Below, one piece after another: positions 1 to 42,440 of a stretch of DNA of 42,440 nt (its first letter is position 1; every line of letters starts with the position of its first letter). Source of the DNA: a virus; IMG/VR virus record IMGVR_UViG_3300010389_000038, positions 1-42,440 of that record. One strand, 5' to 3'. The position numbers were made by a program, and so were the translations under genes. Below the pieces are notes generated by a model. That model saw only the letters and a list, made by a program, of their open reading frames with translations. It was not told the DNA's origin and did not search any database.

Positions 1-508
1 TGTCTTCTGGGACATAACACCACATGTCGTAGAACCAGCTTGCCGTTCCATCCGGGGTGCTGATGAAGAGTGCCCAGCCTTGTTTGTCGGCGAGGGCGGG
101 ACGGATGACTTCGAACCAGACAGCGGAGTCCATGTAGGCGGCTTCGTCGAGGACGACGCCAGACAGGCTGCGGCCTCGGAGGGCCATGGCGTTTTCGGTG
201 CCTTTGAGTTCGATGGTTGAATCGTTAATGAGTTCGAGTTTGAGATCGGTTTCGTTTTTGCTGCGGATGTATTGCGGTGGGACGATCTTTTTTAGTACTT
301 TCCAGGCGATGTCTTTTGCCATGCGGTACGTGGGGGCGCAGTAAAAGAAGGTTTCGCCGGGACGTGCCAGGGCCTTGGTGAAGAGTTCGATGCAGGCCAG
401 GTAGGACTTGCCGAAGCGGCGGCCTGCGACAAGGACTCGGAAGCGTTTTTTGCTGTAAAAAACTTCGGATTGAGCCTTTTTGAGGCTGATGTCAATCGTG
501 TTGCTCAT
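1..508 (-). CDS. terL: Terminase large subunit, N-terminal part (cut by window edge)
   Basis: ATP-driven DNA packaging motor of the procapsid. The visible 169 residues contain the ATPase core. A Walker A motif GRRFGKS lies at residues 29-35, a Walker B segment GVVLDEAAYMD has its acidic pair at D121-E122, and a coupling motif FISTPDG lies near 148-154. The order and spacing are typical of phage large terminases. The C-terminal nuclease domain lies beyond position 1. I chose the ATG whose first base is 508; it overlaps the terS stop by 17 nt, which suggests translational coupling. The frame stays open to the left edge. Confidence is high from the motifs. Confidence 0.93.
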   Translation of the reverse strand, partial: MSNTIDISLKKAQSEVFYSKKRFRVLVAGRRFGKSYLACIELFTKALARPGETFFYCAPTYRMAKDIAWKVLKKIVPPQYIRSKNETDLKLELINDSTIELKGTENAMALRGRSLSGVVLDEAAYMDSAVWFEVIRPALADKQGWALFISTPDGTASWFYDMWCYVPED

Positions 509-1034
509 TTTCGACGTCGATAATTTCGGCTTGGGGGAGTTGGGCGGCGTCCGATCCAGTGATTTCTGGGGGTGGTTCGACGGTGACGCGGATTTCGGGG
601 AGGGAGCTGGTTTGTTCGGGCATGTCGCAACCGACTTGACGTGCCAGGGAGTCGAGGACGTTGGCGGCGGTTTGCATTTGGCCGCGTTTCATGGCGGCGT
701 TAAAGAGGCGCTGGCGTTGCATGAAGATGCGACCGGCCATTTTGGTGCGTTCGCGTTCGAAGTCTTCGGCGACCAGTTCGTAAACGCCTTTCCAGTCGCG
801 CCAGGCAGTGGCGATGCCGATTTGTTCTTTGGCGGCGTGTTCTAGTACCAGTTGACGTACAGGAAGACCTTCGAGTTGGCGTTTGTAGAGGCGTTGGATG
901 CGTGCCTGTTGTGCTTCTTTGGTGCTTTTGGGGCCAAATGGTCGTTGCCTTTTTATTTCATCCTGCTTTTCTGCCTCGTCATCAAAGCCGCTGTCGTACT
1001 TATTAGCGGTGTCTTCCGCCATAATTTGCTGCAT
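492..1034 (-). CDS. terS: Putative terminase small subunit
   Basis: 180 residues. It would recognise the packaging site and load DNA onto the large subunit. It sits directly upstream of terL with overlapping ends, the classical terS-terL arrangement. Sequence support is modest: a basic, helical N-terminal half with a helix-turn-helix-like stretch (VRQLVLEHAAKEQIG, about residues 59-73), a helical middle, and an acidic, proline-rich tail. A second ATG lies four codons in, at 1022, and neither start has a clear Shine-Dalgarno sequence. The call rests mainly on position. Confidence 0.68.
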   Translation of the reverse strand: MQQIMAEDTANKYDSGFDDEAEKQDEIKRQRPFGPKSTKEAQQARIQRLYKRQLEGLPVRQLVLEHAAKEQIGIATAWRDWKGVYELVAEDFERERTKMAGRIFMQRQRLFNAAMKRGQMQTAANVLDSLARQVGCDMPEQTSSLPEIRVTVEPPPEITGSDAAQLPQAEIIDVENEQHD

Positions 1035-1047
1035 TCCGTTTTTACTC

Positions 1048-1061
1048 TATCAACTTTGATA
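1048..1061. promoter_or_regulatory. Palindrome upstream of terS, possible operator
   Basis: TATCAA-CT-TTGATA is a perfect inverted repeat with a 2-nt spacer, 14 nt upstream of the terS start in AT-rich DNA. Its size and place fit a dimeric repressor or terminase recognition site. This is inference; no binding protein is identified. Confidence 0.35.
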
Positions 1062-1116
1062 AAAATAGCGTATTTGTATTATTTTGCCCTGCGGTCGACG
1101 TTCCAGGCAAACTTGA

Positions 1117-1250
1117 CCCCTGCCCCCTAGCACAGTATGATATGGGGGTAGTACATTAGTGATTTCTGATGATGTTTGAGTAGGTTCCCGGGCAGACGAG
1201 TACATTTGTACTATTCTGAACCCTACCCCCTAAGTAGTACAGCAGTACCA
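1117..1250. repeat. Repeat cluster upstream of terS, candidate packaging or control site
   Basis: Two direct repeats match at 11 of 13 positions (CCCCTGCCCCCTA at 1117-1129 and ACCCTACCCCCTA at 1220-1232). An 8-bp inverted pair (GGGGGTAG at 1144-1151, CTACCCCC at 1223-1230) lies between and within them. The palindrome GTACA-TT-TGTAC sits at 1200-1211, and further AGTAC half-sites lie at 1150-1154, 1236-1240 and 1244-1248. No ORF of note occupies 1035-1316. Small-terminase binding sites often lie beside terS, so a pac or cos role is plausible but unproven. Confidence 0.4.
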
Positions 1251-1316
1251 TAAGATTATCCAATGATTAAATTGTCACAAGGCGAAGGCGTTATGTAGCA
1301 CTTTTGGCCCTATACT

Positions 1317-1538
1317 ATGTGCAACGAAGCGAAGCACACCAGCCGACCTTCGCCACAGCCAACCGGACACACACGCGCCAACGGCGAGCAGCTCTGCTGT
1401 GACCCGACGGAGCCAGGCAAGCCGGGGACGCTGGAAAAATCTATTCGAGGCGTGCCCGTCTCTGCATACTGTGGTGCTTCAGACTGCCCGAAGAGTCTGA
1501 CTCGGTGGCCCCGATCGCGTGAAATAGCGGGGATTTAA
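1317..1538 (+). CDS. Doubtful small Cys-containing ORF (73 aa)
   Basis: Unrecognised reading frame with five cysteines, preceded by a TATACT -10-like hexamer at 1311-1316 that is too close to the ATG for a normal leader. There is no Shine-Dalgarno sequence. Two hairpins lie in its last 60 bases, so the stretch may be a structured leader RNA for the genes that follow and not a protein gene. Confidence 0.22.
   Translation: MCNEAKHTSRPSPQPTGHTRANGEQLCCDPTEPGKPGTLEKSIRGVPVSAYCGASDCPKSLTRWPRSREIAGI
1479..1532 (+). other. Two consecutive hairpins before the first early operon
   Basis: TCAGACT (1479-1485) pairs with AGTCTGA (1494-1500) around an 8-nt loop. CCCCG (1509-1513) pairs with CGGGG (1528-1532). 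Neither is followed by a U-run, so they look like structured RNA or DNA sites, not terminators. They end about 35 nt upstream of the ATG at 1567. Confidence 0.4.
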
Positions 1539-1566
1539 CAAAGCATCCACTGATTCTCACCGAACC

Positions 1567-1851
1567 ATGAAAACGACTGTTCAGACGACCCACTCGATCG
1601 ACAATGCCAACCTGAGCCTAAACAGCTCGAGCGTCACTGTCACCGATAGTGGGTCGCACGATTCCGTTACGATTCAGGGTCTTAACCGTGTTCAAGTTGC
1701 CCGTGAGTTGCGTTACTGGTTGCTTTACCAGCAACACTCTCACGACATCAGCGATCGCGGGGCGATGCTTAAAGCATTGCAACAGATGCAGGAGTCTCTC
1801 ACGGAAACGATCGCCACATTCTCTCCGGAGACTGAGGAGGTCACCAAGTGA
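1567..1851 (+). CDS. Small hypothetical protein (94 aa)
   Basis: Unrecognised. The first 35 residues are Ser/Thr-rich and beta-like. A helical segment follows (VARELRYWLLYQQHSHDIS, about 43-61), then more helix up to an acidic tail. It is the first gene of a run of short rightward genes. Its stop overlaps the GTG start of the next gene (GTGA), so the two are probably translationally coupled. The leader just before the ATG (CACCGAACC) resembles those before 3818 and 4051 and has no Shine-Dalgarno sequence. Confidence 0.6.
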   Translation: MKTTVQTTHSIDNANLSLNSSSVTVTDSGSHDSVTIQGLNRVQVARELRYWLLYQQHSHDISDRGAMLKALQQMQESLTETIATFSPETEEVTK

Positions 1852-2027
1852 GACATATCGTCACCCGTTATCACGGCGTCGATGCTGGCTGGCTCCCCAT
1901 GCGGGAGGCCAGTCGGCCCCGGCTCAAGGCAGATGCTGAACGACTCGCTGCTTTCATGCGGCGAATCGATCCGCTCCACTGCTACCGAGCAACGGCTCTA
2001 GAACCTGAACTCCCTAGCTTCATCTGA
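1848..2027 (+). CDS. Small basic hypothetical protein (59 aa)
   Basis: GTG start overlapping the preceding TGA. The protein is arginine-rich, with a likely helix in the middle (PRLKADAERLAAFMRRI). Family unknown. Being placed between two tightly spaced genes in the same direction, with a GTGA junction, supports real translation. Confidence 0.55.
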   Translation: MRHIVTRYHGVDAGWLPMREASRPRLKADAERLAAFMRRIDPLHCYRATALEPELPSFI

Positions 2028-2029
2028 TC

Positions 2030-2182
2030 ATGTATCAAGTGTTCCAACTGTCAGAAGACGGTTTCGAAATGTCTCTCGGCTACTTCCCGACTTATGAAGA
2101 CGCAGACAATGCGTTGGAAGATTTCTGGAACTGGCGACCGCACGCGGTCATAGACATCCGAGAGTTGCCATCTGGTAACTAA
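2030..2182 (+). CDS. Small acidic hypothetical protein (50 aa)
   Basis: Starts 2 nt after the preceding stop. It opens with MYQVFQLSEDGFEMSLGYFP and continues TYEDADNALEDFWNW, a pattern seen in short phage proteins with one beta-sheet and one helix. Function unknown. A hairpin terminator candidate follows at 2190. Confidence 0.6.
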   Translation: MYQVFQLSEDGFEMSLGYFPTYEDADNALEDFWNWRPHAVIDIRELPSGN

Positions 2183-2189
2183 TCAAACG

Positions 2190-2212
2190 ACCCAGGACTT
2201 TACATCCTGGGT
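2190..2212 (+). terminator. Hairpin after first small-gene group
   Basis: ACCCAGGA (2190-2197) and TCCTGGGT (2205-2212) form a perfect 8-bp stem with a 7-nt loop. The downstream tract (AACACTTTC) is only weakly T-rich, so it may be a leaky terminator or an mRNA-stabilising hairpin. Confidence 0.5.
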
Positions 2213-2232
2213 AACACTTTCTACCTAAAACC

Positions 2233-2466
2233 ATGGTTGCTGAAACTTACAACGGATGGTCCAATTACGAGACCTGGAATGTTGCTCTCTGGATCCAGAA
2301 TGATTTCAATCTGTACTCAATAGGGTGCAGCTGCGGTGATTACGCTGAATTCCTCAGTTACATCACCGACGGAATCATTCAACCAAAAACACCAGACGGC
2401 GTTTATTTTGACAATGTTTTTGTCAATTATCCCGAGCTGGATGAAATGATTCAGGAGCTGGCCTGA
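2233..2466 (+). CDS. NYETWNVALWI-type small phage protein (77 aa)
   Basis: The N-terminus NGWSNYETWNVALWIQND is the signature of a widespread small phage and plasmid family that I recall as DUF7249; the family number is from memory. Function is not established. The rest of the protein is acidic and ends in a helix. Its TGA overlaps the ATG of the next gene (TGATGA), so the pair is probably coupled and co-expressed early. Confidence 0.7.
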   Translation: MVAETYNGWSNYETWNVALWIQNDFNLYSIGCSCGDYAEFLSYITDGIIQPKTPDGVYFDNVFVNYPELDEMIQELA

Positions 2467-2720
2467 TGATCGTCGAGAAATACGACTTGCCTTCTCACTG
2501 GGCAAGTTATTTAATCAACGGAGACGCCACATCGTTCAGCCTGAATGATGATGGCGGAGACGCTGAAATTGCACTAATCGACGAAATCATCGCAGACATT
2601 GACACTAAGGGTGGCGCGATCATCACTTGCTCTGAAGAATCCTTCTTTAGCAAGTACCATGACGCGCAACCTTACGGCGTCCTCGCCTGCGATTGCCTCG
2701 AATACACGTTCTATTTCTGA
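2466..2720 (+). CDS. Small acidic hypothetical protein (84 aa)
   Basis: Begins MIVEKYDLPSHWASYLINGD, an opening I associate with short phage proteins found near NYETWN-type genes. It is strongly acidic in the middle (DDGGDAEIALIDEIIADID) and ends in an aromatic tail. Unknown role. It is the last gene before a strong terminator, so it closes the second small operon. Confidence 0.65.
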   Translation: MIVEKYDLPSHWASYLINGDATSFSLNDDGGDAEIALIDEIIADIDTKGGAIITCSEESFFSKYHDAQPYGVLACDCLEYTFYF

Positions 2721-2740
2721 GCCCCTACGGGGGCTTTTTT
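2721..2740 (+). terminator. Rho-independent terminator
   Basis: GCCCC-TACG-GGGGC followed by six Ts, starting at the base after the preceding TGA. It separates the rightward small genes from the leftward gene whose stop codon lies at 2739. Confidence 0.9.
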
Positions 2741-3218
2741 ATTCCCCAAAGTAGAACTGCTCGCAGAACCAAAGAAGAGCGTTGGTATCCACGTTGTAAG
2801 TTGAATCGGTCCACGGCTTGAACCAGTCCTGATGTTGAATGATTGGCCTACAGCCTGACTGCCAGGCAACCGACCCACGATCCAACTCGCCAATGATGCG
2901 ACAAGCAGGGCCGCCGGTAGAAAGCAGGATCTCGAATTCTTCAGGCTGCTGCTCAGGAGTGCCGGGAACGTACCAGCCAGAACGAACCAGCACGGTCAGC
3001 GGCATCTCTTGCGCGTACTCGCTGATTGCCTCTTGCAGGCTGTCAGCGGTTGCACCTTCAATGTCCCAGGCAAGATCCTGAAGGATGTAGTTGGCCTCAT
3101 CGGTCAGCGGCTGGCTTTGGTCAGCGTCCCAGCAGTGCAGCTCATAGAGGGCCTCGATGGTCTGAGCATGGCCGGTAGCGTTGGCTTCGGCGTGGTTGGT
3201 GTCTGTTGCTGTTGTCAT
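2739..3218 (-). CDS. Conserved phage hypothetical protein (159 aa)
   Basis: Leftward gene of unknown function. Several stretches match a pattern I recognise from phage and prophage hypotheticals: PLTVLVRSGWYVPG, EEFEILLSTGGPACRIIGEL, HQDWFKPWT and the C-terminus CEQFYFGE. I prefer the ATG at 3218 over a TTG at 3272, which would add 18 residues. It is convergent with the upstream operon and divergent from the HTH gene at 3406, with which it shares a promoter region. Confidence 0.68.
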   Translation of the reverse strand: MTTATDTNHAEANATGHAQTIEALYELHCWDADQSQPLTDEANYILQDLAWDIEGATADSLQEAISEYAQEMPLTVLVRSGWYVPGTPEQQPEEFEILLSTGGPACRIIGELDRGSVAWQSGCRPIIQHQDWFKPWTDSTYNVDTNALLWFCEQFYFGE

Positions 3219-3285
3219 AGCCTGTAGGTGTGGCGTCCCACCAATATGGCCTACGTTCCAGGTAGTCGTCAAGCGGTGTCCGAAA

Positions 3286-3302
3286 ATTCCGATATATCCA
3301 AG
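3286..3302 (+). repeat. 17-bp direct repeat, copy 1 (intergenic)
   Basis: ATTCCGATATATCCAAG, identical to 3533-3549. It contains the palindrome GATATATC. This copy lies in the control region between the leftward gene (start 3218) and the HTH gene (start 3406). Confidence 0.85.
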
Positions 3303-3324
3303 AATTCCGGTTTCCCCGATTGTT

Positions 3325-3332
3325 TTGTAGTA
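3325..3332 (+). promoter_or_regulatory. TTGTAGTA intergenic motif
   Basis: TTGTAGTA reading towards the HTH gene, 74 nt before its start. The same or nearly the same octamer lies at 5496-5503, 6808-6815, 7508-7515, 7607-7614 and 10651-10658, mostly upstream of early genes and pointing at them. It may be a promoter element or operator; its role is inferred only from position. Confidence 0.33.
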
Positions 3333-3405
3333 GGGTTAAGCCGAAACGTTCCAGCACTATGGAAACCAGCTGTTTCGCGAACACCGACCATCGGGAGGTG
3401 TGAGC

Positions 3406-3774
3406 ATGGCAACGTCCCAGGAAATCGAGCAGCGGCACTCAGTCATCCGTGGATGGCTTGAGACCGGCGCGAGCCACGCAACAGTAGCCACGATGGTCAG
3501 TGCCCGCTTCGGCCTGAGTCGCTCCACTGCCTATTCCGATATATCCAAGGTGCAGGCCACCATCGACGCATCAGATGACGGACCAAGCACTGAGGAAGCC
3601 TCAGAGCATGACGTGGCTGGCGTCCTTGGAATGCTCCAGCACCAGTTCAACATTGCAGCCGCTCAAGGTGACGTCCCAGCAATGACCAAGCTGGTAGGCG
3701 CCATTGACAAAGCCAAAAAATGGCAAGGCTATTCGCTATCGATCCAGGGCTCAGCCAACAACGGTTACGTCTAG
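3406..3774 (+). CDS. Helix-turn-helix DNA-binding protein (122 aa)
   Basis: Probable small DNA-binding protein. The N-terminal half carries a helix-turn-helix: SHATVATMVSARFGLSRSTAYSDISKV, with recognition helix SRSTAYSDISKV. The C-terminal half is helical and could mediate multimerisation (VLGMLQHQFNIAAAQGD). The Shine-Dalgarno sequence GGAGG at 3394-3398 sits 7 nt before ATG 3406, which decides this start over GTG 3400. Part of the 17-bp repeat found in its promoter region is also inside the gene (3533-3549), which hints at autoregulation. A terminase-small-like role is an alternative, but terS is already assigned elsewhere. Confidence 0.72.
   Translation: MATSQEIEQRHSVIRGWLETGASHATVATMVSARFGLSRSTAYSDISKVQATIDASDDGPSTEEASEHDVAGVLGMLQHQFNIAAAQGDVPAMTKLVGAIDKAKKWQGYSLSIQGSANNGYV
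3533..3549 (+). repeat. 17-bp direct repeat, copy 2 (inside HTH gene)
   Basis: Identical to 3286-3302. Here it encodes part of the recognition helix region (YSDISK). The flanks of the two copies do not match. Confidence 0.85.
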
Positions 3775-3775
3775 A

Positions 3776-3820
3776 GGCTGAGACTCACGAGACCCAACAC
3801 TAAACACACGAACCACCATG
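3776..3820 (+). repeat. 45-bp leader repeat, copy 1
   Basis: Matches 4009-4053 at 42 of 45 positions, and perfectly over the last 31 bases (3790-3820), which end in the ATG of the next gene. The sequence is A/C-rich and has no Shine-Dalgarno motif. Confidence 0.9.
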
Positions 3821-4024
3821 AAAACAGATCGCCTGTCAGTTTCCTGTAGCAGGGAGATTGACTTAAAAATGATCCGGCACCTTGCTGAGTTAAGCGGTCA
3901 ATCAGTTTCAGCTATGGCTGATTGCTGTTTGTCTGAGTACCTACAGCAAAATTATTTGCGATTGGCGGAATTCTATGAGAATGCACGTTCCAGGTTGAAT
4001 GATCAGGCGGCTAAGCCTCACTAG
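3818..4024 (+). CDS. Small ribbon-helix-helix-like protein (68 aa)
   Basis: N-terminal pattern of one strand then two helices: RLSVSCSREIDLKMIRHLAEL, then SVSAMADCCLSEYLQQNYLRL. This resembles ribbon-helix-helix repressors, but the match is loose. The ATG is fixed by the duplicated leader: the same 31 bases precede the gene at 4051. There is no Shine-Dalgarno sequence, so translation may depend on the A/C-rich leader. Confidence 0.6.
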   Translation: MKTDRLSVSCSREIDLKMIRHLAELSGQSVSAMADCCLSEYLQQNYLRLAEFYENARSRLNDQAAKPH

Positions 4025-4053
4025 ACCCAACACTAAACACACGAACCACCATG
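4009..4053 (+). repeat. 45-bp leader repeat, copy 2
   Basis: Second copy of the leader at 3776-3820, 233 bp downstream. The stop codon TAG of the previous gene (4022-4024) lies inside it, so the repeat bridges the two genes. Confidence 0.9.
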
Positions 4054-4302
4054 GACAACGAACTTTACAGAGCCCAAGAAAACCTCAGGATGATGGGAAC
4101 CTGTCCCACTTGGTATGACCACCTCAACAAAATTGAGGCAGCAATGGCAGAAGAAGAGCGCATATATAAGATTCGTACCAAGGCAGGCTGGGAGGGTGAC
4201 CCGGACGGTTGGTGCGCCCCACACCCTGAGAAGCCTGGCGAGCTTATTACCGAGTGGGAATGGATGCATTATGGGCTGCCTTACCCGGAGGACGAAAACT
4301 AA
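4051..4302 (+). CDS. Small hypothetical protein (83 aa)
   Basis: Unrecognised acidic protein rich in Trp and Met, with an N-terminal helical half and a Pro/Gly-rich C-terminal half (GWEGDPDGWCAPHPEKPGEL). The start is set by the shared leader repeat. The 3' end overlaps the stop of the convergent nuclease gene by 4 nt, so no terminator fits between them. Confidence 0.62.
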   Translation: MDNELYRAQENLRMMGTCPTWYDHLNKIEAAMAEEERIYKIRTKAGWEGDPDGWCAPHPEKPGELITEWEWMHYGLPYPEDEN

Positions 4303-5105
4303 GCGGCTAAGTTCTCGAAATACCGTTCCACCCGCTCAGTAAAAACCTGCTCGCAGCCCCTTAATTCAAGGTCCGTAAGGTATCTGACTTGAGGGGCACC
4401 TGTTCGGCGTGCCACAACAATCGCACCACCCACAGGGCGAATACCTGTCATATGCCGCAACCCTAAAGAATATGCTCCGAGTTGACACTGATAGTTGAAA
4501 AGCATTTCTTCGCTGCGTTCGCGTTGGCTGGTTTTCCAGTCGATGACCATGGGGCCTTTGCCTTGAATGTCCAGCAGGGCATCGCACGTACCAGCAAAAC
4601 CGGCTGGATGGTGAATGGAAAATTCGACGGCATGAATGGCGGTTACGTTCTTGCTAATCCAGCCGCGTAGGCCGCGTGCGTAGCCAGCAGCGCTCCAGGG
4701 GACTCTAGGAGCCCCTTGAATGGCCCTTTCAAGGCCCCAAGCGGTGATCGATCCAGGGCAACGTTCCAGGCCGTCTGAATGGGTTTTCCAGACGTTGCGT
4801 TTGTTGGCCGCTTTTCTTGCTAATTGCGAGCCTAATCGGAGGATATGCTCTGCGTGGTTGTGGGCAAGGGTGCCTCGTGTTGCAGCGGTTTCCCGATCTT
4901 GTTCGCTACCTGGACGAGCCAGCCAACGTTCCAGGCGCTCTTTTTGCTCAGGCGGCGCCGTAGCTCCCAGTATGTGGGTGACGCTATGAAACACGCCGCC
5001 AGCGTCGTCCCGATAAACGCGCCAGTTGAAATCGGTTCCAGTGTCATCACGTACCAGGGAACTTTTGCGTAACTTACTCAGCCTGGCTTGTGCTTCAGTA
5101 ACCAT
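4299..5105 (-). CDS. RecB/Cas4-like PD-(D/E)XK nuclease (268 aa)
   Basis: Probable phage exonuclease acting in recombination, replication or host DNA degradation. The motifs are in the family order: RGTLAHNHAE near residues 78-86, E161 and FAGTCDALLD with D175, IDWKTS with D189 and K191, and QLGAY at 208-212. These correspond to the acidic residue, the (D/E)XK core and the QxxxY motif of RecB-type nucleases. Length fits a stand-alone nuclease. The start overlaps the upstream 54-codon gene by 28 nt, so it probably belongs to a leftward mini-operon with 5078-5393. No partner annealing protein is obvious nearby. Confidence 0.85.
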   Translation of the reverse strand: MVTEAQARLSKLRKSSLVRDDTGTDFNWRVYRDDAGGVFHSVTHILGATAPPEQKERLERWLARPGSEQDRETAATRGTLAHNHAEHILRLGSQLARKAANKRNVWKTHSDGLERCPGSITAWGLERAIQGAPRVPWSAAGYARGLRGWISKNVTAIHAVEFSIHHPAGFAGTCDALLDIQGKGPMVIDWKTSQRERSEEMLFNYQCQLGAYSLGLRHMTGIRPVGGAIVVARRTGAPQVRYLTDLELRGCEQVFTERVERYFENLAA

Positions 5106-5242
5106 GTTTGCGTTAGCTGATTAACTTTTGGCGGGACTAGATGGTGTGAGCTTACCCAGCCAAATTCATCGCCAACTGCTACACGAACCATGCCGTCATC
5201 TGTATTGGTTATGACGGGTTCAGGAATCCTGTGTTCGGCCAT
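5078..5242 (-). CDS. Small hypothetical protein (54 aa)
   Basis: ATG at 5242, ending inside the start of the nuclease gene (28-nt overlap in another frame). It begins MAEHRIPEPVITNTDDGMVR, followed by a beta-rich middle (VAVGDEFGWVSSHHLVPP). Unknown family. The tight overlap on both sides supports a coupled three-gene leftward unit. Confidence 0.5.
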   Translation of the reverse strand: MAEHRIPEPVITNTDDGMVRVAVGDEFGWVSSHHLVPPKVNQLTQTWLLKHKPG

Positions 5243-5393
5243 ACGTTCCATGGTTTTTATACAGCTGATATAAGCCGATAAAGGTGCCGTGGAATGGGTG
5301 CTCCTTCATATATCGAAGGTCTGCTTGGTAAAGACGTTCCAGGTATTCGACTCTCCCTTGTTGTTCCTTGATGTCTTCCGCTCCGTAGGCCAT
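5220..5393 (-). CDS. Small hypothetical protein (57 aa)
   Basis: I take the ATG at 5393 as the start. Longer versions (TTG 5492 or ATG 5456) would read through a leftward terminator hairpin at 5427-5454. The product is mostly helical (EDIKEQQGRVEYLERLYQAD) with an aromatic, His-rich C-terminal half. Unknown function. It overlaps the next gene by 23 nt. Confidence 0.5.
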   Translation of the reverse strand: MAYGAEDIKEQQGRVEYLERLYQADLRYMKEHPFHGTFIGLYQLYKNHGTYGRTQDS

Positions 5394-5426
5394 GCAAATA
5401 CTATTTCCCAAATTGATATTAGCAAT

Positions 5427-5454
5427 AAAAAAGGCCACCGTCCCACGGGTGGCC
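5427..5454 (-). terminator. Leftward rho-independent terminator
   Basis: On the - strand GGCCACC and GGTGGCC form a 7-bp stem with an 8-nt loop, followed by TTTTTTATT. It lies downstream of the DUF4278-like gene (5505-5624). Confidence 0.85.
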
Positions 5455-5504
5455 ATCTCTTTGAACGCAGGGTTGTCCACTACCCTTGCCAATACTACTA
5501 CAGC

Positions 5505-5624
5505 TCAACGGGTGTAGCAAACACCTCGGTAACAAAGGTTGGCGGTTTTAGCGATTGCGTTTTGAGCAGTTTGAAGTGCTTGCTTCTTCTGCTCTTTGCG
5601 CTGGATCAGGCTGAGAACGTTCAT
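5505..5624 (-). CDS. DUF4278-like short protein (39 aa)
   Basis: Tiny protein with a basic helical N-terminal part (IQRKEQKKQALQTAQNAIA) and the C-terminus LCYRGVCYTR. The YRGVxY signature is that of DUF4278, a family found mainly in cyanobacteria and their phages; its function is unknown. This is one of the better host clues in the window. It has its own terminator 50 nt downstream. There is no clear Shine-Dalgarno sequence. Confidence 0.75.
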   Translation of the reverse strand: MNVLSLIQRKEQKKQALQTAQNAIAKTANLCYRGVCYTR

Positions 5625-5697
5625 GGGTTTGGTAGCAACGGTTACTAAATAACATATATCGGGTTTAGTTTGGGTGGTGTTCGCCCCAGCACAACAA

Positions 5698-5721
5698 AAC
5701 CCCCAGCCGAGGCCAGGGGTT
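5698..5721 (-). terminator. Leftward terminator-like hairpin
   Basis: AACCCC...GGGGTT outer stem with an inner GCC/GGC stem after a 2-nt mismatch, followed on the - strand by TTTTGTTG. Closely resembles the hairpin at 6767-6792. It would end transcripts coming from the KilA-N gene side. Confidence 0.65.
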
Positions 5722-5737
5722 CTGAAGCTTGTTCTGG

Positions 5738-5771
5738 CCTATAGCTGCCCAAGGACCTGCACAGCTATAGG
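5738..5771. repeat. Perfect 10-bp inverted repeat
   Basis: CCTATAGCTG (5738-5747) and CAGCTATAGG (5762-5771) flank a 14-nt loop. There is no U-run on either side, so it is not a simple terminator. It lies in a roughly 330-bp stretch (5625-5951) without a normal-sized gene. Confidence 0.75.
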
Positions 5772-5784
5772 AAAGAAACGGATG

Positions 5785-5853
5785 TCACATAGATGACCAG
5801 TCGAGCACGGCTAGTCGATCCACCCGGTGATGAAGCGGATGGTATGTGATCAT
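5785..5853 (-). CDS. Possible 22-codon mini-ORF
   Basis: ATG at 5853 preceded by GGAGG with a 7-nt spacer, the best Shine-Dalgarno match in this part of the window. It encodes 22 residues starting MITYHPLHHRVDRLAVLDW and then stops. It could be a leader peptide or small regulator upstream of the strong inverted repeat at 5738-5771, or a chance occurrence. Confidence 0.3.
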   Translation of the reverse strand: MITYHPLHHRVDRLAVLDWSSM

Positions 5854-5951
5854 CAGTGGACCTCCGGGTTTCCCCTTTGGCACTGACGGTAATGACGTCA
5901 CAAGGGAACGAAGTCCGCCGCAACGAAAATTACTCAGAAAGAATAGCACAG

Positions 5952-6725
5952 TTAGATCAGTTCTAGGTAGTGCTCGATCGCCTCTCGGAAGCTGCTTTCA
6001 TGGCGTTCCAGCCATTCTTTTTCATAAAGCGCAACCCCGCAACGTTTGCCGTTCACAAGCTGATCTTGTGATTTTGGGTCTCGACCGTTTTGGCTGCGGT
6101 ACATCCGCTTCACTTCCTTGCCGATTTTGTGGGCAATCGGCGTTGCTTTGTGGCTAGGGCACTTCAGTTCAATCAAATACTCCGAAGTAGTTAGCTCTTT
6201 TGCAGGTTCCAGCTCTGGTGCTGTTCCCCCCGCCGCCTTCATCGCGGTATTGAGCACAACGTCGCGTAGAAGCATTTGAGCGCGATCGTCGATACCGCCA
6301 AGACGTTCCAGCAACTGGATGCTGCGGTCAACTGTGTCCAGCACCGTTGGTGCAAGAACTGGTTGAGTGTCCCGCATTTGGGACACTTGCTCCAAAAACC
6401 AGCCGTCCATCCAAACGGCAAATTGAGGAGACAACCATCGAGCGAGATCCACAGCGACCCGCTCGTGGACCCATGTGCCCTGCGCTTCGCCACCTCGGAC
6501 TGAGATGACTAATCCGGTTGGACCCGTTATTGGTTTTCCAATATCGGTCGAAAGCGCCGTTAGATAACTGGTCGCGCGATCGGTTTGCCAGTAGTTACTC
6601 CAGAGCTTGCCGTTGGCTTTGCACATGGCGGTGGCGTTGACAAAGCCGTCAGTTGTGCGGCGGCTGATTGGTGTGCCCTGCCAAGAGCGGGTTTCGAGTT
6701 GTGCGAGTTGCGAGATGTGTAACAA
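5952..6725 (-). CDS. KilA-N domain protein (257 aa)
   Basis: The N-terminal 115 residues carry a KilA-N domain: TTDGFVNATAMCKANGK, SNYWQTDRATSYLTALS and the hallmark WVHERVAVDLARWLSPQFAV. KilA-N domains are DNA-binding modules common in phages and large DNA viruses, often in antirepressors or regulators. The middle is helical (DTVDRSIQLLERLGG). The C-terminal 90 residues (LIELKCPSHKATPIAHKIGK) form an unassigned second domain that may sense a ligand or bind DNA. Leftward gene, flanked by terminators at 5698 and 6767, so it is a single-gene transcription unit. Regulation by the TTGTAGTG motif at 6808 is possible. Confidence 0.87.
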   Translation of the reverse strand: MLHISQLAQLETRSWQGTPISRRTTDGFVNATAMCKANGKLWSNYWQTDRATSYLTALSTDIGKPITGPTGLVISVRGGEAQGTWVHERVAVDLARWLSPQFAVWMDGWFLEQVSQMRDTQPVLAPTVLDTVDRSIQLLERLGGIDDRAQMLLRDVVLNTAMKAAGGTAPELEPAKELTTSEYLIELKCPSHKATPIAHKIGKEVKRMYRSQNGRDPKSQDQLVNGKRCGVALYEKEWLERHESSFREAIEHYLELI

Positions 6726-6766
6726 CAGGATTCTGTAGCGACGCTGTTAAATACTAGAGCAAAAAG

Positions 6767-6792
6767 AAAACCCCAGCCGTAGCCAGGGTTTT
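6767..6792 (-). terminator. Leftward terminator after the SSB-like gene
   Basis: AAAACCC (6767-6773) and GGGTTTT (6786-6792) with an internal GC/GC pairing. On the - strand it is followed by CTTTTTGC. It separates the gene at 6880-7467 from the KilA-N gene. Confidence 0.75.
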
Positions 6793-6807
6793 CAATGCGG
6801 CGGGCGT

Positions 6808-6815
6808 CACTACAA
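6808..6815 (-). promoter_or_regulatory. TTGTAGTG motif upstream of KilA-N gene
   Basis: Leftward copy of the TTGTAGTA-type octamer, 83 nt before the KilA-N start, with the terminator in between. Confidence 0.25.
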
Positions 6816-6879
6816 CCGCACAAAGAATGTAACACAAGTAATACTTAAAAGAGCGATAAACTTCTTCTAAGTTTCACAA

Positions 6880-7467
6880 TCAGTCAGCCTTGAATGGGTG
6901 GCCGCCAGTGAGAAGGCGGGTGATGTCGAAGCCGTTCTTCACCGCTTCGTCCCAGGCAGCATCGACTGTGGCTTGAGTGTCCTTTTTGCGGGGCACGGGG
7001 CGCAGGCCATACATGTCGGGAGAGACGGTGGCGGCCTTCGTCATGATGAAGTCCCACTCAGTCATGTCGCTGTATTCCTCGACTTGTGAAATCTCGTCGA
7101 GTTCTTTTTGCAGACCTTTCTGCGTCAGGCTCAGCACTTGAATGCGCTTGATGTCGAAGTTGTAGATCGGCATTGCGATGGCGAACTTCTGAGGCTCTTC
7201 CGTTCCATCGTCTTTGGTGCGGCGGCGGTAGTTGGCGCCCATCTCCTGCTCGATGTCGTCGGCAGTGGCTTCGTTGGAGAAGCGGAATGGCTTGCCTTTG
7301 CCGGTCTCGTCTTCGCCCCAGACCTCGAAGTAGCAAAGGGGTTCGTTGGCCAGAATGGCAAAACGCACTTGGCCGTCAGCCTTCACTTTGCTGGGGCTCA
7401 GGTAGTCGTTGCGGCTGCCGCCTCCTCCTTTGAAGGCGTCGCTGTGTTCTTTGGGGATGAAGCTCAT
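6880..7467 (-). CDS. Putative single-stranded DNA-binding protein (195 aa)
   Basis: Acidic soluble protein with an OB-fold-like alternation: a strand-rich first half (VRFAILANEPLCYFEVWGED), then FAIAMPIYNFDIKRIQVLSLTQ with the next helix KGLQKELDEIS, and TEWDFIMTKA. This layout (a conserved PIYN...IQVLxLTQKGxQKxL block) is one I associate with phage ssDNA-binding proteins placed beside replication genes. It is divergent from the primase-helicase gene, which supports a replication role. Without a search the family is not certain, and a gp32-like or gp2.5-like assignment is not claimed. ATG at 7467, terminator at 6767. Confidence 0.55.
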   Translation of the reverse strand: MSFIPKEHSDAFKGGGGSRNDYLSPSKVKADGQVRFAILANEPLCYFEVWGEDETGKGKPFRFSNEATADDIEQEMGANYRRRTKDDGTEEPQKFAIAMPIYNFDIKRIQVLSLTQKGLQKELDEISQVEEYSDMTEWDFIMTKAATVSPDMYGLRPVPRKKDTQATVDAAWDEAVKNGFDITRLLTGGHPFKAD

Positions 7468-7507
7468 GGTTTAGATGCTGCGGGCTATGCCCAGTGCCTC
7501 TCCACCT

Positions 7508-7515
7508 TACTACAA
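7508..7515 (-). promoter_or_regulatory. TTGTAGTA motif upstream of SSB-like gene
   Basis: Leftward TTGTAGTA octamer, 41 nt before the ATG at 7467. Together with 7607-7614, which points the other way, it frames the divergent control region. Confidence 0.35.
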
Positions 7516-7540
7516 ACGCAAGGTTTGACATTCCCCATAG

Positions 7541-7578
7541 AATAAAAAAACCCCCAGTGCCCGTCGAAGCAGCTGGGG
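7541..7578 (-). terminator. Leftward terminator inside a divergent control region
   Basis: CCCCAG (7552-7557) pairs with CTGGGG (7573-7578), with further TGC/GCA pairing inside. On the - strand it is followed by GTTTTTTTATT. It is oddly placed: no leftward gene ends here. It would stop a leftward transcript starting within or before the primase gene. Confidence 0.8.
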
Positions 7579-7586
7579 ATCTGAGT

Positions 7587-7602
7587 AGTCCCGTTTGGGA
7601 CT
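7587..7602. other. Small hairpin next to the 7541 terminator
   Basis: AGTCCC-GTTT-GGGACT, a 6-bp stem with a 4-nt loop, 30 nt upstream of the primase ATG. In the rightward leader it could affect translation. On the - strand it would be the first hairpin of a short antisense RNA. Confidence 0.55.
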
Positions 7603-7606
7603 CATT

Positions 7607-7614
7607 TTGTAGTT
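7607..7614 (+). promoter_or_regulatory. TTGTAGTT motif upstream of primase-helicase gene
   Basis: Rightward variant of the TTGTAGTA octamer, 18 nt before the ATG at 7632. Confidence 0.28.
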
Positions 7615-7631
7615 CTTTGCAACTTTAACAG

Positions 7632-10109
7632 ATGTCGAAGCTTCCTGCTTTCGTTCGCTCGCTTCCAAGCGCTTGGGCTACCTGCCCGATATATGCCAAA
7701 GGCGTAAAGCTTCCCTCCGGTAAAGAGGCTTGCGGTAAGTCACCTCTCGGTAAGACGCACCACGAAGATTGGTCTCCTGCTGAGACTGCTCTGCACATTG
7801 AGCGGAATCCTGACGAGTTCAAGGCCGTCGGTGTCTTCACCGGACCACGCAGCAATGGCTTGGTCATCCTCGACATTGATGCCAACCTGACGCAGCTCAA
7901 AAAGAAGTGGGGTAAAGACCTCGCTGCTGCGCCGGTCATTAAGTCAGCCAAGAAGAATGCGGCGAAATATCTCTTCTACGTTCCACGGGAGTATTGGGGT
8001 GAGGTTGATGGCCTGAGTCTCAGCGCCAGCAATGAAGGCTGGGAAGTGCTGTGGGGCCGTCAGGGGCTTGTAGGCGGCGCTTACAAGGATTCGGGTGTCT
8101 ATACGCAGGAAGGCGACTTCGAGGCCATTCCAGAGGCTCCTGAGTGGCTTCTGGCATATATGAAGGAGTCTTTTCGCGGTAAGCAGAAGACTGACGAGGG
8201 CAAGAAAGATCCCCGCTACGGGATGCGCTCCACCGAGGAGCTTTGCCTGATCGTTAAAAACTGCTTGGCGGTGATTCAGCCGCAAGGACGTGGCAGTGAA
8301 GACCAGTGGTGGCGCATCGGCGCAATGATCCACTCTGAGCTTCCTGGTGAAGAAGGTCTCGAACTTTGGCGTGAGTGGTCGCAGCGGGACGATGAATACG
8401 CCGACGACTGGGAAAAGAACGATCCATGTGCTGATCGCTGGGAGTCAGGGTTTAAGTCAGGCGGTGGTCTTGGTCTGGGCAGCCTCATTCAGCTAGCTGA
8501 TCACTACGACCCAGACAGAAACCGCTTCGTGAATGATCCTGCTGCAAAGCAGGTGATTGATGAAATTCACCAGATGGCGGTTTCGTTCCGTCAGGCTGTT
8601 CTGCCGTTTGAGCAGGTCATCGAGAAGGCCAAGAAATATCTGGAGCTGGATAACCCGGCTGAGATGAATTACAACCTCAATAACTTGGCGCTCCAGGCCG
8701 GTTATCGGGATCAGCTTTCCCTTGAGAAGCTGATTGTTGATCAGATTCAATTTGAGGGTGCCAAGGGTCTGATGGGTGCTCAGGATTTGATGGATAGCGA
8801 TCAGGAACGCAACTACCTGATTCCTGATGTGTTGCCACATCCCTCTGTGGTGCTGATCTACGGCGCTGGTGGCGACGGCAAGTCCATGTCGGCTTGGACT
8901 ATTGCGAAACACATTGCGACTGGTGCTCCTTTCATCGTCAGGGGTAAGCCCGTTCCAGTCCAGAAAGGTCCGGTGCTGCTGCTGAATGGTGATCAGCCGC
9001 TGGTGCAGCTCAAAGAGCAGCTTCAGGAGGTTGACTACCCAGCCGACAGCGACACCTTCATCCAGACCGATTGGGCGCTCCAGCGCTATGCACAGTTCGT
9101 GAAGCTGATGCACGACATCAAGCCGAAGCTGGTGGTCATTGACTCGCTGATCGGCTGCTCTGGTGGCCGTGCCTTTGACGAGAACAAGAGCGACTTCGCT
9201 ACGCCGCTGTACTGGCTGACCCGGAACAACGGTGTGCTGTTCCCTGCCACCACGATCCTGATCGTTCACCACGCCAACAAGCAGGGCGGCTTCAGAGGAA
9301 CCTCAGCCATCCGTGACGCTGTGGATGAGACCTGGGCACTTAAGAAGCCCACGAAGGAGCAGGTGGAAAAGGGCATCGCTCCAGCTCACTCTCGCCTTAT
9401 CACCATCGAGAAAAGCCGTTCTGGGCGCTCTGGTACGTCTCTCCTGATGCGTATGGAGGATGACCTCAGCTTCTCGGTGGCTGATTTCACCCCAGAGGTG
9501 GATCAGAGCAACGTTTCACCCAGCAGCGTTCAAGACCGGGTGCTGCAGCGGTTGCGGGTGATTCATCCACGGACGGCAACCAAGACCGACCTCAATGCCG
9601 ATCCACTCGTTGGCGGCAAGGTGGCGGCCATCGGGAAAGCGCTCCAGCGGCTGACTAAACGGGGTCTCATCACTGAGGTTTCTCTTGAGGCCCGCTCAGG
9701 TGATTCGAGATACAAAAACAAGACGTACCAAGCAGTACTCGCGTGCGGGGCCTTGCCAGAGCTTGTCCACCCTAAGCAAATCCCTTCTCCTGGAACGGAT
9801 GTCAGGGTGGACAACCAGGGTGGACAGGAAGAATTGTCCACCCTGCGGCACGATGCAAGCTTCTACACTTACGAACCACCGGAGTTCGGTGGTGCTCCTT
9901 GTCGCAGCTCGGCTTCCGTTGAGGGTGGACAACCCCCTGCTGAAACGGCACCTTGTCCACCCTCAGAAGTCAGTGGTGGAGCGGAAAGTGCCCAGGGTGG
10001 ACAACCTGAGCAATATCCCCGCGCGAGGGAGGGTCAAAGGTCTGAAGGTGAGCTACAGCAATCCCGCGATACCGCATGGGATATGTGGAACGTTCAATCA
10101 GACACCTAA
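7632..10109 (+). CDS. Prim-Pol primase / helicase fusion (825 aa)
   Basis: Replication initiator combining primer synthesis and DNA unwinding. Residues about 1-180 form an archaeo-eukaryotic-type Prim-Pol domain with GVFTGPRSNGLVILDIDAN (D81-x-D83 metal site) and GLVGGAYKDSGVY. Residues about 210-300 look like a PriCT-type linker (GRGSEDQWWRIGAMIHSELP). Residues about 395-600 form a RecA-fold ATPase, with Walker A GAGGDGKS (411-418), Walker B KLVVIDSL (about 499-506) and a sensor-like IVHHANKQGGFRGTSAIRDA. The last 130 residues are low complexity (Gly/Gln/Pro/Ser). Their DNA carries seven DnaA-box-like repeats, so the tail seems shaped by a DNA function. One tail segment resembles the small protein encoded at 11000. 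Confidence 0.9.
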   Translation: MSKLPAFVRSLPSAWATCPIYAKGVKLPSGKEACGKSPLGKTHHEDWSPAETALHIERNPDEFKAVGVFTGPRSNGLVILDIDANLTQLKKKWGKDLAAAPVIKSAKKNAAKYLFYVPREYWGEVDGLSLSASNEGWEVLWGRQGLVGGAYKDSGVYTQEGDFEAIPEAPEWLLAYMKESFRGKQKTDEGKKDPRYGMRSTEELCLIVKNCLAVIQPQGRGSEDQWWRIGAMIHSELPGEEGLELWREWSQRDDEYADDWEKNDPCADRWESGFKSGGGLGLGSLIQLADHYDPDRNRFVNDPAAKQVIDEIHQMAVSFRQAVLPFEQVIEKAKKYLELDNPAEMNYNLNNLALQAGYRDQLSLEKLIVDQIQFEGAKGLMGAQDLMDSDQERNYLIPDVLPHPSVVLIYGAGGDGKSMSAWTIAKHIATGAPFIVRGKPVPVQKGPVLLLNGDQPLVQLKEQLQEVDYPADSDTFIQTDWALQRYAQFVKLMHDIKPKLVVIDSLIGCSGGRAFDENKSDFATPLYWLTRNNGVLFPATTILIVHHANKQGGFRGTSAIRDAVDETWALKKPTKEQVEKGIAPAHSRLITIEKSRSGRSGTSLLMRMEDDLSFSVADFTPEVDQSNVSPSSVQDRVLQRLRVIHPRTATKTDLNADPLVGGKVAAIGKALQRLTKRGLITEVSLEARSGDSRYKNKTYQAVLACGALPELVHPKQIPSPGTDVRVDNQGGQEELSTLRHDASFYTYEPPEFGGAPCRSSASVEGGQPPAETAPCPPSEVSGGAESAQGGQPEQYPRAREGQRSEGELQQSRDTAWDMWNVQSDT
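9763..10004. other. Candidate replication origin: seven DnaA-box-like 11-mers
   Basis: TTGTCCACCCT or its complement AGGGTGGACAA occurs at 9763-9773, 9804-9814, 9817-9827 (last base differs), 9834-9844, 9922-9932, 9953-9963 and 9994-10004. Relative to the gene the orientations are T, A, A, T, A, T, A, where T means TTGTCCACCCT. The first nine bases, TTGTCCACC, match the DnaA box TTATCCACA at 7 of 9 positions and the high-GC variant TTGTCCACA at 8 of 9. The copies fall in different reading frames, so they are kept at DNA level. A perfect 7-bp hairpin (ACCACCG-GAGTT-CGGTGGT, 9875-9893) lies in the largest gap. Placing the origin inside an initiator gene recalls phage lambda gene O. Confidence 0.7.
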
Positions 10110-10124
10110 AAACGCTGTATCTTT

Positions 10125-10457
10125 ATGGGGACATTTTTGTCCCCTTTACTACAACAAACACTTGTGGCCTACGACATTAAGGTTCCCGACGGCGTTCTTA
10201 CTGCTGCTGAACGACTCTCATTGAAAGACTTACTGGACTCGCCTTCGTTCCAGTGCTTTTTGATCAGTGCGATCGGCAATGGCATCCAAAATTTTCACAA
10301 GTTTTCGGATGTCACCGATGACCGTGACGAGTTTTTGATGTTCCGCTTGGATCAGATCTTCAAGGGCATTCCTTACGACACTCGCAGGGCTTGCTTCGAT
10401 GAGGTGGCTCGTCTGTACCGCGAACGCCGTGAAGAACGAGAAGAGCGGCGCTATTGA
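10125..10457 (+). CDS. Small hypothetical protein (110 aa, or 97 from GTG 10164)
   Basis: Unrecognised soluble protein with a helical, charged C-terminus (EVARLYRERREEREERRY). The ATG at 10125 is followed directly by a strong hairpin (10127-10144), which would hinder initiation, so the in-frame GTG at 10164 is a reasonable alternative. Neither has a Shine-Dalgarno sequence. The protein starts right after the primase-helicase and may belong to the same transcript if the hairpin is leaky. Its 3' end overlaps the leftward gene ending at 10450. Confidence 0.55.
   Translation: MGTFLSPLLQQTLVAYDIKVPDGVLTAAERLSLKDLLDSPSFQCFLISAIGNGIQNFHKFSDVTDDRDEFLMFRLDQIFKGIPYDTRRACFDEVARLYRERREEREERRY
10127..10144 (+). 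terminator. Perfect hairpin after primase-helicase gene
   Basis: GGGGACA-TTTT-TGTCCCC, a 7-bp stem with a T4 loop, followed by TTTACT. It could act as a weak terminator for the primase transcript or as part of the origin region, since it lies 120 nt past the last DnaA-like box. Confidence 0.5.
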
Positions 10458-10630
10458 GTCTCGATTTCACTAGGCAGCCAGCCTTTTTTCACCATCTGGT
10501 TGATGGTGTCTTGCTGGTGTAAGTAGAGCTGCATCAGTTTCACTGACATCTGCTGCAGCTCACCTATATCTGTGCAACCCTCAATCTTGCGGCGGAAGCG
10601 CTGGAGCGCAAAGCTGCGATGCATCTCCAT
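10450..10630 (-). pseudogene. Small leftward gene, apparently frameshifted
   Basis: ATG at 10630 reads MEMHRSFALQRFRRKIEGCT and then GELQQMSVKLMQLYLHQQDTI. As written, the frame then runs into KPDGEKRLAA and stops at 10469 (53 aa). Skipping one A in the AAA at about 10498-10502 gives instead NQMVKKGWLPSEIETQ and a stop at 10450. That ending looks more protein-like and resembles endings I recall in short cyanophage proteins of this type. So either the gene is a recent frameshift mutant, or there is a sequencing error, or ribosomes shift here. Function unknown. Confidence 0.5.
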
Positions 10631-10650
10631 CGTCCCACCTCAATAACTAC

Positions 10651-10658
10651 TACTACAT
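10651..10658 (-). promoter_or_regulatory. ATGTAGTA motif upstream of the leftward small gene
   Basis: Leftward copy of the TGTAGTA element, 20 nt before ATG 10630 and touching the start of the rightward gene at 10660. Confidence 0.25.
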
Positions 10659-10659
10659 T

Positions 10660-10965
10660 ATGGCTAGGTATTTACAGAATGGGCACACTGGTGGTAGGCC
10701 GAGGCGTCCGATGGAGCTGACGACCATCACCTATTACAAGGTCTCGGAAGTCGAAGGTTTCCTTGCGGTGGCTCGATACACGGCCTACAACCCTGACGGT
10801 CTGCCGGAAGCGATTTGCGAAGACTTCTACGCAGACGATCCAGAAGAGTTCTGTCGCCTTGAAGAAGACACGCACACGGCACTTACCGGAGGCATCGACG
10901 TTTCCATCATGAGTGCTTATGAGTCAGATATATTCCCGGTGATCTCGACATACCTGACTCTTTAA
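10660..10965 (+). CDS. Small acidic hypothetical protein (101 aa)
   Basis: Unrecognised. A basic, Gly/Arg-rich start (HTGGRPRRP) precedes MELTTITYYKVSEVEGFLAV at codon 18. The second ATG (10711), with GAGGCG upstream, may be the true start. The remainder is acidic (EDFYADDPEEFCRLEEDTH) and beta-rich. First of a chain of tightly packed rightward genes leading to DNA polymerase. Confidence 0.6.
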   Translation: MARYLQNGHTGGRPRRPMELTTITYYKVSEVEGFLAVARYTAYNPDGLPEAICEDFYADDPEEFCRLEEDTHTALTGGIDVSIMSAYESDIFPVISTYLTL

Positions 10966-10999
10966 GTGCTACATTTGACGAGTTCCTGCCAAACTAGGC

Positions 11000-11257
11000 A
11001 TGATTGAAATCCTTGACCTCCAAAGCTTCGAGCTTGTCGAAGGCCCCACTGGCCATTTCGTCCGCTACGTCGCCACCATCGCTGACATCGTCCAAACGTC
11101 ACCTGCAACCCGCTACGACCCGCCGGAGTTCGGTAGTTCGACTTGCCGTGGTTCGATCTCCATCGGTGACGACGACCCACTGCCCAAGACAGAGCAGCAG
11201 TTCATGGACTTGGCTCGCGATGTTTACGACTGGCAGCCCATTGAGGACACCTACTGA
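11000..11257 (+). CDS. Small hypothetical protein with PPEFG..CR motif (85 aa)
   Basis: Contains HFVRYVATIADIV and then RYDPPEFGSSTCRGSISIGD (from residue 38), then a helical end. The PPEFG..CR segment is closely matched inside the primase-helicase tail (residues 747-763, YEPPEFGGAPCRSSASV), at protein and DNA level. I associate similar PPE.G..C segments with small cyanophage proteins of unknown function. Its stop overlaps the next ATG (TGATGA). Confidence 0.66.
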   Translation: MIEILDLQSFELVEGPTGHFVRYVATIADIVQTSPATRYDPPEFGSSTCRGSISIGDDDPLPKTEQQFMDLARDVYDWQPIEDTY

Positions 11258-11505
11258 TGACTAGCAACAGTTACATGGGCCGCAAGAAGTTGTACGACAA
11301 TTACCCGTTCCAGGTTCAGGCTTGGCGTGAGGGCCGCTGGAACGCTGTGAGCTGCCACATGACGGCGAAAGCTGCTCAGAAAGGTCTCGCGCAGATCCGC
11401 AAGTGCCAGCCTGGTTCACCTCATCTCTACCGCCAGGTTCACTGCACAAGCGACGATTACATCTGGGTCGACCCATCCAACAAACAAGCTCTTCAAGCAT
11501 CATGA
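11257..11505 (+). CDS. Small basic hypothetical protein (82 aa)
   Basis: ATG overlaps the preceding TGA, and its own TGA overlaps the next ATG (ATGA). Basic, aromatic protein with a strand-rich start (YPFQVQAWREGRWNAVSCHM) and a Lys/Gln helix (TAKAAQKGLAQIRKC). Unknown family; probably co-translated with its neighbours. Confidence 0.62.
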   Translation: MTSNSYMGRKKLYDNYPFQVQAWREGRWNAVSCHMTAKAAQKGLAQIRKCQPGSPHLYRQVHCTSDDYIWVDPSNKQALQAS

Positions 11506-11807
11506 TCATTTCCACCTACAAAGACGATTGCCCTTTCTACGCACCAACTCGCTGGACACGTACGGTTTCCGGTACGCCTGAGTTTCTACGGACCGTTCGT
11601 GAGGCTATGGAAGAAAGCGCCGATTACGTCGGTGTCTTTGATGACGAAGGTGCCTGTAAAGGTATCTGGTGCCGTGAGGCCGAGGCTGAGTACGGCGAAG
11701 GCGAGTGCTACGACGTGATGTATGTCGTCAACCAGTGTTACGTCCTAGAACGACCAAATAAAAGCTGGAGCTTTAACTATGTCCTCAAACGACTTGTCGA
11801 CAAGTGA
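11502..11807 (+). CDS. Hypothetical protein (101 aa)
   Basis: I take ATG 11502, which overlaps the previous stop, and not an upstream in-frame ATG at 11403 that would lie deep in the preceding gene. The product is acidic with many aromatics and Cys (STYKDDCPFYAPTRW, GACKGIWCREAEAEYGEGEC). Function unknown. The last 29 nt overlap the DUF3310 gene. Confidence 0.62.
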   Translation: MIISTYKDDCPFYAPTRWTRTVSGTPEFLRTVREAMEESADYVGVFDDEGACKGIWCREAEAEYGEGECYDVMYVVNQCYVLERPNKSWSFNYVLKRLVDK

Positions 11808-12090
11808 TCTAGTCAACTCACCGGCCCACTACACACAGGGCCGGTTTGAGGCGATTGATGTTATCGAAGATGTCATTCGCCACGCACCAGACCCCATTAG
11901 TGGTATGTTGCTTGGGAACACGTTGAAGTATTTGCTTCGCGTGTGGTTTAAAGCTTGTCCGCACCAGGACGCCTCAAAAGCTCGTTGGTATCTCGACCGC
12001 CTGATCCAGCATTTGGAATCAGACCAAGCGGCTGAGCTGTACAAGCGCCTCGAAGACAATCCACCGCCTTTCGATGATCCGCTCCAATGA
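11779..12090 (+). CDS. DUF3310 family protein (103 aa)
   Basis: Matches the DUF3310 pattern: an N-terminal VNSPAHYTQGRFEAIDVIED, then LLGNTLKYLLRVWFK and a helix DASKARWYLDRLIQHL. This family is common in phage replication and nucleotide-metabolism clusters; its biochemical role is not settled. Here it sits just upstream of the DNA polymerase, in keeping with that pattern. Its stop overlaps the next ATG (ATGA). Confidence 0.88.
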   Translation: MSSNDLSTSDLVNSPAHYTQGRFEAIDVIEDVIRHAPDPISGMLLGNTLKYLLRVWFKACPHQDASKARWYLDRLIQHLESDQAAELYKRLEDNPPPFDDPLQ

Positions 12091-12257
12091 CCATGCCCTT
12101 TTTTGACAACTCGCTTGAGGATCTCTCTACGGAGAAAAAGATCTTCTTTGCTCGTACCAACGCCAACTGGTATCTCGACGATTCCGGCTGGTACGCACCA
12201 GATGGGACTCATGAGTCCGACTGGGACGGCGTATTTCCTGAAGAACACCTCTTTTAA
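12087..12257 (+). CDS. Small acidic hypothetical protein (56 aa)
   Basis: Starts at an ATG overlapping the DUF3310 stop. Contains NANWYLDDSGWYAPDGTHES, with several Trp and Asp residues, and ends EEHLF. Unrecognised. The tight junction supports translation. Confidence 0.6.
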   Translation: MTMPFFDNSLEDLSTEKKIFFARTNANWYLDDSGWYAPDGTHESDWDGVFPEEHLF

Positions 12258-12261
12258 CTCA

Positions 12262-12510
12262 ATGCCCCACCCACCTGAATACCCCTTTGATCTTGCAGCA
12301 AAAAATTTAGCATCTCAAATTTTTACCGAAGCTGTTAAGCGTTACGACCTGTTGCCTTTGATGCAGAAAGCTTATGAAATGGAAGAACCGGGCTTTATGC
12401 AGACAGCCCATTCTCTTGCTATGCGATCTTGCGCTTTAGCTATGGCCTTTAACAGGGCTGCTGATGATTTTGACGACCAAATCGAAGAGCACGTAAAAAG
12501 CAAAAAATGA
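12262..12510 (+). CDS. Small helical hypothetical protein (82 aa)
   Basis: ATG 12262, 4 nt after the previous stop. A Pro-rich start (MPHPPEYPFDLAAKNLA) is followed by nearly all-helical sequence and a charged end (DDFDDQIEEHVKSKK). Unknown function. Its TGA overlaps the DNA polymerase ATG, so it is probably coupled to it. Confidence 0.62.
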   Translation: MPHPPEYPFDLAAKNLASQIFTEAVKRYDLLPLMQKAYEMEEPGFMQTAHSLAMRSCALAMAFNRAADDFDDQIEEHVKSKK

Positions 12511-14435
12511 CCTACACAACGTATTTCGGTGTCGAGCATCTCGACAAGATTTTTACTGCGACCAGGATTGCGTTCGATACGGAAACGCTCCAGCTACAGC
12601 CTGAGATGGGGAAGCTTCGGCTGCTTCAGTTTGGTGCTGAGTCCACTAAGTCGATCGTTGTCATCGATTTGTTCGATGTAGATGATGATGGCTGGGACAA
12701 GATTGACTCTTTCTTGCAAAACGGCGAGCGCGAGTGGCTCGCGCACAATGCTGTGTTTGATCTTGGCTGGTTCCAAGAGTGTGGTTTGCGGTTGAGAGGC
12801 CGCGTCTACTGCACCATGCTCGCCAGCAAGTTGGACATGAACGGGTTTCCAAACCTCAAGCATGGCTTAGCCCACTTAGCTAACCGCTATTTGGAGTTGG
12901 ACATTTCCAAAGAGCAGCAGGCATCTGACTGGAGCGCTCCAGTGCTCAGCAAAGAGCAGCTTGAGTATGCCGCCAAGGATGTGGAAGTTCTGCTGAAGCT
13001 TGATGCGGTTCTTCCTGGGAAGATCGCAGCTGCCGGTTTAGACCCTGCTTACTCTTTGGAGTGCAAGGCGCTTCCGGCCATGGCGCAGATGTGGCGCACT
13101 GGCCTGCCGTGGAATCGTTCCAGCCTGGAACAACTTCGTAAGGATTATGAACATGACATTGCGGCACTCTCTAAGGACTTTTTGTTTGAACTGGATGAAG
13201 CCCTTCCAGAAGGACACAAACTGCCCCGAGAAACAGACGCTCGATTGGCTTATCTCAAAGAGAGACTCACAGAGATGGGTAATGATGACGTTCTGCGAGA
13301 GCGGTGGTTCAGGGAAGTGGAGGATATTGAAACTTCCCCGGCAGTATTTAACTTACGACCCAAGGACGAAGGAAGCATTAGGTTGGGGACCAAAAAATAC
13401 AAGGGTTTTAATCTCAGTTCACCGAAACAGCTTCTGGAAAAGTTCACTGCTCTCCTTGGGGAGCAACCCGTTGATGGAAAAACGGGTAAGCCAAGCGCGA
13501 GCCGGGCGGCGCTCCAGGCTTATGCGGCTGATCACCACGTTATTCAGACCTACTTGGCTTGGAAGAAAGCTGAGAAACGCCGCCAGATGGTCGATTCAAT
13601 CTTTGAAAAACTTGATTCCGATGGTTTTGTTCGTGCCAGCTATTTGCAGCTCGGGGCCGAAAGTGGTCGCATGTCCTGCATCAAACCCAACAACCAGCAA
13701 ATCCCAAGAGACGAAGACTTCCGTCGGTGTGTGGAAGCTCCTGATGGTTGGGCTCTTGTGGATGCTGATTTTGGTCAGATGGAACTTCGATTGGCTGCTG
13801 CGGTCGCGGAAGATTCGCGCATGATCAAGGCGTTCCAGGACGGCGAAGACTTGCACACGGTTACAGCTGAAGCTATTGGCTGTACCAGGCAGATCGCCAA
13901 GTCAGCAAACTTCGGCCTGCTGTACGGCAGTGGTGCGAAGGGTCTACGCAACTATGCGGCTGGCGTTGGCATCACCATGCCCGTCGAAGAGGCTGCTGAA
14001 ATCCGTAAGCAATGGCTTGGAACGTACCAGGGCATTGCCAAGTGGCAGCAGCAAAACGCTGAAGATGCTGAAAAGACTGAAGGCAACAAGTGGGCCGAGG
14101 TTCGCATTCCTAAGTCGAACATGCGCCGGTTTTTGCCGGGTGACATGAACCGGCTGACGGTTCGGTGCAACACGCCGATCCAAGGTGCTGGTGCGGCGAT
14201 CTTGAAATGCGCTCTTGGTAATCTTTGGCCTGAGCTGGAGAAAGTTGGTGAGGTCGAGGCCAGGATTGCGGCCTGTATTCATGACGAAATTTTGTTGCTC
14301 GTCAAGGAAGACAAGGCTGAAGAGTGGGCCGCCAAGCTAAAACGAATAATGGAGGACGCAGAAGCAATGTGGCTAGGCGATATTCCGCCGCTTGCTGAGC
14401 CGTCTATCGGTAAACGTTGGTCGGAGATCCACTGA
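12507..14435 (+). CDS. polA: Family A DNA polymerase with proofreading domain (642 aa)
   Basis: Replicative DNA polymerase. An N-terminal DEDD 3'-5' exonuclease has motif I IAFDTET (D24, E26), motif II LAHNAVFDLGWF (about 76-87) and motif III YAAKDVEVLLKL (about 154). The polymerase domain has motif A DADFGQMELR (about 419), motif B RQIAKSANFGLLYG (from about 461) and motif C IHDEILL (about 590). The DYSQIELR consensus of motif A appears here as DFGQMELR, with Phe for Tyr. In the O-helix the residue equivalent to E. coli Phe762 is Phe. There is no 5' nuclease domain, as in other phage PolA proteins. Overlapping starts link it to the upstream small genes. Confidence 0.96.
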   Translation: MTYTTYFGVEHLDKIFTATRIAFDTETLQLQPEMGKLRLLQFGAESTKSIVVIDLFDVDDDGWDKIDSFLQNGEREWLAHNAVFDLGWFQECGLRLRGRVYCTMLASKLDMNGFPNLKHGLAHLANRYLELDISKEQQASDWSAPVLSKEQLEYAAKDVEVLLKLDAVLPGKIAAAGLDPAYSLECKALPAMAQMWRTGLPWNRSSLEQLRKDYEHDIAALSKDFLFELDEALPEGHKLPRETDARLAYLKERLTEMGNDDVLRERWFREVEDIETSPAVFNLRPKDEGSIRLGTKKYKGFNLSSPKQLLEKFTALLGEQPVDGKTGKPSASRAALQAYAADHHVIQTYLAWKKAEKRRQMVDSIFEKLDSDGFVRASYLQLGAESGRMSCIKPNNQQIPRDEDFRRCVEAPDGWALVDADFGQMELRLAAAVAEDSRMIKAFQDGEDLHTVTAEAIGCTRQIAKSANFGLLYGSGAKGLRNYAAGVGITMPVEEAAEIRKQWLGTYQGIAKWQQQNAEDAEKTEGNKWAEVRIPKSNMRRFLPGDMNRLTVRCNTPIQGAGAAILKCALGNLWPELEKVGEVEARIAACIHDEILLLVKEDKAEEWAAKLKRIMEDAEAMWLGDIPPLAEPSIGKRWSEIH

Positions 14436-14436
14436 C

Positions 14437-14625
14437 ATGGTCAGCATCCATCACACGTCCCAGGGATGGGCTTTGGTGCGTTCAGAAAATCTGGGCTACT
14501 ACACTTCGCTTGGGGATGTGATGGATGCGGCTTATGCGGCCACTAACGGGACGGGAGATAATCATGCGCTATCTCCAGTACGAAATCAAACGTGCCACCA
14601 CAGCGGATCTGCAGCGGGCGGCTGA
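14437..14625 (+). CDS. Small hypothetical protein (62 aa)
   Basis: ATG 2 nt after the polymerase stop. The first 43 residues look protein-like (SIHHTSQGWALVRSENLGYY, then GDVMDAAYAATNG). The last 20 are Cys/His/Gly-rich and overlap the next gene by 62 nt in another frame, so the C-terminus may be the result of a frameshift or may simply be short. Unknown function. Confidence 0.45.
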   Translation: MVSIHHTSQGWALVRSENLGYYTSLGDVMDAAYAATNGTGDNHALSPVRNQTCHHSGSAAGG

Positions 14626-14740
14626 GTTTTTAGAGGGTGCCAGACTTATTCGCCAGGGTTGCACTAAGCAACGAAGTGAGTCTCGTGAGTCTCAGGCGCA
14701 GGGGTGGCGGAAGCATGTGGATGATTCAATTACTTGGTAG
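14564..14740 (+). CDS. Small basic hypothetical protein (58 aa)
   Basis: ATG 14564 has a good Shine-Dalgarno sequence (GGGAG, about 7 nt upstream), which favours it over ATG 14525. Helical, positively charged protein (YEIKRATTADLQRAAEFLEG, then QGCTKQRSESRES). Unknown. It may bind nucleic acid. Confidence 0.5.
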   Translation: MRYLQYEIKRATTADLQRAAEFLEGARLIRQGCTKQRSESRESQAQGWRKHVDDSITW

Positions 14741-14778
14741 CACATTGTTAGACTGTTAGGTAGCAATCAACAGACTCT

Positions 14779-15045
14779 GTGGCGATCAAGCACGGGAATA
14801 AGACATATATGCAGATTTTGCTGGATCCGAATCGAGCTGCTTTGTTGATGCAGCTGGCTGACGACCACAAGGTACGTCCCACGGCATGGATTCGTGATGT
14901 GATCTACAAGCAGCTGGAGCTTTGCGTCTCGTCTGAGGATTACAAGAACGCTTTCGAGGCTGATCAGGAGGTGTGGAAGGAATCGATTCGCCGTCGCGTC
15001 GAGGGAAGGGCAAGACCCAAAAAAGATGTGCAAGACAGCGAATAA
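14779..15045 (+). CDS. Small RHH-like conserved protein (88 aa)
   Basis: GTG start. NKTYMQILLDPNRAALLMQL then ADDHKVRPTAWIRDVIYKQL gives a strand-helix-helix pattern like ribbon-helix-helix regulators. I recall similar short proteins in cyanophages. The C-terminus is very basic (ESIRRRVEGRARPKKDVQDS). Probable small DNA-binding regulator; not proven. A hairpin terminator overlaps its stop. Confidence 0.6.
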   Translation: MAIKHGNKTYMQILLDPNRAALLMQLADDHKVRPTAWIRDVIYKQLELCVSSEDYKNAFEADQEVWKESIRRRVEGRARPKKDVQDSE

Positions 15046-15068
15046 ACCAGTTGCCGACTGGTTTTATT
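15041..15068 (+). terminator. Terminator after RHH-like gene
   Basis: AAACCAGT (15044-15051) and ACTGGTTT (15057-15064) with a 5-nt loop, flanked by AATAAA and TTTATT, so it can work in both directions. It overlaps the stop codon and argues against a start at 15026 for the next gene. Confidence 0.78.
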
Positions 15069-15100
15069 GTGATATTTTGCAGGGGCACTTCAAACGCCTC

Positions 15101-15295
15101 ATGCGTTACGCTCTTTCGATCTCACACAAAACCTATTTGGCTGCTTGCTACGAAGCGACCGGTAGCGGAATTCTGCTTACTGAAAAAGTAGAGGATGCTT
15201 GTTCCTATGTGTCCTGGGAAAAAGCAGTTGCGGTTGCTAAGGCTGTCGCTCCATCCGTTGGCACACTTCCCTGCATCGTGGAAGTTAGTCACTGA
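15101..15295 (+). CDS. Small hypothetical protein (64 aa)
   Basis: ATG 15101 lies beyond the terminator hairpin. An upstream in-frame ATG (15026) would put the hairpin inside the coding region and is rejected. Alternating strand and helix (SISHKTYLAACYEATGSGI, then SWEKAVAVAKAVAPS). Unknown. Its TGA directly abuts the GTG of the sigma factor, so it probably leads that operon. Confidence 0.5.
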   Translation: MRYALSISHKTYLAACYEATGSGILLTEKVEDACSYVSWEKAVAVAKAVAPSVGTLPCIVEVSH

Positions 15296-16135
15296 GTGGA
15301 AAGTTTTACTGCCTACCTCAAGGAAATCGGTCGGTATCCGCTGTTGACCAAGGATCAAGAGATCCTTTTGGCTAGACAGGTTCAGACTTGGGTGGCTAAC
15401 GAGAACCTCACGCCCCAGCAAAGAAAGCGTGGTGAGAGGGCCTACCAGAAGTTGCTCAACTGCAATCTTCGGCTTGTGGTGTCGATCGCTAAGCGGTACA
15501 CCAACAAGTGCAGAAGGACCGAGTTATTTGACTTGGTGCAGGAGGGCAACATGGGCCTCGCTCATGGCATCAAGAAGTTTGATCCTGAACGTGGTTATGC
15601 GTTATCCACCTACGTTTATTGGTGGATACGCCAAAGTATTACAAGATACATTGGTACGTATGACCGCGTGATTCGGCTGCCGTCCCACGCATTTGAGATC
15701 TTGGCAAAGCTAAGGAATTGGACGCCGGTTTTTGAGAACACTCACGGTCGCAAGCCAACGCTTGAAGAATGCGCTGAGTTTTGTAAAACCAGCCCAACTC
15801 GGATGCGTGAGTATCTCGACAAGTGCAACGATGCCACCAGCCTTGACTCCCCGGTCAACGGCATTGACGACAATGTTTTTGTGGTCGATGGCGTCTCTGC
15901 GGACACCAATGTCTTTGAGGACGTTGCCCTTGATATTGACATCGAGCGGCTTGCTGTTCTGATGGAGCGTCTGCAGCCGCGAGAACGTTATGTGATCGAA
16001 AAAATGTTTGGCATTGGTACTGGGGAGCCGATGACGTTCCAGCGCTTGGCTAAAGAGCTAGGCATCTGTCGGGAAAAAGCTCGCAACATCTACCACCGAT
16101 CCCTTCGTAAACTCCAAACCTTTAAAAACCATTGA
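15296..16135 (+). CDS. Sigma-70 family RNA polymerase sigma factor (279 aa)
   Basis: Would direct host RNA polymerase to phage promoters. Region 1.2-like SFTAYLKEIGRYPLLTKDQE lies at the N-terminus. Region 2 spans about residues 54-121, with NLRLVVSIAKRY, ELFDLVQEGNMGL and YALSTYVYWWIRQSITRYI. A region 3-like helix set follows. Region 4 spans about 222-277, with RLQPRERYVIEKMFGIG and the HTH MTFQRLAKELGICREKARNI. The full region 1.2-4 layout resembles primary and group 2 sigma factors of cyanobacteria more than compact ECF factors. GTG start immediately after the previous stop. Late-gene activation is the likely role, by inference. Confidence 0.93.
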   Translation: MESFTAYLKEIGRYPLLTKDQEILLARQVQTWVANENLTPQQRKRGERAYQKLLNCNLRLVVSIAKRYTNKCRRTELFDLVQEGNMGLAHGIKKFDPERGYALSTYVYWWIRQSITRYIGTYDRVIRLPSHAFEILAKLRNWTPVFENTHGRKPTLEECAEFCKTSPTRMREYLDKCNDATSLDSPVNGIDDNVFVVDGVSADTNVFEDVALDIDIERLAVLMERLQPRERYVIEKMFGIGTGEPMTFQRLAKELGICREKARNIYHRSLRKLQTFKNH

Positions 16136-16431
16136 ACTGCCCTAAGTGCGGCGGCACTAGCCACGTCTATCACAAGAAAACCGAAAGTAAGCGCGTCAGG
16201 AGGTATAGAAAGTGCCGAGTCTGTGGCGAGAACTTTATTACGGAGCAGTCATTTGAAAAAATCGTTCCAAAGCGTTCGGCTAGGCGGCTCTCTGATGATG
16301 ATGTGCGTGAGATGCGTGCATACGCAAAGGAGATGGGGGTTGGTCCGTACATAGTTGGGGCGGCCTTTGGTGTAGCACCTGGGACGGTGCATGGTGTGCT
16401 TACAAGACGCACATATAAAGATGTCGCATAA
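16132..16431 (+). CDS. Zinc-ribbon plus helix-turn-helix regulator, NrdR-like N-terminus (99 aa)
   Basis: TTG start overlapping the sigma factor stop. Residues 1-35 form a zinc ribbon with C3, C6, C28 and C31 (NCPKCGG, RKCRVCGENF) and the basic run RVRRYRK, like the N-terminal domain of the ribonucleotide reductase repressor NrdR. The ATP-cone domain of NrdR is absent. Instead residues about 48-99 read as a HTH (SDDDVREMRAYAKEMGVGPY, then IVGAAFGVAPGTVHGVLTR). Probably a transcription regulator or an accessory to the sigma factor encoded just upstream. Confidence 0.7.
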   Translation: MNCPKCGGTSHVYHKKTESKRVRRYRKCRVCGENFITEQSFEKIVPKRSARRLSDDDVREMRAYAKEMGVGPYIVGAAFGVAPGTVHGVLTRRTYKDVA

Positions 16432-16455
16432 TGAGATGGCGAAATAAAAAACTGT

Positions 16456-17085
16456 GTGTCGGTCTCTTTAGTCTGGGCTACGCCTGAAGCCGAGCGGTTG
16501 ATTGTAAAGATGGCCAGGGTCAGTAACCCTTCGAATGAAGAGAACTGGGGGACTGGGCCGAAGCTTTTAAAGTATCTCATTAAGCACAGGCATTGGTCGC
16601 CTTTTGAGATGGCCTCGATGTGCGTCAAGATTGAAACTGAGCGTGATATTGCGGCTCAAATCTTGCGGCATCGGTCGTTTTCGTTCCAGGAATTCTCGAC
16701 TCGTTACGCCAAAACGGTGCCCGCAGAAGTGCCTTGGTTTAGGCGGCAGGACGAAAAGAACAGGCAGAACAGCTTCAATGACATTCATCCGACGCACCAG
16801 GAAGAACTACAGAAGAAGGCTGGGAAGCTGCTTGCGGATAGCTTTTTGCTGTATGAGCAGATGTTGGCCTATGGCGTGGCCAAGGAAACTGCCAGGCGGA
16901 TACTACCGCTGTGTACGCCGACCTCGATGTATATGACTGGGACGTTGCGTAGCTGGATTCATTACATCCAGATTCGTGCCAGTGAAGATACGCAGTTGGA
17001 GCATCGGCGGATTGCGATTGCGTGCCGGGAAATCTTGAAACAAGAGTTTTCTATCGTTGCGGAGGCTGCGTTCGATAATGTTTAG
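16456..17085 (+). CDS. thyX: Flavin-dependent thymidylate synthase ThyX (209 aa)
   Basis: Makes dTMP from dUMP using FAD and methylene-tetrahydrofolate, supplying DNA precursors during infection. The ThyX signature RHRxxSxxxxSxR is present as RHRSFSFQEFSTR at about residues 72-84. The N-terminus SVSLVWATPEAERLIVKMAR and the HWSPFEMASMCVKIET segment are typical. C-terminal RAxEDTQxEHRxIA (RASEDTQLEHRRIA) completes the active site. GTG start. Full length. Confidence 0.96.
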   Translation: MSVSLVWATPEAERLIVKMARVSNPSNEENWGTGPKLLKYLIKHRHWSPFEMASMCVKIETERDIAAQILRHRSFSFQEFSTRYAKTVPAEVPWFRRQDEKNRQNSFNDIHPTHQEELQKKAGKLLADSFLLYEQMLAYGVAKETARRILPLCTPTSMYMTGTLRSWIHYIQIRASEDTQLEHRRIAIACREILKQEFSIVAEAAFDNV

Positions 17086-17087
17086 AA

Positions 17088-17276
17088 ATGGATTATGCAC
17101 CGTTCCAAGTAGAACGCTTGCCTAATGGTTGGTTCCGTGTTTGCTCTCCTAGCGGTGCGATGTGTATTGATAGTCCCTGTGAATTGCGAGCAAGTTCAAT
17201 CGGTAAAACACTGTACGCCTATTGCTCGACCCATTCTGCGATGCGGGCTTCCCGTGCCTCCGTCCAAAACTCTTGA
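17088..17276 (+). CDS. Small hypothetical protein (62 aa), possibly truncated
   Basis: Starts 2 nt after the thyX stop. The first 40 residues look like a compact beta unit (FQVERLPNGWFRVCSPSGAM). The last 19 codons lie over the 3' end of the convergent HNH gene (58-nt overlap), so the original C-terminus may have been replaced when the HNH gene arrived. Function unknown. Confidence 0.45.
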   Translation: MDYAPFQVERLPNGWFRVCSPSGAMCIDSPCELRASSIGKTLYAYCSTHSAMRASRASVQNS

Positions 17277-17527
17277 CCCACATACCACGTTCTCCAGTCG
17301 TGGCCTGACTTATGGCTATTACAGGAAAAACAGCAGCCAACCAGATTCTTTTGTTCGGTTAGGCCGCCTTTCCATTTGGGAATGACGTGGTCGAGGGTGG
17401 CATTCTTGCCGAGTGGTTCGGCGCAGTAAGCGCAACAGTAGTTCCACTCTTGGAGGATTTTGTCTCGGAAGCGTATCTTCGCTTGCTTCCGGGGTACTAA
17501 CTCTGTCCCGTCAATCTGATGATCCAT
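17219..17527 (-). CDS. HNH endonuclease (102 aa)
   Basis: Compact HNH nuclease. A zinc site is formed by CAYC (C32, C35) and CFSC (C66, C69). The beta-beta-alpha metal core includes LDHVIPKWKGG (D46, H47) and NLVGCCFSCNSHK (N61, N70, H72). Free-standing HNH proteins of this size in phages are often homing endonucleases. A packaging-associated HNH protein is also possible, but the terminase genes are at the other end of the window. It lies between the rightward replication module and the leftward lysis module and overlaps the end of the gene after thyX, consistent with insertion. Confidence 0.9.
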   Translation of the reverse strand: MDHQIDGTELVPRKQAKIRFRDKILQEWNYCCAYCAEPLGKNATLDHVIPKWKGGLTEQKNLVGCCFSCNSHKSGHDWRTWYVGQEFWTEAREARIAEWVEQ

Positions 17528-17590
17528 GCAGGCGCCCTTTTAAGGTCTGCAAGGTCTTCGCCCCAACTGTTTTGAGTGTAACCGCTTTAA

Positions 17591-18319
17591 TTATTGCTTA
17601 ATAACTTCGCAGGCCTTGTTATACAATTTAAGGCGGTCTTCGATGCCGTTATACCCTCCGTTTAGTACACGAGTTACCTGGTAAACATCTGTGCCCTCAC
17701 AGATTCCTGCCCAGTTGTTTTCTTCGATCCAGCAGATCGCTGAGAGAAAAGGGTACTGTTCGGCAACGTAGTTAGCGCCTTCTTGCATAACCCTGTCGTC
17801 GGCCATGCCGTTACGTTCCAGCCAGTTGCTGAATCGTTGGTAGTTGTAGCGGCCAGTTAGTTGGATTGCGCCGCCGCCGAAGAAGATCTTGCCGTCGCCT
17901 GGGCCGTTGCCTAAGTCGCTGCGGTTGTCATACATGCGGGTGAAGTAGTCGTCGTCGCCTAACTCCTTCATCCAGCGGTAGCGACCGGTTTCGTGGGCCG
18001 TTTGCGAAACTAAGTGGCGGCGTTGTTGCACGCTGGTCATGCCAGTGCTGTAGATGAGCTTGTTTAAGTCGCTCATAAACTTGTCGCCAAACTGGTCAGG
18101 CCGCCAGCCTGAGACTGCAGCAACCTGTTCGCGGCTCACGAGCCACTTGCCTTCCTTGGGGGCTACGGCGGTAGACCAGGTTTTATACCACTCTTGATCG
18201 CGGTCGAAGCAGTCTGGACAGAAGTACAGAATTTGCTGCTCAAGTTCAAGCAGGCCAGCCGTTTGGTGGCCGAGCTTTTGGTAGTACTTGAACAGATCCA
18301 GAAGACGGATCGGCTTCAT
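17591..18319 (-). CDS. GH19 chitinase-like endolysin (242 aa)
   Basis: Peptidoglycan hydrolase for host lysis. Residues about 62-240 follow the glycoside hydrolase family 19 layout used by many phage lysins. LVSQTAHETGRYRWMKELG carries the likely catalytic glutamates E110 and E119. YDNRSDLGNGPGDGKIFFGG and GAIQLTGRYNYQRFSNWL form the substrate cleft. The N-terminal 60 residues, with a CPDC pair (C34, C37), are an unassigned extra domain, perhaps wall-binding. There is no signal peptide, so release would need the holin. The holin-like gene ends 1 nt before its start. Confidence 0.9.
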   Translation of the reverse strand: MKPIRLLDLFKYYQKLGHQTAGLLELEQQILYFCPDCFDRDQEWYKTWSTAVAPKEGKWLVSREQVAAVSGWRPDQFGDKFMSDLNKLIYSTGMTSVQQRRHLVSQTAHETGRYRWMKELGDDDYFTRMYDNRSDLGNGPGDGKIFFGGGAIQLTGRYNYQRFSNWLERNGMADDRVMQEGANYVAEQYPFLSAICWIEENNWAGICEGTDVYQVTRVLNGGYNGIEDRLKLYNKACEVIKQ

Positions 18320-18320
18320 G

Positions 18321-18455
18321 TCACTTTTTGATTGAGCGCAATGCGGTAAACGCCATTTGGATCAAACTGTTGTCCTTCAGAGGGGACAGTGCAACGATTT
18401 CAGACGCTGCGGCAATTACGATCCAGAACGCTGGATGGGTGAAAATGTCTTCCAT
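18321..18455 (-). CDS. Holin-like small membrane protein (44 aa)
   Basis: One membrane segment (AFWIVIAAASEIVALSPL, about residues 9-26) followed by a short amphipathic tail ending in Lys-Lys. Size, topology and the 1-nt gap to the endolysin gene fit a holin or holin partner. I recall similar short proteins next to lysins in cyanophages. The function is inferred from context. Confidence 0.55.
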   Translation of the reverse strand: MEDIFTHPAFWIVIAAASEIVALSPLKDNSLIQMAFTALRSIKK

Positions 18456-18485
18456 GGCTGCAATTTTTAGCTGCTTACTTTGATA

Positions 18486-18683
18486 TTACAGATTCTGCTC
18501 TAACGCCCTGAGCCTTTTCTCATGATCGTCAAGCCTTTCTTTATGATCCGAACGTAATGCTGTGATTTGCTCAAGCACCAAGCTAATGCGGGCGTCCATA
18601 ACACTGGAACGTTTGTCGAGACGCCACAACGCACCAGTAGCTGAAGCAATGATGACTGTTGCGACGCCGGAGAACACATCCAC
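18486..18683 (-). CDS. Membrane-anchored coiled-coil protein, lysis-associated (65 aa)
   Basis: N-terminal hydrophobic segment (VFSGVATVIIASATGALWRL) followed by a charged heptad-like helix (ALRSDHKERLDDHEKRLRALEQ). This layout resembles XhlA-type or antiholin/spanin accessory proteins. It lies just upstream of the holin-like and lysin genes, so a lysis role is likely, but it is not demonstrated by sequence alone. Confidence 0.55.
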   Translation of the reverse strand: MDVFSGVATVIIASATGALWRLDKRSSVMDARISLVLEQITALRSDHKERLDDHEKRLRALEQNL

Positions 18684-18708
18684 GGCAGGTTCTCCAGGGC
18701 TTCTCAGT

Positions 18709-18837
18709 CTATTCTAATGGGTCCTTTTTTCCTGAAAGAATTTCGACCGCACGTTTGTAAAACATGGTGTCTGTGCGGCCTTCTCTTTCCATGAGTTCCT
18801 TTATCTTTTTCCAGTTTTCGTAGGTGTGGCGATCCAT
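18709..18837 (-). CDS. Small charged hypothetical protein (42 aa)
   Basis: ATG 18837 overlaps the upstream TAA by 1 nt and has AAGGGA as a Shine-Dalgarno sequence. Helical and charged (YENWKKIKELMEREGRTDTM). Unknown function; the tight junction supports it. Confidence 0.55.
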   Translation of the reverse strand: MDRHTYENWKKIKELMEREGRTDTMFYKRAVEILSGKKDPLE

Positions 18838-18968
18838 TATTTCCCTTGTCCCCGGTACATCTTTTTATTGTGCCGAGGACGGGATTGATTGCCTTGACCC
18901 TGCCGAGTCTTTTTAGGTTTGCCCTTGACAAACTGTTTGCCAAGGGCGGTGCGTGACTTTACAGCCAT
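18837..18968 (-). CDS. Very basic small protein (43 aa)
   Basis: About one third Lys and Arg: KQFVKGKPKKTRQGQGN and a tail MYRGQGK. I associate the GKPKKTRQGxG...RGQGK pattern with short cyanophage proteins of unknown function. It may bind nucleic acid or be packaged. Starts 3 nt after the upstream gene stops. Confidence 0.62.
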   Translation of the reverse strand: MAVKSRTALGKQFVKGKPKKTRQGQGNQSRPRHNKKMYRGQGK

Positions 18969-18971
18969 TTT

Positions 18972-19217
18972 TTAATCGTCCGAGGGCAATGAGGCAGTGT
19001 AGGCAGCAATAACCGCATCAGTCCACAATGCAGTCGCTACAGCTTGGGCTTCACCGCAAGCGTTGTCCATGTCATCGCCAGGCTTGTGAACCATGCGGTG
19101 ATAAGTACGTCCCACTTCAACACCGTCTTTTTCGACGATGTCTGCACGGCGGCATTGAATAATGCTGTGCGGTGGGATGATTTCAAGCTTGTACTCAGAG
19201 CGTTCGGTGAAAGCCAT
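18972..19217 (-). CDS. Conserved small tail-cluster protein (81 aa)
   Basis: Begins FTERSEYKLEIIPPHSIIQC, then RRADIVEKDGVEVGRTYHRM, and ends with a helix (AVATALWTDAVIAAYTASLP). Short proteins with this opening and ending are common just downstream of phage tail fibre genes; their role is unknown. The 64 bp before it hold no convincing terminator. Confidence 0.62.
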   Translation of the reverse strand: MAFTERSEYKLEIIPPHSIIQCRRADIVEKDGVEVGRTYHRMVHKPGDDMDNACGEAQAVATALWTDAVIAAYTASLPSDD

Positions 19218-19281
19218 TTAGGAACTGCCGACTGGCAGGAACAGGTTTACAGCTTAGTTTTAAGCCTTTGCGGGCTAGAGG

Positions 19282-21303
19282 CTATTGAACTTGATATGAA
19301 CCGGCGATATAAACCTGATTGTCGTTTGCGCCATTGCCAAAGTCATCCACGTCCATTCTTACTGGGCTGTCTCCAATAGTTGCATTCATTTTGTAGATGT
19401 AAATTTCAGTTGAGTTGCCTAGAACCCACGCCATGTAAGGATTATCGCCAGCAGGAAAATTGGATGAATATACGCTCACAGCTTGAGGTGTTGTTGTTCT
19501 TGAGGTAAAAGGCAAACCTGCAACGTTAACATTTCCGCTTGCATTGCTTACGCCCAAATCGTCAGTCCGAAGTCTGAGCCTAAAATGGCAAACATCTCCG
19601 ATCCTTATATAGTTGCCGTCCTGCATATCATAAGTTGGGTCCCATCCCCCAGCAGCTGGGTCATATTCTGGCGTGAATGTTCCTTCTTCATATTCATCCA
19701 TCACATATGTTCCACCATCAAAACTTAGGCCAACTGGAAAGTTCACATAAGTTTCATATGCTTGCATTACAGTTGTCGGGGTAACTGGCGTTCCACTTGT
19801 GACATTTGACTTGACTTCGAACTCAATATTGGCGTTGCTAGTTGAGTCTGTATTGACAGATATCCGCGCAGCATTGCCGGTTTGATCAGGCGTCCCACTG
19901 CGATGGTTAAATGTTACGTTTGCGTTTCCATAACCGTCATTAACTGTTAAAGCTGCAGCCCCACCGCCTTCACCAACTTCCCAATAACTGCCAGTCGTTG
20001 AATATCCGCCAGTGCCGGTATCATTGTCATCTGATCTAACAAATGATGAAGCGTGAAGGTTATCAACAGTGTCGGCGTTATCTGCGCTGGTGGCATTAGT
20101 CGCGTTTGAAACAGTGCCAGTCCAAGTGCCAGTAAGCGTTCCACCGGCTGAACTCGTGGCTAACTTTAAATCACCGTCGTAGTAAAGATCTGTTGCCCCG
20201 TTTTTAGTGTGTTTTAAAGCCCAATGGTTATTAGTGTCGTCATAAAGGCCAAAAGTAGTGCCGTTATCCATAAATACAGCACTGGCGTCGATTGCATAAC
20301 CTGAGTACCCACCAGTTGCGCCACCTGTAACTTTTACGGAACCATAAGTGCCGGTTGAATCAGTAATCGTTCCACCGCCGGTAACAGCGAAACTTGGTGC
20401 AGTAAGTGTTCCGGTAGTTGAATCAGACGCATCACTGCGTAAAAATTGGCTCGCTTCAAACCCGTCAACAGTATCGGCATCAAGGTTTGTTGAGTCAACT
20501 GAAAATGTAATTCGACCCAAGCCAGTATCACCTGCGCCGAGGTTGGTAATGTTGATGTTGCTGCCAGCCTCGACGTTTGCACCGTCAAGAACAGTTACGG
20601 CCGCACCTGTTACACCCTGCGCTGTGCGGTAAACAATAAGGCCCTGAGATGTATCAAAGCTAAGTTCACCATTTGAGCCAAGGTCGCTTTTTTCCTTGTT
20701 AGGTAGTTCAATCTTTGTATTTACAGTAATAGTGTCGCCGTCAACAGTAGTTGCATCGACAGTGGTGGCAGTGATTGTGCCGTTTACATCAAGTGCAGAT
20801 GAAGGTGATGCTTGGCCAATGCCGACATTTCCTGAAGGATCGACTACAAGCCTTTGAGTACCTGCGGTGGAAATTGCAACGTTGTCGTCTGCAGGCGAAA
20901 AAATACCGGTGTTAGTGTCTCCGTCAAATGCAACATCAGGTGCTGCGGCACTGCCAGCATCATCCAACAACAGCTGACCAGTAAGCGTTCCACCGGCCAA
21001 AGGTAGTGACGAGGAACTGGCCCAGGTGGTTCCATCCCAAATTTTGAGGATTGCCGGTGTGGTGCTTGTATCAAGCCAAGCTTCGCCGATTGAATTGCCT
21101 GTAGATCCACCAGTAGCTGGTGAACTGTTTGGTGCAGACGTTCCAACCGCGATTGGACCTACTTTGCGGATAGTGCCGCCTGCATCTTTAAAAAATAGAC
21201 CGGGCTCTGTTGCGTTGGTATTTAGAGCAATTTGCCCATCAGACAACCCTGCAGCAGTGGGGCGCTTGTTTGCGGTATTGGACCGCACGTTTTGAAGTGC
21301 CAT
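19282..21303 (-). CDS. Tail fibre-like protein (673 aa)
   Basis: Probable receptor-binding or side fibre subunit. The N-terminus MALQNVRSNTANKRPTAAGL with DGQIALNTNATEPGLFFKD is a common phage tail-fibre attachment pattern. The middle has Ser/Thr/Gly-rich beta repeats (DGDTNTGIFSPADDNVAIST, GNVGIGQASPSSALDVNGT) typical of trimeric fibres. The C-terminal part (about 545-673) is a different, less repetitive domain (YDMQDGNYIRIGDVCHFRLR) that is the likely tip. A GGCGC-AAAA-GCGCC hairpin (21312-21325) lies just upstream of the start. Confidence 0.83.
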   Translation of the reverse strand: MALQNVRSNTANKRPTAAGLSDGQIALNTNATEPGLFFKDAGGTIRKVGPIAVGTSAPNSSPATGGSTGNSIGEAWLDTSTTPAILKIWDGTTWASSSSLPLAGGTLTGQLLLDDAGSAAAPDVAFDGDTNTGIFSPADDNVAISTAGTQRLVVDPSGNVGIGQASPSSALDVNGTITATTVDATTVDGDTITVNTKIELPNKEKSDLGSNGELSFDTSQGLIVYRTAQGVTGAAVTVLDGANVEAGSNINITNLGAGDTGLGRITFSVDSTNLDADTVDGFEASQFLRSDASDSTTGTLTAPSFAVTGGGTITDSTGTYGSVKVTGGATGGYSGYAIDASAVFMDNGTTFGLYDDTNNHWALKHTKNGATDLYYDGDLKLATSSAGGTLTGTWTGTVSNATNATSADNADTVDNLHASSFVRSDDNDTGTGGYSTTGSYWEVGEGGGAAALTVNDGYGNANVTFNHRSGTPDQTGNAARISVNTDSTSNANIEFEVKSNVTSGTPVTPTTVMQAYETYVNFPVGLSFDGGTYVMDEYEEGTFTPEYDPAAGGWDPTYDMQDGNYIRIGDVCHFRLRLRTDDLGVSNASGNVNVAGLPFTSRTTTPQAVSVYSSNFPAGDNPYMAWVLGNSTEIYIYKMNATIGDSPVRMDVDDFGNGANDNQVYIAGSYQVQ

Positions 21304-21352
21304 TCCTTAACGGCGCAAAAGCGCCCGGATTTAACTTTATTTATTTTAGGCG

Positions 21353-24300
21353 TCAGTAAGTTCCGTCATCCAGCTGTGAAGTCAGGGCAACAGTTCCAGA
21401 AGCGTTTTGGAACGTCACGGTCCTATCGGCAGTGGGGTCTTCCACAGTCAAAGTAGTTTCAAAATTGTCGGGCGACGGACCTTCGAACCGGAACGTACCA
21501 GTCTCACTGATGGTGACAATGCCTGTAATTTCGCCACCGGCTTTGGGGAGGGCCGCGTCAGCAACTACCTTGGTGACGCGAACTGCGTTGGCAGTCGCGG
21601 CCTGGGCAACAGACGTAGAAGTTGTGGTGTCGTTGAGTTGAACAGCACCGACGACTGAAGTTGTGGCCGCAACGATCTTGCTGCCTGAAATTGCAGCACT
21701 GCCGCTGATGTCGGCATTGACAATCGAGCCTGCGGCAATCGCGGTTACGCCGCTATTACTGATCGTTACGTCGCCAGTAACTGCGGTGGCGGTTGGTACG
21801 TTTGAACTATTGCCGATGACTAAGTGGCCGCTGGTCAAAGTGGCGAGTTTGCTATAGGAGATGCCTGCGGCAGCAGAGATGTCAGCATTGACGATCGTTC
21901 CATCCAGAAGCATCGTCGAGGTGACGGTGCCTGTGTCTCCAGTCGTTACGACGGTTCCCGAAACATCAGGGAAGTTGATGGTGCGGTCGGCGGTTGGGTC
22001 GACAACACCAATCGTTGTTTCTGCTGTGTTGGCAGTTGCACCCTCAAACAACAGCGAACCGGTTTCACCGATGTGCAATTCACCGGTAATTGTTCCACCG
22101 GCTTTGGGCAGTTTTTCGGTGTCGAGTTCGGTGATTGCTGTTTGTACGTTTGTTGATGCAATAGAGCCTTGCGGCGTGTAGCTGATATTTGACGCTTGCT
22201 GAGAGGCGATAAATGTGGATACCTCCAGGCGGTCGTAAGTAGATCCGTTGGAAAGGATAATGTCCGGTGGGTTTAGTGCTACAGCCGGGGCGGGGGCCGT
22301 TCCAGTACCGGCGACACTGACGACCAAGTAGTACTTGAGGTTGTCGGCGCTGGCGGCGGGTAGTGCGGAACCGGCTGTAAAACCGGCGGCTTGACCGGCA
22401 GTCGTTACAGAAGCAATAGTGTTGGTGTTGGCGTCGTAGGTTCCGCCGTAAATAATTTCACCACTGGTAATGGTGACAGGCTGGTAAGCGTTGCCGTCGT
22501 AGATATAAAGGTCTTCATTACGAGAATCGAAGAAAAACTGACCTTTGTAATCAGCAGCAGGGAAAACAACAATGCCGCCACTATCATCCGCACCACCAAA
22601 CTTGGCGGTGGAGTTATCGGCCATCATCGTGCCGGTAATGTAATCAGCCGCAATGCGGCCAGCAGGCAATGTGCCGCTCGTTAGCTTATCTGCGCCGTGA
22701 TCTGGTACATCAGCTGCATCGAGGCTTGCACCTAGGGTGACGATTCCTTGCTCGTTGACTGTTACCTTCGTAAACGTTGCTTCGTTGGCAATTTGCGCTT
22801 GGTCTGGGATAAAGATATTGCCGGATGCGTCAACTTCTAGGCCGGAGGTCGCTGGAACGATCACCGCACCAGCGTCACTTGAGGTGGCGACAGGGAGGTC
22901 GGTTCCGCTTAGAGATCCTGAACCAGTGACTAAACCATGCTCATCAAATGTGATGAGTGGGGCGGTCCCTGGAGTAACGGCGTTGTTGATGCTGATGTCA
23001 CCGGCGGCATCCACGGTGAGGCCGGAATCGGTGGGGACTGAAACCGCGCCAATCGAGGTGGCCGTTGCTTCAGGAAGATCGGCGGCAACGAGTGCCGTGG
23101 TCCCCGTGATGTGGCCTTGAGCATCGAAAGTGATGCCGGAGGTTGTGTTTGGGGTGATGTCGTTTGTGTGGCCGATGCTGCCGGACGTCTTGTCGAGTCC
23201 TCGATCCAGGGCAGTTGAAATGACCTTGGCAGCTGTGACGGTGTCAGCTGAAAGCTTTGCACCATCAATGCCGTTGGCGACTTTTGCGTCGGTTACGGCG
23301 GCGTCAGCAATCTTGGCGGTGCTTACTGCCGAAGCGCTGATTTTGTCCTCGGTTACGGCGTTAGCTGCAATCTCTGTACTCTCGACGCAGTTTGAAGCCA
23401 GTTCTTGGTTGGTAATCGAGTTGAGTTCGATGTGAACTGAGCTGACACTGCGGTCTGCAATCGCTGGTCCAGTTACAGCATCAGCAGCTAATTTGGCGGC
23501 TGTAATAGAGGCATCAGTAATTTTTGCCCCTGGTATTGAGTTGTCGGTAAAATTTGTTTTTTCATAGCCGATAGTCCCGTCAATGATGTTACTGTTAGCA
23601 ACCGCATTTACGCCGATTTTTGCATTAGTTACGGCACCTGCGTTAATTTTTGCTGCTGTTACTGAGTTATCTGCGATTTCAGTTGTTGTTACAGCGTTTG
23701 CTGCAATAGCTGTTGAATCGATCGCTCCAACAGCAAATTTGCTGGTTGTAACTGCGCCATCGGCAATTTCATCTGTGCCAATAGCCCCGGCTTGAACCTT
23801 TGAACTATCAACAGAATCTGAAGCTAAAGCACTTGCCCCTACTGCACCATCGACGATTTTTGCACTTGTAATGCTGTCGTCTGCAAGGTTTGCCGTTGCG
23901 ACGGCAGCGCTACCAAGTGCTGCATTAACGACAGAGCCGTCGGCCAGTTTTGCAGAAGTGACTGCGTCATCGGCAATCTTGCTTTCGGTGATTCCGCTGT
24001 CCGCAATCTTTGCAGTCGTGACTGCATCTGAAGCTAAAGCACTTGCTCCTACCGAACCATCAACAATTTTTGCGCTCGTGACGCTATTGTCTGCAAGGTT
24101 TGCCGTTGCGACGGCAGCGATACCAAGTGCTGCATTAACGACAGACCCGTCGGCCAGTTTTGCAGAAGTGACTGCGTCATCAGAAATCTCAGTTGTGCCT
24201 ACTGCACCATCTTGAATTTTTGAACTATCAACAGAATCTAAAGCTAAAGCACTTGCTCCTACCGAACCATCAACAATTTTTGCTGCTGTTACTGCGTTGT

Positions 24301-24934
24301 CTGCAATTTCAATTGTTGTTACAGCGTTTGCTGCAATTGCTGTTGAATCGACTGCTCCAGTGGTGAACTTGCTGGTTGTAATTGCGCCATCAGAAATCTC
24401 AGTTGTGCCTACTGCACCATCTTGAATTTTTGAACTATCAACAGAATCTGAAGCTAAAGCACTTGCCCCTACTGCACCATCGACGATTTTTGCACTTGTA
24501 ATGCTGTCGTCTGCAAGATTTGCTGTTGCAACAGCGGCACTAGCAAGTGCTGCCGTAATAACAGAGCCATCGGCTAGTTTCGCAGATGTAATTGCATCAT
24601 CTGCAATTTTTGCTGTAGTGACGGCAGTATCTGCAATCTTTGCAGTTGTTACTGCGGCGTCGATGATGCCTGCAGTGACAACGGCGTTGTCTGCAATTTT
24701 GTCTGCGTTTACAGCATCGTTGGCCAGTTGGGTCGTGCCAACCTCGCCAGATACAAGTTTCGCTCCAGGGATTACACCATCGTCGATCAGGCTGACGACA
24801 CCGCCTTGTACTAGGTCTTTACTGCTGATCTTTTTAGTTTCACTTGCAGACGTGTCTTCAATAGGAAGAACGTCATCTGCGCCGAGATCAGCCTGCAGAA
24901 GTTCAGGAAGATCTACAATTTTTACGTCTGCCAC
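21353..24934 (-). CDS. Large repetitive tail fibre-like protein (1193 aa)
   Basis: After a short N-terminal anchor (MADVKIVDLPELLQADLGAD), some 450 residues consist of repeats of roughly 10-14 residues, of the type VTTAKIADDAITSAKLADGS, probably forming a long beta-helical or triple-stranded shaft. DNA repeats here include an 89-bp perfect pair and a 210-bp (70-codon) super-period. The C-terminal half contains other phage fibre modules (GGVVFPAAD-like, LPKAGGTITGELHIGETGSL twice in variant form). Host attachment is the likely role. It lies just downstream (in transcription) of minor tail proteins. Confidence 0.82.
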   Translation of the reverse strand: MADVKIVDLPELLQADLGADDVLPIEDTSASETKKISSKDLVQGGVVSLIDDGVIPGAKLVSGEVGTTQLANDAVNADKIADNAVVTAGIIDAAVTTAKIADTAVTTAKIADDAITSAKLADGSVITAALASAAVATANLADDSITSAKIVDGAVGASALASDSVDSSKIQDGAVGTTEISDGAITTSKFTTGAVDSTAIAANAVTTIEIADNAVTAAKIVDGSVGASALALDSVDSSKIQDGAVGTTEISDDAVTSAKLADGSVVNAALGIAAVATANLADNSVTSAKIVDGSVGASALASDAVTTAKIADSGITESKIADDAVTSAKLADGSVVNAALGSAAVATANLADDSITSAKIVDGAVGASALASDSVDSSKVQAGAIGTDEIADGAVTTSKFAVGAIDSTAIAANAVTTTEIADNSVTAAKINAGAVTNAKIGVNAVANSNIIDGTIGYEKTNFTDNSIPGAKITDASITAAKLAADAVTGPAIADRSVSSVHIELNSITNQELASNCVESTEIAANAVTEDKISASAVSTAKIADAAVTDAKVANGIDGAKLSADTVTAAKVISTALDRGLDKTSGSIGHTNDITPNTTSGITFDAQGHITGTTALVAADLPEATATSIGAVSVPTDSGLTVDAAGDISINNAVTPGTAPLITFDEHGLVTGSGSLSGTDLPVATSSDAGAVIVPATSGLEVDASGNIFIPDQAQIANEATFTKVTVNEQGIVTLGASLDAADVPDHGADKLTSGTLPAGRIAADYITGTMMADNSTAKFGGADDSGGIVVFPAADYKGQFFFDSRNEDLYIYDGNAYQPVTITSGEIIYGGTYDANTNTIASVTTAGQAAGFTAGSALPAASADNLKYYLVVSVAGTGTAPAPAVALNPPDIILSNGSTYDRLEVSTFIASQQASNISYTPQGSIASTNVQTAITELDTEKLPKAGGTITGELHIGETGSLLFEGATANTAETTIGVVDPTADRTINFPDVSGTVVTTGDTGTVTSTMLLDGTIVNADISAAAGISYSKLATLTSGHLVIGNSSNVPTATAVTGDVTISNSGVTAIAAGSIVNADISGSAAISGSKIVAATTSVVGAVQLNDTTTSTSVAQAATANAVRVTKVVADAALPKAGGEITGIVTISETGTFRFEGPSPDNFETTLTVEDPTADRTVTFQNASGTVALTSQLDDGTY
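23799..23887. repeat. 89-bp perfect direct repeat in tail fibre gene, copy 1
   Basis: Identical to 24429-24517, exactly 630 bp away (three 210-bp periods). Part of it recurs imperfectly one period along (near 24009-24098). Confidence 0.88.
24429..24517. repeat. 89-bp perfect direct repeat in tail fibre gene, copy 2
   Basis: Second copy of 23799-23887. The repeats keep the reading frame because 210 and 630 are multiples of three. Confidence 0.88.
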
Positions 24935-24941
24935 GATCGAC

Positions 24942-24960
24942 TGATCTCACTACGAGATCA
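24942..24960. other. Hairpin between tail genes
   Basis: TGATCTC-ACTAC-GAGATCA, a perfect 7-bp stem in the 35-bp gap between the tail gene ending at 24970 and the fibre gene starting at 24934. No U-run follows on the - strand, so it is probably an mRNA processing or stability element. Confidence 0.5.
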
Positions 24961-24969
24961 TTCTAGGCT

Positions 24970-25911
24970 TTAGAAATCAGTAAGCAGTGTGCCCGCCCCA
25001 GTCTCTTGATATTGACCCAATGAAAGTGTATCACCGCTAAAGGTAGTGATGCCCCTTCCAATATCGTCTTGGGTTTTCAGCTTGATAGTTCCTGTAGTTA
25101 CAAAATCAGCCACAAGTTCAATCGCTGCACCTGCTGCGAAATTTAAAGCTGCTGAAGTAATCCGAGCAGTGCACTCATAAAAAATCAAATCTGCGTTGGC
25201 ATCTGCTGTGCCGTAAGGTTTTGGACCTTCAGGTACAACATAAAATCGACCCAAAAATTCACTACCTAGTTCGGTTCGCAGTACAAGCTGACTAATGAAA
25301 TACGGCAATTCAATTAGTTCGCTGGCAGTGGCGCTGTATGCAGGATCGCCAGAATTTACTTTGTAATCAAAAAAGGCTGTTAAACGGCCGTTTCCAGAAA
25401 TCAAACCTGAAGTGGATCTGCGAAAATCGTCGGAAAGAGCTGTAGTGTCAACTGCTTCCCTTTCTGTGTTCAATTCGTAGGAAACCACTTGACCTAAAAG
25501 CTTGTATGCAGTTCCCTGAAGTCTTATAATAACATCCGCTTCTGTATACAAATTTTTAACAAGACCTATCCGATCGTCTGCAGTATTATTAACTGCTGAC
25601 ACATAATTGTGAAAGAAATATACGCCGCCTGCATTGTCTACATGAACGTACCCCACGAATTTGGCTTTTGATTCATAGCCCTCAAGAAAACGTAAAGTAT
25701 AACCAAAATATTTGTCTCGATGAACCATCTCTATTCGGTCGCCTGTAACGAGAGGCAAAATCCCGCTTGGGGTTCCCAACTTTGTAAATACCAGCCGTTT
25801 TCTTGAGACGTTTATGTCACTATTCGCCACAAAAGCCTCAAACTTTTCCACTCTTGCCGCGTTGGAGCGGCGAAGTTCTACTTTGCCCTGCTCACCTAGT
25901 AAGACAGCCAT
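24970..25911 (-). CDS. Putative minor tail / tail-tube-like protein (313 aa)
   Basis: Beta-rich structural protein. The C-terminal 150 residues (LISGNGRLTAFFDYKVN, LVLRTELGSEFLGRFYVVPE, IELVADFVTTGTIKLKT) show a pattern I associate with tail-tube-fold proteins of cyanophages and related prophages. It shares the start MAV..GE/QNGKV with the next upstream gene, whose stop overlaps its start, which suggests that both have related folds. The exact place in the tail is unknown. Confidence 0.6.
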   Translation of the reverse strand: MAVLLGEQGKVELRRSNAARVEKFEAFVANSDINVSRKRLVFTKLGTPSGILPLVTGDRIEMVHRDKYFGYTLRFLEGYESKAKFVGYVHVDNAGGVYFFHNYVSAVNNTADDRIGLVKNLYTEADVIIRLQGTAYKLLGQVVSYELNTEREAVDTTALSDDFRRSTSGLISGNGRLTAFFDYKVNSGDPAYSATASELIELPYFISQLVLRTELGSEFLGRFYVVPEGPKPYGTADANADLIFYECTARITSAALNFAAGAAIELVADFVTTGTIKLKTQDDIGRGITTFSGDTLSLGQYQETGAGTLLTDF

Positions 25912-26303
25912 TACAGTTGAAGGGTCTGGTAATCTCCGGTCATAGTAAAGCTTAGATCAGCAGTCATAACATCGCCTACAGTGCAAGTCACATTGACTGA
26001 AGTAATGTAAGCTTCAAAATCAATATCTTTGCTTCCATAACGAAGTTCAAGCCGGTGAGCAGTAGGCGTTCCAGTAGTCAAACTTTTTCCGAGGATAGTT
26101 TTAAGCGTGTTGTTATCGTCGTGGTACATGATTGTTGCCGTTGCAGTCGCACTTTTTAAACCTGGTACATACTTTCTTGCGTCATCACCAAGATCAGTCG
26201 TTTCCAAGGTGTCTACAGTTCCCGTAAACGCCCAGTTACGCACATTCACTTGGGTCTGTCCATTAAAGACAAGAACTCCGTTTTGCCCGGTAAAGACAGC
26301 CAT
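25911..26303 (-). CDS. Putative tail-tube-like minor tail protein (130 aa)
   Basis: VLVFNGQTQVNVRNWAFTGT then VDTLETTDLGDDARKYVPG and SATATATIMYHDDNN resemble the core of phage tail-tube proteins (strand, ETT..GD segment, then beta-hairpin). Since a longer major tail protein is encoded at 35421-36191, this one is probably a distal or minor tail component with the same fold. Its stop overlaps the next ATG. Confidence 0.6.
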   Translation of the reverse strand: MAVFTGQNGVLVFNGQTQVNVRNWAFTGTVDTLETTDLGDDARKYVPGLKSATATATIMYHDDNNTLKTILGKSLTTGTPTAHRLELRYGSKDIDFEAYITSVNVTCTVGDVMTADLSFTMTGDYQTLQL

Positions 26304-26336
26304 GATGTGTGCCGGTAAGTGGCCAGTGCTTCAATT

Positions 26337-26774
26337 CTAGCCGTCCAGGTAGGCGTTAAAACTACACTCGACTGACGACACGCCTGGGAAGACGCTGGTG
26401 ACTTTGGGTGGTTCGGTGTAGCGCCACCGCAAGCCTCCTGGCTGGCCAGCAAGATAACCCTTTAAAGTGGGGGTCGTTAAGTTAAAAACGCCGCTTTCTG
26501 CATCTAAACCGTTTAGTACCGGGTCGCCGTTAGCAAAAAATACGTAGTCCCAGTCGTCATTGACACTGATGTAGTTTTCTATAATTTCTTCGACTTTGTC
26601 GTTGGTGATATTTTGGAAGGACAACGTTAGCTTTGCATTGACACGTTTGTTGCTGTAACGCATCACACTGGTTGCGCCGTTCTGTGCCTCGAATACGGTC
26701 TGAGGAAACGTACCAGGGTCGAATGACCTGGCTGAAGGTGTTATTTGAGGGAACCGGCGCGGTTTATTAGCCAC
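26337..26774 (-). CDS. Putative minor tail protein (145 aa)
   Basis: Beta-rich protein (RYSNKRVNAKLTLSFQNITN, GGLRWRYTEPPKVTSVFPGV) in the tail-tip cluster. Its start overlaps the end of the tail-tip gene by 8 nt. The family is not recognised with certainty; the role is inferred from position. Confidence 0.55.
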   Translation of the reverse strand: MANKPRRFPQITPSARSFDPGTFPQTVFEAQNGATSVMRYSNKRVNAKLTLSFQNITNDKVEEIIENYISVNDDWDYVFFANGDPVLNGLDAESGVFNLTTPTLKGYLAGQPGGLRWRYTEPPKVTSVFPGVSSVECSFNAYLDG

Positions 26775-29700
26775 GAATAGAGAAGTCTGCGTTACCCCAT
26801 TCTAAGATTCGTAGTCTGCCTTGATCGTCAAGTGGTACTTCCGAACCACTCAGCTCGACGAGTCCTTCTTCTGCATAGGAAAGGGTTTCAACCTTGTACA
26901 TGCGGTTAGTTGTAGTGGTGTTTTTAATGCTGAAGACCGTGCCGAAAAACTTAGCTTGCTTTGCTTTACCACTCTTGACGGTCATGGTGGATTCTTGCAC
27001 CGTGGTTTTTCCGGGCTCCCAGTGGAACACGCTGTAGTTTCCGTCCGCTAAAGCTGTACGAGCAAAAACTGTCCCGTCTGGTGCGATGCTGCCTGTGTTG
27101 AAACGGCTGGTGTGGGTGGCTTCACTGACTACACGGAAATACTCACCTGGTTCGAGTCCCATCGCAGCTTGTGGTGTTGTTTCAAACTTGATGCCGTGAG
27201 AGACGTGTTTACGTACCAGCAATGCGTACTTTGCAAAGCGGATCGAGTGAGTACGGCTGGCACAAAAGCCGCTAAGGTCGAACGTTTCTTCTGGAAGCTT
27301 GTCTAATTCTTCTTGTCTGATCTCTTTCCCGTTGGCGTCTGTGAGTGCGGTTACGGTTACGGAACGAACTTCTGGGAAGCCGTTTTCGACATCCTGTCTG
27401 TAGAGAACTGTGGCCCGGAACATTTGGCGCTCTTCTGGTGTCAAAAAGCTCACCTGCATCTTTCGGATGTTGCCGTCCGTGAAAAGGGCTTTTGCTTTTA
27501 CCTTTTGATTGAAGTCGATTTCATAGTTTGTTTTGTATGGGACAGATGGTGCCAAACTAAAACGACCTCCACGAATCGTGAAGTCAAGCAAGTTGTAGGC
27601 CGCGTTCTGGAAGATGAACTCACGGAGATTCTGTGGTTCGCTGATGACACCGTTCCAGAAAAAACCGTTGGCCTTGCAGAACTGCGCTGCTTTAGCCATT
27701 TCCCAGGTGTCCACTTGGTCTTTGCCAACGGTTCCGCCAGCACCAAAGGTTGGATCAGTTAAAAGAGCGTGGGCAATTTCGGGGAAGCAGTCGGAAGCAC
27801 TGTTACCAGTGATATAACCAGAGTTGACAGCATCGGGATTAAGCCGGTCAATCTGGATCCCTTTCTTTATGTAGGCAGAGAACTCGCCGAAACTTGACCA
27901 CTCTTTTCCACTGGCTAAGCGGATACCAGCGATTGCAAGGTTTGCATATGTTGCAGGTGTTTCAGTCTTTTGCAACTCGTTTACATAAGCAATCGAGTGC
28001 TCTGGTCCGTTGAAGTGGCTCCCTTCTTCAGCGTCATACATGTAATAATCTGCGATTGCATTTCTAGGGTTTAAGTTTTTGCCGTCTTCAAACTGCTGCT
28101 CAATGCCGTCAACTTTAATCGTAAATCTATTTGAGTATCCGGGAATCTGGAACCTAAGTTGGTCCCCTACTTTGTAGTCCTGGCCACCGTTACGAACACT
28201 CCAAATAGCTGCATCTCTACCGCCCGATACCTGCCAGTAAGAGTAGTTCAAACTTAAACCAGAACCCGACCCATCGGTCGGTGAAAGGCTGCCTCTTTTA
28301 GTGGGAGGTAAGGTAGCACGTTCCCATTTTTGTTCTGTTATTTCGTAGCGAATAGTATTGCGCCCATTTGATTCTTTGTCTCCGTTTACATACCGGGTGT
28401 TTTTGCTGTCTTTTACAGGGCCGCCATTCCAGTACTTTTCAACACCGGTGACTTTACCGCTATTGTCTACCCTCTCGATGTAGTAGTTAGATCCATCGTA
28501 TCGAGTTTCTTTGGCTACCCACTGGTATTCACTAGGTGGTGTGTGGTATGACGTCGGTGATACATCAGTAACTTGACCTGGTTTAACTTCAGGTGGTTTA
28601 CCTCTAAACCACTCTGGATTTTCTGTGTAAACATTTGAAAGCGTTATTTTTTTACCGCTGTAAAAGACTCGATAGCCGTTGTGGGAAAATTGGTCGGTAC
28701 TCGTTCCATCCATTAGCAGTACACCTCTACCACTACTACTACTATAATACTTTAATACATAGTTTCCGCCGACAGGCACAAAACGGTATTCATATTGATC
28801 GCGTCCAGGTGGATAAATGCGAATGTAATTAAACTGTTCTCTAGGTGATTGACCACGAACGCAAAAAACCTTCTTATCGTTAATCGATACCCATTTATCG
28901 TCGCCAATCCGTCGAGCCTGCAGAATGAAAAAACTTAGTCTGGTGACGTACTTACTCATGCCGCCCAAGCTGATGTTGCCGTTTTCTTTTTCAAATTTTT
29001 CGATAGTTTTAGAACTTGGCTCTGTATTTACATTGGGAAAACCGTTAATTTTGCGCCAAACGATGGATTTCAGGCCAATTTCAGTTGCATCGCAGGCTCT
29101 ATTGTTAGTTACCGCTCCAACTGAAGCACGTAAAAGTGTTGGTTTTTCGTATGGGTAATTTGTGTCTGCGATTCCTTCGATTTCGACAGTCTGCATTGCA
29201 GCATCTAAACTGTCGCCATCGAAGTACTCAGAAACTTTAAATGTATAGGTTTTATCAGTTCCTGGTTCCCATAGACGATCACGACCGCTAGTGCATTTAG
29301 CCAAACACGCACCAATCGTGTACTGCTCCCCTACAGATAGTGCCTCGTCGATGTCAATTCTGCGTCGGTCAATCGACTGCCTCACATCTTCTGTGCCCCA
29401 GGTGCCGTAGGCGTCGTCATCTACAGTATCCTCCGCAATTTTGTATTCAAATGTCCTGTTGCTGTTGTTCCTTGAGGTAAGCGCGGCGTAAACGGGAAAG
29501 TCTGCTTTTACCTTATCTTTTTTGGCTCGTGCCGCCTCTTTAGGCTCTTTACTAAGAGAACTTTGAACAAGAACAAGCTCATAGTTGACCTTATACCTCA
29601 TTCCGTTGGGAAACGGGGAGTAAACGCCAAATTCTGTTTGTGAAGATGGGGTACGCGCTCCAGAAAAATACTTTTCCCATTGTGTTTTTTTGAGGCCTTC

Positions 29701-30429
29701 GTGCCAAATAATGGAGAAAACGTCGCCGTCTGGTGAGAGGTTGTGTTTGTCCATTGTTCCGTTGGGGTAACGGAATGGTGCTGTGTCTTTGATGCGGTTG
29801 TTGTTTTTGAAGCCGTCTGCAAAATACAGCGCAAATTTGCCGTTGGGGTAGTCCTTAAGTAGGGTGTCGCCGATGGCAAAACCTTCGAAGTCTGGTTCGG
29901 TTTCAAGGCGGCCATGGCTAAAGAGCATGATTGCTCGAAGCTCTTGGTAGGCTTTGCGGCTGAGAAGTTGTGACCACAGCAGCGTTGAATTGACTCGAAC
30001 ACCTTGGCGGCTGAACACCAGGGGGATTGTCGATCCAATCGTTGCTAGTTCTTGGAGCGAACCAAAGCTGGTCTGGGGAGTAAACCTGGAGCGGCCTGTA
30101 GAGTCGTCGGTTTTTAAACTAAGTTGTTTTTGGCTGTCTTGCGCTTTGGGCTTTGGCGCAAGCAGAACACTGACTGCAGTCAGCGCAATGCCAATTGCAA
30201 TTGTTATTAAATATGGCGTTGCAGGACCATTTTGAACATCTGGTAAATGCTCATAATGTTCACTACGTGTGCCGTTGTACGCTTCAGCTTGGTCTACAAA
30301 AAACCAGTATTCGTCTTCAGTTAAACCAACGGCGTTGCAGAGGTCTACTTCGTACTGGAGTAGAACGCGACGACCGGCAGGTTTTCTGTGGGGGACCATG
30401 TCACCGCCGACCCGACGAAACTCAGACAT
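26767..30429 (-). CDS. Tail tip / central fibre protein, J-like (1220 aa)
   Basis: Probable host-contact baseplate hub. Size and position after the tape measure and two small tail proteins match lambda gpJ-type proteins. A hydrophobic segment lies at about residues 72-92 (YLITIAIGIALTAVSVLLAP), often seen in this family, followed by the conserved-looking ATIGSTIPLVFSRQGVRVNS. A second half (EFIFQNAAYNLLDFTIRGGR, YRQDVENGFPEVRSVTVTAL) resembles the hub region. The first ATG (30429) overlaps the preceding gene by 85 nt. ATG 30399 is an alternative start with a better upstream spacing. Confidence 0.8.
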   Translation of the reverse strand: MSEFRRVGGDMVPHRKPAGRRVLLQYEVDLCNAVGLTEDEYWFFVDQAEAYNGTRSEHYEHLPDVQNGPATPYLITIAIGIALTAVSVLLAPKPKAQDSQKQLSLKTDDSTGRSRFTPQTSFGSLQELATIGSTIPLVFSRQGVRVNSTLLWSQLLSRKAYQELRAIMLFSHGRLETEPDFEGFAIGDTLLKDYPNGKFALYFADGFKNNNRIKDTAPFRYPNGTMDKHNLSPDGDVFSIIWHEGLKKTQWEKYFSGARTPSSQTEFGVYSPFPNGMRYKVNYELVLVQSSLSKEPKEAARAKKDKVKADFPVYAALTSRNNSNRTFEYKIAEDTVDDDAYGTWGTEDVRQSIDRRRIDIDEALSVGEQYTIGACLAKCTSGRDRLWEPGTDKTYTFKVSEYFDGDSLDAAMQTVEIEGIADTNYPYEKPTLLRASVGAVTNNRACDATEIGLKSIVWRKINGFPNVNTEPSSKTIEKFEKENGNISLGGMSKYVTRLSFFILQARRIGDDKWVSINDKKVFCVRGQSPREQFNYIRIYPPGRDQYEYRFVPVGGNYVLKYYSSSSGRGVLLMDGTSTDQFSHNGYRVFYSGKKITLSNVYTENPEWFRGKPPEVKPGQVTDVSPTSYHTPPSEYQWVAKETRYDGSNYYIERVDNSGKVTGVEKYWNGGPVKDSKNTRYVNGDKESNGRNTIRYEITEQKWERATLPPTKRGSLSPTDGSGSGLSLNYSYWQVSGGRDAAIWSVRNGGQDYKVGDQLRFQIPGYSNRFTIKVDGIEQQFEDGKNLNPRNAIADYYMYDAEEGSHFNGPEHSIAYVNELQKTETPATYANLAIAGIRLASGKEWSSFGEFSAYIKKGIQIDRLNPDAVNSGYITGNSASDCFPEIAHALLTDPTFGAGGTVGKDQVDTWEMAKAAQFCKANGFFWNGVISEPQNLREFIFQNAAYNLLDFTIRGGRFSLAPSVPYKTNYEIDFNQKVKAKALFTDGNIRKMQVSFLTPEERQMFRATVLYRQDVENGFPEVRSVTVTALTDANGKEIRQEELDKLPEETFDLSGFCASRTHSIRFAKYALLVRKHVSHGIKFETTPQAAMGLEPGEYFRVVSEATHTSRFNTGSIAPDGTVFARTALADGNYSVFHWEPGKTTVQESTMTVKSGKAKQAKFFGTVFSIKNTTTTNRMYKVETLSYAEEGLVELSGSEVPLDDQGRLRILEWGNADFSIRG

Positions 30430-30716
30430 CCCTCTTCGAAATAAACAGCCATGCCATAACCTTCATCAGCTCGGCATAGCGCGACTGTTCCTATTGTAGG
30501 TTTCTCGACTTTGGTGCCCCAACGCTCCAGCTCTTCGCGAAAGACTGAGTAGTCCTTGCGGCGTAACCTTCTGTACCAATCGCGTGTTGGTTCTGTGCTC
30601 TCGATGCCGTAGTACGCCAGGACTGTTCGTGCTAAAGACAGGCAATCGGCAGTTCCGTGCTTTACTGGGTCGCTGCCCAGTCGGTACTTCATTCCGATCA
30701 GCTTGTAAGGGTTCAA
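30345..30716 (-). CDS. Tail assembly protein, NlpC/P60-like but degenerate (123 aa)
   Basis: Position between a gpL-like gene and the J-like gene corresponds to lambda gpK, whose NlpC/P60 domain processes peptidoglycan or acts in tail-tip assembly. MKYRLGSDPVKHGTADCLSL carries the expected Cys near residue 25 in a GTADC context. The His expected in the following strand is missing (GYGMAVYFEEGCLSF), so catalysis is doubtful and a structural role is likely. Confidence 0.6.
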   Translation of the reverse strand: MNPYKLIGMKYRLGSDPVKHGTADCLSLARTVLAYYGIESTEPTRDWYRRLRRKDYSVFREELERWGTKVEKPTIGTVALCRADEGYGMAVYFEEGCLSFVGSAVTWSPTENLPVVAFYSSTK

Positions 30717-31225
30717 CTGTTCTGGATTTGAGCACTTACAGGTAACGCACCAACCTGCTCGGTCGTTAAAACTGCGTGGGGTGCCGATACGCCGACTGCG
30801 TCAATACTGCTGCTCAACGTAATTTCGATGACTTCTGGGTCGTAGACCATACTTGCGGCAATCCAGTGCTCTGATGTGAGTTCGCGTTTTACCGTGAAAG
30901 TGCTGGGGTCCATGACGCAGGTCGTTGCTTGCACGTTCCAGCGAGTAGTGATGGCCTCGTAGGCGTGATCCATGCTGATTCGGTTGTTTGCCAGGACCAG
31001 CTGAGCTTCCATGTTGTCGCCAGTTCTGTTTTTTGCCGCTCCTTGGTAAATAAAGGACAGGTACTTGTAGCTGTAGTCAATAGCTGGTACAAGAACCCTG
31101 GCGTCTGGGTTTGTGTCTCCTTTTGAGATAGTCGTTCCTGGTTGGCTGTTTTGAAAGCGGTGCATAACACGGTTATCTGCATTCCGCACAACAATGAAAG
31201 TTGTGATGCCGACGAGTGTGCTCAT
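30713..31225 (-). CDS. Minor tail protein, gpL-like position (170 aa)
   Basis: The segment RISMDHAYEAITTRWNVQATT and the following ELTSEHWIAASMVYDPEVIE resemble a common phage minor tail protein family (I recall DUF1833-like). It lies directly after the tape measure and before the K-like gene, as expected for a tail-tip component. Ends overlap both neighbours by 4 nt. Confidence 0.62.
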   Translation of the reverse strand: MSTLVGITTFIVVRNADNRVMHRFQNSQPGTTISKGDTNPDARVLVPAIDYSYKYLSFIYQGAAKNRTGDNMEAQLVLANNRISMDHAYEAITTRWNVQATTCVMDPSTFTVKRELTSEHWIAASMVYDPEVIEITLSSSIDAVGVSAPHAVLTTEQVGALPVSAQIQNS

Positions 31226-34200
31226 AATCCAACCCTCGCACGGTTAGAGCGCGAATTCCTCATTGACTTGAACGTACCAGCCTCACCCATCTTTGCGCCG
31301 TCCTTGGCGGCTTTACTCATTCCGGCGCGGAACTGCTCTTCGGTGACGAAGTTCATTCCGTTGATCGAGGTCACGTTGTAGTTGACGTTGAGGGATCCGC
31401 CGCCACCGCCTGATCCGCCAGCGCGATAACGATCCATCGCTTCGGATGTGTTGCTGTGGACGTAGCCGGATTGGTTGCCCGTGGTGAGCAATTCAGGGCC
31501 TCGTTCGCCAACTAAGTAGGTGCTGTTTGGTCTAACTGGACCGCCGTTGGCTCTACCTGCAAATGCACCGATAGATGCCGCTTGTGAACCAAGGTCGCCG
31601 CCTGTCAAAATTCCCAAGGCTTTCATGACCAGTGCTTTGGCGATCATTTGGGTGGCCATGTCGATAAAAGCTTTGCCAATGTTGGCGAACATCGTGCTCA
31701 TTGCCTCTTCGACGGTTGTCGTTCCAGTGATTACGCCTGTGATGGCAGAGGACATCGCATTTGACATCTCGCTGATGACTGTGTTTGACATGTTGATAAT
31801 TTGTGCATTTACGTCGTTTATTTCGTCTCTTAGTTGGCCTATGTACTGCTGGAGTTCCAGGGACTTTTTCAGCGCGTCTGAATCCAGTACGTCTTGCTGT
31901 CTGGATTGCACATTTTGAGTAACTTTGTTTCTTTGTCCCAGTAAAAGTTCGCGGAATGTGTCGAACTCTTTTCCTTTGGGAAGAGCATCAATTACTTTAT
32001 CAATAGCAGTGGCAACTTGTTCTGCCTCAAAAGCTACTTGGGCTAGTTCCTCAGCCATTGCTGGAGATACACCCTTCTCTAGCTCAATGCGAGTTAGCTC
32101 TAGCATCCTGTTTTGAACTGCTAGAGCTTCAGTGGATTCCCTTACTTTTCCTGCGTAGTTTTGTAATATGCCGTTTAAAGTTTGGATTAGACCTGCATCG
32201 GCTGTTTCTAGTGCTTGCTTTTCTTTGATTGCAGCAATCTGTTTATCAAGCTGTTTTAGTAGGTTTTCGGTTGCGGTTTGTTGGGCTGAAATGTCTTGAG
32301 CGGCTACAGCACCCGGACCAGCAGCTATACCCGTTACCTCGGTAGCCTGCGGAATTGTTTGCTCAAAATTACTAAATTCTGCCCTCATTGAGGACAAAGC
32401 GCTGTTTAGAGCAGTAATTGTGCTGTCGACTTTGGCGATTCCAATGTCCAGCTCTTCAATTTTCTCTTTAGTGCGCTGAATATCACGTACGCCGCCGGTA
32501 GCCCGGCCTCTTCTGTCAAATTCGCCGCCGGTTCTTCCTTTTTTCTCTGCTTCTAAAGCTGCTTTTTGTGCCTTTGCTTGTTCTAGCGTTGCTTTAAGTA
32601 TGGTCTGTGCTTGGAAAGCAGCAACGCCTGACTCGAAAACTGCGATGGAACGCCGCTTTTCGAGGACTTTTTGACGTAAAGCTTCGACTCTGGCTGCGGT
32701 GTCTTCATTAAAACGTGCGATTGCTCGGGCGTTGTCGAGCTTCAGTCTTTCAATCTTTACAGCCGCCTCCTGGGCTTTTAGCTGGATTTCTTTCTCTGAG
32801 ATGACACGGTCTTCTTGTGCAGCTTGGACCTGCAGCTTGTACTTCTCAACCGCGTCGGCAATTTGAGCACCAATACCTGCTTGTGGGTCGCCGGAAATGG
32901 AAGCGGCAAGATTTCTGTAGGTGGCCTGCAGTTCTTGTGCAGTGGCACGTCGCTGCTGGTTGAACTTCGTGAGTTGTTTTTCAAAATTAAGTTCTGCCTT
33001 GCGCTGTTTGAATTGCAAATCCTGAAGTGCTCTTTCGTTCTTAAGTCGTTGGTCAAAAATCTTACGTTCCACGCTGAGCGCAATAAGCTCGCGTTGCTTT
33101 TCGATGTCGAGGTTGAATTTTGCTATCTCTTTGTTTTGCTGGATTCTTCTGTCTGCGAGCCGGTTGATGGCTGCCAGCTCGATCGCTTCTCTGTCTTTAA
33201 TACCTTTTTGTTGAATCTGCTGGATTTGTCTTTCGATGTTTGCTCTTTCTTCTGCAGTGCGACCTTGGCCTAGGCGCTTCCGTGCTTCAGCAACTTCCTT
33301 CTCACTTGCAGCAATAGATTGAAGAATTTTTTGTTGAGTATCTAAGGCTGCTTTTTGTTCTGAGGTGAGCCCCACAGAGTCCCTCAAAATTTGATTTGAG
33401 GCTTCTTGGGTTTTTAAGTTTCTTTCTAGAGTGTCTGATTCTTTGAGCAGTTCTACCTGACGCTTTTGGTACTCTTCAGAACCTTTAAGGGCTGCTTCAG
33501 TTAAAGCATCGCCAATGCCGCCGATTTTTCCAATTTGACCGACTAGGGAGAGCAGCGCGTTAAAACCTACGGCTATAGCCTGCACAGCTCTTAGTGCAGC
33601 AGTCAATGCTTGGATAAACGGTGCGGCGATTACGCCAACGAGAGTACTGACGGAACTAAGGACACCTTTCCAAGCTTTTTGTAGTTCCGAAAGGCTGCCG
33701 GAAACTAGTTGACCCAGCTTTCCTTCAAGGTCGCCGGTTTGTTTGGCTGCTTCTTGGATGGCTAGTTTTTGTGCGTCTTCCCCACGCCCCACGGCAGTAA
33801 GGGCCTCTACCTGCCTTTCGAGACTTGCGGTGACTTCGATGCCAGCTTCTCGTAGGCCCTCCATATTTGAGGTTGCCAGAGATAAAGCATCCGCAAGGTC
33901 TGCTGCTCGTACGACTGCCGTATCAAGGAAATCCCCAATCGCGGTGCCTGCCAAAGAACCAGCAAATCCGCCGATTCCTAGTGCTTCACCAAGTGCTCCA
34001 CCGATTGCACCGCCCGCTGCGGCTCCTGGGCCTTGACCGAACAACAGCGGGAACGCTCCACCGATAATTGCGGAGCCTTTTTGTTTGCTGGTGAGTGCTT
34101 GCTGTTTCTTAAGTTCTTTACTCTTTTCCCTCAAGAGTGCGATCTCTCTGTTCAGACTGGCGAGAGCTTCTTTAGCGTCAGTTAATCGTGCAGTACCAGC

Positions 34201-34764
34201 AAGGTTTTCCGCTCTAGTAAGTTTTTTGCGTGCTCTTGCTACGCTCAGTCCTTGTTCAGCAAATGCATTTATCTCTTTTTGCCTTCTAGATACTTCAGAC
34301 TTGTTTTTATTTATCTGAGCTTCTTGGTTTGCAATTTTTCGGTTCGCTTCGACTATACGTCCCACTTCTGTGGCGACAGCCTGAACACCTTCTATATCTC
34401 CTGCACCTTTAAAAACATCAAAAGCAGCTTGAAGTTCATCTAATGCTTTTCTATCTTCGGCTTTACCAACACCGATGTTATTAGCTTCTTTAAGCCTTCT
34501 TCCATACAACCTAACAGCAGCATTGAGCTTAATCTGTTGAATCAGCTGTCTTCGCGTAGCTTTTGTAGCGTTACTAGCTTCGTCTACAAACTCTTTTGCG
34601 CCATCTACTGCTTCTTTAATTGCTTCCTGCTGAGCTACGTTAAGTTTGCCTTGTTTATTTATTTTATTGATTTTATTTTCAAGGTCGTTTAGCTGTTTTT
34701 CAAGTTTCTTTAAACGGTCCGTGCCAGCGACAAGCAGATCGATCTTAGCCTGATAGCTTGCCAC
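31222..34764 (-). CDS. Tail tape measure protein (1180 aa)
   Basis: Sets tail length and is ejected with DNA. Largest mostly helical protein of the tail cluster, with long coiled-coil stretches (LKKLEKQLNDLENKINKINK at the start; repeated ELKKQ/RRQKEIN-type segments), a hydrophobic Gly-rich region near residues 240-290 (GGAFPLLFGQGPGAAAGGAI) and another near the C-terminus. The C-terminal FVTEEQFRAGMSKAAKDGAK segment is typical of tape measures. It follows the G/GT chaperones, as in other siphoviruses. Confidence 0.9.
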   Translation of the reverse strand: MASYQAKIDLLVAGTDRLKKLEKQLNDLENKINKINKQGKLNVAQQEAIKEAVDGAKEFVDEASNATKATRRQLIQQIKLNAAVRLYGRRLKEANNIGVGKAEDRKALDELQAAFDVFKGAGDIEGVQAVATEVGRIVEANRKIANQEAQINKNKSEVSRRQKEINAFAEQGLSVARARKKLTRAENLAGTARLTDAKEALASLNREIALLREKSKELKKQQALTSKQKGSAIIGGAFPLLFGQGPGAAAGGAIGGALGEALGIGGFAGSLAGTAIGDFLDTAVVRAADLADALSLATSNMEGLREAGIEVTASLERQVEALTAVGRGEDAQKLAIQEAAKQTGDLEGKLGQLVSGSLSELQKAWKGVLSSVSTLVGVIAAPFIQALTAALRAVQAIAVGFNALLSLVGQIGKIGGIGDALTEAALKGSEEYQKRQVELLKESDTLERNLKTQEASNQILRDSVGLTSEQKAALDTQQKILQSIAASEKEVAEARKRLGQGRTAEERANIERQIQQIQQKGIKDREAIELAAINRLADRRIQQNKEIAKFNLDIEKQRELIALSVERKIFDQRLKNERALQDLQFKQRKAELNFEKQLTKFNQQRRATAQELQATYRNLAASISGDPQAGIGAQIADAVEKYKLQVQAAQEDRVISEKEIQLKAQEAAVKIERLKLDNARAIARFNEDTAARVEALRQKVLEKRRSIAVFESGVAAFQAQTILKATLEQAKAQKAALEAEKKGRTGGEFDRRGRATGGVRDIQRTKEKIEELDIGIAKVDSTITALNSALSSMRAEFSNFEQTIPQATEVTGIAAGPGAVAAQDISAQQTATENLLKQLDKQIAAIKEKQALETADAGLIQTLNGILQNYAGKVRESTEALAVQNRMLELTRIELEKGVSPAMAEELAQVAFEAEQVATAIDKVIDALPKGKEFDTFRELLLGQRNKVTQNVQSRQQDVLDSDALKKSLELQQYIGQLRDEINDVNAQIINMSNTVISEMSNAMSSAITGVITGTTTVEEAMSTMFANIGKAFIDMATQMIAKALVMKALGILTGGDLGSQAASIGAFAGRANGGPVRPNSTYLVGERGPELLTTGNQSGYVHSNTSEAMDRYRAGGSGGGGGSLNVNYNVTSINGMNFVTEEQFRAGMSKAAKDGAKMGEAGTFKSMRNSRSNRARVGL

Positions 34765-34790
34765 GAGCTGCTTACGTCTGTTTTTCTACT

Positions 34791-35326
34791 TTAGCGGCGG
34801 CGGCGCTTTGCTTTCTCCATTGCCTTCTCTTGGTCCTCATTAAGGATGTGGAAGTAGGCGCTCCAGCCGATGAGTTCTTCTGGGGTCATCGTTGCAGAAA
34901 CTTGCGAGACGCTCATGCCCAGTTCTTTGGCAACGCCAAATTTGAGCATGAGCCAGTTGTCTTTGCGTAGCTGGGCGCTCAGGATTTTGGGTCCAGTTCT
35001 TCAGACTCTTCGTCGGTCAAAACCGCAAGCATTAGAGTTTGGAGATCCTTGTCTTTGACCTCGTGCTTCAGCACGTCAATCTCACCAGCACTGAACAGCT
35101 TGTTGCCGTTTTCGTCTTGGGCTTTGCCAATCAAAAGCTGGAGTGCGAAGGCGTTGGCGTCTTCAGACTTCGCATTCTTTTGAGCACGCTCACGCTCGGC
35201 CATGGTCAGCGGCGTCACGTACATCTCGAAGATCGTTCCATCCGAGAGTTCGACTTTCTTTTTGACTGGTTCGAGATTGGCTGCTTTGCGAAGCTTGTCG
35301 ATTGCACGCAGAGTTGAGGCGGGCAT
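34791..35326 (-). CDS. Tail assembly chaperone fusion GT via -1 frameshift (178 aa)
   Basis: The first 114 residues are those of the G-like protein. At CCCAAAA (34985-34991) a -1 shift continues into a second frame: ILSAQLRKDNWLMLKFGVAK, then MTPEELIGWSAYFHILNEDQ, ending in KAKRRRR at a TAA (34791-34793). The second frame has no good start codon of its own at the junction, and the fused product sits just before the tape measure. This is the conserved G/GT arrangement of siphoviruses, in which the minor frameshift product bridges the tape measure and tail tube protein. Confidence 0.85.
34979..35326 (-). CDS. Tail assembly chaperone, G-like (115 aa)
   Basis: Major product of the frameshift gene. 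Helical, charged protein (TLRAIDKLRKAANLEPVKKK, MYVTPLTMAERERAQKNAKS) ending EELDPKS. Position between the major tail protein and the tape measure defines it. It stops one codon after the slippery heptamer, so most ribosomes terminate here. Confidence 0.83.
   Translation of the reverse strand: MPASTLRAIDKLRKAANLEPVKKKVELSDGTIFEMYVTPLTMAERERAQKNAKSEDANAFALQLLIGKAQDENGNKLFSAGEIDVLKHEVKDKDLQTLMLAVLTDEESEELDPKS
34985..34991 (-). other. -1 programmed frameshift site
   Basis: On the - strand C-CCA-AAA in the zero frame of the G gene is an X XXY YYZ heptamer. The zero-frame stop TGA follows one codon later. No strong downstream hairpin is evident; only a weak CCAG...CTGG pairing lies 12-40 nt downstream. 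Confidence 0.85.
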
Positions 35327-35366
35327 TTGATCTGTTGTTGTATGGCATTAGTGTAGCGGTCAAACA

Positions 35367-35394
35367 TTAAAAAGCCCCGGCGGATAACCGGGGC
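35367..35394 (-). terminator. Terminator after the major tail protein
   Basis: GCCCCGG and CCGGGGC, a 7-bp stem with a 7-nt loop, followed on the - strand by TTTTTAAT. It would limit read-through from the abundant major tail protein into the chaperone and tape measure genes. Confidence 0.9.
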
Positions 35395-35420
35395 CAGTGA
35401 TTTTATTGGGTTGTACCTTA

Positions 35421-36191
35421 TCAGGACTTAGCGAAGTCGAAAGTCGGGGTGGTGGTTGGGCGGAAGTTGATTTCCACAGCCTGGGCGTCATCAGGGTTGA
35501 TGGACAGGTTGGCGGAAGTCAGGTTTGCTTCGAATTCGATCGAGCGTGACTTGGTGTCGTCAACCGAACCACTGGTGAACACTTGGTCGGTGTAGAGCTT
35601 GAACTTGGCGCCGGTTTGGATACGCTGCAGCACGTCTTCGATCATCCGGTTGCCCAGAGAATCGTCGGTGTCGGTGAAGTAAACAGTGGCACTACCTGAA
35701 CCGTCGGCGAAACCAGCGATGAAGGTTTTGAACGGCACGTACTGACCAGGGGTCTTACCGATCGTGGTCACATCGATCTCGTCACGAGTGATCTCAAAAG
35801 ACCATTCACGAACCTGTGAAACGTTGGTGAATGAGTCGTACTCAACTTGAAACTTGTTTGGTGCGGTTGCGGTTCCTACGTCGGTGATCGTGATGGTTGA
35901 ACCACCGGATGTGGCGGAGACTTGCATAACACCGGTGCTTGCGGTGTAAGCAATCACGTAGTAGGTCGTACCAGCGGTGATACCGGCGGGAAGAGTACCG
36001 GTGCCGCTGCCGCCGGTCGTGGTGTTGACGACACTAAATGAGACAGGATCGCCAACCTTAAAGTTGAGGTACGGGGCGACGGTGATGTCATCACCAGTGG
36101 TGTCAACATCGGTAGTGGCGAACTGGCCAAGGGTGCCAGCAGGTTTGTAATAGAGGGCACCGGAAGTGCCGGACAGAACGGTAGCGGCCAT
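35421..36191 (-). CDS. Major tail (tube) protein with inserted beta domain (256 aa)
   Basis: Forms the tail tube. The C-terminal half has the tube-protein pattern: VREWSFEITRDEIDVTTIGK, FIAGFADGSGSATVYFTDTD, and the end NLSINPDDAQAVEINFRPTT. Residues about 30-115 form an extra domain (NFKVGDPVSFSVVNTTTGG, LPAGITAGTTYYVIAYTAST) of a type that recurs in phage structural proteins, probably an exposed decoration. It is followed by a strong terminator, consistent with high separate expression. Confidence 0.85.
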   Translation of the reverse strand: MAATVLSGTSGALYYKPAGTLGQFATTDVDTTGDDITVAPYLNFKVGDPVSFSVVNTTTGGSGTGTLPAGITAGTTYYVIAYTASTGVMQVSATSGGSTITITDVGTATAPNKFQVEYDSFTNVSQVREWSFEITRDEIDVTTIGKTPGQYVPFKTFIAGFADGSGSATVYFTDTDDSLGNRMIEDVLQRIQTGAKFKLYTDQVFTSGSVDDTKSRSIEFEANLTSANLSINPDDAQAVEINFRPTTTPTFDFAKS

Positions 36192-36256
36192 GAAAGCACC
36201 GGAGAATGAGGTTTTCTGCGGGCACTGCCCGGCTTTTTACAGGATAGCTGGTTTAG

Positions 36257-36688
36257 TTATGGCAGTACAGTTGCGCGATATGTGGCTTGAATTGTGCTTA
36301 CAAAATGAGGTGACGTTTCATCTGCTGAAAATGATGGACCATCAATTTCTGTAAGCCGGAAAAAAGTTCCAGTAGCTGGTTTTGCTGCTGAATTAAGTGT
36401 CTCCATAACACCGACAGCTGTGGTCAAAAGTGTTTGGTTGCGGGCTGGACCTGAGCCTTTTTCCGTAAAAACACGAACCACGACAGCACCTTTTGCGTCG
36501 TCAAGGGTGCCTGTCAATGTGGTTTGGTTTGATAGACCAAAAGTTACGTTTACGCGAACATATTCAGTTGTGATGTTTTTTGGTGCGGCAGTGATGTTGT
36601 CGAAATAAACCGGTATTGCCGGAGACAGGTTGTTAAATGCCGTGAGTAACGGTTGCTCAATCGCTGCTCGGATTTTTTGGTAATCCAT
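36257..36688 (-). CDS. Putative tail terminator protein (143 aa)
   Basis: Position between a gp10-like protein and the major tail protein is that of the tail terminator (lambda gpU-type). IRAAIEQPLLTAFNNLSPAI then IPVYFDNITAAPKNITTEYV matches the usual helix-then-strand opening, and VRVFTEKGSGPARNQTLLTT is the expected strand-helix unit. Its ATG overlaps the preceding stop by 1 nt. Confidence 0.72.
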   Translation of the reverse strand: MDYQKIRAAIEQPLLTAFNNLSPAIPVYFDNITAAPKNITTEYVRVNVTFGLSNQTTLTGTLDDAKGAVVVRVFTEKGSGPARNQTLLTTAVGVMETLNSAAKPATGTFFRLTEIDGPSFSADETSPHFVSTIQATYRATVLP

Positions 36689-37260
36689 CAGCTAAAACCC
36701 TTCTTGCTGCCAAGAGGACCGTCTCTAAAACCAAGTTTAACGCCTTGGCCTAGGTCACGTTCCATGCCGCCGCCTCGGATGTAATTGTTGTACCAGTCCA
36801 GCTGTGCTGTGCTGACCGCTTTGCCACCTTTGGAGTTTTGAACTTGGCCCCTGAGATTGCCGGTACGTTTACCCCCCTCTACAACTGGTTTCTTCTTAAT
36901 TGGAGGGATGATCTCGCCGTTATCGTCTTTTTGGCTTCGAAATCTTCCTTCCTCTAAGTCAAGGGCTTGGGGCGCGTAATCCATGCCATTGACGATTTCG
37001 TAGTACGCACCAGGCTTTAAATCTTTTACCTTGGATTTAGGGACGTTTCTTAGGTCGTAGCGGTACTCTTTCCCACTGGAACGGTTTCCTCCTGGGGATT
37101 GGCCTGGTGGGAGCGCGTACCAAGCAGAAGAAAATTCGCCTGAGTAGGCGGGACCGCTTTCTACTAGGCCGTTCATGATCTCTACGGAAGCTTGGCGTAA
37201 GCCTTTTTTGACGCTTTCAGTAACGTCGGGAATCAAATCTTTAAACTTTTTTGCTGCCAT
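36688..37260 (-). CDS. HK97 gp10-like neck / tail-completion protein (190 aa)
   Basis: VKKGLRQASVEIMNGLVESG then PAYSGEFSSAWYALPPGQSP follows the gp10-like pattern: an amphipathic helix, then a Ser/Trp-containing loop. The C-terminus is basic and Gly-rich. Located between the head-tail stopper and tail terminator genes; overlaps each by 1 nt. Confidence 0.68.
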   Translation of the reverse strand: MAAKKFKDLIPDVTESVKKGLRQASVEIMNGLVESGPAYSGEFSSAWYALPPGQSPGGNRSSGKEYRYDLRNVPKSKVKDLKPGAYYEIVNGMDYAPQALDLEEGRFRSQKDDNGEIIPPIKKKPVVEGGKRTGNLRGQVQNSKGGKAVSTAQLDWYNNYIRGGGMERDLGQGVKLGFRDGPLGSKKGFS

Positions 37261-37637
37261 TACTGGGGCCTCGCGATGGCGGTGTGGAAAATGGCCTTGT
37301 CGCCGCGTTCCGTCACGATGTTGATCAGCTTGGCTTCGCGGGTTTCGCCTGCTTGCGTGTACTGGATCTTGTCGGCCTGTGTTGGGTAGTAGTCGCCAAG
37401 CTCCGACGCTCCAAACATAACCTTGAGGTCGGTGGTTTGGTACAGACCGTCGTATTCGCGGGGGTTGACGTTGGTGATCACGGCTTTGACCGTCACGTTG
37501 GTTTCGGTTTGGGTGATCGTTCCAGTGGTTGGGTTGTAGGTGCCGGGCAAGGTGACTTTGATGTAGGTGATGTCGCGGCCCCAGTCTGCAAGCAGAGTCC
37601 CTGGAATGTCGCCGAATATGTCGTCGATTAGTGCCAT
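37260..37637 (-). CDS. Putative head-tail stopper / connector (125 aa)
   Basis: Beta-barrel-like sequence: DITYIKVTLPGTYNPTTGTI, VTVKAVITNVNPREYDGLYQ, GDYYPTQADKIQYTQAGETR. This is the usual profile of small head-closure proteins in siphoviruses. The role is inferred from sequence profile and order. Confidence 0.68.
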   Translation of the reverse strand: MALIDDIFGDIPGTLLADWGRDITYIKVTLPGTYNPTTGTITQTETNVTVKAVITNVNPREYDGLYQTTDLKVMFGASELGDYYPTQADKIQYTQAGETREAKLINIVTERGDKAIFHTAIARPQ

Positions 37638-37638
37638 A

Positions 37639-38169
37639 TCAACCTCGTACCAGCTTTACGGAGCGGGTGCTGGAGCCGGTTTGGGTGTAGGGGCCGAGGT
37701 AGGTGGAGACCCAAGGGAATACGTCCAAAATGGTGTTGACCATACCGGGGTTGAGGGACTGGGAGTTGTACTTGACTTCGAGGTCGCCGAGCTTGACTTC
37801 TTCGTAGGTGCCGTCGGTGCCTTTGCTGCCGACGAGGGCGTTTGGGTCGTTGGCTAGGCCGCGTGCCAGTTCGAAGGTGGCGACTTTTACTTCGTCTGGG
37901 ATGAAGGTGCAGTCGATCTTGACGCCGTCAACCTTGTAGTCCTTGCGGGGCCACTTGAGGGCTTGCGTGGTAGTGCAGCGTTCCCCGTAAAACTCAAAAT
38001 CATCAATAAAGCGAGTAGCGGATATAAGCGAACGGTTCTTTTGGTCGTCGGTTTTGTTCGTCCAGGTGGAATCATCTGGAGTCGTTTCAAAATAGGCGTT
38101 TGCCTCGGCCAGCGTTACATAGCTGTTGGCCGATGCTCCTTTAAGAGTGGCGTCGATTGTTGCAGCCAC
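37639..38169 (-). CDS. Head-tail adaptor, gp6-like / DnaT-like annotated family (176 aa)
   Basis: NSYVTLAEANAYFETTPDDS then NRSLISATRFIDDFEFYGER and ALKWPRKDYKVDGVKIDCTF match a phage connector family often called DnaT-like ssDNA-binding protein. The W-PR motif and position right after the capsid gene indicate an adaptor bound to the portal. Ends 2 nt before the next gene. Confidence 0.78.
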   Translation of the reverse strand: MAATIDATLKGASANSYVTLAEANAYFETTPDDSTWTNKTDDQKNRSLISATRFIDDFEFYGERCTTTQALKWPRKDYKVDGVKIDCTFIPDEVKVATFELARGLANDPNALVGSKGTDGTYEEVKLGDLEVKYNSQSLNPGMVNTILDVFPWVSTYLGPYTQTGSSTRSVKLVRG

Positions 38170-38172
38170 GGC

Positions 38173-38355
38173 CTAATACAACCTTTTTCCAAGTTTAGCT
38201 CTGGTGCGGCGCTTGGGCTTCGGTAATACACAAGCGTGATAGACCGTCGCTCCAGATAATTCGATCTGGGCTTGTTGTTCGTGTAGTCGATCACTTGGAA
38301 TGTCTAAAAAACTTTTTGTACTATCCTTGATAATGAAAAGTCGCACCAGGTCCAT
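38173..38355 (-). CDS. Small basic hypothetical protein (60 aa)
   Basis: Leftward ATG 38355 to a TAG 4 nt before the connector gene. The second half looks protein-like (IPSDRLHEQQAQIELSGATV, then YHACVLPKPKRRTRAKLGKR). The first third overlaps the rightward HTH gene. No family recognised. It could be a head-tail cluster protein, or a reading frame maintained by chance opposite the rightward gene's leader. Confidence 0.42.
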   Translation of the reverse strand: MDLVRLFIIKDSTKSFLDIPSDRLHEQQAQIELSGATVYHACVLPKPKRRTRAKLGKRLY

Positions 38356-38617
38356 GGTTGTCCGTAAAAGTGATTCGGATGCTTGCAGCGTAAAGAAAGT
38401 GGCCAAAAAAGAAGTCGAAAAGCCTCGCAAGCTCTCGGATGTGGCGAAGGAAGTCAAAAAGATGCGGTCCGAGGGGAAGACCGTTCCAGAGATTGCTTCT
38501 GAGCTTAAAGTCAGCTATGTGATCGTCAATCAGCTTGTATTACGTTCTTACAAGATGGTTGTGAGGACTGAAGAGGTGTTTAAGCGGCAGGAAGAGGTGC
38601 GGCTTGGTTTGAGCTGA
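38300..38617 (+). CDS. Rightward helix-turn-helix protein inside the leftward structural operon (105 aa)
   Basis: Basic protein with a C-terminal HTH: SEGKTVPEIASELKVSYVIV, followed by a recognition helix NQLVLRSYKMV. The N-terminal half is Lys-rich (VKKVAKKEVEKPRKLSDVAK). ATG 38300 and ATG 38333 are both possible. A TACTAT -10-like hexamer lies between them (38319-38324), which would favour 38333. It is the only convincing rightward gene between 17.3 kb and the right edge, so it may be an independently expressed regulator or an acquired gene. Confidence 0.62.
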   Translation: MSKKLFVLSLIMKSRTRSMVVRKSDSDACSVKKVAKKEVEKPRKLSDVAKEVKKMRSEGKTVPEIASELKVSYVIVNQLVLRSYKMVVRTEEVFKRQEEVRLGLS

Positions 38618-38623
38618 GGCAAT

Positions 38624-38645
38624 AAAAAAGCCCCCTTTCGGGGGC
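38624..38645 (-). terminator. Terminator after the major capsid gene
   Basis: GCCCCC-GAAA-GGGGGC followed by TTTTTTATT on the - strand. It lies between the capsid stop (38672) and the convergent HTH gene. Confidence 0.92.
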
Positions 38646-38671
38646 TCGTGCCTCGTGTCGAAGCCAGCTTA

Positions 38672-39781
38672 TCAGGAATAAGCGGTGGTGTCGAACGGGG
38701 TGTTGACCAGGAGGCGCACGATGGGCACCATCTTGGTGGTCGCGAAGACCAGGTTCCAGCTGCTGGTGTTGGCCAGGTTGCCGGTGGTTGCGGCGTTGGT
38801 GGGGTTGTCGCCAGAGGCGGCCCACTTGGTGCCGGTGATGTGGTAGCCGTAGTGGTAGTCGACGGCCAGCACGTCCTGCATGGACAGGATGTTGCGGTCA
38901 GCGGCGAGGCGCAGATCCTGTTGGATGCCCTCGGACACAACGCCAGACTTGAACATGTACACGGGGTACTTGACCACATGAGTGGCAGTACCGCCGGTCA
39001 GGTAGGACAGCTGGTCGTCGATCACAACACGCATTCCTGCGAAGGTTGCGACTTGGGGATCGCCGATGCCGACACCGCCGCCGCCCCAGGTCACTGCGCC
39101 AGAGGCGGACAGTGCAGAGGTGCTGAAGGTCAGCATTCCGATCTGTTGCAGGTAGTAAGCAACAGCGGAGTGCATTGCGATCGTGTCGATCTCTTCGCCA
39201 CGCTCACCCAGCTTGTTCTTGGCTTCAAGAACGTTGCCAACAGAAATGTAGTTGGCTTCAGCAGCGGTCGTACCAGAGACGGAAGCGTCGAACTGGTTGC
39301 CACCGAGGACGCCACCGGCAGAGATGCCGCCGAACAGACCCAGCAGTTGGGCTTTCAGGGTGGCAGTCTTCAGCTTGTTGATTGCTGCGGTCAGCTGGTT
39401 GCGGACGTGAGCCAGAGGATCAGCGCCTGAACCCAGCTTGCTGAGGTCATCAGCGGCATAGCTGAAGCCACGGTGCAGCAGGGTCATGATCTGCTCGTCG
39501 GCAGAGGTGCCCTGAGGGGTCAGGTAGCCAGCGCCACCAGTGCCCCAGGTGGCGTTGCTGAGGATCTGTTCCTCAGTGGGGTTGATGGGGTCATGGAAAG
39601 GCACGCGCACGCGAGTACCGCCTGCACGGGCGTCCAGAGCGGCGTTGCGCTGGACAATGCCACTTTGGATCCACTTGGATTGCTCGAAAATACCTTCAGA
39701 GGTGTACTGAAGGAACTCGGGGCGCGTAACCAGATCCGACAGGAATGTTCCGCCGGAATAGTTTTCGGAAATAGCAGCCAT
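38672..39781 (-). CDS. Major capsid protein (369 aa)
   Basis: Builds the icosahedral head. GTFLSDLVTRPEFLQYTSEG and RAGGTRVRVPFHDPINPTEE, then SADEQIMTLLHRGFSYAADD and QLTAAINKLKTATLKAQLLG, give the profile of a capsid family with an N-terminal arm and a long spine helix. The C-terminal half (AGMRVVIDDQLSYLTGGTAT, YPVYMFKSGVVSEGIQQDLR) is typical. Gene order portal, scaffold, capsid supports it. An HK97-like fold is likely but not testable here. No clear protease gene is present, so maturation cleavage is uncertain. Confidence 0.88.
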   Translation of the reverse strand: MAAISENYSGGTFLSDLVTRPEFLQYTSEGIFEQSKWIQSGIVQRNAALDARAGGTRVRVPFHDPINPTEEQILSNATWGTGGAGYLTPQGTSADEQIMTLLHRGFSYAADDLSKLGSGADPLAHVRNQLTAAINKLKTATLKAQLLGLFGGISAGGVLGGNQFDASVSGTTAAEANYISVGNVLEAKNKLGERGEEIDTIAMHSAVAYYLQQIGMLTFSTSALSASGAVTWGGGGVGIGDPQVATFAGMRVVIDDQLSYLTGGTATHVVKYPVYMFKSGVVSEGIQQDLRLAADRNILSMQDVLAVDYHYGYHITGTKWAASGDNPTNAATTGNLANTSSWNLVFATTKMVPIVRLLVNTPFDTTAYS

Positions 39782-39824
39782 TGGAGGGGCCTAAAAAGGG
39801 TTTACGGGAGGCGTCCCACTGGGA

Positions 39825-40526
39825 CTATTTCCCGGCCTCAGCTTTAAGGATTCGAGCTTTGTCTGGATCCTTCGCGAGAAGCATCATTTGCTCGGTGATG
39901 TTAAAGCTGTCCTTCAACCACGGGTTGGATTGGCCAGGAAGTGAGGTGGCGCGGGCACTGCCCGTAACACCCATTCCAGCAGTGTTACTAGCCGCAAAAT
40001 GATGCTCGTAACCGCTGCCGGGATTTTTCAGGTTGGCCACATATTCGGCCACCGGAGTCTCGACGCCGCCGACAACAGCCACAGGCTGTCCGTCTTTGCT
40101 GCGAAGATTATCCTCTACTAGACGATACAGCTGATCCGGTGCAAGCGCACCAGCTGATGACAACTGGGAGAGCATATTTGAGCGGAGTTGTTCTTTCGAA
40201 TACCCCTGCTTAATTTGCTCTACCTCGGCTTCTTTTTCGGCAAGTGATTGCTTCAAAGAGGATATTGTCGTCTGGGCATCGTCCCAGAGGGTTTTGTATT
40301 CGCCGGATTCGGCGAGGCGAGCTTCCTCAGCTTGTTTCTTGGCTGATTCGATTTCGCTCAGCTGTTGCTGCAGCTTGTCGCGATTTTCTTTGTCCTTGCG
40401 GCGCTCGTTGATCAGCTCGGAGTTTTTGGCTTTTAGGGCTTCGAGTTGGGCTCGCAGGTCTTCGTTAGCCACAGGCTGAGCAGCCTCATTCTCCACAGGA
40501 GATGGTGCTTGCTGTTCTTCAGACAC
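39825..40526 (-). CDS. Capsid scaffolding protein (233 aa)
   Basis: Acidic start, then a long coiled coil (about residues 22-110: LRAQLEALKAKNSELINERR, KLQQQLSEIESAKKQAEEAR) and a Gly/Ser/Pro-rich linker before a short C-terminal helix (MMLLAKDPDKARILKAEAGK) that could bind the capsid protein. This architecture and the place between portal and capsid genes are those of phage scaffold proteins. Confidence 0.86.
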   Translation of the reverse strand: MSEEQQAPSPVENEAAQPVANEDLRAQLEALKAKNSELINERRKDKENRDKLQQQLSEIESAKKQAEEARLAESGEYKTLWDDAQTTISSLKQSLAEKEAEVEQIKQGYSKEQLRSNMLSQLSSAGALAPDQLYRLVEDNLRSKDGQPVAVVGGVETPVAEYVANLKNPGSGYEHHFAASNTAGMGVTGSARATSLPGQSNPWLKDSFNITEQMMLLAKDPDKARILKAEAGK

Positions 40527-40549
40527 AGGAAAAATTTACTCAGACGGTA

Positions 40550-42004
40550 CTATTCTACAGGCGACTGATTAACTACATCAGCAGTATTTAAGTCTTGCTG
40601 AAAGGCGAGGGGAGTTGGTGCGGGGGTTGGTTCCGGTGCTTGGATCTTTGCGGCTTCTTCTTGGACATTGGTGCTGTCTGGCAGGATTTCGCCGCGACGA
40701 AGGATTTCTAGAAGCATCTCATCGCTAATCTTGCCGTTGCTATTTAGGTCAGAAAGAACCGCAACGTCTTGACCGATTAGGCGGTAGTAATCAAAGTCGC
40801 GGTCGATAGTGATTTCCGGTGGTTCGACACCGACGTACTTGGCGGCTAAACCAAAGGCTTGGTTCAGCGCACTTTCCAGTTCTTGGCTGATGATGGACAA
40901 CACAGAGTTGCTTTGTGCTTGGTCGATACGCTTGGCCTCAGCAGACTCGGCAACAAACTTTTGGCCGAAGAGTTTGGTGACGCCCAACGTGGACATCTGG
41001 CTTTCCAGTGACTGCAGCTCTTGCATCTGGGCGTCAAAGCTCGTGGCGTCGGCTTGCACGTAATACGCCTTGTTGCCAGGCGTCATTGCGATGGCGTAGT
41101 TGACGCCCATCGTCGCTCCAGACAATGCGTCGTCCCAGCCTTCCAACACGAGTGTTGGCATTGCGGCGATGTGGAGTGCGTGGATTAGGTCGGCTTGGCG
41201 TTGGTAGTGCGTGATGTTGAGGTTGGCGATGTCGAGCAGCGGGGGTTGAGAGCGCAACATGCCCCGGCGGTTGCTGTAAATGGGCACCACTGGAATTTCG
41301 TCCAGGCTGAAGCCCCCGGTTTGGGAAAATTCGACGATGTCTTCGCCCAGCGTGTACAGGTCATAGCGGCCTGGGTAGATGACTCGCATCTGCTCGACCT
41401 GCTCTTCACCAAAGTCGTTTAGAGGGCGCGTTGCGTACTCGTGGATGCGGACTTGGGTGAGGGGGCTGCCGGGCATTGTGTAATCAGCCTGACGCCATCC
41501 CCAAATTTGTGCTGCGTCAACATGCACGAAATAGGGGCGACGGCCCATTGCACGCTCTTCAGCCAGATTGCGGGCAGCGGTTGCGGCGGGATAGTCGACA
41601 AGAATTGCGCTGTGGCCATAGGTAAGACTGCTAACCAGGGCACGACGCGCATATTCGTTGATGTTTGAGCCGAGGCCGTCGATGTTTTGGCTGAGTTCGA
41701 GCCAGTACTCATCGCCTTCGATGTGGATCGGTTTGCGGAGAATAGCCCCGGCGGCAGTTTCGATTAGGCGGCTGGTGTAAGGCGAAAGGACGCTGCGGTC
41801 GACGCGAACTTCATAGGCTGTATCGTCTTCTCGCGGTTCTTGCGGTAGGTATGTTTCGCTTAGATCGCGGATGTAGTTGGTGCCTCGCGTGACGGCGGCC
41901 ATTACTTGCCAGTCCGCCATCATTGCGATGACTTCTAGGTCGCGGACGAAGGGCGACTCGCTGACCGAAGCGCCTGTTGGGGGGATGTTTGCGCTGTAAA
42001 CCAC
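40550..42004 (-). CDS. Portal protein, DUF4055-like (484 aa)
   Basis: Dodecameric DNA gate at the head vertex. The opening VRDLEVIAMMADWQVMAAVT with RGTNYIRDLSETYLPQEPRE, then YTSRLIETAAGAILRKPIHI and LVSSLTYGHSAILVDYPAAT, matches the DUF4055 portal family as I recall it. A helical stem-like region (MQELQSLESQMSTLGVTKLF) and a Pro-rich C-terminus follow. Length is normal. First large gene of the leftward morphogenesis operon within the window. Confidence 0.88.
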   Translation of the reverse strand: MVYSANIPPTGASVSESPFVRDLEVIAMMADWQVMAAVTRGTNYIRDLSETYLPQEPREDDTAYEVRVDRSVLSPYTSRLIETAAGAILRKPIHIEGDEYWLELSQNIDGLGSNINEYARRALVSSLTYGHSAILVDYPAATAARNLAEERAMGRRPYFVHVDAAQIWGWRQADYTMPGSPLTQVRIHEYATRPLNDFGEEQVEQMRVIYPGRYDLYTLGEDIVEFSQTGGFSLDEIPVVPIYSNRRGMLRSQPPLLDIANLNITHYQRQADLIHALHIAAMPTLVLEGWDDALSGATMGVNYAIAMTPGNKAYYVQADATSFDAQMQELQSLESQMSTLGVTKLFGQKFVAESAEAKRIDQAQSNSVLSIISQELESALNQAFGLAAKYVGVEPPEITIDRDFDYYRLIGQDVAVLSDLNSNGKISDEMLLEILRRGEILPDSTNVQEEAAKIQAPEPTPAPTPLAFQQDLNTADVVNQSPVE

Positions 42005-42023
42005 GGTCAGTTGCCTACTTTAG

Positions 42024-42036
42024 TGTCATTTTGACA
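42024..42036. promoter_or_regulatory. Palindrome upstream of the portal gene
   Basis: TGTCA-TTT-TGACA, a perfect 5-bp inverted repeat 20 nt before the portal start, in the 37-bp gap after the small gene at 42042. Possible operator or RNA hairpin. Confidence 0.3.
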
Positions 42037-42041
42037 GATAC

Positions 42042-42296
42042 TCACCACTTCACCCGATTCGCCCAATAAGCCGCTGACATCTTGCCTTTTGCGATGTTTT
42101 TTGCGTGGCGGGCTTTGAAAGACTTGTTGCGGGCCGTACCAGCCGGGCTTCCTTTGACGCCTTGTTGGCCGAAGCGAATAAGTTTTACTTTGTCGCCGTC
42201 TTTTGCGAGGACTGCGTGTGATTTTTTGGGGTGATTCGGGGTGCGTTTCGGCTTGTTGTAGCCAGAAAAGGTTTCGCTGCCGCGCTTAATCGACAT
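42042..42296 (-). CDS. Small basic protein upstream of portal (84 aa)
   Basis: KVKLIRFGQQGVKGSPAGTA then RNKSFKARHAKNIAKGKMSA and the end YWANRVKW. I recall short phage proteins with the pattern IRFG..G....R..SFKARH...A.GK...YWA next to head genes; function unknown. Very basic. Its start overlaps the stop of the preceding gene by 11 nt. Confidence 0.68.
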   Translation of the reverse strand: MSIKRGSETFSGYNKPKRTPNHPKKSHAVLAKDGDKVKLIRFGQQGVKGSPAGTARNKSFKARHAKNIAKGKMSAAYWANRVKW

Positions 42297-42440
42297 CGTC
42301 TTCCACCGAGATCATGACTTCTATGCCTGATGCTAGGCGAACCATTAAACCGGCGAAGTCCTCAACGTCGTTGGGGGTCATGAATGTGAACGTGGCAATA
42401 GTGCTGTGGTTGTCTGCATCCACTTCGATGTGTTTGCAGT
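42286..42440 (-). CDS. 3' end of a small gene cut by the window edge
   Basis: Frame open from the right edge, ending at a TAA (42286-42288). The visible 50 residues include HIEVDADNHSTIATFTFMTP and MVRLASGIEVMISVEDD. Unrecognised, acidic. It would lie between terL and the portal if the genome is circularly permuted. Confidence 0.55.
   Translation of the reverse strand, partial: CKHIEVDADNHSTIATFTFMTPNDVEDFAGLMVRLASGIEVMISVEDDVD

Follow-up and report, generated by a model that had tools for sequence, protein, structure and literature searches.

Known primase sites and polar genome words

The pRN1 primase (ORF904) and NrS-1 PrimPol combine an AEP domain with a helical-bundle domain, and both read a specific template site with the helical bundle and begin synthesis with a dinucleotide on the two bases that lie 5' to it (PMC8076596, PMC8718748). 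For pRN1, the site bound by the helical bundle is GTG, and the dinucleotide is formed opposite the two template bases immediately 5' to it (PMC8076596, PMC11009956); for NrS-1, the sites are TTTGGTTA and GTG (PMC8718748). We propose the same arrangement for an uncultured virus, IMG/VR record IMGVR_UViG_3300010389_000038, whose positions 1-42,440 were analysed here as a whole (the window). The predicted fold of its primase half matches the pRN1 structures 9aam and 3m1m and the NrS-1 structure 6a9w. Unlike in pRN1 and NrS-1, to which sequence identity is only about 13%, the word in the window is longer and bipartite and fills the genome in one orientation, for which we found no report in those systems.

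T7 gp4 (GGGTC, TGGTC) is likewise a specific primase encoded by a phage, with 4- and 5-mers modestly enriched relative to a shuffle of synonymous codons (GGTC rank 4 of 128, TGGTC rank 8 of 512). However, it is DnaG-type, its word is shorter, and the enrichment is about 1.4-fold on both strands, whereas that in the window is 3- to 5-fold and polar. Phage 1706 was tried as a positive control, and its measured primase word, CCAAC, was not enriched in its genome; a specific primase therefore need not shape its genome. KOPS and Chi resemble the window word in being short, dispersed and polar, kept by selection and aligned with the direction of replication. Those words are read by FtsK or RecBCD, whereas the window word follows the lineage of the phage Prim-Pol, and its copies on the minus strand set in at an origin-like array of the phage. 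No RecBCD/AddAB or FtsK gene was seen among the phage genes scanned. Mycobacteriophage L5 also carries many dispersed asymmetric sites, the stoperators, which follow the direction of transcription and are mostly intergenic. A stoperator-type signal was rejected for the window, where the + sites are mainly genic, lie in genes of both directions and ignore gene direction.

A polar word fills the window

CGTTCCA occurs 41 times on the + strand and 9 times on the minus strand, and 24 of the 41 continue with G, exactly as had been counted by eye from the sequence alone; CGTTCCAG stands at 24 (+) and 5 (-). With any fourth base, CGTNCCA reaches 83 (+) and 18 (-), and the + count is about 8-fold above expectation. 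Besides CGTTCCA, this set includes CGTACCA (16/4), CGTCCCA (16/4) and CGTGCCA (10/1). For CGTACCA and CGTCCCA, the sequence-only reading had the + counts right but gave 3 instead of 4 on the minus strand, and one of its example positions, 31730, is in fact 31720, the others being correct. It had missed three sister words with a like bias, CGCTCCA (23/7), CGATCCA (15/1) and CGAACCA (14/9). The full motif is CG[T>C>A]NCCA(G), where N is mainly T and the third base in the window follows the order T>C>A>>G.

1-42440, + strand: polar motif CG[TCA]NCCA(G), 177 sites, from word counts and the codon null
+ strand, the 41 CGTTCCA starts, first part: 44, 1099, 3254, 3347, 3986, 4324, 4762, 4927, 5244, 5335, 6004, 6304, 7201, 7979, 8951, 10246, 11306, 13116, 13831, 16035
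+ strand, the 41 CGTTCCA starts, second part: 16263, 16682, 17101, 17814, 19789, 20137, 20368, 20986, 21139, 21896, 22298, 26067, 27651, 28702, 30934, 31720, 33065, 35234, 36758, 37518, 38482

The excess is not explained by composition or codons

An order-1 Markov model predicted 10 (+) and 11 (-) copies of CGTNCCA against the 83 and 18 observed. The high-order Markov count that had been suggested as a check proved uninformative, as the motif itself raises the counts of the 6-mers nested within it (CGTTCC, 46 seen and 29 expected), and a shuffle of synonymous codons (the codon null) was preferred as the control. Under this null, + strand CGTNCCA was found 14 times within + genes where 3.5 were expected and 51 times within minus genes where 16.3 were expected. 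CGTTCCA, CGCTCCA, CGTACCA and CGATCCA, with z values of 11.6, 9.6, 7.0 and 7.0, took ranks 1-4 of the 16,384 7-mers on the + strand. The CGTNCCA sites are spread over all three reading frames, and 18 (+) against 4 (-) are intergenic. A codon-usage artefact was rejected, as the excess survives synonymous shuffling and is not limited to one frame, and an RNA signal is excluded because the motif is present in sense, antisense and intergenic DNA; on both points the initial interpretation held. Restriction avoidance of the Type III form was also rejected, the + strand being enriched well over expectation and the minus strand not being depleted genome-wide.

The word might also be a functionless mutational or compositional by-product, and a strand-specific base skew does exist in the window. 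However, the CCA in the word is contrary to a + strand rich in G and T, and the codon null, the intergenic excess and the conservation of sites point to selection: at 83-84% nucleotide identity, + sites are conserved in 72-79% of cases and control words in 38-53%. We regard a by-product as very improbable. The motif is confirmed as real, and none of three outcomes that would have refuted it (no excess after correction for composition, confinement to a single codon frame, absence in relatives) was seen.

A predicted pRN1/NrS-1-type Prim-Pol and its neighbours

The replication genes discussed below are as follows.

7632-10109, + strand: Prim-Pol, 825 aa, with AEP primase-polymerase, PriCT_2/helical-bundle and RecA-like helicase regions, from Pfam and predicted fold
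7632-8498, + strand: primase half of Prim-Pol, residues 1-289 (AEP and PriCT_2)
12507-14435, + strand: family A DNA polymerase (PolA) with 3'-5' exonuclease, 642 aa
4299-5105, minus strand: PD-(D/E)XK exonuclease, 268 aa, a rival candidate reader of the motif
6880-7467, minus strand: g6880, 195 aa, conserved, function unknown, adjacent to Prim-Pol

Pfam placed PriCT_2 (PF08707, E 1.6e-12) at residues 209-289 of Prim-Pol, which form helices in the AlphaFold model, and AAA_25 at residues 384-552. The model of the primase half has a pLDDT of 86, and its best Foldseek matches are the pRN1 primase structures 9aam (E 1.5e-6) and 3m1m (E 3.0e-6); NrS-1 PrimPol 6a9w was matched at E 6.2e-5. An ILDxD motif is conserved in the Prim-Pol alignment. 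Judged from this predicted fold, the criteria for a pRN1/NrS-1-type primase, an AEP catalytic fold with a C-terminal helical PriCT_2 domain, are met. We propose Prim-Pol as the reader of the motif; recognition is inferred, and primer synthesis at the word has not been shown biochemically.

The form of the motif varies with the primase half

The motif recurs in most contigs that carry a homologous Prim-Pol, and this phage and its environmental relatives hold dozens to hundreds of copies each, nearly all in one orientation. Across 40 genomes, 12 words were repeatedly enriched, all of them variants of the motif. When distances between motif signatures were compared with protein distances over these genomes (Mantel), motif form correlated with AEP and PriCT_2 (rho 0.55 each) and only at 0.14 with the helicase of the same protein. 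The genomes are related, so these figures are not independent tests.

Natural recombinants are seen in the relatives. In one group (G019-G028), portal and MCP are 81-89% and 74-85% identical to those of the window while Prim-Pol is only 41-52% identical, and the word is G[CT]TCCAG[CT] instead of the window form. One Prim-Pol of this group is encoded at 703-3117 on the minus strand of L228. Conversely, L012 and G018 have diverged Prim-Pol helicases and yet retain CGTNCCA/ACGNNCCA. The sequence comparison thus meets the expectation that site preference follows the primase, with the reservation that TerL (rho 0.49) and PolA (0.53) are not separated from AEP by the bootstrap.

The TerL correlation would suit a signal that terminase reads for packaging or genome entry. 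However, portal (0.10) and MCP (0.14) are uncorrelated with motif form, the motif shifts in form even where portal and capsid retain 74-89% identity, and it is kept together with Prim-Pol in three genomes (G041, G045, G050) without detectable homologues of the window TerL, portal or MCP. We give packaging almost no credence.

A Chi-like word, read by the PD-(D/E)XK exonuclease or a partner such as g6880 for recombination or end protection, could instead steer recombination-dependent replication. Chi is the textbook case of a polar word in a genome, almost every motif-bearing relative with sequence upstream carries both genes, the + density peaks around them, and motif form correlates with exonuclease distance (0.32, or 0.62 on common pairs; g6880, 0.29). 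Against this, the partial correlation given AEP falls to 0.19 for the exonuclease and 0.04 for g6880, whereas that of AEP given either is 0.55-0.56 (0.56 given the exonuclease); recombination alone does not predict the minus-site switch at the iterons described below, and the base preferences resemble an initiation site. A unipolar replication, priming, recombination or packaging signal had been suggested initially. The data support this and narrow it toward priming, with packaging disfavoured; recombination is not excluded and, with motif form tracking the primase half of Prim-Pol most closely, is weaker than priming, and we consider it unlikely. The co-occurrence of the exonuclease and g6880 with Prim-Pol almost everywhere was counted against priming.

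The word might also be imposed by the host, through its primase, a RecBCD/AddAB Chi or a defence system acting on phages of one host group. The host is unknown and host genomes lie outside the comparison; no isolate of this clade was found in the phage collection searched, and two MAG contigs with Prim-Pol, binned as Saprospirales and Planctomycetota, are phage-contig bins that do not serve as host evidence. Phage KBS-S-2A, which lacks this Prim-Pol, looked like a counter-example at 39/19, but codon use accounts for about half of its excess. It retains a weak residual excess (37 vs 19.1), which would suit a host origin and counts against the priming model, with no T preference at the fourth base and with the word outside its top four under the codon null. 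On the other side, no comparable excess was seen under the codon null in the cyanophages S-2L, S-H1, S-CBS2-4 and Syn5, and the word is common to contigs whose GC content spans 36-59% and changes with the phage primase, leaving a host-driven word improbable.

Minus-strand sites switch on at an origin-like array

An array of seven iterons lies inside the Prim-Pol gene, at its 3' end, which is variable, and iterons 5 and 6 form a perfect 13-bp inverted repeat (9920-9932/9953-9965).

9762-10006: seven-iteron array, proposed origin
9762-9772, + strand: iteron 1, CTTGTCCACCC
9805-9815, minus strand: iteron 2
9818-9828, minus strand: iteron 3
9833-9843, + strand: iteron 4
9923-9933, minus strand: iteron 5
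9952-9962, + strand: iteron 6
9995-10005, minus strand: iteron 7
2871-7320, + strand: densest + stretch, left of the iterons, 40 CG[TCA]NCCA sites on + and only 4210 and 7215 on minus
9431-17420, minus strand: zone with the motif also on the minus strand, 25 CG[TCA]NCCA sites, proposed leading-strand priming sites
minus strand, the 25 sites of this zone: 9431, 9791, 9977, 10086, 10405, 10602, 10769, 11149, 11211, 11338, 11464, 12189, 12222, 12735, 12930, 13931, 14018, 14189, 14474, 15652, 15963, 16356, 16380, 16938, 17414

In lambda, too, the origin iterons are embedded in the coding sequence for a replication protein, gene O; in contrast, the window array is at the 3' end of Prim-Pol, has inverted copies and varies in sequence among relatives. 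Its role as an origin is proposed by inference.

Between 4211 and 9430, the minus strand has a single CG[TCA]NCCA site (7215), and sites resume at 9431 and run onward. The switch-on near the iterons is also seen in relatives, where the region up to 4 kb left of Prim-Pol holds CGTNCCA at 14.5-14.7 times expectation on the + strand and 0.1-1.3 times on the minus strand. Of 19 near-complete genomes, 9 have their strongest strand switch, taken over the whole genome, no more than 0.8 kb from where the iterons are expected, and 6 have it far from the iterons. It had been stated that orientation does not flip near 9.9 kb; this holds for the + sites but not for the minus sites, and "unipolar" is accordingly slightly too strong, if broadly correct. 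Symmetric bidirectional forks from 9.9 kb are unsupported, with minus sites depleted to the left.

At four-fold sites, GC skew in the window is +0.44 in minus genes and -0.12 in + genes, and AT skew is +0.05 and -0.41, respectively. The strand component makes the + strand richer in G and T, as expected for an exposed lagging-strand template. The sign of this skew is opposite in the low-GC group, and in groups C and D, both of low GC, the CCA-anchored strand contrast was not strong enough to use. The assignment of the + strand as lagging-strand template, and with it the fork direction, is an inference that rests on the skew and the origin-like array alone.

The origin-anchored strand pattern, and the tie of the motif to the replication module and not the virion module, would also suit another replisome signal on the exposed strand, such as a site for helicase loading, assembly or restart, in place of a primer start. 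However, the Prim-Pol helicase domain correlates poorly with motif form and helicase swaps keep the motif, and we think such a signal possible but unlikely.

A primase start site as the proposed explanation

We favour, at a probability of roughly 0.65 and without biochemical proof, the motif being the site that the pRN1/NrS-1-type primase encoded by the phage recognises on the lagging-strand template during mainly rightward replication. CG[T>C>A]N-CCAG, with N mainly T, would be the template sequence where Prim-Pol starts primers: the primase half (AEP and the PriCT_2 helical bundle) would bind the CCAG side, the first dinucleotide would form on the two bases immediately 5' to that side, which are loosely specified and rich in pyrimidines, and CG would then be copied. 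If so, the third-base order implies an early primer base of A>G>U>>C, a purine preference, which is usual for primases at early primer bases. Random DNA would be too poor in so long a word, and selection may therefore have stocked the lagging-strand template with sites. A fork leaving the iteron origin and running rightward round a circle would make the + strand the lagging-strand template everywhere, while the minus-strand sites, beginning at the origin and thinning rightward, may start the leading strand. The family A DNA polymerase would extend the primers in this phage; it was undetected in some motif-bearing relatives. This model leaves the highest + density unexplained, which lies just left of the origin in the last stretch that a rightward fork would copy.

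Literature searches on CGTTCCA and on genome-wide primase-site bias found no precedent. Slightly beyond an even chance, in our estimate, a large uncultured phage clade writes the recognition word of its primase genome-wide in one orientation, with the change of polarity anchored at the origin and the word co-evolving with the primase domain. If the word does evolve with that domain, primase specificity, origin and fork direction become readable from sequence alone, whereas bench work normally establishes the start sites of each primase separately. The related loci, more than 550 in number, may hold a genomic record of primase specificity, in which natural recombinants point to the primase half. 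Confirmation would open this route for uncultured viruses, and priming would join recombination, segregation and uptake as processes that impose polar words genome-wide. For a contrast between the window Prim-Pol and that of the G019-G028 group, CGTTCCAG and GCTCCAGT are the words proposed.

Strand-Biased Motif in the Window and its Relatives

The virus record under study comprises 42,440 bases. Its two ends seem to fall inside the large terminase gene, so a near-complete genome in circularly permuted form is probable. Genes were called with a simple, purpose-made codon-score finder, and the features needed here are as follows.

4299-5105, - strand: PD-(D/E)XK exonuclease
5952-6725, - strand: KilA-N domain protein (annotated 'transcriptional regulator' in PHROG; BstA-type abortive-infection proteins match it less well)
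7632-10109, + strand, rightward: Prim-Pol, a primase half (AEP and PriCT_2) followed by a helicase
12507-14435, + strand, rightward: family A DNA polymerase (PolA)
14444-14528, directly past the DNA polymerase gene: inverted repeat (23-nt arms, 78% complementary, 39-nt loop), possibly a terminator or structured element
Sigma factor and ThyX genes: rightward
Virion genes: leftward

The sequence-only reading had claimed a large + strand excess of CGTNCCA, and its counts were reproduced on recounting the window. CGTNCCA occurs 83 times on the + strand and 18 times on the - strand, where order-1 composition predicts 10 and 11, respectively, and four forms of the motif hold ranks 1-4 among all 7-mers on the + strand. 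The third base is preferentially T, then C, then A, with G rare; the fourth base tends to be T, and CCA tends to be followed by G. When synonymous codons were shuffled within each gene, the excess persisted in genes of both directions (14 versus 3.5 and 51 versus 16.3 expected), and intergenic DNA carries 18 sites on the + strand versus 4 on the - strand. The rate at which plus sites are kept in relatives (83-84% identity) is 1.4- to 2-fold that of control words, and minus sites are also kept (62-72%). Spacing of the plus sites in the window is more even than random (CV 0.77, P < 0.001); several relatives show this evenness less strongly or not at all.

Scanning IMG/VR for Prim-Pol yielded 71 loci; 557 came from an alignment-based scan, and the best 80 of these were retained. 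Most relatives are fragments. With no motif preset, the top polar word in most relatives of testable length was CGTNCCA, ACGNNCCA or a sister word, on the Prim-Pol strand. Of 12,288 gapped words scored across 40 genomes, 12 exceeded z 5.5 in at least three genomes, all 12 being variants of the motif, which is weak under the null in a few contigs (G013, G037 and G039). No motif excess was found in S-2L and S-H1, cyanophages with related portals that lack such a Prim-Pol. A small residual excess was found in MED4-117 and in KBS-S-2A (NC_020854; 37 CGTNCCA on the minus strand versus 19.1 under the codon null), the latter also without this Prim-Pol. The motif itself and its tie to the replication module are strongly supported.

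Candidate Motif-Reading Protein

Portal and capsid of the G019-G028 group are 74-89% identical to those of the window and Prim-Pol, PolA and exonuclease only 41-53%; the motif of this group is G[CT]TCCAG[CT], from which the 5' C has mostly disappeared. CGTNCCA is retained in most members of G010-G016, whose capsid genes are about 50% identical where detected, and in G041, G045 and G050, in which no terminase, portal or capsid homologue was detectable. Motif-signature distance, computed on related genomes, fitted best to the two domains of the Prim-Pol primase half, AEP and PriCT_2, and hardly at all to the helicase part; the correlations of terminase and PolA with motif form were not statistically separated from that of AEP. 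The primase half of Prim-Pol is the probable reader of the motif, a role inferred without enzyme data and not proven.

The predicted structure of this half (pLDDT 86) best matches pRN1 primase and NrS-1 PrimPol. In the pRN1 primase, the helical bundle binds a GTG template site and the first dinucleotide is made opposite the two bases immediately 5' of it (PMC8076596, PMC11009956). CG-YT-CCAG would fit a layout of the same type, in which CCAG may be the bound 3' block, YT a loosely specified initiating dinucleotide preferring T/C (a purine start), and CG a further sequence preference; this mapping is an inference.

Prim-Pol genes of L012, G018 (L236), G022 (L240) and G024 (L232) combine similar primase halves with helicase halves 45-65% identical, and are modular recombinants.

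Iteron Array and Strand Switch

Seven TTGTCCACCC-like iterons in both orientations lie at 9762-10006, within the variable C-terminal part of the Prim-Pol gene. In most relatives outside the low-GC group, several inverted iterons occupy almost the same position with almost the same spacing, but their sequences differ (TTGTCCACCC, GTGTCCCACTG and AAGATGGGACA among the window and relatives; G018 has TGAAACAGTTG), as though the specificity of the origin turned over fast. Minus-strand sites are few left of the array and set in near it, their aggregated density, 0.3-0.7 per kb before the rise, reaching 3.2 per kb some 2 kb past the start of the Prim-Pol gene. Intergenic counts show this as well: 184 (+) versus 13 (-) over the 4 kb that precede Prim-Pol on the left, and 44 versus 41 in the interval 2.5-5 kb rightward of the gene start. 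Of 19 near-complete genomes, 9 have their largest strand switch genome-wide no more than 0.8 kb from where the array is expected, and in the window this expected position scores within the top 5%.

Replication may start at the iterons, with the fork moving rightward round the circle; the + strand would then be the lagging-strand template, stocked with primase sites, and minus sites right of the origin would be leading-strand starts. The extra + density immediately left of the origin is unaccounted for by a rightward fork, and may reflect leftward leading-strand starts too.

Other Observations in Relatives

A second word, GCTTAG[CG], is enriched on the Prim-Pol strand alongside CGTNCCA in G045 (L346-L348; z 7.7) and G041 (L336-L337; z 4.8). 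L193 carries GTGNNGCC 74 times on one strand and 7 on the other (14 expected), which may be a protein repeat. L003 (IMG/VR) and L118, from a MAG binned as Saprospirales, are both 10,090 bp with the same Prim-Pol match, and L119, another relative, belongs to a MAG binned as Planctomycetota; such bins do not identify hosts. Direct terminal repeats of 141 bases in G002 and 99 bases in G004 are consistent with circular assemblies.
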